Origin: Owenia fusiformis
Taxonomy: Eukaryota > Annelida > Polychaeta > Sabellida > Oweniidae
Reading direction: 5' to 3'
Length of the DNA: 64,000 bases
Assembly: GCA_903813345.2 (NCBI GenBank)
Contig: CAIIXF020000002.1
Location: forward strand, 162,001 to 226,000
The notes under the pieces are model-generated. The model saw nothing but the letters and a program-made list of their open reading frames with translations, searched no databases and had not been told where the DNA came from. Of the stretch, positions 1-64,000 are shown piece after piece (position 1 is the stretch's first letter; each line of letters starts with the position of its first letter). Both the position numbers and the translations under genes were made by a program.

Positions 1-355
1 AAACTATAATGTATATAACCACTATTTGAGCACCAGAGAAATACTAGAACTCGTGAATAGTGCAAAAGTCAGTCCATGATTATAATATCAAGTTTTTTTA
101 ATAATTGGGCACAGTGAGGGAGAATGTTTTGTGTCCTAGTATCCGCTTCATGAAATAGAAAGACCAAAATTGTCAAATGACAACAAAGTTCTTCAATTAG
201 TGTTTTTAAAACGGTTATCGTATACTATATGAAAAGTTCTACATGCAGAAGTGTGGGCTGGGAATCCGGACAAAAGGCAAAAACAAATTTTACTGTAAAA
301 TAAAGTGTGCACCTGGAGAGTATGGTGCCACATACGTACTGGCTGCAATAAACTA
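1..355. other. Intergenic, nothing recognised
   Basis: AT-rich sequence with no open frame showing splice signals or protein-family motifs. I see no feature here. Confidence 0.5.
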
Positions 356-767
356 GATGCGAGTAGAAATAATCTTGATTTATGTCATTAAATATTAAAA
401 ATTTAGTCAAAGTAATGTCACATTTGAAATCTACATGTAAAAGTACATCGAGAAATATAGTTTCAAAAATTGTTTATCAACTTTGAAATTTTGAAAATGT
501 GAATTCTAGTTCGGGTTAATTCCCCATAGATCCCATGTTACAAAATCACAAAAAGTGAAATATCTTTTCTTGTATTGGACAGATAACATTTTCTTTTACT
601 GGACATATTTTGATTTGCATAACTAATAAATACATAAGGGTGATATGAAAATTGAACGACTAAAACTGATAATATTTAAGTTAAAGAGAACTTTCTACTA
701 TACCCGCCATGCTATCTGACCCGAGCGAGCCACCTGGTGGTGAAACTGGTAACTACTTACTCGCATC
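356..767 (+). mobile_element. Non-autonomous DNA element, copy 1 of a dispersed pair
   Basis: The segment begins GATGCGAGTAGAAATA and ends TTACTCGCATC, giving a short terminal inverted repeat of about 10 bp. A second copy lies inverted at 46769-47172. The two share a long body, including the stretches around CCGCCATGCTATCTGACCCG and TAAGGGTGATATGAAAATTG (copy 1 orientation). There is no coding capacity and no clear target-site duplication. It looks like a MITE of about 410 bp, superfamily undetermined. Confidence 0.6.
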
Positions 768-1850
768 TGCATTATTGGATATAATGAGGAAAGATAACAG
801 TTGAAATTAGTAGTTCATCAAACAATGTACATCAATGTTCACGGTACTAACGTCACGTATACATAACTATATACGTTACCAACACATCGATGGAGAGGTG
901 AACCATATTTGGCTCGGATTTCATCACATTTTAAATCGGTGAGCAATTTTAAGACCGAGTTTCCATAATTTTACACGGTGACCCAATCCGGCGTATTAAT
1001 CATATACATGTACAGCTACGTTGGTGGCAGTAGGCAGCAATACAAACTAGGATTCCTAGGAATGAGGATAATTTTGTTCGAAAGCAATATTTTGTTAGTA
1101 GTAGGTAACCTCCTCTGATCACCAGGCCGCCGTTTCTCGAGTATTCATTCTTCTAATTTTACTTTCTTTTAAAAAACATTACTTCTCAAAAAATAACAAA
1201 AAAACTGTTCTTAGGTTTTGAGAAATGGTTTTAAGCTATTCGAAACATTGTTGTTTCAAAAATGATGCAACTAGGCAACCTGATTGTGATTGAGTCAGAG
1301 TTACATTGCCACCCCCCCCCCCCCCTCCCCTTCCCACTCAAACTTAGATTAGAAACAATAAATTGTCTCGATTCCTAAAAGAACACGACGTGTTGACGTA
1401 AATGGTCTTCCACCTCTGATATATCCAGTGCAGCAATCCCTAAATTGCCATGGCAGATAAAGTATGAAATGCAAAAAGCTCTTAAAAGGAATAAGTATCC
1501 ACCAATTTGTCTGATTGGGGTCCTTGTAAAAATACTTTATCAAATAAGAGGTCGGTCGTGTCCTTTAGAATAAATCACCAGTGGCGCAATGTATTTACGA
1601 ACGGATTTTTCAACTTTCTCTTCTCATAATTATATTCCCTCATTTTGAAAGTTCAGTGTCAAGTGTTTTTGATATTATATTAACTTAATAACTTTTAAAG
1701 CAATTTTAAAGCAATATTTGTGTGTTAACATATTAAATTAAACCCATTCTTTAATTGTTAAGTAAGTTTAGTACTTATTGTCGACAAACATTAATTCAAT
1801 GTCGACTTACACCATTCATTGTCGACTGACGTAAATCATTGTATGTCGAC
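768..1850. other. Intergenic with poly-C tract
   Basis: No gene seen. A run of 14 C lies near 1312-1325. From about 1779 the sequence holds degenerate GTCGACAAAC/TGTCGACT motifs that are the diverged border of the 20-bp array that follows. Confidence 0.5.
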
Positions 1851-2172
1851 GAACTTGTTGACAAATATGATGCATTGTTGACAAATATAATGCATTGTTG
1901 ACAAATATGATGCATTGTTGACAAATATGATGCATTGTTGACAAATATAATGCATTGTTGACAAATATGATGCATTGTTGACAAATATGATGCATTGTTG
2001 ACAAATATAATGCATTGTTGACAAATATGATGCATTGTTGACAAATATGATGCATTGTTGACAAATATAATGCATTGTTGACAAATATGATGCATTGTTG
2101 ACAAATATGATGCATTGTTGACAAATATAATGCATTGTTGACAAACTCAATTCATTGTCGACAAACTCAATC
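1851..2172. repeat. 20-bp minisatellite with 60-bp higher-order period
   Basis: About 15 units of ACAAATATGATGCATTGTTG. Every third unit has ATAATG instead of ATGATG, so the real period in the core is 60 bp (G-A-G, repeated four to five times). The flanking units are diverged (ACAAACTCAATTCATTGTCG). Since 20 is not a multiple of 3 and the unit has no stop on the minus strand, all three minus frames stay open for about 100 codons. These frames are artefacts. Confidence 0.9.
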
Positions 2173-2735
2173 TATTGTTTAAAAAGGTAATCAACGATTT
2201 GTTTTACCACAAGCACATTTACAAAATATATTTGAACGATTCAATAGTACAAGATACAGTGTAGTAATTAATAAATTCTAGTTGACAACGGTGACAAGAC
2301 GCGTGTCTTTTTAGAAGCAAACTGACAGCTGTAATACATCTTGGACGTAACAACAAATAATTGTAACAATTCGTGTTATTATAAATTGGATAGCAACGAT
2401 GCCTCCTGCTAAGACTTTGTACCTATGGGGAAAATGTCACGATGGGCATGATTTTAAAGTCAAATAGCAAACCAAAGAATAGCATCATCATGGAATAAAG
2501 TATACATACATGAAGTCAGCACTATAAACTGTATACAGGTGCGAGAAAACAATAAGTTAGTGTAGATTAGAGGGAATATGGCGTAAAAGATACGTGGTAT
2601 GTTTCAGTTTTTGCATGGGTTTGTCATATTAGATGCTTAGTAATCATAACTCATAAAATAGTCGACAGTTCTCGATATGGGCATTGATTAGTAAAGTGGG
2701 GAATGATAGGCTATCATGTATCGGCGCTGAGATGT
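2173..2735. other. Intergenic, nothing recognised
   Basis: No open frame or repeat I could support. Confidence 0.4.
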
Positions 2736-3370
2736 AAATGATCGTGTATTTAAATATGTACAATATGTACATTGTAAATGATCGTGTATTTAAATGCAAT
2801 ATGTACATCGAATGTCAATATGTACACAAGTTGTCAAACCAGTACATGTTGTATACGTACATACATAATGCCTGTACACATTGTACAGGAATCCCTGTTA
2901 ACATTGTACATGTATGTGCGTACGCATTCATTATTAATCGCATACATGTACAGTACATTGTACATATCTATATAGGCATCGTACATAAATATTTAAAAGT
3001 GTATACCAGAACATATTGCTTTTCAGTACACATTGTAACGTGTATACCTGACCATATTACATTTCAGTACACATTGTAAATATGGACAACGTGAATACCT
3101 TAATAAACATGGTGCGCGTTGTCGCCTCTTTTCATGATGCATTGGTGTGTGCGTTCGCCCTGAACTCATGCTCAAATTATGAAATTGTACACAGTGTACT
3201 GTACTCTACATATTTCATAACTGTACATATTGCAATATTGCATACGTCAATAATACATTTATGTGTAACTACACATCGTATGCGTACATCTGACACTACA
3301 CATTGTATGGGTACACATACTTATATATGTCGACACGTTATAGTAGGACATACACCTGTCACTACATATT
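2736..3370. repeat. GTACATTGTAC-rich simple repeat region
   Basis: A unit of about 40 bp starting AAATGATCGTGTATTTAAAT is present twice at 2736-2815. It is followed by many dispersed copies of the self-complementary motif TGTACATTGTACA and its half ACATTGTA. The plus-strand open frames here (128 aa or less) have a composition dictated by this motif and are not convincing genes. Confidence 0.6.
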
Positions 3371-4858
3371 GTATATATGGCATTGGCGTCGGGAGGGGGA
3401 GGGCGTTGGGGGCGACCGAGCCTAGAACCCCGGGGCCTAGAATAGCTCTAGAGCTAATTATAACTTGACTTTGACTAAAAAACGTTGACTAGAATATACA
3501 TTTTGCATTTATTCTTCAAAGTATTTACATACTGCATCAGTGTATGGGTTCCTGAGAAACTATTCATGGTATAGAATTAAATATAATATGAGAAATGAGA
3601 TCTTTTATGCTTAATGTAGACTAGATACTGACATGTGTCATTTCCTACTATTTCTAATCGTTTTTTTAACTTCACAGTTCATGTGTTTCAACTGCGCTGT
3701 TTAACTTGGCTGTTCCGATATTTAACTTCACTTTTCAGTTATTCATTTTGCCCGATCATAAATTTAAATGGCTGCCCTTATATTTTTAGATATTTAACTT
3801 GATTGGAGTTGTAGCTGTTATGGTATTGAACCTCTGTACTGACTTTTTACAGAATCAGATCTAGTGAACAACCTTTCCCCAAACATTGCTTCACCTTTCA
3901 TCAAAATAATCAAAAATCCGTGAATGTTCTTCCCAACTTATCGAAACAAATGAATGGTTCAATGGCTAAAAATAAAGCATACATCTTACAAAGATAAGCC
4001 AGTGAAAATGACACTAGAAAAATACGCATGCCATAATGCTGTTTTGACAAAACTGATCCACTTTTTATGAAAATAGCACAGAGAAAGACAATGAACAAAC
4101 TACATGTAACTGCTTGTTTTCTGTTGGTTAGGTAACATGTTAATGATGTAATTAACGGTGATGTGCGACGTTTGGCTTTGTCGTTTGTTTAGTTGATAGG
4201 GCAATAAGTAGCTGATGTCATAGTTTATGTGATATCATTATTTTATGGACGTGAAAACAACCTGCGACCCTTTATGGATTAAAACACAGGAACCTTTGAA
4301 ACGTTTTTCATGAGTTTAAATGACATGCATGCCATCTATTTAAAAGGTTTAAGATTTTTCCATTTTTCGACGGAGCTGGAATGATTGACGAAGACTGAAA
4401 CTGACCGACAGAATTAGGGGACAGTTAATATACAATTTAAGTGACCCAAACCTTTCCTTTCATCTTGCTACTGAATAATAACATTACTCAGAACAGAAAT
4501 CAGATAAGATGTTGTCACATTACCTTTTCCCTTTAGCTAAGCCTAACATGTTAAGAGACAATTCATACAAGTCATGCAAACCAATATCAAAGCCAAGCTT
4601 ATACACAAAACAATCAAATACAAATTCATCATTTTTATTCTCAATTAAGAATTACTTCTATGTTCGTGTCTCAGTGCCATGCTACAAGGCATCAATTCGG
4701 TTCAGTCAGGAAATGTAGAAATGTTTTGGGAGTCAATATAAAATCTAAAATATTTGAAATCAGTTACATGTTTACTAGTCGTGCTTCCAGGCTAATTCCC
4801 CGCAAATATTAGAAAATACACACCTCGCCTCTACAACAAAAGGCACCATAACATATCT
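3371..4858. other. Intergenic, GC-rich patch then AT-rich DNA
   Basis: A short GC-rich patch (about 3380-3450) stands out from the AT-rich surroundings. Nothing else was recognised, and small open frames lack support. Confidence 0.4.
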
Positions 4859-5109
4859 GAGCCTGGCCATAGGAAAACCGGTCTTATCACAAAAATTAAA
4901 ATTGTGCTACAGAGCCAAAAATGTGCCCAAGATTAAGAGGAAAATGTGCTAAATTCAAATCCGACTTTTTGGTCTTTGAATGCAAGGAAAAATTGTTAAT
5001 ACATAAGCCATGGCTCATTTGAAAGGTCTCTTTGTGCTTTCTAAGATAAACAAAAAATCAGAATATTGAAAAAATCTGTGATAAGACCCCTTTTCCTGTG
5101 GCCTGGCTC
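4859..5109. mobile_element. MITE, 251 bp, about 31-bp inverted termini
   Basis: The left end GAGCCTGGCCATAGGAAAAC is matched in inverted orientation by the right end (GAGCCAGGCCACAGGAAAAG when reversed). Both continue through GGTCTTATCAC. There is no coding capacity and no clean target-site duplication. Confidence 0.65.
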
Positions 5110-5772
5110 ATTCTGTTGTTGGAAAAGTTCAAAATTCTTAATATGTTGGTCGTGTAGAAACATACAAATAGAAATTGTGGGGTTTGAGCTTGAAGCAATA
5201 CTTAGAGTACTGCAAGGCTATTTGGGAATAAATAATACATGTTTCCTGAATTACTATGGAATGTACATAGAAACACTAAAAGCATGGTTCTAAATATTAC
5301 ATCTACATAATTACATATACTCATGATGTTAAAACTTAAGTTCCAAAATATATTACATTTACATATATAAGTACATGTATAAATGATTTTCATGTAGAGA
5401 ATTTCATTGGAATGTTTTACTTTTCATCAAAATTTTACATCCCTCAGATAAGAGTCACTAAAAGCAAACTATATACACAATCGTTACAATTGATCAACTG
5501 GAATTGATATCAATAATCATTTCCAGCAAAATGTTGAATTCTTCTGCAAAATATCACACAAGACTTATCCCCAAAATTTGTGATTTTCACAAAAATTGTT
5601 TCACATCAATATTTCAGTCAAATATATTTTTTTCTATAAAGTACAAAAATTCTACATTTAAGTGCAAATTTACATAATCTTATATACATGACTGATCTCA
5701 AATGCATGATGGTTGTGAAGCTGTTTTAATATTATACCACATATAAGCTCAAGATAATTCTTTTAAATATAT
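5110..5772. other. AT-rich DNA, no gene seen
   Basis: Possibly distal 3' untranslated sequence of the minus-strand M6 gene. No other feature was recognised. Confidence 0.3.
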
Positions 5773-5997
5773 AGACACCTTCTAATCTTGATATGAGAAC
5801 AATGGTACCCCTAATCCGCATTTCATACAATGCTACCATATAGCACCATTGTATAAAACTAATGTATGATACTTTTGAATGGTACTAATATTTGGTACTG
5901 CTGTATGGTAATAGTACCATTGTTTGGTACTAATGTATACATATTGTATACATGCTAAACTGTTGATGTGTTTCTCATATCTAGCTTAGGGGTGTCT
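5773..5997. mobile_element. MITE, 225 bp, AGACACC termini
   Basis: The termini are AGACACCTTCTAATCTTGAT on the left and, reversed, AGACACCCCTAAGCTAGATA on the right, both followed by ATGAGAA. The interior is rich in TGGTACTA motifs. No coding capacity. Confidence 0.6.
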
Positions 5998-6872
5998 CAG
6001 CACAACAAACGTAACTCTGTATAATACTGCACGATTGTGCCAAGTACAACAATATTCATCGCATTTCTAAAGCTACGAGTGCTACACCCTGATTTTAAAC
6101 GACATTTTATATAAGTCAAATACATATTATATCCTTAAAGATACATACATGTCTTTTTTAAAATACTTTAGGCAAGATTTTTATTATGTAGAATGAACTT
6201 AACTATTTTAATCCTTTTTTGAAATATTTGCAAAACACATGATTGCTAAGATCAGTTTTTTAATTGCTATGGAAGTCAGAACAAATGCGACTAAACTTGG
6301 AATGTTTCAAAAGATTAATAAAAAGTACTTGTTTCTGTTATTTACAAAAGATTGAGATTTACTAAAAAATGTTTAAATTTAAAAATGTTGCTTTCTGTTG
6401 GAACAAGATTATATACAACCATTTGAATAACCTACTTGTTAGTCTTTAAGACCTGTTTAAAACTACCCTCTGTTCTTTCAAAACTTCATCAATATTCTTT
6501 GAATAAAAAATAATTCTTTATTCTAATCATAAGAATATACCTAAGGACACTATAAATAGCTAAAATCCATTTTACTTTCCATAAAAGGTCATGAAGGCAT
6601 TACATTTGAGATGATGAAGATCAGTATTGAATACCTCTACTCAGAGGGCAGCGTGGTGGTGTTATTAATTAGGACTTGGGTGGTTTAATCAAACATATAA
6701 AATATTAAAGAATATGACATAGAGGTTAATAAACCATTGTTGTCTACTTAACTCTATGAAATAAATCTAAATTCTACAAAAATCCAGAACAATGTCATGT
6801 TTCTCGTATTTATGCTATTTAAAGTGGTTGTATGGTTGCTATGGTAACATGCGGTCACTATGGCAACATGTT
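5998..6872 (-). other. Probable 3' UTR/downstream flank of M6 gene
   Basis: AT-rich sequence directly downstream (in minus-strand sense) of the distal M6 stop codon. A minus-strand AATAAA lies near 6515. No coding region was recognised. Confidence 0.35.
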
Positions 6873-7034
6873 TCAAAATGGCTGTTTGCTACTATAGCGA
6901 CTACCATCGATAGTTGTGTTATCTGTTTGATTGAAGTCCATTGTTTCCATTTCCACTGCCTGCCTATATTCCGTTAGCTCTTTAGAAACTTTAATTCTCG
7001 TATAGTTTGAAGAAAGCGCAATTAGAAAGCTCAC
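6873..7034 (-). CDS. M6: M6 alternative last exon B (distal)
   Basis: Acceptor TTTTGCAG, then 53 codons starting VSFLIALSSNYTRIK and ending SSKQPF, then TGA. Shares the pattern V-x-F-x-x-A-x-S-x-N-x-TRIK and E-x-x-x-YRQ with exon A, then diverges into a longer tail. Confidence 0.8.
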   Translation of the reverse strand: MSFLIALSSNYTRIKVSKELTEYRQAVEMETMDFNQTDNTTIDGSRYSSKQPF

Positions 7035-10000
7035 CTGCAAAAATGACAAAATGCGTTGTTACATATTTTACAGAATATTGTAATGTATAGAAGACTTGCA
7101 TACAAATTCATAGCTACAAAGTCCATAAAAATGAAGTGTCTATTTAGCAGTGTCCCTCCCTGGTCAAACCTTTTTCCCTTTTTATTTTATTTTACAATTT
7201 TAGAATGAAAAAACTGGCCATATGGTCCTTTTTTAAAAACAAAAATATGATAAACAGACAATAAACCTTTATAGACTAAATAACATGAATTATAATTTAC
7301 TAAAAGTTATATTATAAATCTTTAAGTTTAGTTATTTTCTTGAAGAAAGATCATGGAAAACCCTACTTAAGACACATATCAAATTACAAGAGAATGTATA
7401 TCATAGCCTTATAGGGGACCTTCATGTTGCATTTATTGACAGAAATTTAATGTACCAGGGAAGCCTGAGGCAAGATGGATCATTAAGGGTCAACACGTGC
7501 AGTGCCATCTTTTGTGGCTCCAAGATAATATATTTCTTCAATATTCTGGGGCGTTTCATAAAAATATTGTAAATTACATGTAAAATTTTTGGGGGCCTGT
7601 TTCTTAAATCTGTTGTGAATTAGGATTTAAGAATGTCAAACATAGGATGTTATCTAATGGGAGGCAAAAGCCATGGAAAACTTTCTTTGTGATCCATTTT
7701 ACCAGAGGCTTCTGAAGTGCAGAACGCAATGTGCTGAAGTAGGTTTTCCCAAAGTTTGCATGCTTTTGTATTCTGTGGTGATAGGACAGCACATATGCTT
7801 CCTGTATTACTATGACTTAACTAACATGGCACCAGAGAGGTTTGAAGGGATTGCTTATTTAAAAGGAGGTTTCCAATTCCAAACCCTGGTGGTTATCATA
7901 GAAAAGTAGCATCATTTATTGTTCATGAATTCTTATTCAGGAAAGTCAACTTTTTTAACATATTGCCAGTATGTTACATCAATGCTCTAGACAATGACAA
8001 GTGAGATTCAGTTATCATATCTGCAACTCCTTTAAGTAATCTATGCATCACAACACCAAAAATAAATTGAATTATTCACCACAATAATCTTACAATACAA
8101 TAAAGCATGCAAACTTCTCATCTAATTGCCTTTGCCTTATAACTAAACTACTAAGTAAACAAACATTAATTGCCTTAGCCTAGAAGGGTCCTGAGGTGTT
8201 ACTGATTGCGTCATTTGAAAGTGCAATTTGTTGTCGATAGTCTTTTATCTCAGAGCCTGACTTTATTCTTGTGAAGTTAGCGGAAATTGCTAACATGAAG
8301 GTCACCTATAGAAACAGAGAATAACCTGATGATTTTTGAAGGATATCATTTTTATCCAATTCATCAAAACTTTGGTGGATTTGTGAAAAATTGCAAAATT
8401 GGCAAAGTTTATAGCCCTTGAAAGAACAAAAATTTCTGGAATAATTCTTTCTTTTTCAAAACTGGAATTCTATTCTAATGTTTTGAATGTGGTGAAGACC
8501 ATACAGATTGGTATGGTGGCCTAATATCCCATATGGAATTCACTGTTTTTGCTTTTAATAATATGATGCAGGGCAAAGGGTTTCAGACAAAATGAAAGGA
8601 TAGATATTGATATGGTGAACTGAATTCAACAATGTTTTTCTCTTAAATCATACCTATCCTTTTGGTTGATTTAACAAAAAGTATGCAAAAGCTTAAAACA
8701 AAACCCCCCAAAATAGATAAAAATTAAGATAAACCTTTTATTTCATAACAAGATACATTTTTAAGATCAACCAAACTTTCTTTTGTACAATTACAATATT
8801 GAGAGACGTTGTGTTTATGTCGTTTTGTTCCAATGAGGTTCAGATAGATGTTTCATTTCAATCCGAACATATGATACTAAGAACAGAAGAAGTGTCGGAT
8901 GTGTTTTCTAAAACAATATAGAGAAAAGTATATACATATCTTTCAAATTATATTTTCATAATATAAACATCCATTAATAAAGATCTAACAGCGTGCATAT
9001 TGGTGAATTCATTTCCAAAGCAATCCCCAACCAGCCTTAAACATCATGCAGTTACATAAGGAAACCTAAGTATATTGTACTGTACACTACAATGTACAAC
9101 AAATGCGACAGAATTAACAAAAAATACAGTGCTTGCTTGTAAAACTTTGAAGTGAAAATAAGTTATTTGCATGAAACAAGGTTGCAAGCAGATAGATAAA
9201 CAACAATAGCTTCAACCATCAAAAGACATTAAAATAACTGATACATGATGTTAGAAAATACTTTGATATTGAATGAAATGTGAAAGAGGTTGCATTAAAA
9301 TTACTAACAACAGGCAAATAATTGGGAATGAATCGTTTTAACATAGAGACAGCTGCAGTCTTGAGACAAGCAATTTTCGTAAAAATACAAAAATTGCATG
9401 TTACAAGTCACTAATGAGGCATCTTGTTCAATGCAGGAATTGCTGTCTCTCAGTTGTCATCCATTTAATTATATGATTTTTTGCTCTCAAAATAATTATC
9501 ACAGAATATTTATAGAAATAACATTTAACCAAGAATTTAATGTGTGTTTTTTGAAAGTAAACTGCAGAACATTTCACTTTGCTATTTAACTATAAAACAT
9601 TTGGGTTCTTTCTTAATTTGGTGCCCAACCCATTCTAAATATATCCCCCATGTAATACCTTGTAATAGGTGAGTTGAAAAGGAATTGAAAGTTAAAACAT
9701 GTAATGAGTTTCTGATAGAAGTATAATGGCAAACTCAATGACCTGATATTATACCAAGGAAGTTTATAAAAGAGGAGTTTTTCTTACCATTCCCAAAACA
9801 ATTAGCAGGGACCCAGCAAATGCAATACTGAACATTACTCCAGCGGTGTCTACCTGTAAAACATTACAATACAATTAGCAGGGACCCAGCGAATGCAATA
9901 CTGAACATTACTCCAGCGGTGTCTACCTGTAAAACATTACAATACAATTAGCAGGGACCAGCAAATGCAATACTGAACATTACTCCAGCGGTGTCTACCT

Positions 10001-13000
10001 GTAAAACATGATAATACCATATTAGTGGTTCTTTTAACTGATGACCATATTATGCCCAAATAAAGGCATTTCTCTTCATTGGTATCTAAAGAACTAGAGC
10101 TCTCAAATAACACTGATGTCCTAAAGGGATATTTGAGAAACAGACAGACATCTGGCATATAACTTGAACCATAAAAATGTACACCAAGATATTGATGTAC
10201 ATTTGGCTATTGTTCCACTATGAGCACCTTTAGTGGGCGTAATCCATTAACATATTAATCAATATATTAGTTTTTTGTTTAATCTGACCTGATTCCATTA
10301 AGACAAATAAATCTCAGTTCATCTATTTCAATAATTATTCAGGGTAATAAAAATATTATTATAAGATTATTCATTAAATAATTCAAACTTACGTGCTGAC
10401 AAAATTTTCCTACATTAGTTGCTCCACAAGTGTAATTGTAAGTGAGATTAGGGATGCCTTCGTAGTATATACCTGCAAAGAATATCATTAAATAAAACAA
10501 ATTAAGAAAAATTACAAAATTCTGTGTTAGCTTGCACATACATTCTTTTGTTTTATCTTCCGAAAAGATATAAGAAATTATTTTAAGGATAGGCAAATAG
10601 CAATCACTTTTCAATCTAAGGTTGATTGGCAAAAAGCAATCACTTTTCAATCTAAGGTTGATTGGCAAATACCAATCACTTTTCAATCTTGATTGGCAAG
10701 TAGCAATCACTTTTCAATCTTGGACTTGGAAAAGGCAATAGCCTCATGGGTGGTGGACTGGATGCCAATATGGTGAACTGTCAACGTTAGTCATGGGGCC
10801 TGTCATTTGTGATTCTACTATTTCCATTAGATTTCTTTTGTAAAACTCACCAAATCTTGACATATTCACGCATCCTCTCCAAGGACTTTCAAAGAACCAG
10901 TCTCCTTGGCCTTGAAACTCATTGACACAAATGCTATTCACCATAATGTAGATGATGATGGGCATGGCCATCACTGATGTCACACCCATCCAGATGAGGT
11001 TCAGGATATATGTTATCAGCATGAACTGAAAAAACAAAGAAAGCACAACTTAATATTCTAGTATCACCCATCCAGATGAGGTTCAGGATATATGTTATCA
11101 GCATTAACTGAAAAAACAAAGAAATCACAGCTTAATATTCTAGTATCACCCATCCAGATGAGGTTCAGGATATATGTTGTCAGCATGAACTGAAAAAACA
11201 AAGAAATCACAACTTATAGTATTATTTGTTATTCAAATTGCATGAATGCACTGAATTTTACCATAAATGCACTGAATTTCACCATAAATGCACTGAATTT
11301 CATAAATGCATAGCTGTTTTGAACTTTTGGTGGCTGCTTAATTTGGTGGACTTGCAATATAACATTGTACTAATTATTCTTATTTATATATTACTAAAAT
11401 TACCCGAGAATTTGGTGGCTTCTTAATTTGACGGATTTTAACAAGTACAGGTATAGTATTCAAAATGAGAACTTACATTTAGGTCTTCAGTAGGACATAT
11501 AAACTGAGTAATTAACCAAATGCAATTGGCCATTTGAAAGAAAATGGAAAAAGTCCAGCCTGCTTAAATCTTCAAGACACCGTGCAAAGACGTTGTATTA
11601 TACATGTATTATTTAATCATCTGAATATTATTTGTGATCGCTTCAAAAATAACTTTGAGACATTTCTTGAGAAATTGAATTTATATATACAGAATTTTTC
11701 AAGCAGTGTTATTGATCATTAGCCAAAGTGGTTTAAAATTACAAAAAAGCCATAATAAGGCCAGTACTGACCCCCATAAAATGGATATGAGCTACATTCA
11801 GACAGATGGACTGACAAAAGATCACTTACTACACCAGCTGAAACTCTTCCTCCCATAATGCACTTGGCTCCTTGATACACATTCTCTCTTGTAGCACCTG
11901 TTGCTAGGCAACCAAACACAAAAAGAAAGATTGCGAAGCATCCCATGACAACGGCGACTATAATGAAGATCACCTGTATGGTTTTTAACCTGGAAATAAA
12001 GAAAATTGCTCAATGTTATTATCATATTATGATCTCTTTGGCATTTAAGACAGGTGCTGCCCCCTTTTTAAAACTTCTAATTTAAAAATGTTGTCCAAGA
12101 AATCTGTTTGCATGGCCATCATTTTTGTGAGAAAACTGAACTTCAATGTCATGGCAGTCATGGTTCTAAATGAAAAATACAATTACAATGAGGTAAATGA
12201 GAAGTTCATGAGAAATCAACTCTAAGTGTAAATCAGCTACATGATGTATTTTAATCTATTTGTTTAAAATGACTCATAAACAAACATTATATTAAAGTTA
12301 TGACAGCCCAAATCAGAAATTGATAGTTTCTGCAAAGTTCTGCAAAATTCAAGTTGTCAAAAGTCAAAACACCAAAGTATGCTAAGAACTGCATTAGTAA
12401 GGATAAACTTCAAGTTTATGTTTAATTACATTTTTGCATAAATACTACGTGTGTGATAACTGAATTCAACATGAAACATATGTGGGAGTCTATGATATCA
12501 CTTGTATAATATTCATTAATTGTAACTCAATCAAGAATCAATCAACATTAAAGATAACAGAACACTCAGACACTCTTCAAATCATTAATCATTGCAACAG
12601 GTAAACCATTACTTATAAGAGTACTTAGTTCAGGTGAAATAGAATTCAATAATATAAAGTTAGTAATATACAATACATATACATATTATGCCTTCGCCTA
12701 TTCCACTTAGTGCTTGCAACGGTAATGGATCTCACTGCCGGTAAATTTCACCTCCATTACCTTACCGTTACCGATAATCGTTGATACTGATAATGTTCCT
12801 AAAATCCCGGGGAAAAACCTGAAAGTGAAACTAAAATATTTGGAAAAATCCTTAACGAAGCCGATTTCTCAGCTTAATTTCCCGCTCACATCAACAACAG
12901 TGGATATATTGTATCATCATGTATCTCGTGTGTGATTGTGTATTGTTAGGAAGTCTTTAAATGATAATATAGAGTGAATTCGATCAAAATTGATCAAACT

Positions 13001-15097
13001 ATTTGTGTTTGTTTTTACTTCACCGAAATATCACGTCACGTGATTTGTTAATCTCGCGGCATGGGAGATGATTGACAGAAGTGGGTGGGGTTTTGCTTAT
13101 CCTCCCGCCTTTTACGAATGCTTTGCAGTTGATTGACAGATTAGCTCTTCAAATGTGGAGATTGAAATATACATGATTGATAAAATATTCTCGTATTCTT
13201 AAACGAACATTGTTTCGTAAATTTGACAATGGATCGCAATGCCAATCATCATGTTGCAGCAGCATGGCGATTATCGGCAATGGATTTTATTACCGGCAAT
13301 TGAGAGTATCTACTGCCGCTGCCGACAACCCGGCATTACCGTAAGGCACTAATTCCACTTTACGTAAGAAAAATTCCCGATAGCATCTGACTATTTTGAG
13401 ACTTGTACAGACCCCCCTCCAACACACTTGAAGCCACCATTTTTGCTTTATTTTTTATTTTTTGGCCAAATTATCAAGAAAATGGGTTTTGAATTTTCAA
13501 AATTTGGGCCCATTTTTTGTTTCAGTGGTCCGATATTGGTTTCCATTAGATCTAAAGCACAGAAATTTATCTTCAGACAGACTTCATAAATGGGCACCCC
13601 CTTGTTGGTTTCTTGATCAGCCAGTGTAATATGAGGAATGTCCTGAACTAAATGATTGTGTCTAAGTGACATTACATGTATGATGGATTTTCCACAGATG
13701 GCAGAATTTTTCTTGGGAAATACCTCCTAAAGATAGCGCAAAGTGAGGAAAGCTTTTTGAAAAAAAATTCTTCCAGGTTTATAATTTGCAAATGACATCA
13801 TAAAACAATTGAGACGTAACTAATCAATACAGATTTACGATTAACAGGGTTCAAGGCTTGAGTTAACAATGAAAACATACCACAAAAGGATAACAGTACT
13901 GTCAAGTCTTCGAAGATTGTTGGAGAGTTTGAAATATTGATCGTTGTTCTTCTCATACTGCCAGTATAACAGTGTAACCCTCGAGATCTATCTCTGCTCG
14001 AGGAGGGAATTGTGTCTAATGCTTACCACCTTTGCGCAAATTTTCACCAGTAAGTTTTTGAATATAACATGTCGTGTTGATGTTTTAATTGATGTTAACA
14101 TATCCCTTACATTTTTCTTTATCTTGATGTGAAATAACAAGCTATGACATTGGTTAACATGCCAGATATTGAAATATTATTATTCAAAGCGTTAGAAAAT
14201 TCGAAAATTTTGAACCGCCATATTTGTTTACCGATTTGGACCAAACAGGATGGTCATCTCAATACTAGTGGAACAAGTAAGTTTTTAAAACATTTTGCTG
14301 TTTATTCAGTATCACGAGGCTCAATTATGACCAAGAATGAAGTTAATTTGTTAAAAAAAGACCGTAGAAAACAATGGTGCAGGTTTCATAAGGAGTAGTA
14401 TTATGATAGCAGAGATATCCAACTTTCAAAAACTGGAAGCGAAATTATATACATTTTTTTCAAGAAGCCTACCTCACTTTCGCTGTTTTAGGAGATATTT
14501 CCTTATAAAAATTCTGATATCTGTGTGATTTTCTTACCATGTTACATTAACATTATATAGTCCCAACAAGATTCCATCTAGGATTTCCTGTGATGCCCTG
14601 TATACTGTTCCACAGAATATTCCTACGCCACATAACACAATAAAACCCGCAATTAGGGACGCAAATGGAGTACGGCCCAAACAGTCACCTGAAACAAGAC
14701 ATATATATTATGTGAGAGTTAAAATTGAATGCTTTTTAGATGATACAAAGACATCATTCACAGTACAAAGGATCAAAAGCACAACAATGATTCATTTTGG
14801 ACAAACTTTGAAATCAGCCCAAAATTTCAAAATTGGGGATCAAACACATGACTGCCCAGCCGGAATTTTACTGGTCAGAAGCGCCCCTGCATATTGGTTA
14901 TAAATCCATATAAATATTACAAAAGAAGCAGTATCGAAAATTAATCATCAACCATATTCGATTGTACAGTAAAAAAAACTGAAGAAAAAGTGCAATATAA
15001 AATATTATTGGAATTAGGTCACCTGTACAGGTAAAAATTGTTTCCGGGTTTGATTACAGGTGTTCCGATATAAAAATAGTCAAATTTACTCACCCAT
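6873..15097 (-). CDS. M6: M6/PLP-family myelin proteolipid-like tetraspan protein (complete, 7 exons plus alternative last exon)
   Basis: Four-pass membrane proteolipid of the PLP/DM20/GPM6/Drosophila M6 family, which sits in neuronal and epithelial plasma membranes. Minus-strand coding exons: 15097-15094, 14688-14538, 11989-11830, 11025-10851, 10472-10393, 9853-9788, then either 8305-8180 or 7034-6873. All junctions are GT-AG and phases agree. Predicted length is 265 aa with the distal last exon or 253 aa with the proximal one, close to vertebrate GPM6A/PLP1 (about 276-278). Family marks: MGDCLG start, TPFASLIA and GIFCGTVYRA around TM1, GCLATGATR after TM2, ITYILNLIWM in TM3, and four cysteines in the second outer loop (NSIC, RGC, YTC, KFC) as expected for its two disulfides. 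GCLATGATR is, as I recall it, identical to fly M6. Odd points: exons 4 and 5 carry tandem partial copies of their acceptor sides, and intron 2 holds two DNA elements. Confidence 0.9.
8180..8305 (-). CDS. M6: M6 alternative last exon A (proximal)
   Basis: Acceptor TATAG, then 41 codons starting VTFMLAISANFTRIK and ending TSGPF, then TAG. It is homologous to the distal exon at 6873-7034 and in the same phase, so the two should be alternative C-termini completing TM4 and the cytoplasmic tail. Confidence 0.8.
   Translation of the reverse strand: MTFMLAISANFTRIKSGSEIKDYRQQIALSNDAISNTSGPF
9788..9853 (-). CDS. M6: M6 TM4 exon
   Basis: 22 codons, VDTAGVMFSIAFAGSLLIVL plus GM, forming most of the fourth membrane segment. 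Donor GTAAG directly follows. Only this copy of the repeated exon keeps a donor. Confidence 0.9.
9788..10005 (-). repeat. 73-bp tandem triplication of M6 TM4 exon
   Basis: Acceptor plus most of the exon occurs three times, with exon starts at 9853, 9926 and 9998. The two upstream copies lack the exon's last bases and donor, and run straight into the next acceptor. Use of the middle copy would end in a stop right after LIVL. The outermost copy has a 1-bp deletion that shifts frame. Confidence 0.9.
10393..10472 (-). CDS. M6: M6 exon 5a (outer-loop segment)
   Basis: Encodes the second half of a split Gly, then IYYEGIPNLTYNYTCGATNV through GKFCQH. Has two N-glycosylation sequons (NLT, NYT) and the last two outer-loop cysteines. 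Phase 1 in, phase 0 out. In the text this is the fifth exon in order, and the TM4 exon that follows is the sixth. Confidence 0.9.
10591..10722. repeat. 36-bp minisatellite in M6 intron 4
   Basis: Four units sharing CAATCACTTTTCAATCT, spaced 36, 36 and 31 bp. Confined to the intron between exons 4 and 5. Confidence 0.8.
10851..11025 (-). CDS. M6: M6 exon 4 (TM3 and start of second outer loop)
   Basis: Encodes FMLITYILNLIWMGVTSVMA through CVNMSRF plus the first base of Gly. The third membrane segment is followed by outer-loop cysteines. The first 43 nt and the acceptor are repeated twice more upstream. Confidence 0.92.
10983..11230 (-). repeat. 82-bp tandem triplication of M6 exon 4 acceptor side
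   Basis: Acceptor sites with the same polypyrimidine run and the same exon start lie at 11025 (real exon), 11107 and 11189, each 82 bp apart. Every copy carries the first 43 nt of the exon, encoding FML(I/T)TYILNLIWMG. Only the copy nearest exon 4 continues into real exon. The two others run into intron DNA and act at most as decoy acceptors. Confidence 0.9.
11830..11989 (-). CDS. M6: M6 exon 3 (TM2)
   Basis: 53 codons, LKTIQVIFIIVAVVMGCFAI through GGRVSAGV. Holds the second membrane segment and the cytoplasmic-loop signature GCLATGATRENVY. Confidence 0.92.
12708..13351. mobile_element. hAT-like non-autonomous element, 644 bp, 8-bp TSD
   Basis: Flanked by perfect 8-bp duplications ATTCCACT (12700-12707 and 13352-13359). 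Ends are TAGTGCTTGC and, reversed, TAGTGCCTTAC, each followed by GGTAATG and further imperfect inverted sequence. TAGTG ends with 8-bp duplications fit hAT. No transposase frame. Lies in M6 intron 2. Confidence 0.8.
13693..14525. mobile_element. Foldback/hAT-like element, 833 bp, next to M6 exon 2
   Basis: Inverted ends of about 80 bp: CACAGATGGCAGAATTTTTC on the left, matched by CACAGATATCAGAATTTTTA on the right when reversed, continuing through the CTCCTAAA and AGTGAGG blocks. Flanks GGATTTTC (13685-13692) and TGATTTTC (14526-14533) are a 7/8-matching target-site duplication. Interior open frames (84 aa or less) match nothing I recognise. Confidence 0.75.
14538..14688 (-). CDS. M6: M6 exon 2 (TM1)
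   Basis: Encodes DCLGRTPFASLIAGFIVLCG and on to NVNVT, including the first membrane segment and the GIFCGTVYRA motif. It starts in phase 2 after AG and ends TG before GTAAG. A transposable element begins only 12 nt beyond its 3' end. Confidence 0.88.
15094..15097 (-). CDS. M6: M6 coding exon 1 (ATGG, start codon)
   Basis: The minus strand reads ATGG followed by the strong donor GTGAGT. The single leftover G joins GT of exon 2 to give Met-Gly-Asp-Cys-Leu-Gly, the expected N-terminus of this family (vertebrate MGCFEC, fly MGESCQ). The phase fit and sequence fit support this tiny coding part. The 5' untranslated extent is unknown. Confidence 0.65.
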
Positions 15098-15960
15098 TTT
15101 CAAAAATAGTATCCCTATGTACACAAGTTATTTCGATCTTTATTTTTAGTCTACATATTGTCCCGATTCATGGCGTAAAATTGCATATAATATGGAAATG
15201 TAAAAGTTTGTTATCTTTGAATTTCAAATATGGCCGACATGAGGCCCCTTAGATTAAACATCAGGAATAAATGGTTGAAAAAGACCTCTTTATATCGCAT
15301 TACAGAACTCCAGTAATATTGATTAAATTTTATGAGATATATCTATCACATTTTGTTGACATAAATCTTAAATGTTCTGACACGAGAGATTATTTTAAAT
15401 AAATAAACGTTTTTATTTTGTTCTTATAAGAGGTCTTAAGAACAGTTCTATTATCCATTTATAGATGGCGATAATCAGGATAAGTAATTGTACACTGTTG
15501 GCAAAAATCAACGCCAGGGGCAGATTTTCATTTATCAATTATTGAACGATACACGTTCTAAGTTTTTCAAATAAGCCGAATAACATAATGTATGATTACA
15601 CGAGGAAATTCGAAAGTACTGCCTTTTATCGGCAGATTGTATTAATTAAAATCATATTAAATAGACACCATCGGTCAAAACGTTCAGACGTTAGTCATGC
15701 TTAAAATACCCTGTACCCCCCCCCCTTTATCCTTCTGTATATTGCCAGGTAAAGAGAGTGAAGGTGACGGGGGGGGGGGTGGATACAGTATTTGAGCAAG
15801 ACTATCAAAACGTTTGAACAATGAATCGTGATATCTTATAGTGATGTATTGGAAAAACCTAGAATCAAAATTATAAATTGATTGCATGAGCTGATTGGAA
15901 AATAAAGCTTATAATTAGGTGTTCAATTAAGCCAAGGGGTCTCCTGAGAGGTGAAGCAAC
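15098..15960. other. M6 5' flank / spacer to SDR gene
   Basis: Should contain M6 5' untranslated sequence and promoter, and the 3' end of the SDR gene (minus-strand AATAAA near 15412). Poly-C and poly-G runs occur at about 15717-15725 and 15769-15778. No further gene seen. Confidence 0.35.
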
Positions 15961-17196
15961 TCATAGTTCATCTTTGATATCGTGAAAACCCAAGTCAAGA
16001 TTGTAGAGTTCTTGAATACCCTTATAAAACAATGACCTATTCTCGTATATTATTTCCCTGGCTAAGATATTAATTATTTCAGTTCTTTGTTGACCATAAC
16101 CCGGCTCGATCATAACGTCTTCGTAAAATTTAACAGTTTGACTAAAAACTGTTTCCCAGGGTGTCGGGTTCCAATTCAAATGTAACTCAGCTTTTGTGAC
16201 ATTTATTGGTCCCTTTTTGACCGAAGGGAAAAGATAAATTGCATTGTTTGATTCATCCAATGTGTAATTGAACTTTGAGTCAATCGTTCTTTCTCTGATG
16301 CCATCAAATAATTGATTCAAAGTTAATGTTTCAGGGTGAGCGAGATTAAAAGCTTCATTTTTAATAGTTTCAAATCTGCTTTCATCCAAGGCAATGATAT
16401 TTAAGATAACCTTTGCAACGTCCTCCACATAGACTAGACTCATAGGGTAATTGTTGAGATATCGGGGCAGTGATATTGTTTTATCAACATAGTCATTCAT
16501 GCGAATCCACAGTTGATATATCCACCAGCGATACGTACTGTCACGTGGTCCAACTACATCCGGGAGCCGTAGAGCAACGTACGGGAAGCCACCCTGTTGT
16601 ACACTCTCACTCAAAACCTCTTCGCCTTGTAATTTTCTATTTCCATAACTATCTTTTGAACTCATTTCTTCCCGAATGTCTTCATCAGTTGGTCTAACAG
16701 CGTCAGTCTCAACTGATGGACCATCATGATTCTTAATACAAACTTCGTATACAGAATCTGAACTGATGTAAACGTACATTCCAACATTTTTGGCCGTGAG
16801 TGTAGATATAGCCTGTTGAACTTCGTACGGTCCGTAAGCGCTAAAATCAACAACAGCATGTAACTTCAACCCTTCTAGTTTATCAAGTAGCTCCTTGCAC
16901 CCTCTTAATGGCTTCTTTCTGTCACAAATGATGCTGTGGACGTGAGGCTTTATTCTGTACCTAGAATCCCAATACCAATTTCCCCGATTCACTATGGTAA
17001 CCGAGTATCCATCTTGTATTAACCCTTGTACTGTCGATGCCCCCATAAATCCATTTCCTCCAAAAACAAGCACATTCTTCCCCGAACCATCAACTTTCTT
17101 TTCGCCACTGAGGTATCCTGCTTTACAAGTCTCAATCAAGGCGAGGGCAGCTCCAAGGAAAACAATATTCCACGTACATGTATGTCGACCTATCAT
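15961..17196 (-). CDS. Secreted/ER-lumen NAD(P)-dependent epimerase/dehydratase-like protein (extended SDR), intronless
   Basis: A 411-aa protein read from the ATG at 17196 (AAG in front gives an A at -3). The open frame extends 15 codons further up only through a non-ATG TTG. Residues 1-30 (MIGRHTCTWNIVFLGAALAL and on) look like a signal peptide or anchor. The Rossmann motif GGNGFMG is at about 46-52, VVDFSAYG at 115-122, YISSDSVY at 143-150 (catalytic Ser region), YGNRK at 184-188 (the YxxxK pair) and LRLPDVVGPRD at 209-219. These are the marks of extended SDRs of the NAD-dependent epimerase/dehydratase family. Three sequons (NYT, NVT, NRS) in the C-terminal half suit a luminal protein. The substrate is unknown. 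It is a single exon in a region where every other gene is heavily split, suggesting a retrocopy or an acquired gene. No intron remnants seen. Confidence 0.88.
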   Translation of the reverse strand: MIGRHTCTWNIVFLGAALALIETCKAGYLSGEKKVDGSGKNVLVFGGNGFMGASTVQGLIQDGYSVTIVNRGNWYWDSRYRIKPHVHSIICDRKKPLRGCKELLDKLEGLKLHAVVDFSAYGPYEVQQAISTLTAKNVGMYVYISSDSVYEVCIKNHDGPSVETDAVRPTDEDIREEMSSKDSYGNRKLQGEEVLSESVQQGGFPYVALRLPDVVGPRDSTYRWWIYQLWIRMNDYVDKTISLPRYLNNYPMSLVYVEDVAKVILNIIALDESRFETIKNEAFNLAHPETLTLNQLFDGIRERTIDSKFNYTLDESNNAIYLFPSVKKGPINVTKAELHLNWNPTPWETVFSQTVKFYEDVMIEPGYGQQRTEIINILAREIIYENRSLFYKGIQELYNLDLGFHDIKDEL

Positions 17197-17539
17197 CTTT
17201 TTTGTTCCAATCGATCTTAAAACTATTGTAGATAAGTCCAATCATGGGTTTAGCTTTCCAAATGTTTATAATAAACAACTAAAGCTCAGTTCGTTTCTCT
17301 GCCTTGCTTAGAATTTCCGATCTATTCCCATATCAGCAATGCGGTCTAAACTCTGGGCAAAACGTTCTAGCTGGTAACACCTAGTGCCTAGTGGTAAAGT
17401 TCAGATAAACATATCTTCCCAAATGATAAGAGAGCGCCTATCAACAGGGAGGTAAATGTAAGGCCGGGTTAACATGAACTTAACTGAGGTCATAAAACAA
17501 ACTGCCTTGTTAGGATTATTATCCAACTGAACGTACAGT

Positions 17540-17625
17540 AGTTCCCGAGGGATATAGACTAGAGAAACCCTCCGTCCGTCCGTCCGTCCGTCCGTCTGTC
17601 CGTTCGTTCGATCGTCCGTTTAACC
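17540..17625. repeat. CCGT microsatellite with GGGATATAGA leader
   Basis: TTCCCGAGGGATATAGA is followed shortly by about ten CCGT/CCGTTCGT units. Same arrangement as the longer element at about 28370-29392, so probably a truncated relative. Confidence 0.65.
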
Positions 17626-20006
17626 CTAATGTTTGCAACCTTTTTTATAACACGCACGCACGCGTTTCGTAACTACTTGGCGATTAACTGTTTTTTACCT
17701 TTAAAATTTCATAACGCAATCAATAGTGGCTCGATTTTCATGAAATAAAGCATATTGGAAAGGAAATTCAATCTGCTAAATTATCATTTATCAAACAGAG
17801 CATTAATCAACCTTTTGCATTTTCTGGAGCATTAGAAACAAAGTAACAATCAATATTTAATGACTTTTAATTTTATTGGTATCACGTTCCAACTATCATA
17901 ACTTTAGCCCTCTACCCCCAATCTTTTACACCAAAAAGTGTCTTGCATCGGTGGCTCTAGGTTAAAAAATATCAGAGACGCGAAAATTGCAATAAGTATT
18001 CGAGAAAAAATCGAGAGGGGAGGGTCGGATTGCCCCCCTTCCCCCCTCCTCTACAGACATTAGGGTTAATCCGCCCGCCCAGACATATTTCATGGAAATG
18101 CAATCTTTGATATTCCAAATACCAGTCAACGAATTTGGTTGATATTGTGCATGCATATGTAGATGCTTTGGAGACATATTATCGATACATTTCTTTACTT
18201 GCCAAGTTTACATTGGAGTCTGCCCCCCCCCCCCCATGTCCGCCACTGTATTTGAGGATATAAGAATTTAAAGACAGACTTTCTGAACCACCTGGTTGCT
18301 CATTAGACCTTATAAGGCAAGACACATCCATTAGGCTTGTCAACCAAATCTTTATCCAATCAGCTAATAGTGATGCTTTATGGGATAATATTTATGTTTA
18401 TAAACATAACAAAAGCACATGTTATAATTTCATACTTTACAGTCAGTGAACATGAACTGAATAAAGGAATTGACCAACATTTTTTTAACCAAGAGTCTTC
18501 ATACATTTTGTTATGCTTGCTACATAGATTTTCCAGTTAATGTATGTAAAGTAAATGTAGGTCTCCTTTAGGTAAATTGATTCATGTTCTAATAATCCCT
18601 AACATCTAATTAAATTTGATATCATAAAGCAATTGCTTTTGGGGTCATTTCAAGAATTAAATGTAGAAACCAGCACAAAAGCTTGAAATGTATGGGAAAT
18701 TCTGTACAATTTGAAAACTTGTATTGGTTCTTTCATCTGGTCCCTACCTACCACAAAGGGTTGTACTAAGTCATGTCCTTCATTTATGCAATACTTCTGC
18801 ACTTTTCAACCTCTATTACCATGTTGTACCAGGGTGTCTCCAAATTTGAAATTGATGATCTTTTATATTTATGTAACCATATGCAAATGGTAAGAGATAA
18901 TGAATTGTCCCATTTCCTAGGGTTGTTCCATATGAGACCCATTCTTATAAATTTTCTCTAAGGTAAAAACCTTTGTAAACAGGTTTTTGGACAAATGGAA
19001 CATCAAAAATAGTGAATTTGTCCTTGTGTTGTTCAGGAGACCTCATTCTTACACAGTCATTATACAGTGAACATGTCTCAACCATCAGAAAAATAGAGTG
19101 CTGATGTTCAAGATTGAACTAACAGGATATGAAACAATAAATTAAAGACAGAGTTATCTTGACTTACCGAAAGTACTCGTAAAAGCAAGTTTGAGCAAAA
19201 AGAAACTTTTGTAAAATCATCAAACTCTAGAAAAGGCAATAGATGAGTTTCTTATATCAATGTTAGCCAAGTGAACCATGGTCAAGTACTCATTGTAGTA
19301 ATCTCAAGTCTTTGGAACAGTACAGTTATCTTGAAGTCTTTTACATCAAGCAAATACATTGGATTTTGTAATTATATAATGTCTTTGGAGTCATATCTTT
19401 AATATACCATATGTAGGTAAGTAAATGACACATTTCTTATGATTAACAGTAGTATGAATTATGTTTTATTGAAATGGTACTTATAACATGTGCTTTTGAA
19501 AGATTTACAAACAAACCTTACATCATGTGACCCTGAATACCTCACCTCATTGGTTGAAATTTGAATTAGGCCACTCCTCTTAATTAAAAAAAATACAAAT
19601 TTTCAAATAAGGATTTCTAAAAAAGTAATGCGTAATTGCAATAATTGATAAATAGATTTCAAGGAGAATGTATTCATAAACATCTGTGACAATTTTTATG
19701 GTGATCTGTTGGCTACAACTAACAGAAAATCAAAATTATTCCTCTTGATTAGAATTTTTCATATTCCTAATATTTTCAAATTTAGAATGACTGCTTTTCT
19801 AGTGGAGGCTCTGCCCGGAGGCTCTGTCTTTAAGATCTTTCCTCAGATCCACAAGTACAGTATTGTTTGTTTAATTTGTTTAATTAGAATCTGGCCAATG
19901 TAACCTCTGAGAGACTGAGTTGGCAACTGATACTTCTCAAATCACAAAAGCCTAGCATTGACAAAATAAACTTATCTGACCAATCTCCTTTATCTAAATA
20001 CAATAA

Positions 20007-20207
20007 CACCCCTCCATAAGTTTAGCAACTGGCCGTTTTCATTAGAAACCATATCAGAGCCTGTCAATTTTTGTCAATTTAAATACAATAGTTCGGAGCT
20101 TATGAGGAATTTGATGATTTTTTTAATCGCAGAACATTTACAGGGCATCAATGATAAGTAATTTGAATAGAGACTTCCGGCTAATAATAGATGGGGGGGG
20201 GGGGGTG
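20007..20207. mobile_element. CACTCCC-family MITE, 201 bp
   Basis: Left end CACCCCTCCATAAGTTTAGC, right end a run of G then GTG followed by TA. Length, ends and an internal GATGATTTTTTT block match the copy at 38124-38334. The right end is strongly degraded by the G run. Confidence 0.5.
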
Positions 20208-21469
20208 TAACTCAAACTTCTAAGAGGGTTAACTGCAGTCATTTCAAGAAATAAAAGCTGAGAATGATAACAAGTTCAATATTATCTCATAATATAGTTT
20301 AATAAACTTCGATTTGTTGGGGTCTTTTAATCAGTGAAAACTGAAGAGAATGCTAATTCGCATCGGGGCTGAGAGATGACCAATTCATCGATGGCAATAC
20401 CCCGATGTGAAAGCTATAAGAATTAATCATTATACACAATATGGTGCTTTGCGAATGGAACCATTCTAGAGTATGGTGCTTATCATTTGGAATACGATCC
20501 TCCTGACCCCTGCAGAGCATGCTTTGGACGACATGTCCTATTACTGTAGCAGGATTTGAAGAGAATGCGAACCAACCCCAAAGTGTTACAAACATTCAAC
20601 ATCGGGGGATTGATAATGAAGAGTTTGGCTTTTATGATTATGAGGAATTCCAGGTCAGCCCATTCTGATACTCATCACGTCTTTCTGTCTTCAACCAGAA
20701 GTATACTAGTGTGAAGCTAATAGAAGGCCATGGTATCTCATGATGATGAGGTCAGCCATGGTGCCATCATTAAATGTAATCAAATATACCACAATCTAAC
20801 TTTAACTACTTGTATAAAACGTAATCATTGTCTGTTTCTATGTTGGACACTTTGCTTTCACATTTAGGACGTCGATTTATCACAAGTCACACTAATAACT
20901 TCGTGAGTCATTCTCTTCAATCCGTTCTAATTTCAAATTCATGAAATTATTTTTTCTCCTTGTAGTTTATAGTTTACACATTCCTCTTAATGTTTGATAT
21001 GATACTACAGAAATGATTTATAAAGCAATACGTACTCATTTCATTTAACTGAGAATACCATATTCCAAGACTGATGAATATATTTCAAAATTTGAGAGCA
21101 ATTATTATAATTGTTGTATTTTGTCGGCAAATATTGAAATGAGATATGGATTACCAAATATGAATGGAGTTAAAGTTTATAGAACAGTTCAACTTGGATT
21201 GATAACGATTTTAGTATCTTTCTTTCACAGAAACACAGGATCTGGATTGTAAATATTTAGAACACTAATCGCCATACCGCAATGAAGTCAGCCAAAGAAA
21301 ACTATTAAATGCTACATGGACTTCATCAAACAATCGCAAGAAGGAAGTAAAATGTAGGGATGTGGATGGGCTATTTAAAGTTGTATCGTTATCTTATGGA
21401 TATGTGTTACGAAATGAAGATCAGATTAAATGCATCAATAAGGAATCCAATTCACAGACTGTATTAGTG

Positions 21470-21550
21470 ATGGCTAAAAGCACTATATATTTCGGATTGG
21501 TTCTTGTCATAGTCTTTTCTCAGGAATCACACGCACAAAAAGCAGCCACG
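21470..21550 (+). CDS. PVF exon 1 (signal peptide)
   Basis: 27 codons, MAKSTIYFGLVLVIVFSQES then HAQKAAT, ending at donor GTAGGT. Hydrophobic core typical of a secretory signal, with likely cleavage near SHA-Q. Confidence 0.75.
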
Positions 21551-24500
21551 GTAGGTGTTGGTAATTGAAGGGTGAGGGTGTCATTAGTGGTGCTATATCT
21601 CTTAAACCTCGATTCTTGGATAAGGCATGCGGGTTTAAAATATAAACTGTAATATGTTTCAGAACATTTGTTAATTTTAACTCATTAATTATAACGTATT
21701 TCAAGAAAATTATAACTTTGTATATAATGGAAATAACCATTTTTAAGGAATATATTCTGCGAGGGTCGATTGCCTCATAATCTGTGTGTTTATTTTTTAG
21801 AGACATTAAAACAATAATATTTACTTTAAAATAAATTCATGATACGCAAATATAAATTCACAATTAAAAAGTAGATTTTACATAGTAGGCTACTTGGACA
21901 AGAATGCCTTCTTCGTGCAATTGGCAACTGCTTTGCAATTGAATTACTGGCTTACCATAGAAGTGCTCTCGGGGACTATAAGGTCAGGCAAAGAGGACAG
22001 AGACCGGTCGTGAAAACCGTGAATTTCAATGAATGAAAAAAGGGGGAGGGGATCAAAGCTAAAGCTCTGAGGGTTCCCCCGCCCCATGCATGAAAATCAA
22101 TTGAGAGACAATAAAAATCCAGTTATCGTAAAATTTAAGAATTAGTAAAATCCATTTCTCTCAGTATTACAGTTACATAATATCAACATAATTAGGGACA
22201 TTTTTGATATTTCAGTCTAATGTTCCGGGTCCATTGTCAGACGAGTTTTACATCGATATTTTACGAATCTTTTTTCCCACTGTGCACCGTGTTGGGTATT
22301 TTCCAATAGACAACTGGCAAAGGACGATACGTGCAGCGCAACGAGCGTCTTTAGTGAAGAACGACCAGAGAAGCAGGCGTCGTAGAGATACTTATGCCAG
22401 AAATTATCATCCTGATGCCCACGGGCGGTTTTATTCGGACGAAACATTTAAACTAGAAGCACCCATGAGACTCGATGAACTGAGTAGGTGATTGTATATT
22501 AAACTTGATGTTTCATTTTATAGAGCACGTTAGAACACATTTGTGAAATCGCAAAATTTAACCGCTATGGGAAATCATGTTTCTTTTTTTCTTTTTTTAT
22601 TCCTTTTTTATTCATTGAAAAAACATTTGATAGCAGTTACATTAACATATACAATATACATAATATCAAAGGAGTCACACAATTTTCCACCATATTCTTT
22701 TTAAGGCATCTAACCACACTATTCTAGTGTAATCTAGTACCCATAATTTCCCACTTTGAGAAAAGCTCACAATCTCTTGAACGCCCATGCTTTGATATAC
22801 ACACTCTGATATTTATTTTCAAATTGAATAAAATATCTAGGGATGATTCATATAACATTTACTCAATAGACAGATTGACAAGTAATCTTACCGATATCTT
22901 TGAACAAAAGTTGTGTGTAAAGTATATCATGTATATATGTACGTTTGTCATTGAAACTTTGTGTACGCTCCTTACGATGTATCGAAGTATATAGAAACTT
23001 AAGTATACAGTACATAAATTTTTCATTTTCAGGAAGGTTATATGACAAAAACAAAAACGAAACAGATTCAAATGACTTCACTAGATGTAAGAATCCAATT
23101 CCATTTGTATACGACGTTCGCAATCTTACAGGTTCCCCAAACAAGGTCTACCATCCCGAATGTGTTGTTCTTCACCAATGTACCAAGTGGTCAGGTTGTT
23201 GCGAGACAAGCGGAGTTCCTTCCAAGTGCGCAGCTAACGTTGATAAAATTGAAACGATCACCAAAACATACATGGTAATGACTGGTTCACATTTGCTGCG
23301 ATACATCGGCCGCCTGCGCCCGGCCTATTGAGTTTTATGTTTTTCAAGTTTTATATTTTTAATGTCCATTAGTTTTTTCCAAGCTTTCTTGTTTATTAGT
23401 TTTTCAATATACCGTTTGTGCCTGGTCAAAAGAACATGTATGACTAACATTTTGAACTATTGCTATTAATTTAATATCACTACATTTGGCAAATCTATTT
23501 GATAAAAGGAAAAGAATATTTCAAATATATTACGAAAATGCAATTGTAGGTAAACGAGTATCTAGGAAGGGACCGCCAACAAATTCGTGCGTTGGAGACA
23601 TTGCAATTTGAAAACCACACTGAATGTTTCTGTAAACCAACAAATTCACCACCACCGTAAGTTATACTTATGTACAAGTTCACATGCAATACACCAACAT
23701 CACATGCAATACACCAACATCACATGCAATACAACAACATCACATGCAATACACCAACACGGCAGGATATTTTACTAAATGTTTACATTAATTTACGGTA
23801 AGTTCACATTAAGTCATTCTAAATGTTTACGTGCATTCTACCACTATGGTAAGTTCACGCTAAGTGATACTAAATGCATGGAATTCGCCCACACGGTAAA
23901 TCATATACAAACTAGGAAGTACATTCTAACAAAAAAACTTATGATTAAAAGGTCAAACGACAGTATGGTTACTCATCCAAAATGTTTACATGCAAGTAAC
24001 AACAGTACGGTAACTCATATTACATATTTACATGCAAGTACACTCCCCTCCATAAGTTTGGCAACCTTAGCTCCCCCATTGAACTACGTGTTAAAGCCTC
24101 TTTACGTTTGAATTTTTATTCACTCAACCTAAGATGAAAAAACGTATAATATTGATGGAAACGTAACTTGATTTTAATTCCAATACCTTCAACTTTTCCC
24201 AATTATTTTCCTCGATTTCAATAGGTCGAAAATTGATGATAAGTTTGATGAAATTTTGCAAATCGTCATTCCCATGTAAACCAATGGGAAATGGTGGGTT
24301 CGGGGCAAATCAGAAATCAGGATACCTTTTCAGTAAAAGATCCAGCAAAAATATTTTGATATAGAAAATTGAATTGTCTAACTTTTTTGTACACTAAGTG
24401 TTTAGCTTACTTGATGAATACTAAAGTTACAGAGCTCCAAAGTCATTTTTGAAAATCATGTTTCGCCTCCTGTGTTATTTCAATGGTCAAGTTTTTTGCA

Positions 24501-27099
24501 AAATAATTTTGACTTTTAAGACCTATTATTTTGCTGATCCTGAAGAAAGGTATCAATTTTTTGTTAGATAAAGTTAGCAAATTCAATTGCCTACACAACT
24601 TGTATTTTTGCGAGGACTTGGAGTGATGGATATTCTGTCACATGACTTGCGGCAAACCTACCATTTCCATGGGTTAACATGGGAATGTCGATTTTCAAAA
24701 ATTCATCAAATTTATCATCAATTTTCGATCTATTGTAATTGAGGAAAAAAATTGAATAAATTTGGAGGTATTGGAAATAAGGTCAAATTACGTTTAAATT
24801 AATAGTATAAGTATTTTCATCGCAGGTTAAGTAAATAAAAATTCAAACGTAAAGAGGCTTTAGCACGTAGTTCAATGGGGGAGCTAAGGTTGCCAAACTT
24901 ATGGAGGGGAGTGTAACAACAGTACGGTAACTCATATTATTATACTAGAGAGATTTCGCACATAAGTGAAAGTACAACTTATACGTATACGTATAGTTTA
25001 AAGGGTCATGTCGAACTATTATATTTACTAAAATCAATTTTAAATTGTACTTAATGGAACATAACTAATTCCGTTATAGAAAAGCTCTATCAACTAGAGA
25101 CTATGAATGCACTGCCATCTGCACGTGTAGATTATGCACATTATAATAAATGCTTGCTTCCGCGTCCGTGTAGTTGTAGTGTATTATAAACACGATCCTT
25201 TAAAGGGAGTCACGATTCTTTAAAGTGAGTCATTACATAAACAAGTTGATTATTTCAATGTTTTCATGATCAGTATAAGTTCAATGAACTTACAAAACGG
25301 TATATTTACGTAGATGATAACGTATACAGTTGGATCTCCGTATAAAGATTTGCCTACATGTGTGTGGAACAATTGACCGCAAGCATTTTTTAAAATTAAT
25401 TGGCTGAGTGGGAACAGTATCCAATCAAATACTTTAACCATCAATTTGAAACACCAATCAAACCAGTAGGTTCTGGTAAATCCTGGAAACGACCCATTCA
25501 GTAGCTCAACATATGACATACAGGGTGTTTCATAACGAGCATCTCCAAAAAGTCAATTTGAGAAGAGATGGGTCTATAACATATGTACTATATATGAGCC
25601 TATTTTATTCTAGACAAACACATTTGGATCAACTAAACATGCTACAATTCAAGAAAGTACAAATGGCATCCCTTTGACCTGTATTTATTACAGTCCGAGA
25701 AGATCTTTCCTGACGAAAAGCTCACATTATGAAACACCTTGTACGTTTACCTATAAGTATAAGTATACGTTATAAGTTGTACTTTCACGAGGTGCGAAAT
25801 CTCTCTACTATTTACATGCAAGTAACCCATCGTAAAATGTATACAATCAACCAAGACGAAGTCGTACTAAATGTTTTTGCAATATTTACAACCTGCCTCG
25901 GCGTTAAGGATTCTAACATTAACATGTAATTAATTGCATCGCACATATATATTCTATTTAGTGTTCACTTGTACTTTCGTAGGTGTAAAAAGTGTCCATG
26001 GCCATTTATTCAAAGTCACGAAATTGGTCCCGAATGCTCATGTAGATGCAGATATAGCAATGATGTCGAGTGCCGTGACATCTCTCTTGGAAGAAAGCCT
26101 CTGAACGAGGACGGACTCATGTAAGAACCGTTCAGTATAAAATATGTTGCAATTGACCAATTGACCAGTGAATCAGTCCCATCATTGCTTATGATGCCAT
26201 TTTACGATTAACACCAGATTAAAGATAAACCTTTTAACATTTCCACAATTTTAGTCAATACACATTACTTTCTTTCAATCACCAAAATCATTCAAGATTC
26301 CAGTATTGGGAGAATACATACGTGTAGGATGTTTTAACTTTACAATTCATTCCTCAGCTTAGGCCTTAAATACATTCTTTATTTCATAAATCATATTTGT
26401 GTGTTGCTCTCAATCTTGATCAATCAAATCATTTGGCTAAAGGATTTACACTTCATCGAGTTCATAACATGCGTTAGTATTTTTAAATCAAGTTTTTTTT
26501 ATAGATGCATTAAAAAGAAGTTGTGTCTTCACCCCGATTGTCGATTTGGGAGCTTCAACGTCTTAACCGGCCGTTGCAAAGGAGAGTTCCCTAACTACGG
26601 CGACAAACAGGAGCAAAGTGGCGATTACGACATCAATTACGACATCAATTACGACAAAAATGACGTAGACTCTGAAGATGATAGTGTTGAGGAAATTGAT
26701 TGGGCTAAGGAAGAGAATGTAGATGATGCTGGGGAAATGGATTTAGATTCGGATGAGGATACAGGAATAGACGATTATCATTCGGAATCCTCGAGTTATA
26801 ACAATTTGGATTTTAATCATGATGACCCTAACAGTTTTAGACACTATTTTGAAGTTTTCCGAGAAGAAGACGAGGATGATGTCGATTTTAGCATCGACGA
26901 TGGTTTGGATTTCCGGCCAGAGAAATCCCCCAATTTATTAAAACTGCTTCAAAATGATTTTAGAGCACTGAAAATATGGTTGGAGAGAATATGCAAAATG
27001 CAAAGACGCTACAGAGATATATTTAATGAACATAACAGAATCGTCACTGAAAACGAACAGCAGATCCTGGACATGTGCAAATATGTAGGCCAGTCATAA
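21470..27099 (+). CDS. PDGF/VEGF-like growth factor (PVF type), complete, 6 exons
   Basis: Secreted ligand of the PDGF/VEGF cystine-knot family, expected to act on a PVR/VEGFR-type receptor tyrosine kinase. Exons: 21470-21550, 22216-22487, 23037-23274, 23550-23656, 25983-26120, 26505-27099; all GT-AG with agreeing phases; 476 aa. The start is chosen because ATG 21470 opens a signal peptide (MAKSTIYFGLVLVIVFS); the frame reaches further up only via GTG. RSRRRR in exon 2 is a likely furin site ending a propeptide. The knot has eight Cys (about 135, 160, 166, 172, 173, 182, 223, 225) with ECVVLHQCTKWSGCC and ECFCKP; five residues before CC, against two in vertebrate VEGF. A Cys-rich tail follows (CKKCPWPF, CSCRC, CIKKKLCLHPDC), then an unusual Asp/Glu-rich stretch (about 310-440) and a basic C-terminal helix-like end. 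Polyadenylation signals at about 27282 and 27353. Confidence 0.9.
22216..22487 (+). CDS. PVF exon 2 (propeptide with furin-like site)
   Basis: 90 codons plus two bases, SNVPGPLSDEFYIDILRIFF through LDEL. Contains RSRRRRD, a proprotein convertase site. Acceptor TTTCAG, donor GTGATT (weak), phase 2 out. Confidence 0.8.
23037..23274 (+). CDS. PVF exon 3 (first part of cystine knot)
   Basis: Acceptor set at the second AG of CAGGAAG because the first would bring an immediate in-frame stop. Encodes LYDKNKNETD through TITKTYM with knot cysteines 1-6. Confidence 0.85.
23550..23656 (+). CDS. PVF exon 4 (end of cystine knot)
   Basis: 35 codons plus CC, VNEYLGRDRQQIRALETLQF through ECFCKPTNSPP, closing the PDGF/VEGF domain with the C-x-C pair. 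Donor GTAAGT. Confidence 0.88.
23679..23765. repeat. 20-bp minisatellite after PVF exon 4
   Basis: Four units of CACATGCAATACACCAACAT starting 22 nt after the donor. It is followed to about 24030 by more diverged repeats that include GGTAAGTTCAC (23777, 23850) and a CATGCAAGTAACAACAGTA-type unit. Confidence 0.75.
24041..24913. mobile_element. Foldback TA-element, 873 bp (CACTCCC family ends)
   Basis: Near-perfect inverted arms of about 400 bp beginning CACTCCCCTCCATAAGTT, flanked by TA on both sides (24039-24040, 24914-24915). The neighbouring repeat unit CATGCAAGTAACAACAGTA shows the empty site, since the element splits CATGCAAG-TA-ACAACAGTA. No coding capacity. Tc1/mariner-type target choice. 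Confidence 0.85.
24945..25808. mobile_element. TA-element, 864 bp, TAGAGAGATTTCGCAC ends
   Basis: Inverted ends TAGAGAGATTTCGCAC followed by GTGAAAGTACAACTTATA on both sides, flanked by TA (24943-24944, 25809-25810). Lies only 29 bp after the previous element, in the same minisatellite. Contains a nested 221-bp MITE. Confidence 0.8.
25521..25741. mobile_element. Nested MITE, 221 bp, CAGGGTGTTTCATAA ends
   Basis: Ends CAGGGTGTTTCATAA and, reversed, CAAGGTGTTTCATAA, flanked by TA. Inserted about 60 bp inside the right end of the 24945-25808 element, so it is the younger of the two. Its CAGGGTGTT ends resemble those of the element at 48570-48849. Confidence 0.8.
25983..26120 (+). CDS. PVF exon 5 (Cys-rich tail)
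   Basis: CKKCPWPFIQSHEIGPECSC then RCRYSNDVECRD and on to LNEDGL. The C-x-C-x-C pattern is typical of sequences following the knot in invertebrate VEGF/PVF proteins. Acceptor CGTAG, donor GTAAGA, phase 2 out. Confidence 0.85.
26505..27099 (+). CDS. PVF exon 6 (last Cys-rich motif, acidic tail, stop)
   Basis: CIKKKLCLHPDCRFGSF through TGRCKGEF, then about 130 residues dominated by Asp, Glu, Ser, Tyr and Asn, then a basic/aromatic segment (LKIWLERICKMQRRYRDIF) and a TAA stop at 27097. The acidic part begins with a small DYDIN duplication. Confidence 0.88.
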
Positions 27100-27779
27100 T
27101 TTACGATAATTCTATCTTAAATGCATGCGGATTTGTACGCTTGTGTGGAAACCAAGTGTGAAATGAAGAACAAATAATGTAAAAGATGTCGCAGCTGAAT
27201 ATGTGAAACCCTATTAAACTATCTGTTAAACTAAAGGACAAATACTGTAGCTATGATATTGGTTAACTCTTCGGGGGATGAATAAATTGATTATTTGTTT
27301 TTGAAAACCTGGTGCAAAACCTAATATTTGATTGAATTTAAAGGTGTTTGCAATAAATACATCCCCGTATGTATGCGTTCGTTGATTCATAAAGATGGCA
27401 GTCGTTCGTTGATTTTTGATATATTCTGTTGTATTGAATAAGATGTAAATTGCTGTTCAATTTTAGATTTTTGAGCGTGTTATATTTATGTTATAAAATG
27501 AGTTAAACGCTTGTTTCTAATCTTACAGAAAACAGAATTGAAAAATCGGATTGATTGATTCAACACGCTACTAATTGGGAAGCGGATTTTGGTGAAACAA
27601 AATCAGTTTGGTTCTTTCAGGAGAGAAAACCTATTTTCAACATCAGGCTGTTTCAAAAAAGTGACAACACTTTTATGTAATGTAACCAACGTATGCAATT
27701 CTCTGGAGAGTCCTCAAACAAATTGCTGTCCAAAAGTTTCTCCATGCAAATGAATAAAACAATGATTGTATTCAACCAC
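27100..27779 (+). other. PVF 3' UTR and downstream flank
   Basis: AATAAA motifs at about 27282 and 27353 give plausible 3' ends. Nothing else recognised before the hairpin MITE. Confidence 0.45.
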
Positions 27780-27971
27780 AAACGAATGCCCAAACACCCG
27801 CAATATTAGAGAATTTTAAAGAAAACGGCTTCGCTAAGAATGACTCTGATTGAAGTTCATGATCTACGTCATCAATATATTACGTCATCATAAACTTTAG
27901 TTAGAGTCATTCTAAGGGAAGCTTTTTTCTTTAAAATTCTCCAATATCGCGGTTGTTTGAGCATTTGTTCA
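27780..27971. mobile_element. Hairpin MITE, about 190 bp
   Basis: Two arms of about 75 bp (ATGCCCAAACACCCGCAATA and, reversed, ATGCTCAAACAACCGCGATA, then GAGAATTTTAAAGAAAA and AGAATGACTCT in both) around a short centre with paired TACGTCATCA motifs. No coding capacity. Insertion duplication unclear. Confidence 0.75.
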
Positions 27972-28369
27972 TGTTTATTTACCATCGTCGCTTTATTAAT
28001 TTATATGGTGAAACATTTGCCGAATCCAGATTCAACTTAGTTAAACTGAAATCGGAGGTTTTTATCAAAAACGAACGAATTTGGCAACCATCTTGAATGA
28101 GGCTAACTGCAGTCAGAGTCAACCAGCTGTGGAACAGTGATTTTGCCAGCTTGATCATTACAAAAAGTTTCATCGAAAAAATATATGTTCTTTTCGTGAT
28201 TTCATATGTTTTAGATGATTTTGTAGAAAATGAATGAAAATGAATTTAAGCCCAAGACTCAATGCATTGTGTGACGACCATTCCTCTCAGGCGTTGTTTC
28301 CTAAAATGAACACCGGATGCTCCGCATTTCGTGCAAATTTCTAAAAGCAACACCTTCAAGGAATGGTCA

Positions 28370-29392
28370 TTATCCCACCGAACGAAGTTCGAGGGGGATA
28401 TAGAAAAGCCGTCCGTCCGTCCGTTCGTCCGTCCGTTCGTCCGTCCGTCCGTTCGTCCGTCCGTTCGTCCGTCCGTCCGTTCGTCCGTCCGTTCGTCCGT
28501 CCGTCCGTTCGTGTGTCCGGGCAATAACTCAAATACCGGTAGACGGATTTCATTCAAATTTTATAGGCTTATGCCTTATGGGTGTAGGACCTCTGCTCGA
28601 GAAGGAATTTTCAATATGGCCGCTTAATTCAAAATGGCGGCCATTTTTCGGAAAAAATATAATCTTTAATAACTCAAATACTAGTGGATGGATTTGGTTC
28701 AAATTTTATATGCTGTTGCCTGGGTACAAAGGAGCCTTGCTCAAGAAGACATTTTCAAGATGGCCACCAAATTTTAAAATGGCGGCCATTTTCGTAAAAA
28801 AACGTTATATTTGATAACTCAAATACAATTGAATGGATTTGGTTCAAATTTTAGATGCTGATGCTTAGGGACATTGGAGCTCTGCTTGAGAAAGGATTTT
28901 CAAGATGGCAGCTAAATTTCAAAATGGCAGCCATTTTTCATAAAAAACGTTATCTTTGATAACTTAAATACCATTGAATGAATTTGGTTTAAATTTTAGA
29001 AGCCGATGCCTAGGGACATAGGAGCTCTGCTCGAGAAAGGATTTTCAAGATGGCAGCTAAATTTCAATTTTATATGCTGATGTTTAGGGAAAAAGGAGAT
29101 CTGCTTCAGAAGGAATTTCAAAGGCATTAGCTGAATTTCAAAATGGCTGCCATTTTTCATTAAAAAAGTAATCTTTGATAACCCAAATACCATTTGATGG
29201 ACATTCTCTGCTAAAGAAGAAATCTAAAGATGACAGCTGAATTTCAAAATGGCAACCATGTTTCATAAAAACATAATCTTTGATATTTCAAATACCAGTG
29301 GATGAATTTGGCTCAAATTTTTTATCAAAACATGTTTTGTTCGGTGGGATTTGCTACTCCGTGGAGTTGCTGTTTTTCTAGTTCCATATTGC
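28370..29392. mobile_element. CCGT-array element with 145-bp subrepeats
   Basis: Starts ATCCCACCGAAC, then GTTCGAGGGGGATATAGAAA. Next comes a CCGT/CCGTTCGT tract (about 28410-28515), then five to six diverged units of about 145 bp (each with AATAACTCAAATAC, GGTTCAAATTTTA, CTCTGCT and AAATGGCGGCCATTTTTC). It ends GTTCGGTGGGAT followed by TTGCTGTTTTTCTAGTTCC, inverted to the start. Open frames through the CCGT tract (GRTDGRT or VRPSVRP repeats) are artefacts. Family not named; the structure suggests a non-autonomous DNA element. Confidence 0.65.
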
Positions 29393-29815
29393 ACTGAGTC
29401 CAGGGCTTAAATCCTTAAGTTAATATCCCAAATTTTAATGATTAATCACAATATGTACATTAACAGGGTCTTTGTATTGTATTCCATTCAAATTTTAGAC
29501 AGACTCAACCGAGACATTTTTAAATCATGGAACAAAGTCGCTTTTCGAAGATCTTAATTACGCATTAGGCAATGGCAGTCTAGCCCAAATAAAAAGCTGA
29601 ATAAAAGATGGCAAAACTAGTTTTCATTTTTTTATTTAGCTATATAGAAATCTTATTGGCTATATGTCAGATAGTAATTAGTATTAAAAGGATACTATTG
29701 TATTAATTTGACAGTAAAGCATCATTATATTTACCTACTTTTTGCTTCCAATAGTATGGTAAACCAGACTCAATGCACTTGATTTCGTTTTCGAGGAATT
29801 GATTAAGTAAGATAT

Positions 29816-29977
29816 ATAAGGGTGGCGCTAGAGAGACCCGTTCACCAGACAAATGTATTACAATAAGATATAAGGGTGGCGCTAGAGAGACCCGTTCACC
29901 AGACAAATGTATTACAATAAGATATAAGGGTGGCGCTAGAGAGACCCGTTCACCAGACAAATGCATTACAATAACAT
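29816..29977. repeat. 54-bp tandem repeat, 3 copies
   Basis: Three almost identical units starting ATAAGGGTGGCGCTAGAGAG and ending with ATTACAATAAG, spaced exactly 54 bp (29820, 29874, 29928). Confidence 0.9.
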
Positions 29978-30028
29978 CAGAGAGTTTTGAATTTTATATG
30001 TTCTTGTTCAAGGTAAACGTTCTCTGAT

Positions 30029-33000
30029 TAGTATAGTAGGAACAAGGGGTTCCCATGCACCCATAAGGTGTGAATAAGTTACATACATTTTTGTAATCCC
30101 TAGGGTGTCTATTTAATGAATTCATTTGTTAACATTGCCAACTAATGTCCCATAGTACTTTTATGGTGCCATTCAGTTACCATGGTTACGCATCTTTAGA
30201 CATCTTACCTTGTTATCTTAAATCATTTGTAGCTCTGTCATTATTTGGTCTATAGAAATGATATTGGTACCAAATTGAACCTCATTAAATTTCCAATAAA
30301 TTTCTGATATTCAATTATGCAAATTATCTAATTTGCATAAATTATGACGTCATCAATCTATTTTTGGTTCAGAATTTTCAACTATAGCAACGAATCTATT
30401 AGAACTGAGGCCGTATGGCAAAATTTCTGAAAGGTTTTGTCCTTTATTCTATTAGTAGAAGGTATGAGCAACATAAAAATGAAAACAGATTCAAAATTGA
30501 ATCAGTATTACGAAAGTTATGTAACTTTCGAGGCAGCTATCGTGAATGTCATTATTTGACAATAATATACATTACGTCTTACCTTGGAGTCTTGAATCAA
30601 TGTAGCTTCGCCATTATTTGGTCTATAGAGATGATATTGGTATCTGATTAAACCTTATTAAATTTACTATATGGTTACAATATTCAGTTATGCAAATTAG
30701 CTAATTTGCATTAATTGTGACGTCATCAATCCATTTTTGGTTCAGAATATCCTAGTGTAGCAACATATCTATTAGAACTGAGGCCTTATGACAGAATGTG
30801 TACATAGTTTTGTCCCTTATTTGATGAGTGGAAGATATAAGCAACATTAAAGAGACAACAAATCTTCAAAATTGGATCAGAATTAACAAAATTATCCAGC
30901 TTTGGAGGCAGCTACTGTGAACGTCATTGTTTGACAATTATAAAAAGAATATTAAATTAACAAAAAAAGTAGCAACCATAGTTGTTTCAATCTTATTGAG
31001 TAAAAATGTGCATGTATTGAACTGAACTAATAAGTATGTGGAAAGGTTACATGTATTTTGACTATCATTCACAGGGGTCAAAACGGTTATCTCGACCCTG
31101 TATATTAAAGATCCAATTTTATAATTTTCCATGCACTTTCAATGATTCATATAAATAGTATACATATAGTCTGATTTTCATCATATTCTTCATATTCTTG
31201 ATTCTTAAAGCATCTGAAGTATAAAACATGATTAGAAGTGAAGATGATTCATCATATGGTTTATGTAATATTTCTAACATTTCAGATGCTATGGTAACAT
31301 CACTTGATAATGAGGTTTTTACATTTCAGGTTCTTAATGAGTTAAAAGAAAGTTATTCTCCCTTTGCTTTAGAGAAAAATGGTCACATGAATTTGTTTAA
31401 AAAAATTATAACTTGATTTAACCCCCTCCTGACAGCCCCCATATTTGAAGATTTTGGTGAAACCTGGCAAAATACATTAATTATTAGGTTCCAGAAGCCC
31501 CTAGAAGCTATATGATGGCCCCCAGTGGCCCAAAGAATCTATACAGGGGCCCCAAGTGGCCCCCAGAAGGTATACGATGGCCCTCAGAAGCTATACAAGG
31601 GCCCCCAGAAACTATACTGTGGTCTCCAGAAGCTATATGGTGGCCCCCAGTGGCCATCAGAAGCTATATGATGGCCCCCAGAAGCTAATTAGTGGCCCCC
31701 AGGAGCTATATGGTGGCACCCAGAAGCTATACAGGGAACCCCAGTGGCCCCAAGAAGCTATACGATGGCCCCCAGAAGCTATACAGCAGCCCCCAGAAGC
31801 TACACGATGGCCCACTGTAGGCCCCTGTATAGCTTCTGGGGGCCACTATATAGCTTTCGGGGCCACTGGGGGCCACCGTATAGCTTCTAGGGGCTACTGG
31901 GGGGGCCCTTTTTGCTTCTGGGAGCCATTGGGAGCCACCATATAGATTCTGGGGGCCATTTTGTAGCTTCTGGGAACCACCATATAGCTCCTGAGGGTCA
32001 CTATTTAGCTTCTGGGGGCCATCATATAGCCTATGAGGGCCACTGGGGGCCACCGTATAGCTTCTAGGGGCTACTGGGGGCCCTTCACATCTTCTGGGAG
32101 CCATTGGGAGCCATCATATAGATTCTGGGGGCCATCATGTAGCTTTTTGGGGCTCCTGTATAGCTTCTGGAGACCATCGTTTAGCTTCTTGGGGCCACTG
32201 GGGTCCCCTGTATAGCTTCTGGGAGCCACCGTATAGCTCCTGGGGGCCACTAATTAGCTTCTGGAGGCCATCATATAGCTTCCGAGGGCCACTGGGGGCC
32301 ACCATATAGCTTCTGGAGACCATAGAATAGTTTCTGGGGGCCCTTGTATAGCTTCTGGGGGCCATAGTATAGCTTCTGGGGGCCACTGTATAGCTTTTTG
32401 GGGCCACTGGGGGCCCCTGTATAGCTTCTGGGTGCCATCGTATAGCTCCTGGGCGCCACAGGGTTTCCTGTATAGCTTCTGGGAGCCACCGTATAGCTCC
32501 TGAGGGCCACTATTCAGCTTCTGGGGGCCAACATATAGCTTCTGGGGAGCACAGTATAGCTTCTGGGGGCCACTTGGGGCCCCTGTATAGATTCTTTGGG
32601 CCACTGGGGGCCATCATATAGCTTCTAGGGGCTTCTGGAACCTAATAATTAATGTATTTTGCCAGGTTTCACCAAAATCTTCAAATATGGGGGCTGTCAG
32701 GGGGGGGGGTTAAATTAATTAAGTTATAATTTTTCCAAACAAATTCATGCGACTATTTATCTCTAAAGCAAAGGGAGAATAACTTCCTTTTAACTCATTA
32801 AGAACTTGAAATGTGAAAACCTCATTATCAAGTGATGTTACCATAGCATCTGAAATGTTAAAAATATAACATAAACCATATGATGAATCATCTTCACTTC
32901 TAATCATGCTATATACTTCAGATGCTTTAAGAATCAAGAATATGAAGAATATGATGAAAATCAGACTATATGTATACTATTTATATGAATCATTGAAAGT

Positions 33001-34104
33001 ACATGGTAAATTATAAGATTGGATCTTTAATATACTGGGTCGAGATAACCGTTTTGACCCCTGTGAATGATAGTCAAAATGCATGTAACCTTTCCACATA
33101 CTTATTAGTTCAGTTCTATACATGCACATTTTTACTCAATAAGATTGAAACAACTATGGTTGTTACTTTTTTTGTTAATTTAATATTCTTTTTATAATTG
33201 TCAAACAATGACGTTCACAGTAGCTGCCTCCAAAGCTGGATAATTTTGTTAATTCTGATCCAATTTTGAAGATTTGTTGTCTCTTTAATGTTGCTTATAT
33301 CTTCCACTCATCAAATAAGGGACAAAACTATGCACACATTCTGTCATACGGCCTCAGTCCTAATAGATGTTGCTATACTAGGATATTCTGAACCAAAAAT
33401 GGATTGATGACGTCACAATTAATGCAAATTAGCTAATTTGCATAACTTAATATTGTAACCATATAGTAAATTTAGTAAGGTTTAATCAGATACCAATATC
33501 ATCTCTATAGACCAAATAATGGTGAAGCTACATTGATTCAAGACTCCAAGGTAAGATGTAATGTATATTATTGTCAAATAATGACATTCACGATAGCTGC
33601 CTCGAAAGTTACATAACTTTCGTAATACTGATTCAATTTTGAATCTGTTTTCACTTTTATCTTGCTTATACCTTCTACTAATAGAATAAAGGACAAAACC
33701 TTTCAGAAATTTTGCCATACGGCCTCAGTTCTAATAGATTCGTTGCTATAGTTTGAAATTCTGAACCAAAAATAGATTGATGACGTCATAATTTATGCAA
33801 ATTAGATAATTTGCATAATTGAATATCAGAAATTTATTGGAAATTTAACGAGGTTTAATTTTGTACCAATATCATTTCTATAGACCAAATAATGACAGAG
33901 CTACAAATGATTTAAGATACCAAGGTAAGATGTCTAAAGATGCGTAACCATGGTAACTGAATGCCGCCATAAAAGTACTATGGGACATTAGTTGGCAATG
34001 TTAACAAATGAATTCATTAAATAGACACCCTAGGAATTACAAAAATGTATGTAACTTATTCACACCTTATGGGTGCATGGGAACCCCTTGTTCCTACTAT
34101 ACTA
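30029..34104. mobile_element. 4.07-kb foldback element: two 1.47-kb inverted arms with minisatellite core
   Basis: The left arm (30029 to about 31500) and right arm (about 32640 to 34104) are long inverted copies with only scattered differences. They start TAGTATAGTAGGAACAAGG and end with its inverse. GAT flanks both ends (30026-30028, 34105-34107), a possible 3-bp duplication. Each arm holds an internal direct duplication of about 375 bp. The same small frames are open in both arms (78 aa starting MAKFLKGF; one containing MIRSEDDSSYGL) simply because the arms are alike. I recognise no protein family in them. Looks like a foldback-type DNA transposon. Confidence 0.8.
31500..32645. repeat. Inverted minisatellite core (AGAAGCTATA / TATAGCTTCT)
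   Basis: Units of about 20-30 bp built on GGCCCCCAGAAGCTATA. They run in one orientation to about 31820 and in the opposite orientation from there to 32645, making the core itself a lopsided palindrome (about 320 against 820 bp). Open frames reading APRSYT or SGPQKLY repeats in several frames are by-products. Confidence 0.88.
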
Positions 34105-35972
34105 GATTCTTTTGTATTTTAATGTAAAAAGAGCTGAATACTTCAAAGGCGAGTGGTGAGCGGGATTGGCCCAGGGCTGGCTGATGTTGGATGTTATATT
34201 GCGATAGAGCAATCGTGATTTATAAATCTCCACAATTCCCATGCCAGATCTTTTATATCCAGTTATTAATAAAACAGAATCCCAATCTTCATGCATGGCA
34301 CGATTGGCATATTTTGTTTCCATGTTCAAACAATCGATAGAATTATCCATCAGATTAGTGACTGTTTTTCATAAATTCGGTATAATTAAAACTCATGAGT
34401 TGTAGCTAAATAAGTGGATTGAAACTCTTTATATTTTACTTGCACAAATTTTGTATAAGGAATGAAAGATCTTTAACGTATTTAGATTATAAAAATACTC
34501 TCGAAACTACAACACTCGAAGGCGTGTCTCTGAAAATGATATCCAGAGGGACAGATCAGAAAAAGGGGTGAAATTAAGGCGTTTGGACCTGTCCGACCCC
34601 TTCAAATTAGCGTTTATCCGATTGCAATTGTTCTATTGAGCAAGCCACAACCATGCAAAGCAAAGCGACCTTCACATTATTAATAATAAGTATCTCTGAA
34701 TATTATGTTTGCTTTTTATATAGCTATTTTGTTAATTGAACAGCAAACACTCAAGACCAACTAAACCATATCACATCTATTTTCAGTATTTTCTAAAAAT
34801 ACATTTTCTATTTAACGAGAACGCGAGTCCATGTAGTTTTGATTTTTAGACAAACTCACATCATTTATATTGAGAAAAATAATTAAAAAGGAGTCTGATG
34901 CATTCAACAATCGGACACTGAGAATTTATCTGACTTGTCGATTTCTAAATAACGACGTCGTGTTGGGTGATAGTGGCGTATCGATCACCGGCGTTGGTAT
35001 ATAATAGCTCACAATTCGAGTAGCAGTCTTAATTGCAACACAGTTCCTTCAGCAAAAGAGGACAATACTTTATTGGAAACACTAAAAGCGCACGACATTC
35101 ACATTTAATAGCTTGGCGGACGTACATTAGTTTAACAGTGGGGAACTTTCTTGGAAGTTTTGGTGTAGAAAGTCAGAGAACATCGACGGGGGAACTTAAC
35201 ATTAATTGGATTCACCAAAAACATTCAAATGGATTTTGCTAAACGTGTAGTAAGATAGTACCCCTTGGAGTAGCTAATCAGAGAACGTCACCGCATGGAT
35301 ATTGAGACGGAAAGCTTCTACACAATATGAACACTATGAATTCATAATCGCGCAAAACTCTATTTCTGCGTTTTAAACTAATGGCACAGTGGATTGACAC
35401 TACTTAAGACCAAACACGTATTTCTATGAGAACGATACATTGCGTAAAGTGATCTTTGGGAGTAAAAACTCGATTCTTACGGACTAAAACATCGGACGCC
35501 GTGTGACAGTGTGATATTCAGACATAAAATTCAGCAATATCCTTATATTTCTCCATTGCATTAACCATGTTTTTCAATAGATAGTCACAGGATGTGAATT
35601 GACGACAAGGATATCAATAACCGTCGCTTGGAATGATCAACAGCAAAACGAAATGAACTAACTAGTGACAGCTACGATTAAACATTTGGGATTAGAACAC
35701 GGTTATCCCAATATCTTTACCGTATATTTGGATAACATTCAATGTCAAGCTTGTGAACACTCCAGTCTAGTAAACATTTCCCAAAGCAGGAGAATTTCCC
35801 TTGTTGGTTTGATTAAAAGCGACAAGGCATTTACAGAAGACATCTGAGAATACTTGAAGATTCTGGTAGAAGCACTCACTCACGGTGGATCACATTGCTA
35901 CTACTCGATAACGAGAAGATTCTAAATAATCCATAGCAGTGTTTCTGTCAAGCGCTGACAACAGAGGCAATT
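34105..35972 (+). other. Upstream region of the CA10-like gene
   Basis: No repeat or gene recognised. Should contain the promoter and 5' untranslated exon(s) of the gene starting at 35973. Confidence 0.4.
34998..35030 (+). promoter_or_regulatory. Possible TATA core promoter of CA10-like gene
   Basis: TATATAA at 34998-35004 with an initiator-like GCAGTCTT about 26 bp downstream, in a less AT-rich context than usual here. It would imply a 5' UTR of about 0.95 kb or an undetected intron. Weak evidence only. Confidence 0.25.
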
Positions 35973-36024
35973 ATGAAGACAAACTTGGGCCTGTGTATAA
36001 CACTAATATCACTACTGGAATCAG
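35973..36024 (+). CDS. CA10: CA10-like exon 1 (start, signal peptide)
   Basis: MKTNLGLCITLISLLES plus one base, donor GTAAGA. First ATG of a good signal peptide; joins exon 2 in phase 1 to give VYGTTWSEWW. Confidence 0.82.
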
Positions 36025-39000
36025 GTAAGAGTTTATTGTTTAGGATTAATAATAATATTAAACAAACTTGGGCCTGTATATAACACTAATATCACTACTG
36101 GAATCAGGTAAGAGTTTATTGTTTAGGATTAATAAGAATATAAGACAAACTTGGGCCTGTATATAACACTAATATCACTACTGGAATCAGGTAAAAGTTT
36201 ATTGTTTAGGATTAATTAATAATAATATTAGACAAACTTGGGCCTGTGTGTAACACTAATATCAATACTGGAATCAGGTAAAAGTTTGTTTAGGATTAAT
36301 AATAATATTAAACAAACTTGGGCCTGTATATAAAACTATTATCACTACTGGAATCAGGTAAACACACTTGGTCCTGTATATAATACTAGTTTCACAACTG
36401 GAATCAGGAGTTTATTGTTTAGGATTAATTAGGTTTTAATCCTGGCTTGCAGATTTTGAATTCAGCACGTACGAAAACCCTGTTCTCAGTATAATTTGGG
36501 CTGTAGCGCTAGCGTAGGGTATTTTACAGGCCCGTAGCCAGAGTGGTGGGATGTTCGGTGGGTTCGAAGGATTCATTAGAAAACATTAACAAAAAATGGT
36601 TTGAAATGCTTAGAATGCACCATATACAATTTAAATTTTAAACATTTCGGGTTGCAGTGATGCAAATCCCAAAAATTGCACCTCCCCTTGACATTTACGT
36701 GCTACGCCCCTGTACATGTGTGTTAACCTTTGGACTCATGCAATGTAGAGTATGTAAAATTAAAAATATTAATATATCGGGAATAAATAGGTGAATAAGA
36801 CGGCCTGTTGTTAAAGAAAACACAAAATGAAATCCTACGCCAAGCAGGGGCGGATCTGGGAACCAACAAGGGGGGGGGGGGGCAAACTTGTGGTCTGAGA
36901 AAAAAACGTCCGCGCTTGCGCTGAAAAAAATTTTGGGCCCCAAAAACCCAAAAGTGGGCCCAAATTTTGAAATTTTGAGGCCCATTTTTTTCAAAATTTG
37001 GCCTGAAATTAAAAAACAAGGCATAAGAAGGCCAATTTAAGACCTAAAAGGCCTACTTTTTGGGGCCTTAAAGCCTTTTTTGGCTCAAATTTGTTTTTGG
37101 GCACAATTTTTTTTTCTGGGCCCACCAAAGATCCGCCAGTGCCAAGGGCTGATGTAAAACAGTCAGTCCACCCCAATTGGGATCGAATCCACGATCCCTC
37201 GCTTACAATGCGATTGCTCTGCCACTGAAATGATGAAGTTGTTTGAGACTTTTTAGGAGGCCATGTAAGCAAAGCTAGATCTGGACATTTCCTTTTTTCT
37301 GGAAATATCAGGGAATTTCATTTTGAAAAAGGGGTACGAACCCTGTTTTCATCATTCTGGGCACTTTTAAAGTGATTCTGGTTATATTTAGGCCAAAGTT
37401 GTCAAAAGTGAACTCCCTGGAATTTTTCAAAAAGTGAACCCCCTTGGCAAATCCTTGCTACGGGCCGTCGTAAGGTGCCGTGTTGAAGGGTAATGTGTTA
37501 GTGCATGCTGTTTCATGCATAATCATTATTAGAAAAGCAAGCTTGACGTTTTAAACATCTGCAAAAGCCGTAATTGCATTACCATTTCGCTCTGATCTTT
37601 TCATTAGCTCAATTTAATCTAAATTCTATTACAGTCATCCTCGTGTCCAATGTAGTGAAAAAACTCATACATTACACAGATATCAACTCAGCTCATCTGC
37701 ACAATATCAAATAAAATAATTATCTCCATAGAACATTGTCAAACTTTTTTTCTGACTCTACAGTAAAAGGACACATAGTAATCATTGATATTTGATGATT
37801 CCTTCCGAACATCCGAAACGAATAGTTTATTTTCTTATTTTTCGGCATTGCTCAGAATGAGTACTAAACCAATAACTTAATTCCCCATTCCTTGCTCATT
37901 TTACGACATTTACTCTTGTCGTGTTCTGAACATGACCGATGTGACTTTTTCTTCCCAGGCAATATTTTCTAACTCAGCTTATCTCGAATGTGCAGCAAGT
38001 GGAAATTAATTTAGGAGCATTTAATAACAATAGCAAATTTGTTCTGGGTAGTCTCATTGAGCTAATCTGTTCCTCCTTAGACCTATAGATTCTGTTTTAT
38101 TAAGTTATAGGGGAATCTTGCTACACTCCATTCCATAGGTTTAGCAACTGGAGTTTTTTTACATGAAAGACTCAATGTTTGAATCGTATTTTGTTCCTTA
38201 ATAACAGGAGTTTGAAAATTTGTAACAAACCTGATGATTTTTTTGAATTGCCAAAACAGATAGGATACATGATTCCATACGTGATCCTAGAGAGATCTCT
38301 GGTTGCCAAACTTATAACGGGGGGGGGGAGATTGTATAACATGCGCCTTATAATACATGTTAGCTTTTGTGTACTGTATGATGAGGTGACTTGGGCATGT
38401 GATGTTTTTAGTGAAGAAGACGACCTGTTTTTTAATTAGACCAAAAATATTTTTAAATCAAATAGACACATCAGAATTTTACACATGAACAGCTATAAAG
38501 ACACTAGACTTGGTGCCAAGCAAGGAAAAATCATCGCCAAATACATACGTATATCTATAGGCCTACACAGCATATTACATGAATAAATCAACAGCGATTA
38601 ACCAGCACGAGTCTTCTTTTTTAGTTAACAAGTCAATACAAGAAAGATTGATGGAATCTGATATCACAAATTGGATTTACATCTAAGTGAATAGAGAGAC
38701 ACAATTATCATATCATATTCCATCTATTCATATAATATCAATTATCATATCATATAATATCAATTATCATATCATATGATTAACAATCATTTCTAGACAA
38801 CTATTTTCTATTCTATTGTCAATTTTCCTATCAACGCTTAAGGCAGAATAGAAAAGGATCTGATAAATTGGCTCCTCAAAGTTGCTAGTTTGTTAATTCT
38901 GTATCGACAGTATTTGAACTAATGAAATTTGTTTTTTCTTCCAGTGTACGGTACAACCTGGTCGGAATGGTGGAAGTACGCGGATGGGATTTCAGGTGAG

Positions 39001-42000
39001 GGTAGTGTAACGGATATATTATATGACGTAGATAGTCACGTGTTCGAATTATCGATCAGTTTGATTGGTCAGCATCTTGCCTAAATTTGATTGGCTAATC
39101 ACTTTGATACAATTGTCGCTACACTACCATCGTACATAGGTATTATGTTCGGCCACGTCAACAATTCCTTACAACTTTCCCCGATCATTTCAATTCAATA
39201 GTCGTACTTATTTGTCTTACTACATTCATGTAACAAGCACAATTTCTTAAATCCCAATTCTGAAATATCGACTAAATTTCAACAAGCCAATGAAGATATT
39301 ACCGTGAGTCAAAACTGATTCTAGATTAGTCACTCATCGGCCTAACAGACCGTGATAAATAAATTAACAGTTCTGTATCATTATTGTTTTTTCTGTGAAG
39401 TCTCGAACAAACGTCAATAAAGATTTACTTTAGTTCTTTAGATGATTTACTCATACATTTGGAGAAACGTAATCTGATAATTCACTCACTGGAGCTTGGA
39501 AAACAATTATGACCAGGTTTAAATTCTTCGATTTATATAAGTCACAGTATCATCGAACCGTATCATCATTGTTTTCGGGTCTGATTTTAGAGCCGGGCGA
39601 TTTATTACAAGAATTATGGAAATCGAATTTTGGACTTTTTATGATCGTTCATGGGAAATTGGATTCGCGATAAAAATATTTTAACAGTAAAATAATTATC
39701 TTTAATTGGATTGTGTGGTATTACCGTCATATGTTAGAAAAAGCCAATACTTTGATTGAATTCCAAAAACGTATCATTAACACTAGTAATCCCTCGAGGG
39801 TTAAGTTTGTCTGCAACGTTTAACACGAAATTGTGTTGATATTGAGAACAAACCTACTTGATAGACTCTGCTATCGAGGCCAGCAAGGAAATGTAATTAA
39901 ATACAGGTCTAACTTATCCAAATTTGTAATTCTGTAATACTGATATATACCCGAGCGAGTCGATTATCCATTGATCAATATTGAAAAAACATTGACCACA
40001 AAAGTGACTACACACAGCAAAACTCGATGGAGTTACACGCTGTTATTACAATTTGCTACTGTTGAGCATATCCGAAACGGAACAGTTCTTTGTGAGAATT
40101 ATTAATCGATCAAACCATTATAATGATTTGACCACCTATTCCAAACTATACCGGTGTAAAAGAAATTATGGTCCCCTGGGAATTATGGTCCCCTTTCCTT
40201 GCGGCCCTTACTGGCCCTGACTGTGTATAAATAATAAGGAAAATAATTTTAATTAGGTCACCATATAAATCAATAGAGAGTAGGAACAAAATTTGATAGG
40301 ACCACCTACCCTTTTACACCTGGTATGAAAGAAATTATGGTCCCCCAGGAATTATGGACCCCTTTCTTAACAGCCCTTTCTGGCCCTGATTGTGTCTAAG
40401 ATAATAGGGGAAAGAGGTCACCATATATCAATGAAGAGTAGGATCATAATTTGATAAGACCTTCTACCCTTTTCCACCGGGTACTGTTGGGGTCATTTAG
40501 ATCTCATTAACATCGACAATGTTTTTATTTCTTGTATTCAGATCCCAATGGACTTGGTTTTGAAACCAATGGGATAATTTTGCGTATCCTATCAAAAAGC
40601 ATCATTTCAAAAGTTAAAAGGAAATGAAGAACGCCGATTGGTAATTATAACGCGGAAATAAGCGAATTGTTAAAATATGGAAACAAATGCGCTCAATATC
40701 AGCATTTCTATATCTCAACGTAGAATCAATTTTTGGATAAGTCCGACTTAGTTGAATTTGAATCCCCTTTCCTTTGTCGCAGTCCCTTTGAATTTGCCTG
40801 TAATAACTTCTATCGACTTCACGCTGGCACCCTGTTTTAATAAAGATATCTGAAGTCTCTGATTGAAGAACATAGAAAGTTAGATGAAGCGTTTGTCAGA
40901 TCACACAATGTATAATATTCCTAATCAAATATAGAATGAAGCTAATCTCTAAGTTATTTCCTCCAGTGCTAGAATAAGCTCAACTGATATTACCAATCTT
41001 CATTGTAAGACTTGTCTAGTCATGTTCCATTTATGTTCTTTGGGCTTTTGACATTTACATGAAAAGAGGGTTGCTATATTTTTAGATTTTATTTTCATAA
41101 TAATATTTTATTCAAAGCAAAAAGAGAGAACAACAAAGTAAGAACAAGTCTCTGGAAAACAGTGTCTCAAATTGATAAACTTTCTGCTCATAACTAGCCC
41201 GTCTATTTATTGAAAGCCTATATTGAATCCATTTAAAGAAGGTGGACTTGCACTCTTCAGTTGGAATGGACTTTGTATTTAAGATCTTCAATGATTCGAT
41301 GAAAATTCACATTACGTTTCATATAACGAGATCACGATTTCACTGACACATGAGATAAAACATTGCCTCCAATATTCCACACTCTTAACATTTTACCCAT
41401 CCCTGTCTTTAATTAAAATATTGTTTTACATTTTACACCATTCTTTTGCATTGTGTGTTACAGCGTAGGTTTGAATTTCTGAATCTCTTAATATATTGCT
41501 TTATAATATGACGTTTATTTTATATATTTTGTGCCATTCAAACATTGGCCTTCTACGGGCTATCAAATTATCCCAACGGCAACATAAATATAACTGGGCT
41601 GTATTCACAAATTAAACCGTGATCTCGTGCTGAAATGCCCTACCCATGGCCCAATGTGTTTTTTCCGTTCATGTCAGTGTCGCACAAACAATGTTTTCTG
41701 TCACGGGATTGAATTAATCTACTTACTATAATACTTACATTGGAGTAATTAATTGATTTTGTTTAATACGTTATTAGATGACACTGTAATTGATTTGTGT
41801 TTGTAAGCTGCCGATTGACATCAATTGTACATTAATTGGCATAAATTGAGAAAGACATGACATGGAAGAATTGTTTCTCTAATTCGGTGTGTTTTCCTTT
41901 GTGGCATTCTTAGGGTAATTATTACAAAAAAATAATATTTGGAAAATTAGTTAGCATGCAAACATATTATAAATGCCATCAGAAAATGGGTCGATTAAAT

Positions 42001-45000
42001 TTACTCGTAATGTTTTAAAAATCCTTATAAAAACAAAATATACAGGGTGACCAGAAAAAAAGTCGACCTTTGTTTTTTCATTCAACTTCCACATAAATGC
42101 CACGATCTGTTCCATTTGTGGCACAGATGTACATCAGTCAATGCATAACATTTTGCCAGAGTTGTTATGTATAATCTGCCAGGTATCCATGATCGCACGG
42201 TATTCGTGATACAGGTGAACATGCAGTCAGACAAGTGGTGCTTTACGACATCATGTCGGAAAATGTCATCAATGTCGTAATTATGACTATGGTCTATAAA
42301 AACTCCAATTTTATTCAACTAAGATCTCAAAATAACTATACTATATGTTTATACCATACTATGCTTTACTCTATACTAAACGATACTATATTCCACGAGT
42401 AAGCCGAAACACAAACTATCGCGTGAATCGAAATTAGGTACATCTAAATGTTGATCTTATCTTTAGCTAAACGTCAGAAAAACATGAAATTGATTTTGTT
42501 CAGAAGATTTGGAATAATGTCATATTTGAAATGCTTAAGTCAGTGGATACGGATTATTGGAATACGTACCTGAATATACTGACAATCGCATTTTCCTTCT
42601 TAAACTGCATTATTTTCTCGTCGAAGTAAATCAATACAATCCAGATTTTACTCTTTTCCGGCGTTCGATTTTGCTCTGATTCTTTAAATTCGAGTTTTAA
42701 TTTTCGAGTTACCCATCAATTAACTATATATATGATTAATCATATTTCAATAGTGAATAGTCAGAAAATCACGACGCTTATTTTCTCAAAAAGTTTAGAT
42801 CCAACTGACATCATACTCCTCTTAAATACCACGGGAACTACTTTAGACATCTTTTCAGTCATACGCAGAGGATAGTGTGGAAACCGTTTGTAAAAGGGTA
42901 ATCAATACCCGGATATAAATCATGCTCTCTGTGCTAAGTTATCTAATTAAGAGGATATGATGTTTGGGAGATAATGACAGACGTTCCTGTACTCCCTCAT
43001 ATACCAAATACAGCATCGATAAATCACTGAACATAAAAACCAAGAGCATCCTTGGTACAAAAAACTCGTCCACAATATTTCAGTATATCACTTGACATGA
43101 GTTCCTTAAGAATTAAATAGTATGACGTTAAATAATGAAGATCTCAACACGTGCACAATAGGGTTACAACGATATCCTAATTTCCAATCTATAAGTGTGG
43201 TAGATTGTCTATTATTTGTAGGGATATCTTTTACGAGAATGTCACTTCTGACTCTTTGTTTACTTGTCGTGTATTATGGATGCGTTTGGGAAGTGATTTA
43301 AGATCCAGAAGTCGATCATTGCCTTCAAATGTTAAGGTTGATATCTCAATAGTGTGAACTATTGGTTCCCTAGGATGTATAGTCCATACAGTATCTCGTG
43401 TTTGTGTTAATGCATATCCACAGGCTATTTACATATTGGACTTTGATTTTGGTCATTTTGGTTCATTTCCCAGTTTCCATCGATTTTAAAGTTGAGCCTT
43501 CGTCAATATAATCGACAATTAGTCAAAACATTAAACTCCTCATGAATCTTTTACTAGATAGTTTTATTACACAACAACTTTCTCACTTCTAGAACACAGC
43601 TTACAATTTTACCATTTTAAACTTCAAAAATTGTATATTTAGCTAAAATTAAAAAAAGTGATCCTTATTATCTGCTTCTTCGTCCTTTCCTTTAGTTAGT
43701 ATTTCTTGTATCTAGGCTAACCACCCCTTTTTGTAGCCCCACTCAGAGAGCCTATAAGCTATGCATGTCCACATTCCGAGTACATTGGGGTCATTTTGAG
43801 TACATCCTAGTCCTTCCCTTTTGTACCCCTACTGTAAGAGCCTGCCAACAGTATATGTCCGCATCCGGGTACTTTTGGGTCATATTTAGTACTCCTGGGT
43901 CCGTAAACTGTAAGAGCCTGCCAGCTGTATATGTCCGCATCCGGGTACTTTTGGGTCATATTGAGTACTCCTGGGTCCGTAAACTGTAAGAGCCTGCCAG
44001 CTGTATATGTCCGCATCCGGGTACTTTTGGGTCATATTTAGTACTCCTGGGTCTGTAAACTGTAAGAGCCTGCCAGCTGTATATGTCCGCATCCGGGTAC
44101 TTTTGGGTCATATTTAGTACTCCTGGGTCCGTAAACTGTAAGAGCCTTTCAGGTGTATATGTCCGCATCCGGGTACTTTTGGGTCATATTTAGTACTCCT
44201 GGGTCCGTAAACTGTAAGAGCCTGCCAGCTGTATATGTCGGCATCCGGGTACTTCTGGGTCATATTGAGTACACCTGGGTCCGTAAACTGTAAGAGCCTG
44301 CCAGCTGTATATGTCGGCATCCGGGTACTTTTGGGTCATATTGAGTACTCCTGGGTCCGTAAACTGTAAGAGCCTGCCAGCTGTATATGTCCGCATCCGG
44401 GTACTTCTGGGTCATATTGAGTACACCTGGGTCCATAAACTGTAAGAGCCTGCCAGCTGTATATGTCCGCATCCGGATACTTCTGGGTCATATTGAGTAC
44501 TCCTGGGTCCGTAAACTGTAAGAGCCTGCCAGCTGTTTATATCCGCATGCGGGTACTTTTGAGTCACATTGAGAACTCCCTGGTCCGTAAACTGTAAGAG
44601 CCTGCCAGTTGTATATGTCCGCATCCGGGTACTTTTGGGTCATATTAAGTACATCCGAGAGTCTTTCCCTTTTGTATCCCATCCCTGTTTGAGTTTGCTC
44701 CCCACTGCTTTCGTATTGATATCAATGAGTATTCAGTTGTGGAGTCCACGTGTCTCGAACCTATTTTTACTTTCAATTTGTCTTATTTTAGGACCGGAAT
44801 TCTGGGGACTTTTAAATCTTGAATGGACGATATGCACCAAAGGAAAGAGACAATCTCCAGTAAATATCGAACCCAAAAGGCTTGTTTATGACCCTTATAT
44901 GAAAAACATACACATTGACCAAGCTCACGTAAGTACTCTTGTAACAATACTTGTGGGTTAAGATTAACTAAAAGTGATATATTTGATCTGTCAAAAGCGT

Positions 45001-48000
45001 ATTGGCAAGTTGCTGAAACTTCCTAGACTAAAGTCAACAGCGTTGTTTGATTACAAGTTGAATAACTTATCTGCACTTAAAATCATCTAGACAAGACTAT
45101 TAAGGAAGTCAGTCAGGAAGTAGAGAAGAATGATGCAGAAAAAGTGAGTAAAAGAGACGTTGAGTTTTGCCTATATGCCGACGATGTACTTGTTCCAAAA
45201 TATGTTATATGCTGGACATCCTATATCAATCCGTCTCATAGTCCACTGTGTAGAAATAAACTGGCTGTAAACTCCATACATTTTATTTACGCAACACACT
45301 TTTGACCATTCGACAAATATTTACAATTACATTTGTGTATGTAATGATATTTCCTATAATAAGTATATATATTTAATCGATCAGATATGTTAATAATTCC
45401 ATTCTGCCACAAGCGGGGTTGGGTTACAAAGACACTATACACTTCCACATTGATTAAGACGATTCCATTCAAATTATTTCTATTGTAAAACTACAAAACA
45501 GAGTTTCGATTCTAAATGAAAATGCGATGATCCATGAGTAGTTGATAAATGTTACTGTTGCAAAAGTCAATTACAGAACATCATAACTTCAAGTGAGTCT
45601 AATCTTTATAACTATTTAGCCTAGCTATGAGCAACCGGTATTAAAGATGTAATAAAATAAAATTACAAACAGTTGTTCTGTTAGCTAAGTTCAAGCTATT
45701 TTATTACATCTTTAAATGTTAACCCAATGCCTCAAACAATCAACCACGTGATATGAAGTATAACGTGAAATTTATGAATGTGACATCGTATATAATTCAA
45801 AAGATGACAGACTAGGAAATATTTCAAACGACATGATTGCTACTTGTTTACGACCCCCTTGTCATAAAAGTACATGAAAAACTCGATATTGCACCACAGT
45901 TTTACTAAATCTAATTATAGACAAACTGCAAAATGATCTCTTCGTCTTTGGTTCATTTATTCTACCCATCAAATCGCGTTCATTTTTCATAGACGAGGGT
46001 CGAAACATCAGTAACTCAGAACGGTTCATTAGTTAATGCTGAAGCTTCCGTCAGAATGTCCTTAAATAAATTACCCAATTCTACATCGCGTGCTACGATT
46101 TCATGAAGACGTTTTTTACTCTTGAGCTCATAGACTCTTGAGAAATCGTTAAGTTAAAATTAATAACGCATTGTAGTTCCAATTATTTAATAATACTGTG
46201 AGTAAATTACTTTATGTGAACCGTTTGAAAGGAGTCAGAGATTATTATATGAGTCTAAAATTAGTTGATTCGATTTGGATTTGGTGCAAAAAAGACGGAT
46301 CACATTATTGAGATTAATCGAAAGCAGGCATGCAACTATTATAGTTGCCCTGATTGAAGTTGAATGCCATATCGTAACTAAAAATGTTAATCCAAAACAA
46401 CACGATAGTTGAAACAACTTGTCACTGCATTTTGACAATATGTATAGCTAATTAACATGGATTATTTATTTGATGCCATATGACTTAAAGTCTTTAATCG
46501 GGACTTATAACGGGACATATTTTGAACAATGGTATCCTTGACATTGCATGTTTTGGTGAATTTGAACTCACAAACAGACGTGACAAGGAAATCACCTGTC
46601 AAACGTCAATAAGTACGCATTTAATTATTTTCTTTCTCATAAATAAATATGACTACATATACTTAAACATGGGTTTAAGAACAATGTAAGAGCATATCGA
46701 TCATTGATTGATAATACACAGACGATGCAACCATGCAAAACCCACCCGTGCTCTCATGTAATAACTCAGATGCGAGGAGACAGTTACCAGTTTCACCACC
46801 ACAGGTGGCTCGTTCGGGTCAGATAGCATGGCGGGTATAGTATAAAGTTCCCATTAACTTAAATTACATCTGTTTTAGTGGTTCAATTTTCATATAACCC
46901 TTATGTATCAACTAGTTATGCAAATTATAGAATATGTCCAATAAAAGAAAATATTTTCTGTCCAATACAAGAAAATATATTTCACTTTTTGTGATTTTAT
47001 AACATGGGGTCTGTTTGGAATCTCCCCGAACTAGAAGTCACATTTAAAAAAAATTAATATTCAAAGTTGATCAACAATTTTCGAAACCATATTCCTAGAT
47101 GTACTCTTACATCTAGATTTCAAATATGACATTTCTCTTCCTGAATTTTAAATATTCACTTCTACTCGCATCTGGAGTATTTGCAAGAGCATATTCACCA
47201 AATAAAACTAATTACTCGATACAACTTGTTTCAAATCTTATTTTTTAAATAACCTATAAAGAAACAATGTCACAATTCAGAACCCTTTGTACATGTTCAA
47301 ATATGCATTCACTAGTGCAAACTAGAAAAGACTGAACGTGTTAAAAACAAAGCAATAAAATGACATATACAACCAATCATATAGAAAACAAACCAAGAAT
47401 ATCCAAAACTCTAATATGTAGTATTCCCCACTCCATTTGAAAACTAATTGACCCCAAGGTTATGGGACATTTCATTGACACGGAAGTCCATTGCAATACA
47501 TAGTTGAAGATACTCATAGAAAGGTCATTCATTCAGATCATTCAGTCTGAAATGATGTGGGACAGACAGAAGCCACAACAGTCTATAATTTGAGTATCTA
47601 GGGGTCAACATCCATTTGCAAACTCGTCGCCATAATCCATGAAACACACGATTTCACAATAGTCATCAGGAAAAAACTGTGGCTGGTTTCGATCCCTATT
47701 TCACAACCATTAATGCCATTGCATCGATGATCCACCTAAAGATACCAACTGGAAATGGTGAATCAAGTGCATCTATCATAAGATTCCAACATCTTTGAGC
47801 ATGTCAAGTGGTAAAACTGAAAGTTCAAAACCTTTTTTTGTCCTATTTCTTAGTAAAGCCTTGAAGGTGTATCCAAGTTGCACAGTAAATAATCTTGACC
47901 TTAGAGGTTCACCACTAAACTTTTATGTTGCTGGGTTAAATCGAACAATTAGTATTCAAATGTGGGAAACTACATCCACTCACAGTTTTATATTTCTAGT

Positions 48001-51000
48001 CGATTGGGATTGGAAATACTATGCAGATTGCCAAAATACAATAAAGCGAGTAATAAAAAATCTGATTGATTTGATAACTAATAAGAACAAGCTGGGTTGT
48101 CCCCTGAGGATGGCAATTCAGACACTGTAGATAATACCAATGATAAATCAGTTCACCATCATTATTATGTAAATCTAATCTGCCTGGTGCTATTCCAATT
48201 GTCACTTCACACGAGGATCATCTCATATATTTTATAAAATACGACATCGTCTTGCTTTACTGGACGACATTATAGCCATGCATCAATTGTAACTTCACAC
48301 AAGCAACACGCATTATATTTATAAAAGCTTGAGTATGACAAGGCGATCGTCACTTCACACGAGTGTCATGCAGTATATCTTCGAAATTGCTTTACTGGAC
48401 AAGGTATTACGTTCAGTCATTGTATTATCACCCTACATATGTTTTTTGCCATATATCTTGAAACGTTTGACAAGGTATCGTTTTACCAACTTGTCCGAGG
48501 CATTACTGTCAGGCGTTGACATTAACATATCAAGATTCAACAAACTCTTCTCAGTACAGCGATGCTATACAGGGTGTTCCATATGTTTCAGGAATGATGC
48601 TGTGTTTTATTGGTTTTCTTTTCAATCTAACTGAATTTTTGACACAATGTGTCTACACATGTTTTGCTCCACCTACTCTACCCCTAGGTTACTATAGCAA
48701 CCCTATTATTCAGTCTACTGAGCTTCATGATATGAAACTTTTCCAACTTATTCACAACATATTTGGACACATTTTGTTAAAATATCAGCTAGATCGAAAA
48801 GAAAACCAATAAAATACAGCATCATTCCTGAAACATATGGAACACCCTGTATTTCGAAAACATCCGACAATTAAGAGATGTATCTAGAACTTTAATATTT
48901 AAAAATGTACAAGAACATCCTGAGTTTACCTTTCTGTTAAATAACAATATTTTTCGTTTCCTTGTAAGAGCAACTTCAACATTTATTAAAAACGCACAAA
49001 ACTATTTACAAATCAATACAGACTTGAATCAAGAGCCTCCAGCAAATTAGGATTCAAGATTATATTACTAAATTCAAATCTAAATTTATGTAATCATTGT
49101 CTAATGAGCCAACAGTTAATTTTGACCTATTCATCAAAGAAATATTTCCAGATGAAATAGTTCAAGAGGTGTCAATTGTCATTATACTCCGGAACAAAGG
49201 CGAGACGACTCTTGAGTCTTCCGGCACTCTTAGTAATGCTCCAAAGCATGCCATATATAGTCAGTCTCGAGAGCTTGTGCCTGAGGAGTGATCACACAAG
49301 ACATGCAAATGGATGTCTGTCCTATATCCAGCAAAACGTATAACTAGAATATGCGAACTGCTGCTCGAATAGCGGCTCATATACATAAACTCGCAAAAAC
49401 TTCACAATTCTAGAATCTGTAAATAGAAGTTGAATATTTAGCAAAATACCCCTTTGAGGCGTTTTATATCATATTGTTCATTAACAAGACATTGAAAATG
49501 AAATTGATAAATACAGTTTTCCCAATTTGGGAGTGTTCCATCATGTTAAGTCGCTTGGGGAAGAGCATTGTTAGAAGAATAGAACATTCAGTTTGATAGG
49601 AGATGGTGGCTTATTTAAATACTAGAGTGATAGAGATAGGAGGGAGATGGGGAGGGAAAGAGGGAAAGGGAGGGGAGAGGGAGATTAAAAGGGGTAAGAA
49701 GATAGACTGAGAACGAGAAGGGTGAAGGTAAAGAGAGTAAGAGGGGAGAGGGAATGAGAGCATAAGGGGTGGATAGGGTAACCGGGTCAAAGAGGGGAGA
49801 GAGATTTAGTAGCGAGAGTTATGGGAAAGGAGAAGAGAGGAAAAAGAGAGAGGGAGAGATAGAAAGCACGAAGAATCATATCCCATATCATACTGTTTAT
49901 TGACTGATGATAGAATTGACAAATAATTCTATTTTTCACTATGGGAACGTTATATCATTTGCGTTCGCCAAGGGAAAGCATTACATTTTCAATATTCAAA
50001 GCAGGTATGAGAGTCCGTAATTACGAAGAACAATCTAATCGAGTTCGGTTCTGCTGATATAACTGAGGCTTACAGAGTATTAAACAAAATTGCAAAAAAA
50101 TCCATCAACGGCTTAGCCACATTTCATTAGCTGATAATTTCAACTTTGAAATGTAATGAGTGTACAGTGGTTTATCACTCAAAGATTGGAATTCTCGGTT
50201 CAATGGACGGACTGTGTCAAGAAGCAATTACTGGATCAATAGATGCACTGTTTGCATGTAAAGCACATCCTCCTGTGTCTATATGGATAGCTAACGTTTC
50301 TGTGACTAAATATGACTCGATATTGTTTAATAATGTCTAGTTATACTCAAAAATATTCTTTTAATCATGTGGATTTGTTGACAGTGCATTACATTACAAT
50401 CGTTCATTGTAACTACCATTCTCAAATTCTTCACATAGTATAGATTACAATATAGACTATACATGTACTTTTGGAGAGGAGTGTAGATTTGTTGACAGTG
50501 CATTACATTACAATCATTCATTGTAACTACCATTCTCATATTCTTCACATAGCATAGATTATAATATAGACTATACATTTACTTTTGGAGAGGAGTATAG
50601 ATTTGTTGACAGTGCATTACATTACAATATCTCATTGTAACTACCATTCTCATATTCTTCACAATAGGATTACAATATAGACTATACATGTACTTTTGGA
50701 GAGGAGTGTAGATTTGTTGACAATGCATTACATTACAATATCTCATTGTAACTACCATTCTCATATTCTTCACATAGTATAGATTACAATATAGACTATA
50801 CATGTCCTTTTGGAGAGGAGTGTAGATTTGTTGACAATGCTTTACATTACAATCATTCATTGTAACTACCATTCTCATGCAGTCCTTCACATGGTATATG
50901 TTACAATAGAAACTACACTTCCCACTCCTATGTGGAAAATCGACCGATCCTTTGTTGCTGAGACCCTCTCATTATCTCCTCCATAAAGCAATCAAACCCT

Positions 51001-54000
51001 CATAAACGCCTCGTGAAAGAATAATAACAATGATTTGATGTAATTGAAATGAAGATTTCCTGACGGCGTGCTACTCATCATAACCATCGCTTGATCAATG
51101 ATGATGGAGAGCTTCCCTTGGAGACATTTCGGAAGATCGAATACCCTTAAAAGCACAGGCCGGGATGATCCATACATTAAAGTGCGGATGCCATTTGGAG
51201 CAGTTATGGTTAAAAACCTACATTAGGCAGCTTATTTTTTCTATTGTCTACTATTTCATCCTCCAATCATTCTAATATATAGACCATCTTTGCCCTTTTG
51301 CTTCTAGAAAGGCACTTCTTTGAAAAAGGTACTTCTTCTAAAGGCACTTTTTCTAAAAGGGCACTTCTTCTAAAAGGGCACTTCTTCTAAAAAGGCACTT
51401 CTTCTAAAAAGGTACTGCTTCAGGCTCCTTGTCTCATCTGTCACGTTGTCCTCCAATTGCAACTGCAGGTTGCTATGAATCACCCATGTGGCAGAAATTG
51501 GGCAATTTGAAGTGTTGTGTTTTTGAAAGAAACAATTTGCTGAAGACATACGCATATGTATATGTGAATCGAGATTTTGAAGCCGTATGAGAAGATAATA
51601 ACCAAGTTTGTTTGAGAACATAACGATTCCTAACTTCAGACATTGACTCCAACTTTCAGGTAGAGGTTTGATAACAGAAAGTTTGCTGCTTGAACAACTA
51701 TGAAGTGAAACTTTGAAAAAGATCTTATGTGTATGTTGTCCGCAATTTCAAACCCCTTTCTCTTTGTTAACATTGATAGCTATTTAAATAAACTAGATTT
51801 TATACTTATCAAAATCGGTATATGTTCACAAACCTTGTCATTGTCAATGATCGAACGCTGCGCAGAGTTAACTGACGATTAAGGGGTACTATCACCCTGC
51901 CCCTGATGTGCGAATATCACTTTAAGGTGATCTATCGCTTATTTCACACTTGGGATAAAACGAGCGAATTAACTATAATTTGGTATCGATTGGGGGACGT
52001 GTATTGCAACCAACTAAACATATAACGAAAACTTATGAGATCACCTCCTCGCCGTAACCCTTTCTCAAATGAACGGCGTGTGGTTAATAGGGTTCTAAAT
52101 AATGCACCAAGTTTTATTAAACTCGGGTTAGTGGTAATGGTCGAATAATATTGATGGACTCTGGATAGCCCATTATCGTATAGATTTTCCAATCACTTTC
52201 ATAAATCGGATAACTCTCAGATCAGAGTCATTTGAATGTTTTCGGAATGCGCTATAAACAACGTGTGTAAAATATGGTATTCGTCTTGATTGGTTTATAT
52301 AATAATTTAATAATAACAAAGTCAAATAATAAAGTTATTTTTAATACATGCTTAGTTTTTTTTATTATTGATGATTTTATTTCACTTGTTGAAAACAATA
52401 TAAACAATTACATATAAAAGCATACCAATCGCCATGTGGCATCACAGGTTGCTTTGATTAAATTAAACATAGTTTTCATCTGGCTTTCGATATCACAAAC
52501 AGGAAGTGAATAAAATATTGTAAAAATATTGGAAGTATGATCAGGTGCATTAAGAGTCAAATGTAGATAATAGGACCAACATATCCAGGGACCTGAACAC
52601 AGTGGGAAGTATTAGTGATGTGACAAATCTGCATCGTTTAAGGCCATAAATCCCGCCCCAAGGTTCACATCAAAATATGATCATTAATTGGACAAAATTT
52701 AAACATGAGTCTAACTTTGTTTAACATCACTTTTACAAATTCCGTTTTGATGAACTACAAGTGTCAATCGTGATACATCATAAGATATATAAGATCTCTT
52801 GGAATGTTGGTCCTCTAGACCTCTAGCTCATCTCGCATAAATAATACCCCGGAAGAACGACTCTGTTTACATCATCTGTGTTTGGAAACCGATGTGATCA
52901 TTTCCCTACAGTGATTTCTGCGCCAATGTTTGATAAAAAGCTAGTCGTTTTCTTCATTCAACATTTATTATGGAAAATAAGAAATAAAAGAAATTAAATC
53001 AATATAAAGTATCTCATCGAGATCAATCAAGAAATCGAAACTTTAAACCTTAGAATGTTACTAAATGTTGAAATAAATTATTAGATATTTCAAGATGCAA
53101 TAACTTTCTGCTATAACTTCGTTTATATGACACCAAGGTAACGCTTATAAAGTAACGTTATGTGAGCTATTGAATCACCTCTTGTCTGTTCTTCTGTCCG
53201 TTATCTTTGATGAAACATTTTATATCAATTGAAATTGTATCAATTTTTATGCCGAAAATATATTCTAGCACTTTGAGCCAAGTACTACAGGAACTATTCA
53301 CATGTTAAACTGTCTATATAGAATCTTCAATTGTACAATAAGTGGCATCTAAAAAGTTTGCTTGTAATCGATAATGCCAAAAGCACATTTAGCATGTGAG
53401 CCCAGTACCCACGGTACTATTCATTTTATAAAATCCGTTTCCAGGTGGGAGGCTGGCTTCTAAACAATGGACACGACATAAAGTTCAAGATAGACGACCC
53501 TGCAAAGCCCAACTCTATCAATATAACAAAGGGCCCCCTCTCTTACATGTACAGGGTGATTGATATTACAATACACTTTGGCAGTAGTGATGACCTTGGG
53601 AGCGACCATACTATTGAGGGGAAGTCGTTCCCAGCAGAGGTAAGAGTCTTGATATAAACGTGTACAATTGTTGTAAAGTACACTTCCCTCCATAAGTCTG
53701 GAAGTCGTTCCCAGCAGAGGTAAGAGTCGAGATATAAAAGTATACAATTGTTGTAAAGTACACTTCCCTCCATAAGTCTGGAAGTCGTTCCCAGCAGAGG
53801 TAAGAGTCGAGATATAAAAGTATACAATTGTTGTAAAGTACACTTCCCTCCATAAGTCTGGAAGTCGTTCCCAGCAGAGGTAAGAGTCGAGATATAAAAG
53901 TATACAATTGTTGTAAAGTACACTTCCCTCCATAAGTCTGGAAGTCGTTCCCAGCAGCAGAGGTAAGAGTCGAGATATAAAAGTATACAATTGTTGTAAA

Positions 54001-57000
54001 GTACACTTCCCTCCATAAGTCTGGAAGTCGTTCCCAGCAGAGGTAAGAGTCGAGATATAAAGGTATACAATTGTTGTAAAGTACACTTCCCTCCATAAGT
54101 CTGGAAGTCGTTCCCAGCAGAGATAAGAGTCGAGATATAAAAGTATACAATTGTTGTAAAGTACACTTCCCTCCATAAGTCTGGAAGTCGTTCCCAGCAG
54201 ATGTAAGAGTCGAGATATAAAAGTATACAATTGTTGTAAAGTACACTTCCCTCCATAAGTCTGGAAGTCGTTCCCAGCAGATGTAAGAGTCGAGATATAA
54301 AAGTATACAATTGTTGTAAAGTACACTTCCCTCCATAAGTCTGGAAGTCGTTCCCAGCAGAGATAAGAGTCTAGATACAAAAGTATACAATTGTTGTAAA
54401 GTACACTTCCCTCCATAAGTCTGGAAGTCGTTCCCAGCAGAGATAAGAGTCTAGATACAAAAGTATACAATTGTTGTAAAGTACACTTCCCTCCATAAGT
54501 CTGGAAGTCGTTCCCAGCAGAGATAAGAGTCTAGATACAAAAGTATACAATTGTTGTAAAGTACACTTCCCTCCATAAGTCTGGAAGTCGTTCCCAGCAG
54601 AGGTAAGAGTCTAGATATAAAAGTATACAATTGTTGTAAAGTACACTTCCCTCCATAAGTCTGGAAGTCGTTCCCAGCAGAGGTAAGAGTCGAGATATAA
54701 AAGTATACAATTGTTGTAAAGTACACTTCCCTCCATAAGTCTGGAAACCGTAAGTTATCAAAATCTGTTTACGTTTGGCGATTAAAAATCTCTCGAAAAA
54801 AACCTGTCACCTTGTATTATTTATATGTGTTTATATTGTTAAAGGGATTTTCTATTCTTCAAACACTATAAGTGTAGGATCAAATTGACAAATATTACAC
54901 CATGTCAGCTACGATGTTAGTTAATTCTGCCCCTGTATTATAATTCATTTATGAACAGTTTGTTTATTGTGATTCTAGATCCAGCTCACAGCCTTCAACT
55001 CAGATATCTATGCAAATTTTACATCGGCGGAAGTTTCACCAAATGGTCTCACTGTGATAGGAATCCTAGTTCAGGTAAGACTAGCAATGCTTGTTCAGGT
55101 AAGACTAGCAATCCTAGTTCAGGCAATGCTACTTAAGGTAAGACTAGTAATCCTAGTTCAGATAATACCAGAAATCCTAGTTTAGGTAAGACTAGCGATG
55201 TTAGTTCAAATAAGACTAGCAATCCTAGCTAAAGTAAGACTATAAATCTTAGTTCAGATACGACTAGCAATGTTAGTTCAGGTAAGACTAGCAGTCCTAG
55301 TTCAGATAAGGCTAGCAATCCTAGTTCTGGAACTACTAGTGATCCTAGTTTAGGTAAGACCAGCTATTCCAATAGAATGCATCATAATGCGATATAATAC
55401 AATACAATACAATACAATACAATACAATTTAATATAATACAATACAATGCATTACTAAACAAGTATAATTTGTCAAATAGTTTCGTATTTATGTATTTCA
55501 GATAAATGAAGAATCAACAAATCGAGAGTTTGAAAAACTTGCGCAGGAATTCAAAAGAGTAAAATATAAAGGTAGGGCACTTTCAATGTATCATTAAAAC
55601 GATAGTCATCGCAGAATTTGACATTTTCGGTATATTTTTTCTTCCTTTTTCCTGAGTTGACCCTGTATATCCCGGAGAATAAACGGTATACTTATACTGA
55701 GTCACAGAGCCTAGTACATTAGGTACATAAAGCTATATTTTAAAGAAGCAAATTGAAGCAATGCTAAACAAGGGGACGGCATGAGATAGATCCCTTTGGT
55801 AGATGTAGCCCTCTATTAAGATGTATCAAGAGATAGTTTGGGAGTAAAAGTAGTTGAAGTTGTACAGTTACTTTTTATCATTTGTTTGAAAGAAGTTTTG
55901 TATATCTGCGTGTTATTTTCATATTTGATCAAACTCGCTCGATCAAATACTTTTTAAATCCTTTGAGATGGTAAGGACATATTCGCATGTTCAGTGAAGA
56001 AATTGCTTTCAACATTTTTACTCTGTATTTAACCAAAGTGTTCTTCAACCACTAAACACTCTATTACTATTCGCTATATTGCTAATTAAAGTAAACGTTT
56101 TGTGATGTAATATTTCACAATTGTTTTCTTAACACGGGACCACTTAACTAAAATGAGTCAAGAATGGTGTGAAAAACCGAACGCGAGTAATTACTCGATG
56201 CATCTTGTGAACCCTCCATTTGTTAATTATTCTGACACTGACATTTTGGGAATTAGTTAGACGCACAGTTTTATAATTTATCATGTTTGAAGTAAAATGG
56301 AACTAAGTTAATGTCAAATTTACTCCTATCTTATTTCCAAATACGAAAGAGTTACGGTATACTGTTTTAATCACAGCTATAAAAGAAAAAAGCTTGGCAT
56401 TGGCAATTACAGAATCCTCAATATTGTTATCAAATGTTAAATTATGATTTTAGACGACGCGATTCATAAAACTTAAATGGCATAAATCTCTCTATAAATC
56501 TCCCGGTGGCAAAACTAAAATTGGCGATAAGAAGTTCAAAATAGGATAACTCGTTTGGAGGCCCGTTTATGATTGATTTTTTGAGTTTACACATACAATT
56601 CGTTTTTCAAATCGTCAAACAAAACTTTCGTTTAGCAAATTTTTGGAAGGGTATTTTTGTTAAGAATTTGAAGTCAAAGCAAAACCTCTGAAACACATTT
56701 GAGCGTAGGCCAACATGTATATTAATTGAATTGTTAATTTTAGGTAACGAAGTGAGAGTTGAGGACTTATCCCTGCACGACTTGATGCCTGAGACATACT
56801 CCTTTATGACGTACGAGGGCTCATTAACCAAGCCTGGTTGCCACGAGACTGTTACCTGGGTGATCATGAATAGACCAATCTACATTTCCAGAGAACACGT
56901 GAGTACATTTCAGCCAATCAGAAGCACAAGTGGTTGCCATAGGACGAATACCCGGGTGATAATGAATAAATTAATTTACATTTTCTACTAAACAGTCAGA

Positions 57001-60000
57001 AAAAATTAAAAACATACATGTCCTAATAAATTACTTTAACTAAAAATAACAAAATTGGAAGAAAGGAATATTTGTACGTCGGCAGATACGAAGAGGACCT
57101 ACCCCTATGGATCAGTCTCTAATCAAATATGAAATAAGATTAAAGATTATCGTTATATATGGAGATATGTTATTTTGAGACCTCCCCGACTCTCCTAAGA
57201 AAGACGAGTCAAGCTCAAGCTGAATTTGACTTAACAACTAGTATGTGGACAGTCTTGTGAACTGATCGCTTTCAAGTGTAGTTTAAGTTATAATAACCAA
57301 ACCCCATTGCATCGATTGATCGACTCGACTTTTGTAGTTCAAGCTAGTTGATACTTAACAAATAATTTATTTGTGAAGTTGCATTGATATAAGAAATTCT
57401 CGTATGGTCTCTGAGGGCAATTAACAATATCTGGTTGATAACTCTACAGTTGCTAGTTTATTCCTACAACTACAACACCAGTGCATTGGGAACATTGTTA
57501 AACCACACATACTGTTAATGATTAGCTCCGAGCTTCAGAATAATGTTAAAGGAGCACGTAAGTTATCGCAAACAATTTCAAACGATTCTAACTTGAATTA
57601 TGAATATTTTCTGATCATGGACATGGGTGTATCTTTTAGATCCATTCATTATCTTCAAGAAAAGTATATATAATGATATTTAGTTAATCAGACCTAAGTG
57701 ATATTGAAGGGGCAATGGACCAATCAACATACTTTTTCGAAAATGTTGACCTAATTTTCACCAAAAATGCAACCTATTATCATATTGTTGAATGCATAAT
57801 TAGAATGTGCTTTGAGACATGTTCGATTTCCTAAAAGGAAAATTTGATTGCTCCAGGGACTTTAAAGATATTCAATTTGGATGACCAAAATGAACTGAAA
57901 CCAATGGATAGCATGAGATTTTTCAATGGAGAAATAACATGGGGAACACTTATCTTAATGCAATTAAGTTTTTCTTTCAAGAACTATTTGATACATCAAA
58001 ATAAAGAATAGTAATGCATTAAACATTGTAAAAAATGATTGCATTTTTGGTGAAAATGGGGTCAACATCTTCAAAATGGGGTCAAAAAGTGTGTTGATGG
58101 GTTAATTGCTAGTTAAATATCTCCGAGTTTGTTTGATATTATTATTACTGTGCATAATTTTCTTTGAGATAATGAATTGATCTAAAAGATAAACTTGTCT
58201 TCATTGTCAGAAAATAGTCATAATCCAAGATATAACCTTCTGAAATTGTTTGCGATAACCCACGTGCTCCTTTTATTACAATATCATTTCTATGAGTTAT
58301 ACCGTTTAACGCATTGTTCAATTCTCAACTCAATGAAGTAGTTTGCAACTCCTCCTTTGATCATTTTGATGTGTATCTAGTCCGATACAAACCTTTTGCT
58401 CTAGTCCGAGCAAAAGGTTTGTAGGCACCTGGTTATATATTCATGTACTCACAAGATAAAAAAAATTGGAATTTAGATACATTTTATTTTGAATTGAGGA
58501 ATTCAATTTCTCAGTTTCTCAAAAATGAAATCAATGTGGGAAAATATATTTTTTTCTTCTTGATATACTTCATTTTGGTTGTTCGTAATGTAATCGTTAT
58601 CGATATGTTATCCAATGGAAACCTTCTTTTGCCAAACTTATGGGGAAGTGTATATCATAACAGAGGCGTAGCGTGGGTATTTTGCGAGAGTACGCCACGA
58701 GTGAGCGAAGCGAACGATTTCGAGGGGGGTGGGGGGGGGTTCTCCCTCAAGAAAATTTTAAAATGAGATTGCATTTGAAGCGTCCTGGGTCGGTTTGAAA
58801 TACGAAATTCCGACTTGTGCCGCCATGATGATCTACACAAAAAGCACGGACGTCGAGTAAGTTTCTGGCGAAAGCTGGAGCATAGATTATAAAGAGGACT
58901 GGAAACAAGTTGGCAGTCTATTTCAATTCTGCCAACTCATGTTGGCCTATTTATCACTATTGACTCAGTGGTTCATCTAGTTTTACCTACCTTAGATGCT
59001 GATAGTAATCTATTTAGTATAATATTGTTTCCAAAATTATTGTCATTTGCGATAATTAGTACTAAAAGGACTTTGAACAGGTCAGCTGCCATTTGGTTGG
59101 CTGAATCGTCCAGTCCACAAAAACAGTGAAATCATATTAAAAATACCAATAAAACTTTTAAAATTGAGGCAGATGCGATACAAAGAGACTCTATTAATAC
59201 AAATATACAGATTACAGTCACCAAGATGAGCTAATTTCAGGCGAGATTCGGGAAATAAAAAGGTATGTCATTCTTGTTTCCAGTCCTCTTAAATAATCTA
59301 TGCTCCGGCTTTCGCCAGAAACTTACTTGACGTCCGTGACAAAAAGTACGAACATCCCAAACTCGTACGCTAACGAACGTAAAGAAGCTCGCAGCCGTAC
59401 AAAAATATATGTATTTCAGAGAGAAAATTTAGATTATTACAACACAATTAAAAACAAACAACACAGGATTAGAACAAATCATTTATTTTGTTTTTCATAT
59501 ATGATTGTTACTGTTACTATTATCTTACTATTTAAGATTTATCCAGTATTTTTAAAGTGCGGGGCAATTCATTATAAAAAATCATTTTTCTCTCAAATTT
59601 GAGAGTACGCAATGGCGTCTTTTGCGTATATGACGCTACGCCATTGCATAAGGAATAATTCGTGATAACTTAAACCTTAGGAGGTCCCTAGTCCGATCAA
59701 ACACTAAATACTATAATAAGAACACGACTTTGATACAGTAGGTTGAAACGTGTTCTGATTTTTACAAAAACAAAACAAATCATCAAATTGCAAATTGTAA
59801 ATTATTTAATTCAAATAAATCTCACAAATGATTGTAATGGTCCTCTGATTGGTTTTTGACCATATAGAAATATTTAAACAATATGCAGAAATGTTTCCAA
59901 GCAGATAGCGGAAAAGAAATAAATCAAACGTCTTGCTGTACATTATAGATAATCAGACGCTATCGATTCGTATTAACTCATTCATTCAGTCAAGAAAATC

Positions 60001-62252
60001 AAATCAACACGGGCCTAGTGTGCCAACAGTGTGTGTTCGGCCTCTGGAACATAGATTAGATTTGCATATTTTGGCAGAACTATGCGAGGACGTAATATGT
60101 CATCACGGGGCATATTGTTACAGGTTTTGCAATTCTAGACTTAAAATAAGGCCACAGAAGGATGGGAGGAAATTGCCAATCTAGATCCATACAATAAAAT
60201 AAACGATAATCTGAATGTTGAAAATGATTGCTCCCATGTTGAATATAATTCGCATTAAATCCCAGAAATTACCTACGTGTTGAAGAAGAGGCATTGCGTT
60301 TTGGGAGATGCAATATTTGTACATTCTGATTTTTTACATTAGACAGTTTAAACAATGTCTGTATAGTCCAACTCATACAAATAAAACCTTAACTGGTATT
60401 AATTCGTGAGATATATGACAAGAAATATTTTCTAGGATCGTACAATGTTTATTTTAGTTCATTTAGAGGTTGACAATAAAAAAAGTTCTTGATGCGAGAT
60501 AAAGGTGCTCAGTATAGATTTCAATAAAAAAAGTGTGAAATTATTACTTTTTCAGCTGGAGAGTTTACGCCAGGCGATGACCGGGGACGAAGAAAATCCC
60601 AATGACCCGATGGCAAATAACAATAGGCCAACGATGTCCCTCAACCGAAGGACCATACGAACTAACATCAATTTCGCCGACCCAGTAAGTATAAACGACA
60701 GTACCACATGTTCAATTCGAACGCCACTTGTACTGGGGAAACCCTCCTCGGTGTCACAGAGCCATGGGGTTTTATGTTACACCGTCCAAAAGTGTGCGGA
60801 ATGGTAGGTGTGCGCATTCAGAGGGTTTCCTTACATGGACGTTTATGGTAGATTAAAAAAGGGATCGAAAGTGTTCTGATTCGAGGTGCTCGCCTATTCA
60901 GGGTTTACTTACCCTCTGACCATGTATTCTTAATTGATAATACCTTTTTGTGCACGCTTCATAATTTATTCAATACATGACATTAACAGGTGGCTAAATG
61001 GACTCCCTTTGGAGATCTCGTCAGTACTATGTAAACGTTGAAAAGTCAACGTGATGATTTTAGCATACAACACTGCAGAATAATTGATTAATTTTCTCCT
61101 TATAGTAGTTCATGGAATTTGAGATCATTATTCAGTTTTTCAGATTTTGCGAATTAGAGTAACTCAATTTAACAACCATTGATTAGTTTATGGCTAATCA
61201 TTGCGCAAGTTTGATGACAGAATGTTTATAATTAGGTTATCCAGTTAGGTTACCAAATCAACACCTAATTTTATTGAATTATTTTCCAGCACATAATATT
61301 TACATGGTGTTTCATAATGACCGCCCCTCTCGATGAGTCCATAATCCTTACTAGTGCATCCCATTTATGAGATGAAAGTTAATATCTCGACTTCTTGAAA
61401 TAACGGAAACGATAACAACAACGGTATGGTTATTTGGTTAACTATTACGGATAGTGATGTTCGTTACCGTGGCGACCTCTACCACATATGGTTCTATGGG
61501 GAACATACCCCCCTTTTATATGATCATTACTAGCACTGCTTTTCAACAGTAGAGAGGGTCCTACTTAATACTGTGTGAAAAATAGATCATGTTAATTCTA
61601 AAATATGTGCAATAATTTAGCCCAAAAACAGGCTTACACGCCCATTGGCATTGTCACAAATATGACCACCCGTTTCCAAACTTTTTGAGGGAGTGTAAAA
61701 GCGAGTAATTATTATCAGTGAATGAACCAATTGAGAACTGGGTCTAATTTATCTATAATTACATTTACACGTTGGTCTAGGTATGTATTAGAGTACAGAT
61801 ACGATTACATGATGTACTATTGGATTATAGTCAGTATGTAATGACATTATATGATGACAGAAATCACTTCAGCGAAATGAAATTAAATGATATAATCATT
61901 GTCACTGTATTGTTAATCTTATTATAAATAATGTTACAATAATGCGAAAGGGCATCCGTCAAATTTTCAAATAGACAGTTGGTCAGTCTCGGTAGATCGT
62001 GCTCTACGGTTTTCTGTAGGCGAAGTACCAATTTGTAAAATATCCCCAACTCAATTATTACAAAACCATATTGAATACAATACAAAAAGCTGATATATCG
62101 CCAGCCAAAAAGCGTGACGTTTTTTTGGGACACCCTATGTTATTTTGTTTTTATATTTATTTAAGTCATTTATTTTTTGAAGACAACTACATATGTTTTA
62201 CTTTATTTTCAGAGACCCGGATGTACAATGAAGAAAAATTTGACATATCACG
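35973..62252 (+). CDS. CA10: Carbonic-anhydrase-related protein, CA10/CA11 type (9 exons seen, C-terminal end not found)
   Basis: Secreted, probably acatalytic member of the alpha-carbonic anhydrase fold; vertebrate CA10/CA11 are neuronal neurexin ligands. Exons: 35973-36024, 38945-38995, 44792-44928, 53445-53639, 54979-55074, 55502-55571, 56744-56898, 60556-60684, 62213-62252; all GT-AG with matching phases, 308 aa so far against 328 for human CA10. Signal peptide MKTNLGLCITLISLL, then TTWSEWWKYADGISGPEFWG, KGKRQSPVNIEP, HFGSSDDLGSDHTIEGKSF, VIMNRPIYISREH and NRRTIRTNINFADP, all closely CA10-like. Of the three zinc histidines only one remains: Thr122 stands for His94, His124 for His96, Gln147 for His119 (Gln147 as in vertebrate CA10). 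A Cys in RPGC near the end may correspond to the CA10 cysteine that pairs with neurexin. The gene spans more than 26 kb. Exons 1, 4, 5 and 7 have tandem partial copies of their 3' sides. Confidence 0.9.
35979..36435 (+). repeat. Tandem copies of CA10-like exon 1 end plus donor, about 6 units
   Basis: The exon's last 46 nt (ACAAACTTGGGCCTGT through GGAATCAG), its donor and about 35 nt of intron recur at 35979, 36062, 36145, 36232, 36312 and 36362 (last copy shortened). Only the first copy has the ATG. In the others the ATGAAG is replaced by ATTAA- or TATAAG-like sequence. The donor GTAAGA/GTAAAA is kept in most copies. Confidence 0.9.
36845..37141. mobile_element. hAT-like MITE, 297 bp, CAGGGGCGGATC end, 5-bp TSD
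   Basis: Left end CAGGGGCGGATCTGGG, right end reversed CACTGGCGGATCT. CCAAG flanks both sides (36840-36844, 37142-37146). The interior is low-complexity, with G-run and GGGCCC-type sequence. CAGGGGCGGATC is a hAT-like terminus. Confidence 0.65.
37165..37240 (-). repeat. tRNA-like (SINE head or tRNA pseudogene) fragment
   Basis: The minus strand reads TTTCAGTGGCAGAGCAATCG, then CATTGTAAGCGAGGGATCG and TGGATTCGATCCC. This resembles a D-arm, an anticodon arm with four pairs (loop ATTGTAA) and a B-box-like T-arm. Acceptor stem and T-stem do not pair well, so it is not a working tRNA. A tRNA-derived SINE remnant is most likely. Confidence 0.35.
38124..38334. mobile_element. CACTCCC-family MITE, 211 bp, TA TSD
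   Basis: Left end CACTCCATTCCATAGGTTTA, right end GGTTGCCAAACTTATAACGG then a G run and GATTG, with TA on both sides. Lies in intron 1 of the CA10-like gene. Confidence 0.65.
38945..38995 (+). CDS. CA10: CA10-like exon 2
   Basis: VYGTTWSEWWKYADGIS with split codons on both sides. Acceptor TTCTTCCAG, donor GTGAGG. Matches the WSEWW-type start of mature CA10. Confidence 0.88.
40131..40490. repeat. 170-bp direct duplication (2.2 copies)
   Basis: Blocks beginning ACCACCTA and containing AAAGAAATTATGGTCCCC and GGCCCTGA recur at 40131 and 40301, with a partial third from about 40458. Confidence 0.8.
42042..42320. mobile_element. Probable fragment of TA-type DNA transposon
   Basis: TA-CAGGGTGACCAGAAAAAAAG at the left is a mariner/Tc1-like terminus. 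The adjoining minus-strand frame of 78 aa may be a transposase remnant, but I recognise no catalytic motif. No right end found. Confidence 0.35.
43765..44670. repeat. 76-bp satellite, about 12 copies, before CA10-like exon 3
   Basis: Units of 76 bp containing CCGTAAACTGTAAGAGCCTG, CAGCTGTATATGTCCGCATC and GGGTACTTTTGGGTCATATT. The borders on each side share GTACATCC followed within a few bases by CTTTCCC or CTTCCC and TTTTGTA. It ends about 120 bp before the exon 3 acceptor. Minus-strand frames (about 70 aa each) are repeat artefacts. Confidence 0.92.
44792..44928 (+). CDS. CA10: CA10-like exon 3
   Basis: GPEFWGLLNLEWTICTKGKR then QSPVNIEPKRLVYDPYMKNI and HIDQAH, donor GTAAGT. The conserved CA core start, near-identical in pattern to vertebrate CA10. 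Confidence 0.93.
44929..46768 (+). other. CA10-like intron 3, first part
   Basis: No feature supported. Confidence 0.4.
46769..47172 (-). mobile_element. Non-autonomous DNA element, copy 2 of dispersed pair
   Basis: Inverted relative of 356-767. Ends GATGCGAG and CTCGCATC, sharing CCACAGGTGGCTCGTTCGGG-type sequence and the CAATAAAAGAAAAT / CAATACAAGAAAAT doublet. Confidence 0.6.
47173..48569. other. Intron 3, middle part; unassigned open frame at 47795-48130
   Basis: A 111-aa plus-strand frame (47795-48130) and nearby frames have a protein-like composition but match no family I recognise. They may be remains of a mobile element. I do not call a gene. Confidence 0.3.
48570..48849. mobile_element. 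MITE, 280 bp, CAGGGTGTTCC ends of about 70 bp
   Basis: Almost perfect inverted ends (CAGGGTGTTCCATATGTTTC then AGGAATGATGCTGT, and ATTGGTTTTCTTTTC further in), flanked by TA. The high arm identity suggests a recent insertion. Confidence 0.88.
49632..49865. repeat. Polypurine (GGGAGA-rich) tract
   Basis: About 230 bp almost purely of A and G on the plus strand, built of GAGAGGGAGA-like motifs. Could form triplex or other non-B DNA. Confidence 0.8.
50369..50900. repeat. 114-bp satellite, about 5 copies
   Basis: GATTTGTTGACAGTGCATTA recurs at 50372, 50486, 50600, 50711 and 50825. Each unit contains CATTACATTACAAT, TTGTAACTACCATTCTCA and TTTTGGAGAGGAGT. Minus frames here are artefacts. Confidence 0.92.
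51305..51425. repeat. 17-bp minisatellite
   Basis: About seven units of AAAAGGCACTTCTTCT with small changes, in intron 3. Confidence 0.8.
51426..53444 (+). other. Intron 3, last part
   Basis: No feature supported beyond AT-rich intron sequence. Confidence 0.4.
53445..53639 (+). CDS. CA10: CA10-like exon 4
   Basis: 65 codons, VGGWLLNNGHDIKFKIDDPA through GKSFPAE, phase 0 both sides. Contains ITIHFGSSDDLGSDHTIEG, where the first zinc histidine is replaced by Thr. Donor GTAAGA is the first of about 14 copies. Confidence 0.92.
53620..54742 (+). repeat. 80-bp satellite made of CA10-like exon 4 end, its donor and a MITE end (14 copies)
   Basis: Each 80-bp unit begins GGAAGTCGTTCCCAGCAGAG (the last 20 nt of the exon), continues with the donor GTAAGAG, then about 30 nt of intron, then TACACTTCCCTCCATAAGTC, which is the end sequence of the CACTCCC MITE family. 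One unit (near 53956) has a 3-bp insertion. The array ends at GGAAACCG, the probable remaining MITE sequence. Several units carry GATAAG instead of GGTAAG, destroying the donor. Long minus-strand frames of up to 336 codons cross the array and are artefacts. Confidence 0.95.
54979..55074 (+). CDS. CA10: CA10-like exon 5
   Basis: IQLTAFNSDIYANFTSAEVS then PNGLTVIGILVQ. Gln replaces the third zinc histidine (EIQL, as EVQL in CA10). Phase 0 both sides. The exon's last 14 nt are part of a 24-bp array. Confidence 0.92.
55061..55365 (+). repeat. 24-bp array of exon 5 end plus donor, about 12 copies
   Basis: Units of AATCCTAGTTCAG-GTAAGA followed by CTAGC, with later units decayed. Copy 1 is the true exon/intron junction. 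Because 24 is a multiple of 3, the exon frame stays open through the first units. Further donors at 55099 and 55138 are in frame with the exon. Confidence 0.92.
55393..55450. repeat. AATAC pentanucleotide repeat
   Basis: About nine AATAC/ATAATAC units in intron 5. Confidence 0.8.
55502..55571 (+). CDS. CA10: CA10-like exon 6
   Basis: INEESTNREFEKLAQEFKRV then KYK plus one base. Acceptor TATTTCAG, donor GTAGGG. Position equals the SDSSNPFLNRML region of CA10. Confidence 0.85.
56744..56898 (+). CDS. CA10: CA10-like exon 7
   Basis: NEVRVEDLSLHDLMPETYSF then MTYEGSLTKPGCHETVTWVI and MNRPIYISREH, donor GTGAGT. Strongly conserved LxPETxSFxTYxGSxTxPxCxE block of CA10. Confidence 0.93.
56932..56984 (+). 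repeat. Decayed partial copy of CA10-like exon 7
   Basis: GGTTGCCATAGGACGAATAC and the next 33 nt match the exon's GGTTGCCACGAGACTGTTAC segment at roughly three of four positions, and still translate as GCHRTNTRVIMNKLIYI. It sits 33 nt after the donor and has no evident acceptor of its own. Confidence 0.75.
57549..58272. mobile_element. Foldback element, 724 bp, TTA TSD (PIF/Harbinger-like)
   Basis: Inverted ends AAGGAGCACGTAAGTTATCG and, reversed, AAGGAGCACGTGGGTTATCG, both continuing CAAACAATTTCA. Flanked by TTA (57546-57548, 58273-58275). Internal blocks GTCAACAT and TTTTTGGTGAAAA are also inverted. TTA duplications fit PIF/Harbinger. No transposase. Confidence 0.75.
58386..58425. repeat. 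Short hairpin
   Basis: ACAAACCTTTTGCTC and GAGCAAAAGGTTTGT are perfect inverted repeats separated by six bases. It lies between two mobile elements. Function unknown; could be a terminator-like or footprint structure. Confidence 0.6.
58631..58650. mobile_element. Right end of a CACTCCC-family MITE
   Basis: GCCAAACTTATGGGGAAGTG followed by TA matches the family's right end. A left end near 58448 would give the usual length of about 200 bp but is too diverged to be sure. Confidence 0.45.
58661..59646. mobile_element. hAT-like element, CAGAGGCGTAGC end, 5-bp TSD, with nested insertion
   Basis: Left end CAGAGGCGTAGCGT, right end reversed CAATGGCGTAGCGT. CATAA on both sides (58656-58660, 59647-59651). 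About 484 bp remains when the nested element and its duplication are subtracted. Flanking frames near 58740 are rich in G runs and not coding. Confidence 0.75.
58845..59338. mobile_element. Nested element, 494 bp, 8-bp TSD, 60-bp inverted ends
   Basis: Ends CACGGACGTC(G/A)AGTAAGTT continuing CTGGCGAAAGC and AGAGGACTGGAAAC on both sides. Flanked by perfect ACAAAAAG duplications (58837-58844, 59339-59346). hAT-type duplication length. Inserted inside the 58661-59646 element. Confidence 0.88.
59652..60555 (+). other. CA10-like intron 7, last part
   Basis: An 83-aa frame at 59933-60184 contains several Cys but has no splice context or family match. Not called. Confidence 0.35.
60556..60684 (+). 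CDS. CA10: CA10-like exon 8
   Basis: 43 codons, LESLRQAMTGDEENPNDPMA through NRRTIRTNINFADP, donor GTAAGT. Matches the MHSLRLLSQ ... NNRCIRTNINF end of the CA fold in CA10. Confidence 0.92.
61508..61695. mobile_element. Possible CACTCCC-family MITE, 188 bp
   Basis: Right end CCAAACTTTTTGAGGGAGTG-TA resembles the family. The proposed left end TA-CCCCCCTTTTATATG is degraded. Size fits the other copies (192-211 bp). Confidence 0.35.
62095..62131. mobile_element. Lone transposon terminus (GGGTGTCCC type)
   Basis: Reversed, the sequence reads ATAGGGTGTCCCAAAAAAAC, typical of mariner/Tc1-like ends. No partner end was found. Confidence 0.4.
62213..62252 (+). CDS. CA10: CA10-like exon 9 (probable, C-terminal tail)
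   Basis: RPGCTMKKNLTYH plus one base after acceptor TATTTTCAG, donor GTAAGT. A second donor 24 nt later (after CAACAA) is also possible. The Cys sits where CA10 has its tail cysteine. The remaining residues were not found before the window ends. Confidence 0.65.
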
Positions 62253-64000
62253 GTAAGTTTCCATTGCAACAAGTAAGTACACAAACCATTCGCCGAAAAT
62301 ACAATAGATGACGTTTTCATGAATTTCATAAATATCGATTCTATGCCAGTTTCATGTACGTACGTTCGGATTGAATTGATAAAGATATTATCCAGTAATA
62401 GACCCTTGACGATGCAGATTACCAAATAATAATATTACACGACAATTTGAATCGATTTCTTCAAAAATTCGATTTCGCACTAATCTAGTATCTGGTGTTT
62501 AGCAAGCCTTATTCAACCTTTTGTTTGTTTTCCATGCATAAACGATTGTATAAATCCTATCAATATTTCATTACGGCGACATGTAAAGTACACTTCGTCA
62601 AGCATTCTTGAAAATGACTAAATAATTAATTCTTAAAATAAATTGAACAATCTAGGGTAAGCCAGGGAAACAGTCGAGTTTTGCCACTGTATTTGATAAG
62701 AGTTGATGGCAAATAATATTTTTTATTTTTTTGTAAGAAACACATGGACAGGGGTACAAAATTTTAACAAAAGTTTACGGTGGCTCATATTAAAAGAAAA
62801 ATACACTACCCTCAATGTATTCGTCAGCCAGAACTTTTATTTGACAGCATATCAAAGTATGCCAATGCTCAAATCAGAATTCTATTCTGAAAGAAGTAAA
62901 AAAATTATTTTTTTCTAAATCACCATGAATAAACAGACTTTAATACAACTGATCCAAAAAATGATTTCATGTTGCCAAATGTATACAGGGGAGTGTAGAT
63001 AACAAAAGGCAATTGCAGGATGGTTGTTTAAGAAAATATATTGTTAAAAAGACAAGTCTCTTTGTATTTCCTAGAGAATTAAAACAAGGGTTTTCAGGAT
63101 CTCTTACAAGGTCAAGGCAAAAGCGTAACTTAACATACATTTTACTTGCATAACTTCGCAATGGGGAAGTGATTTTAAATTTCTTTACATCTATTTATTT
63201 TTATTTATTTCGAAAAAATATATGAAATGATAACACGTGATAGATATTGTCAAGTCTCAAAATTGTATCTTCAATAAAACCGTTAAGAAAGCCGGTACAA
63301 TCTCACGACGTATTTATGAATTAATTATTCATTCTAGGCACATGAGAAATATAAAACGTGTAATTTTAGAAATAATCGGAACATACGAAGAGGCTTATAA
63401 AGACAATGAATTCGATCAATGCGTTGTGTTGTAAAGTTTGCTATTACGTAGTGTAAGAACGTGAACAGCTCTCGGGCGTGTCAATAAATATTTATTTTTT
63501 AGTCCATTATCTAATTATTTTCCATATATTCGATCTATCGTTGTGAATCAAAGTTATTTTAAAGTGTACAGATTCAAAGCAATAACGCGAATTTATCTCC
63601 TGGCTTTTTGGAAACTTGTAACGACATGATGTTAAGTGAAATATGACGATGTTAGTCATTTTTACCTGTTATTTTTTGTCATGTATGTCTAGAGGGGTAT
63701 GGATCTGAATGAGTATTAGTGTCACGTTTCTTTGACTGAATGGCAACTCTATGGGCTCATTTTTTTAAAAAGCACATCTTCATTGATGTGAATTTCTGTT
63801 ATAATGATAAAGAAAATGATATACAGACCTTTGAAGTGACACTAGCCCAACAAAATAAATATGTTTCGTTTCAATATGAAATCGATTTAAATACCTCAAG
63901 TGTGATTCAGAATAGCGTAAGTTTCTAAATTTATTGTCCTATACAACCGGAAGTCTAACTTAAATATGGTTGGAAAACATAATATAATTTTGGTCGCAAT
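62253..64000 (+). other. Rest of the last visible CA10-like intron or 3' region
   Basis: Apart from the MITE at 62804-62995 I find nothing. No convincing terminal exon with the expected tail sequence was recognised. Confidence 0.35.
62804..62995. mobile_element. CACTCCC-family MITE, 192 bp, TA TSD
   Basis: Left end CACTACCCTCAATGTATTCG, right end GTTGCCAAATGTATACAGGG then GAGTG, with TA on both sides. Confidence 0.55.

Follow-up and report, generated by a model that had tools for sequence, protein, structure and literature searches.

Minisatellites that copy an exon/intron boundary have been described in amphioxus as "mirages". The accessible parts of these accounts (PMC3087553, PMC3902484) present tandem duplications of boundaries in Adh3, the globins BflGb6 and BflGb9, troponin C and PGBD5. 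Both donor and acceptor sides are involved, the units range from tens of bases to about 160 bp, and AG or GT is kept in many copies. According to the same parts, which also report RT-PCR data and haplotypes differing in length, regular splicing is undisturbed by the boundary copies. Human genes in segmental duplications carry variable internal tandem repeats at exon-intron boundaries, and their transcripts have altered or new introns (accessible part of PMC2812944). Intron gain by tandem genomic duplication, as outlined in parts of PMC4974935 and PMC3443670, resembles the present case in that the duplicated segment carries splice signals, but there a new intron is made, whereas here an existing junction is copied. 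In earthworm metallothionein, the available part of the account describes minisatellites within introns, as well as duplications of exon 4 that do not appear in the transcript (PMC12783039). Among the matches listed in the open-licence literature, titles and abstract openings held no other description of junction arrays in annelids.

The window, a stretch of 64,000 nucleotides from Owenia fusiformis, corresponds to C2:162001-226000 of a 498-Mb genome, and its G+C content is 31-39% per 2 kb. It contains a CA10-like and an M6-like gene, identified by Pfam exon matches (carbonic anhydrase and Myelin_PLP, respectively) and by tblastn with approximate CA10 and GPM6A protein queries. Twelve exon pieces of the two genes were located, as against the roughly 22 coding exons that the first-pass annotation gave for the window, not all of the twelve with mapped edges, and about 14-15 edges were confirmed. 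The features at these edges are as follows.

9788..9853 (-), M6-like exon; first exon base 9853, donor after 9788 (DNA reading, with junction search for the acceptor)
9794..10017 (-), array of 3.1 copies of a 73-bp unit, spanning the acceptor of the M6-like exon 9788..9853 (Tandem Repeats Finder, TRF; reading, junction search)
10851..11025 (-), M6-like exon; first exon base 11025 (Pfam Myelin_PLP match, DNA reading, tblastn)
10983..11216 (-), array of 2.9 copies of an 82-bp unit, spanning the acceptor of the M6-like exon 10851..11025 (TRF, reading, junction search)
35973..36024 (+), CA10-like exon 1; ATG at 35973, signal-peptide-like start (assigned to the gene by position and eye)
35979..36362 (+), with an overlapping 50-bp row to 36408, array of 4.6 copies of an 83-bp unit, spanning the exon-1 donor; first intron base 36025 (TRF, reading, junction search)
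53620..54746 (+), array of 14.1 copies of an 80-bp unit, spanning the CA10-like exon-4 donor; first intron base 53640 (TRF, reading, junction search)
55058..55364 (+), array with several TRF rows, units of 24 bp and multiples, spanning the CA10-like exon-5 donor; first intron base 55075 (TRF, reading, junction search)
56936..56996 (+), decayed copy of the 3' end of CA10-like exon 7; 41/61 bases match, donor not kept; first intron base of the functional donor 56899

Five arrays thus lie over coding-exon edges in the window, three at donors (CA10-like exons 1, 4 and 5) and two at acceptors of the M6-like gene. In the junction search, the acceptors at 9853 and 11025 each had three copies, counting the functional one, and both extra acceptors ended in AG in each case. 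Counted in the same way, the CA10-like donors had 5 copies at exon 1 (GT in 4/4 extra donors), 14 at exon 4 (9/13) and 13 at exon 5 (6/12). The first-pass annotation had reported tandem or nearby junction copies at six exons, giving 3, 3, about 6, 14 and about 12 copies for the arrays, and both the arrays and these approximate numbers were borne out. The sixth case, a single decayed copy at CA10-like exon 7, is also real, though without a donor. Its 54-base core had 36 matches, whereas shuffling the local intron 500 times gave no more than 31; the exon-7 row of the junction search held no copies.

The earlier rule equating the functional copy with the frame-keeping one did not hold at CA10-like exon 5. 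Translation remains open across several further 24-bp copies, so that use of the +24 or +63 donor would yield in-frame products. Because these extra donors are strong and in frame, they might be used. The unit lengths of the other four window arrays (73, 82, 83 and 80 bp) are not divisible by three. A further array, 43831-44652, was rejected as a junction array, since about 140 bases separate its end from the CA10-like exon that follows. Another, 50368-50915, had no adjoining coding match by tblastn with CA10 and GPM6A or by reading. Elsewhere in the window, an open frame of 426 codons at 15964-17241 (-) matches Pfam Epimerase (NAD-dependent epimerase/dehydratase, 4.3e-15) and has no introns in the part read. 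A weak PDGF-like piece is also present, and positions 31497-32632 form a dense, partly mirrored repeat field based on GGCCCCCAGAAGCTATA and its complement.

TRF coverage (period at least 10) was 12.3% in the window, versus 7.4% in gene regions from other parts of the genome (240,921 bases), and 40-mer local-duplication coverage was 10.0% versus 6.3%. At 12.3% coverage, the probability of at least five array hits on edges was 0.022 for 14 edges, 0.09 for 20, 0.31 for 30 and 0.64 for 44, the total of the earlier reader. The nominal excess obtained with few edges is biased, because all confirmed edges come from the two genes in which arrays had already been noticed. The detection bias that the first-pass annotation had warned of was a pertinent concern, and the frequency of junction arrays was assessed outside the window.

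Genome-wide Pfam searches gave 596 exon pieces: 63 of carbonic anhydrase, 3 of Myelin_PLP (all in the window), 92 of myosin, 107 of SNF, 144 of kinesin, 88 of dynein AAA_6 and 99 of tyrosine phosphatase. A set of 67 merged regions, window included, covered 212 of them, five in the window. After leaving out these five and 18 duplicate-copy rows (17 kinesin, 1 dynein), 189 pieces were scored. They provided 218 junctions of 378 possible edges, junction calls being limited to edges with a good splice site and away from the domain ends. Outside the window, the sample consists of conserved exons of six gene families, in part hand-chosen. Its regions were not strictly random, comprising best-hit loci, ten hand-picked dense regions, 31 from a randomly ordered list and one added for its kinesin array, and the myosin, SNF and kinesin candidates were scored in part. 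Junctions were called by a simple script, with inspection by eye confined to touched junctions, and a junction was considered touched when it lay in, or no more than 10 bases from, a local duplication. The C6 kinesin array was anchored on an earlier identical copy and the C4 myosin donor was called one unit downstream, which left the counts unchanged.

Nine of the 218 sampled junctions were touched, that is 4.1% (95% interval 1.9-7.7%). Circular shifts gave an expectation of 14.5 (sd 3.5), with a probability of 0.97 that the null equals or exceeds the observed count and of 0.07 that it equals or falls below it. From the non-coding positions of the sampled regions, 15.7 touched junctions were expected, a ratio of 0.57 (region bootstrap 0.24-0.95). 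The ratio varied from 0.36 to 0.77 over 13 settings that differed in mask type, tolerance, removal of the kinesin region or stricter junctions; the main setting without the kinesin region gave 8/216 versus 14.4 expected. The upper bound exceeded 1 in 5 of the 13 settings, reaching 1.36 at most. A strong excess at junctions is thus excluded, and a mild one is compatible with some of the definitions. Coverage by arrays showed no peak at junctions in the sampled regions, where intron-side coverage dropped on approaching the junction. In the sample outside the window, arrays covered 1.7% of coding pieces versus 9.0% elsewhere, computed on a piece set that differs by one dynein exon copy from that of the 218 junctions, and 4 of 189 coding midpoints were touched. 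The sampled junctions are not favoured by arrays over other intron positions. By side, the sample had 109 donors and as many acceptors, of which 2 and 7, respectively, were touched (P = 0.17); no asymmetry is claimed.

The nine touched junctions were spread over seven contigs and unrelated genes.

G000:C2:23266359-23269174 (L072), kinesin motor exon array; 18 nearly identical acceptor copies of a 159-bp unit (TRF 17.9), read by eye
C1, myosin array; 61-bp unit, 4.5 copies, read by eye
C4, myosin donor array; 34-bp unit, 4 copies, read by eye
C5 from 36955052, phosphatase donor array; 17 extra copies at a spacing of about 22 bp, from the junction search
C3, carbonic anhydrase junction
C6 and C12, a kinesin junction on each
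C12, two dynein acceptors

In the arrays inspected by eye, it was the outermost copy that continued into the exon body, and the remaining copies were intronic. The exon part of the unit was just about 4-8 bases in some sampled arrays (C3, C4 and one dynein, by eye). Exon duplication or mutually exclusive exons do not describe these arrays, as the units carry one side of an exon and the C2 kinesin copies, inspected by eye, reach a stop codon without a donor. Two loci of another kind were seen on C9. At G000:C9:37986009-37994334, about a dozen same-strand matches in a row to one segment of the myosin head (profile positions about 18-84) are perhaps a large set of alternative exons. At G000:C9:7082562-7087388 (L045), three same-strand dynein AAA_6 matches with a near-identical profile range (56-164) lie within 5 kb, and may represent exon duplicates or alternative exons.

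Over 14 arrays, the junction search found GT or AG kept in 69 of 84 extra copies, in a search that was itself incomplete (3 extra copies of a dynein array versus 10.5 TRF units). All 35 extra acceptors kept AG, 17 of them from the single kinesin array, and 34 of 49 extra donors kept GT. In the 53620-54746, 55058-55364 and C5 phosphatase arrays, the same +1 G-to-A change removed GT in several of the extra donors. When columns were ranked by how many copies deviate, +1 came among the first 2 of 64, the first 5 of 24 and the first 4 of 22 in three donor arrays, and it was invariant in the other two. Selection against decoy donors is not claimed, with a Fisher test by hand giving P of about 0.04 for three arrays picked afterwards and about 0.2 for all five.

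We consider it likely that minisatellites arise throughout the genome and that those straddling an exon edge persist roughly as intron repeats do, hidden by splicing. In a genome rich in repeats, slippage or unequal exchange would generate them at many sites. A duplication across an exon edge would leave its additional copies in the intron, and the same mRNA would be produced via the copy next to the exon body. Arrays at edges would then be kept about as intron repeats are, being nearly neutral, and arrays within coding sequence would be purged. The undisturbed splicing described for the boundary copies of amphioxus speaks for this reading. Under exon definition, only the exon-proximal copy has a partner splice site at exon distance. 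The copy used would accordingly be the one that faces the other splice site of the exon at the normal distance, and the rest would be unpaired decoys. This argument is weaker for units of 22-34 bp, because several copies fit within exon distance. The touch rate, lower at junctions than in introns, implies that the arrays may not be fully neutral.

The first-pass annotation had offered two readings, namely that junctions are prone to duplication in this genome or that splicing hides such duplications and makes them tolerable. The latter fits the data, being consistent with the coverage of coding pieces compared with other sequence and with the touch rate at junctions. The former is unsupported: array overlap with junctions, in this partial-genome sample, showed no excess over the expectation from either shifted or non-coding positions. 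A hotspot of tandem duplication at splice junctions, caused for instance by R-loops or by repair where exon edges are transcribed, could be read from the five edge arrays in a single window, with their P values at 14 and 20 edges. The ratio below 1 in all 13 settings outside the window, albeit with an upper bound above 1 in five of them, and the lack of a coverage peak at the junction speak against it, and we regard such a hotspot as very unlikely. The absence of an excess at junctions favours tolerance over a junction-specific mutation process.

The high retention of GT and AG and the in-frame donors after CA10-like exon 5 would also suit arrays that are functional, either by providing alternative isoforms from the extra splice sites or through splicing regulated by the repeats. 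The frame-breaking units of the other four window arrays and the loss of GT in 15 of the 49 extra donors argue against this, which makes it an unlikely explanation. It is similarly doubtful that the junction arrays, at about 4% of junctions, act as a standing source of new splice sites, with protein length variants already arising from short in-frame units like the one at CA10-like exon 5 and with selection removing decoy donors through the +1 G-to-A change in several copies of three arrays. That the arrays are artefacts of assembly is extremely improbable. Exact copy number is difficult to recover by assembly for an array like that of 18 x 159 bp, but the differences between copies fall in patterned blocks and the pattern is repeated in unrelated genes on seven contigs. 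One DNA search with 54740-55640 yielded no second haplotype; it matched the locus once, and otherwise gave four partial C6 matches confined to positions 631-730 of the query.

The arrays described here are of the same kind as the amphioxus mirages. As in the parts of the amphioxus accounts cited above, a tandem unit lies over the exon/intron boundary (seen in five window arrays and at nine of the sampled junctions), both sides of the exon are affected (three donors and two acceptors in the window, two donors and seven acceptors in the sample), and many, though not all, copies keep AG or GT. The present arrays differ in belonging to an annelid and in that their frequency was measured against a positional background, whereas the amphioxus work, in those parts, treats single genes. 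The RT-PCR and haplotype data belong to amphioxus, whereas the arrays here are known from the DNA of one assembly. The human segmental-duplication genes, as presented in the accessible part of PMC2812944, likewise have exon-edge minisatellites that create extra splice sites, and differ in that altered transcripts are described for them.

Boundary-spanning minisatellites are present here in unrelated genes of an animal other than amphioxus, where the amphioxus accounts, in the parts available, proceed gene by gene. What is new is a sampled rate, about 4% of junctions, together with its positional background. Junction arrays of this type lend themselves naturally to tests of how the spliceosome chooses one site among near-identical ones.
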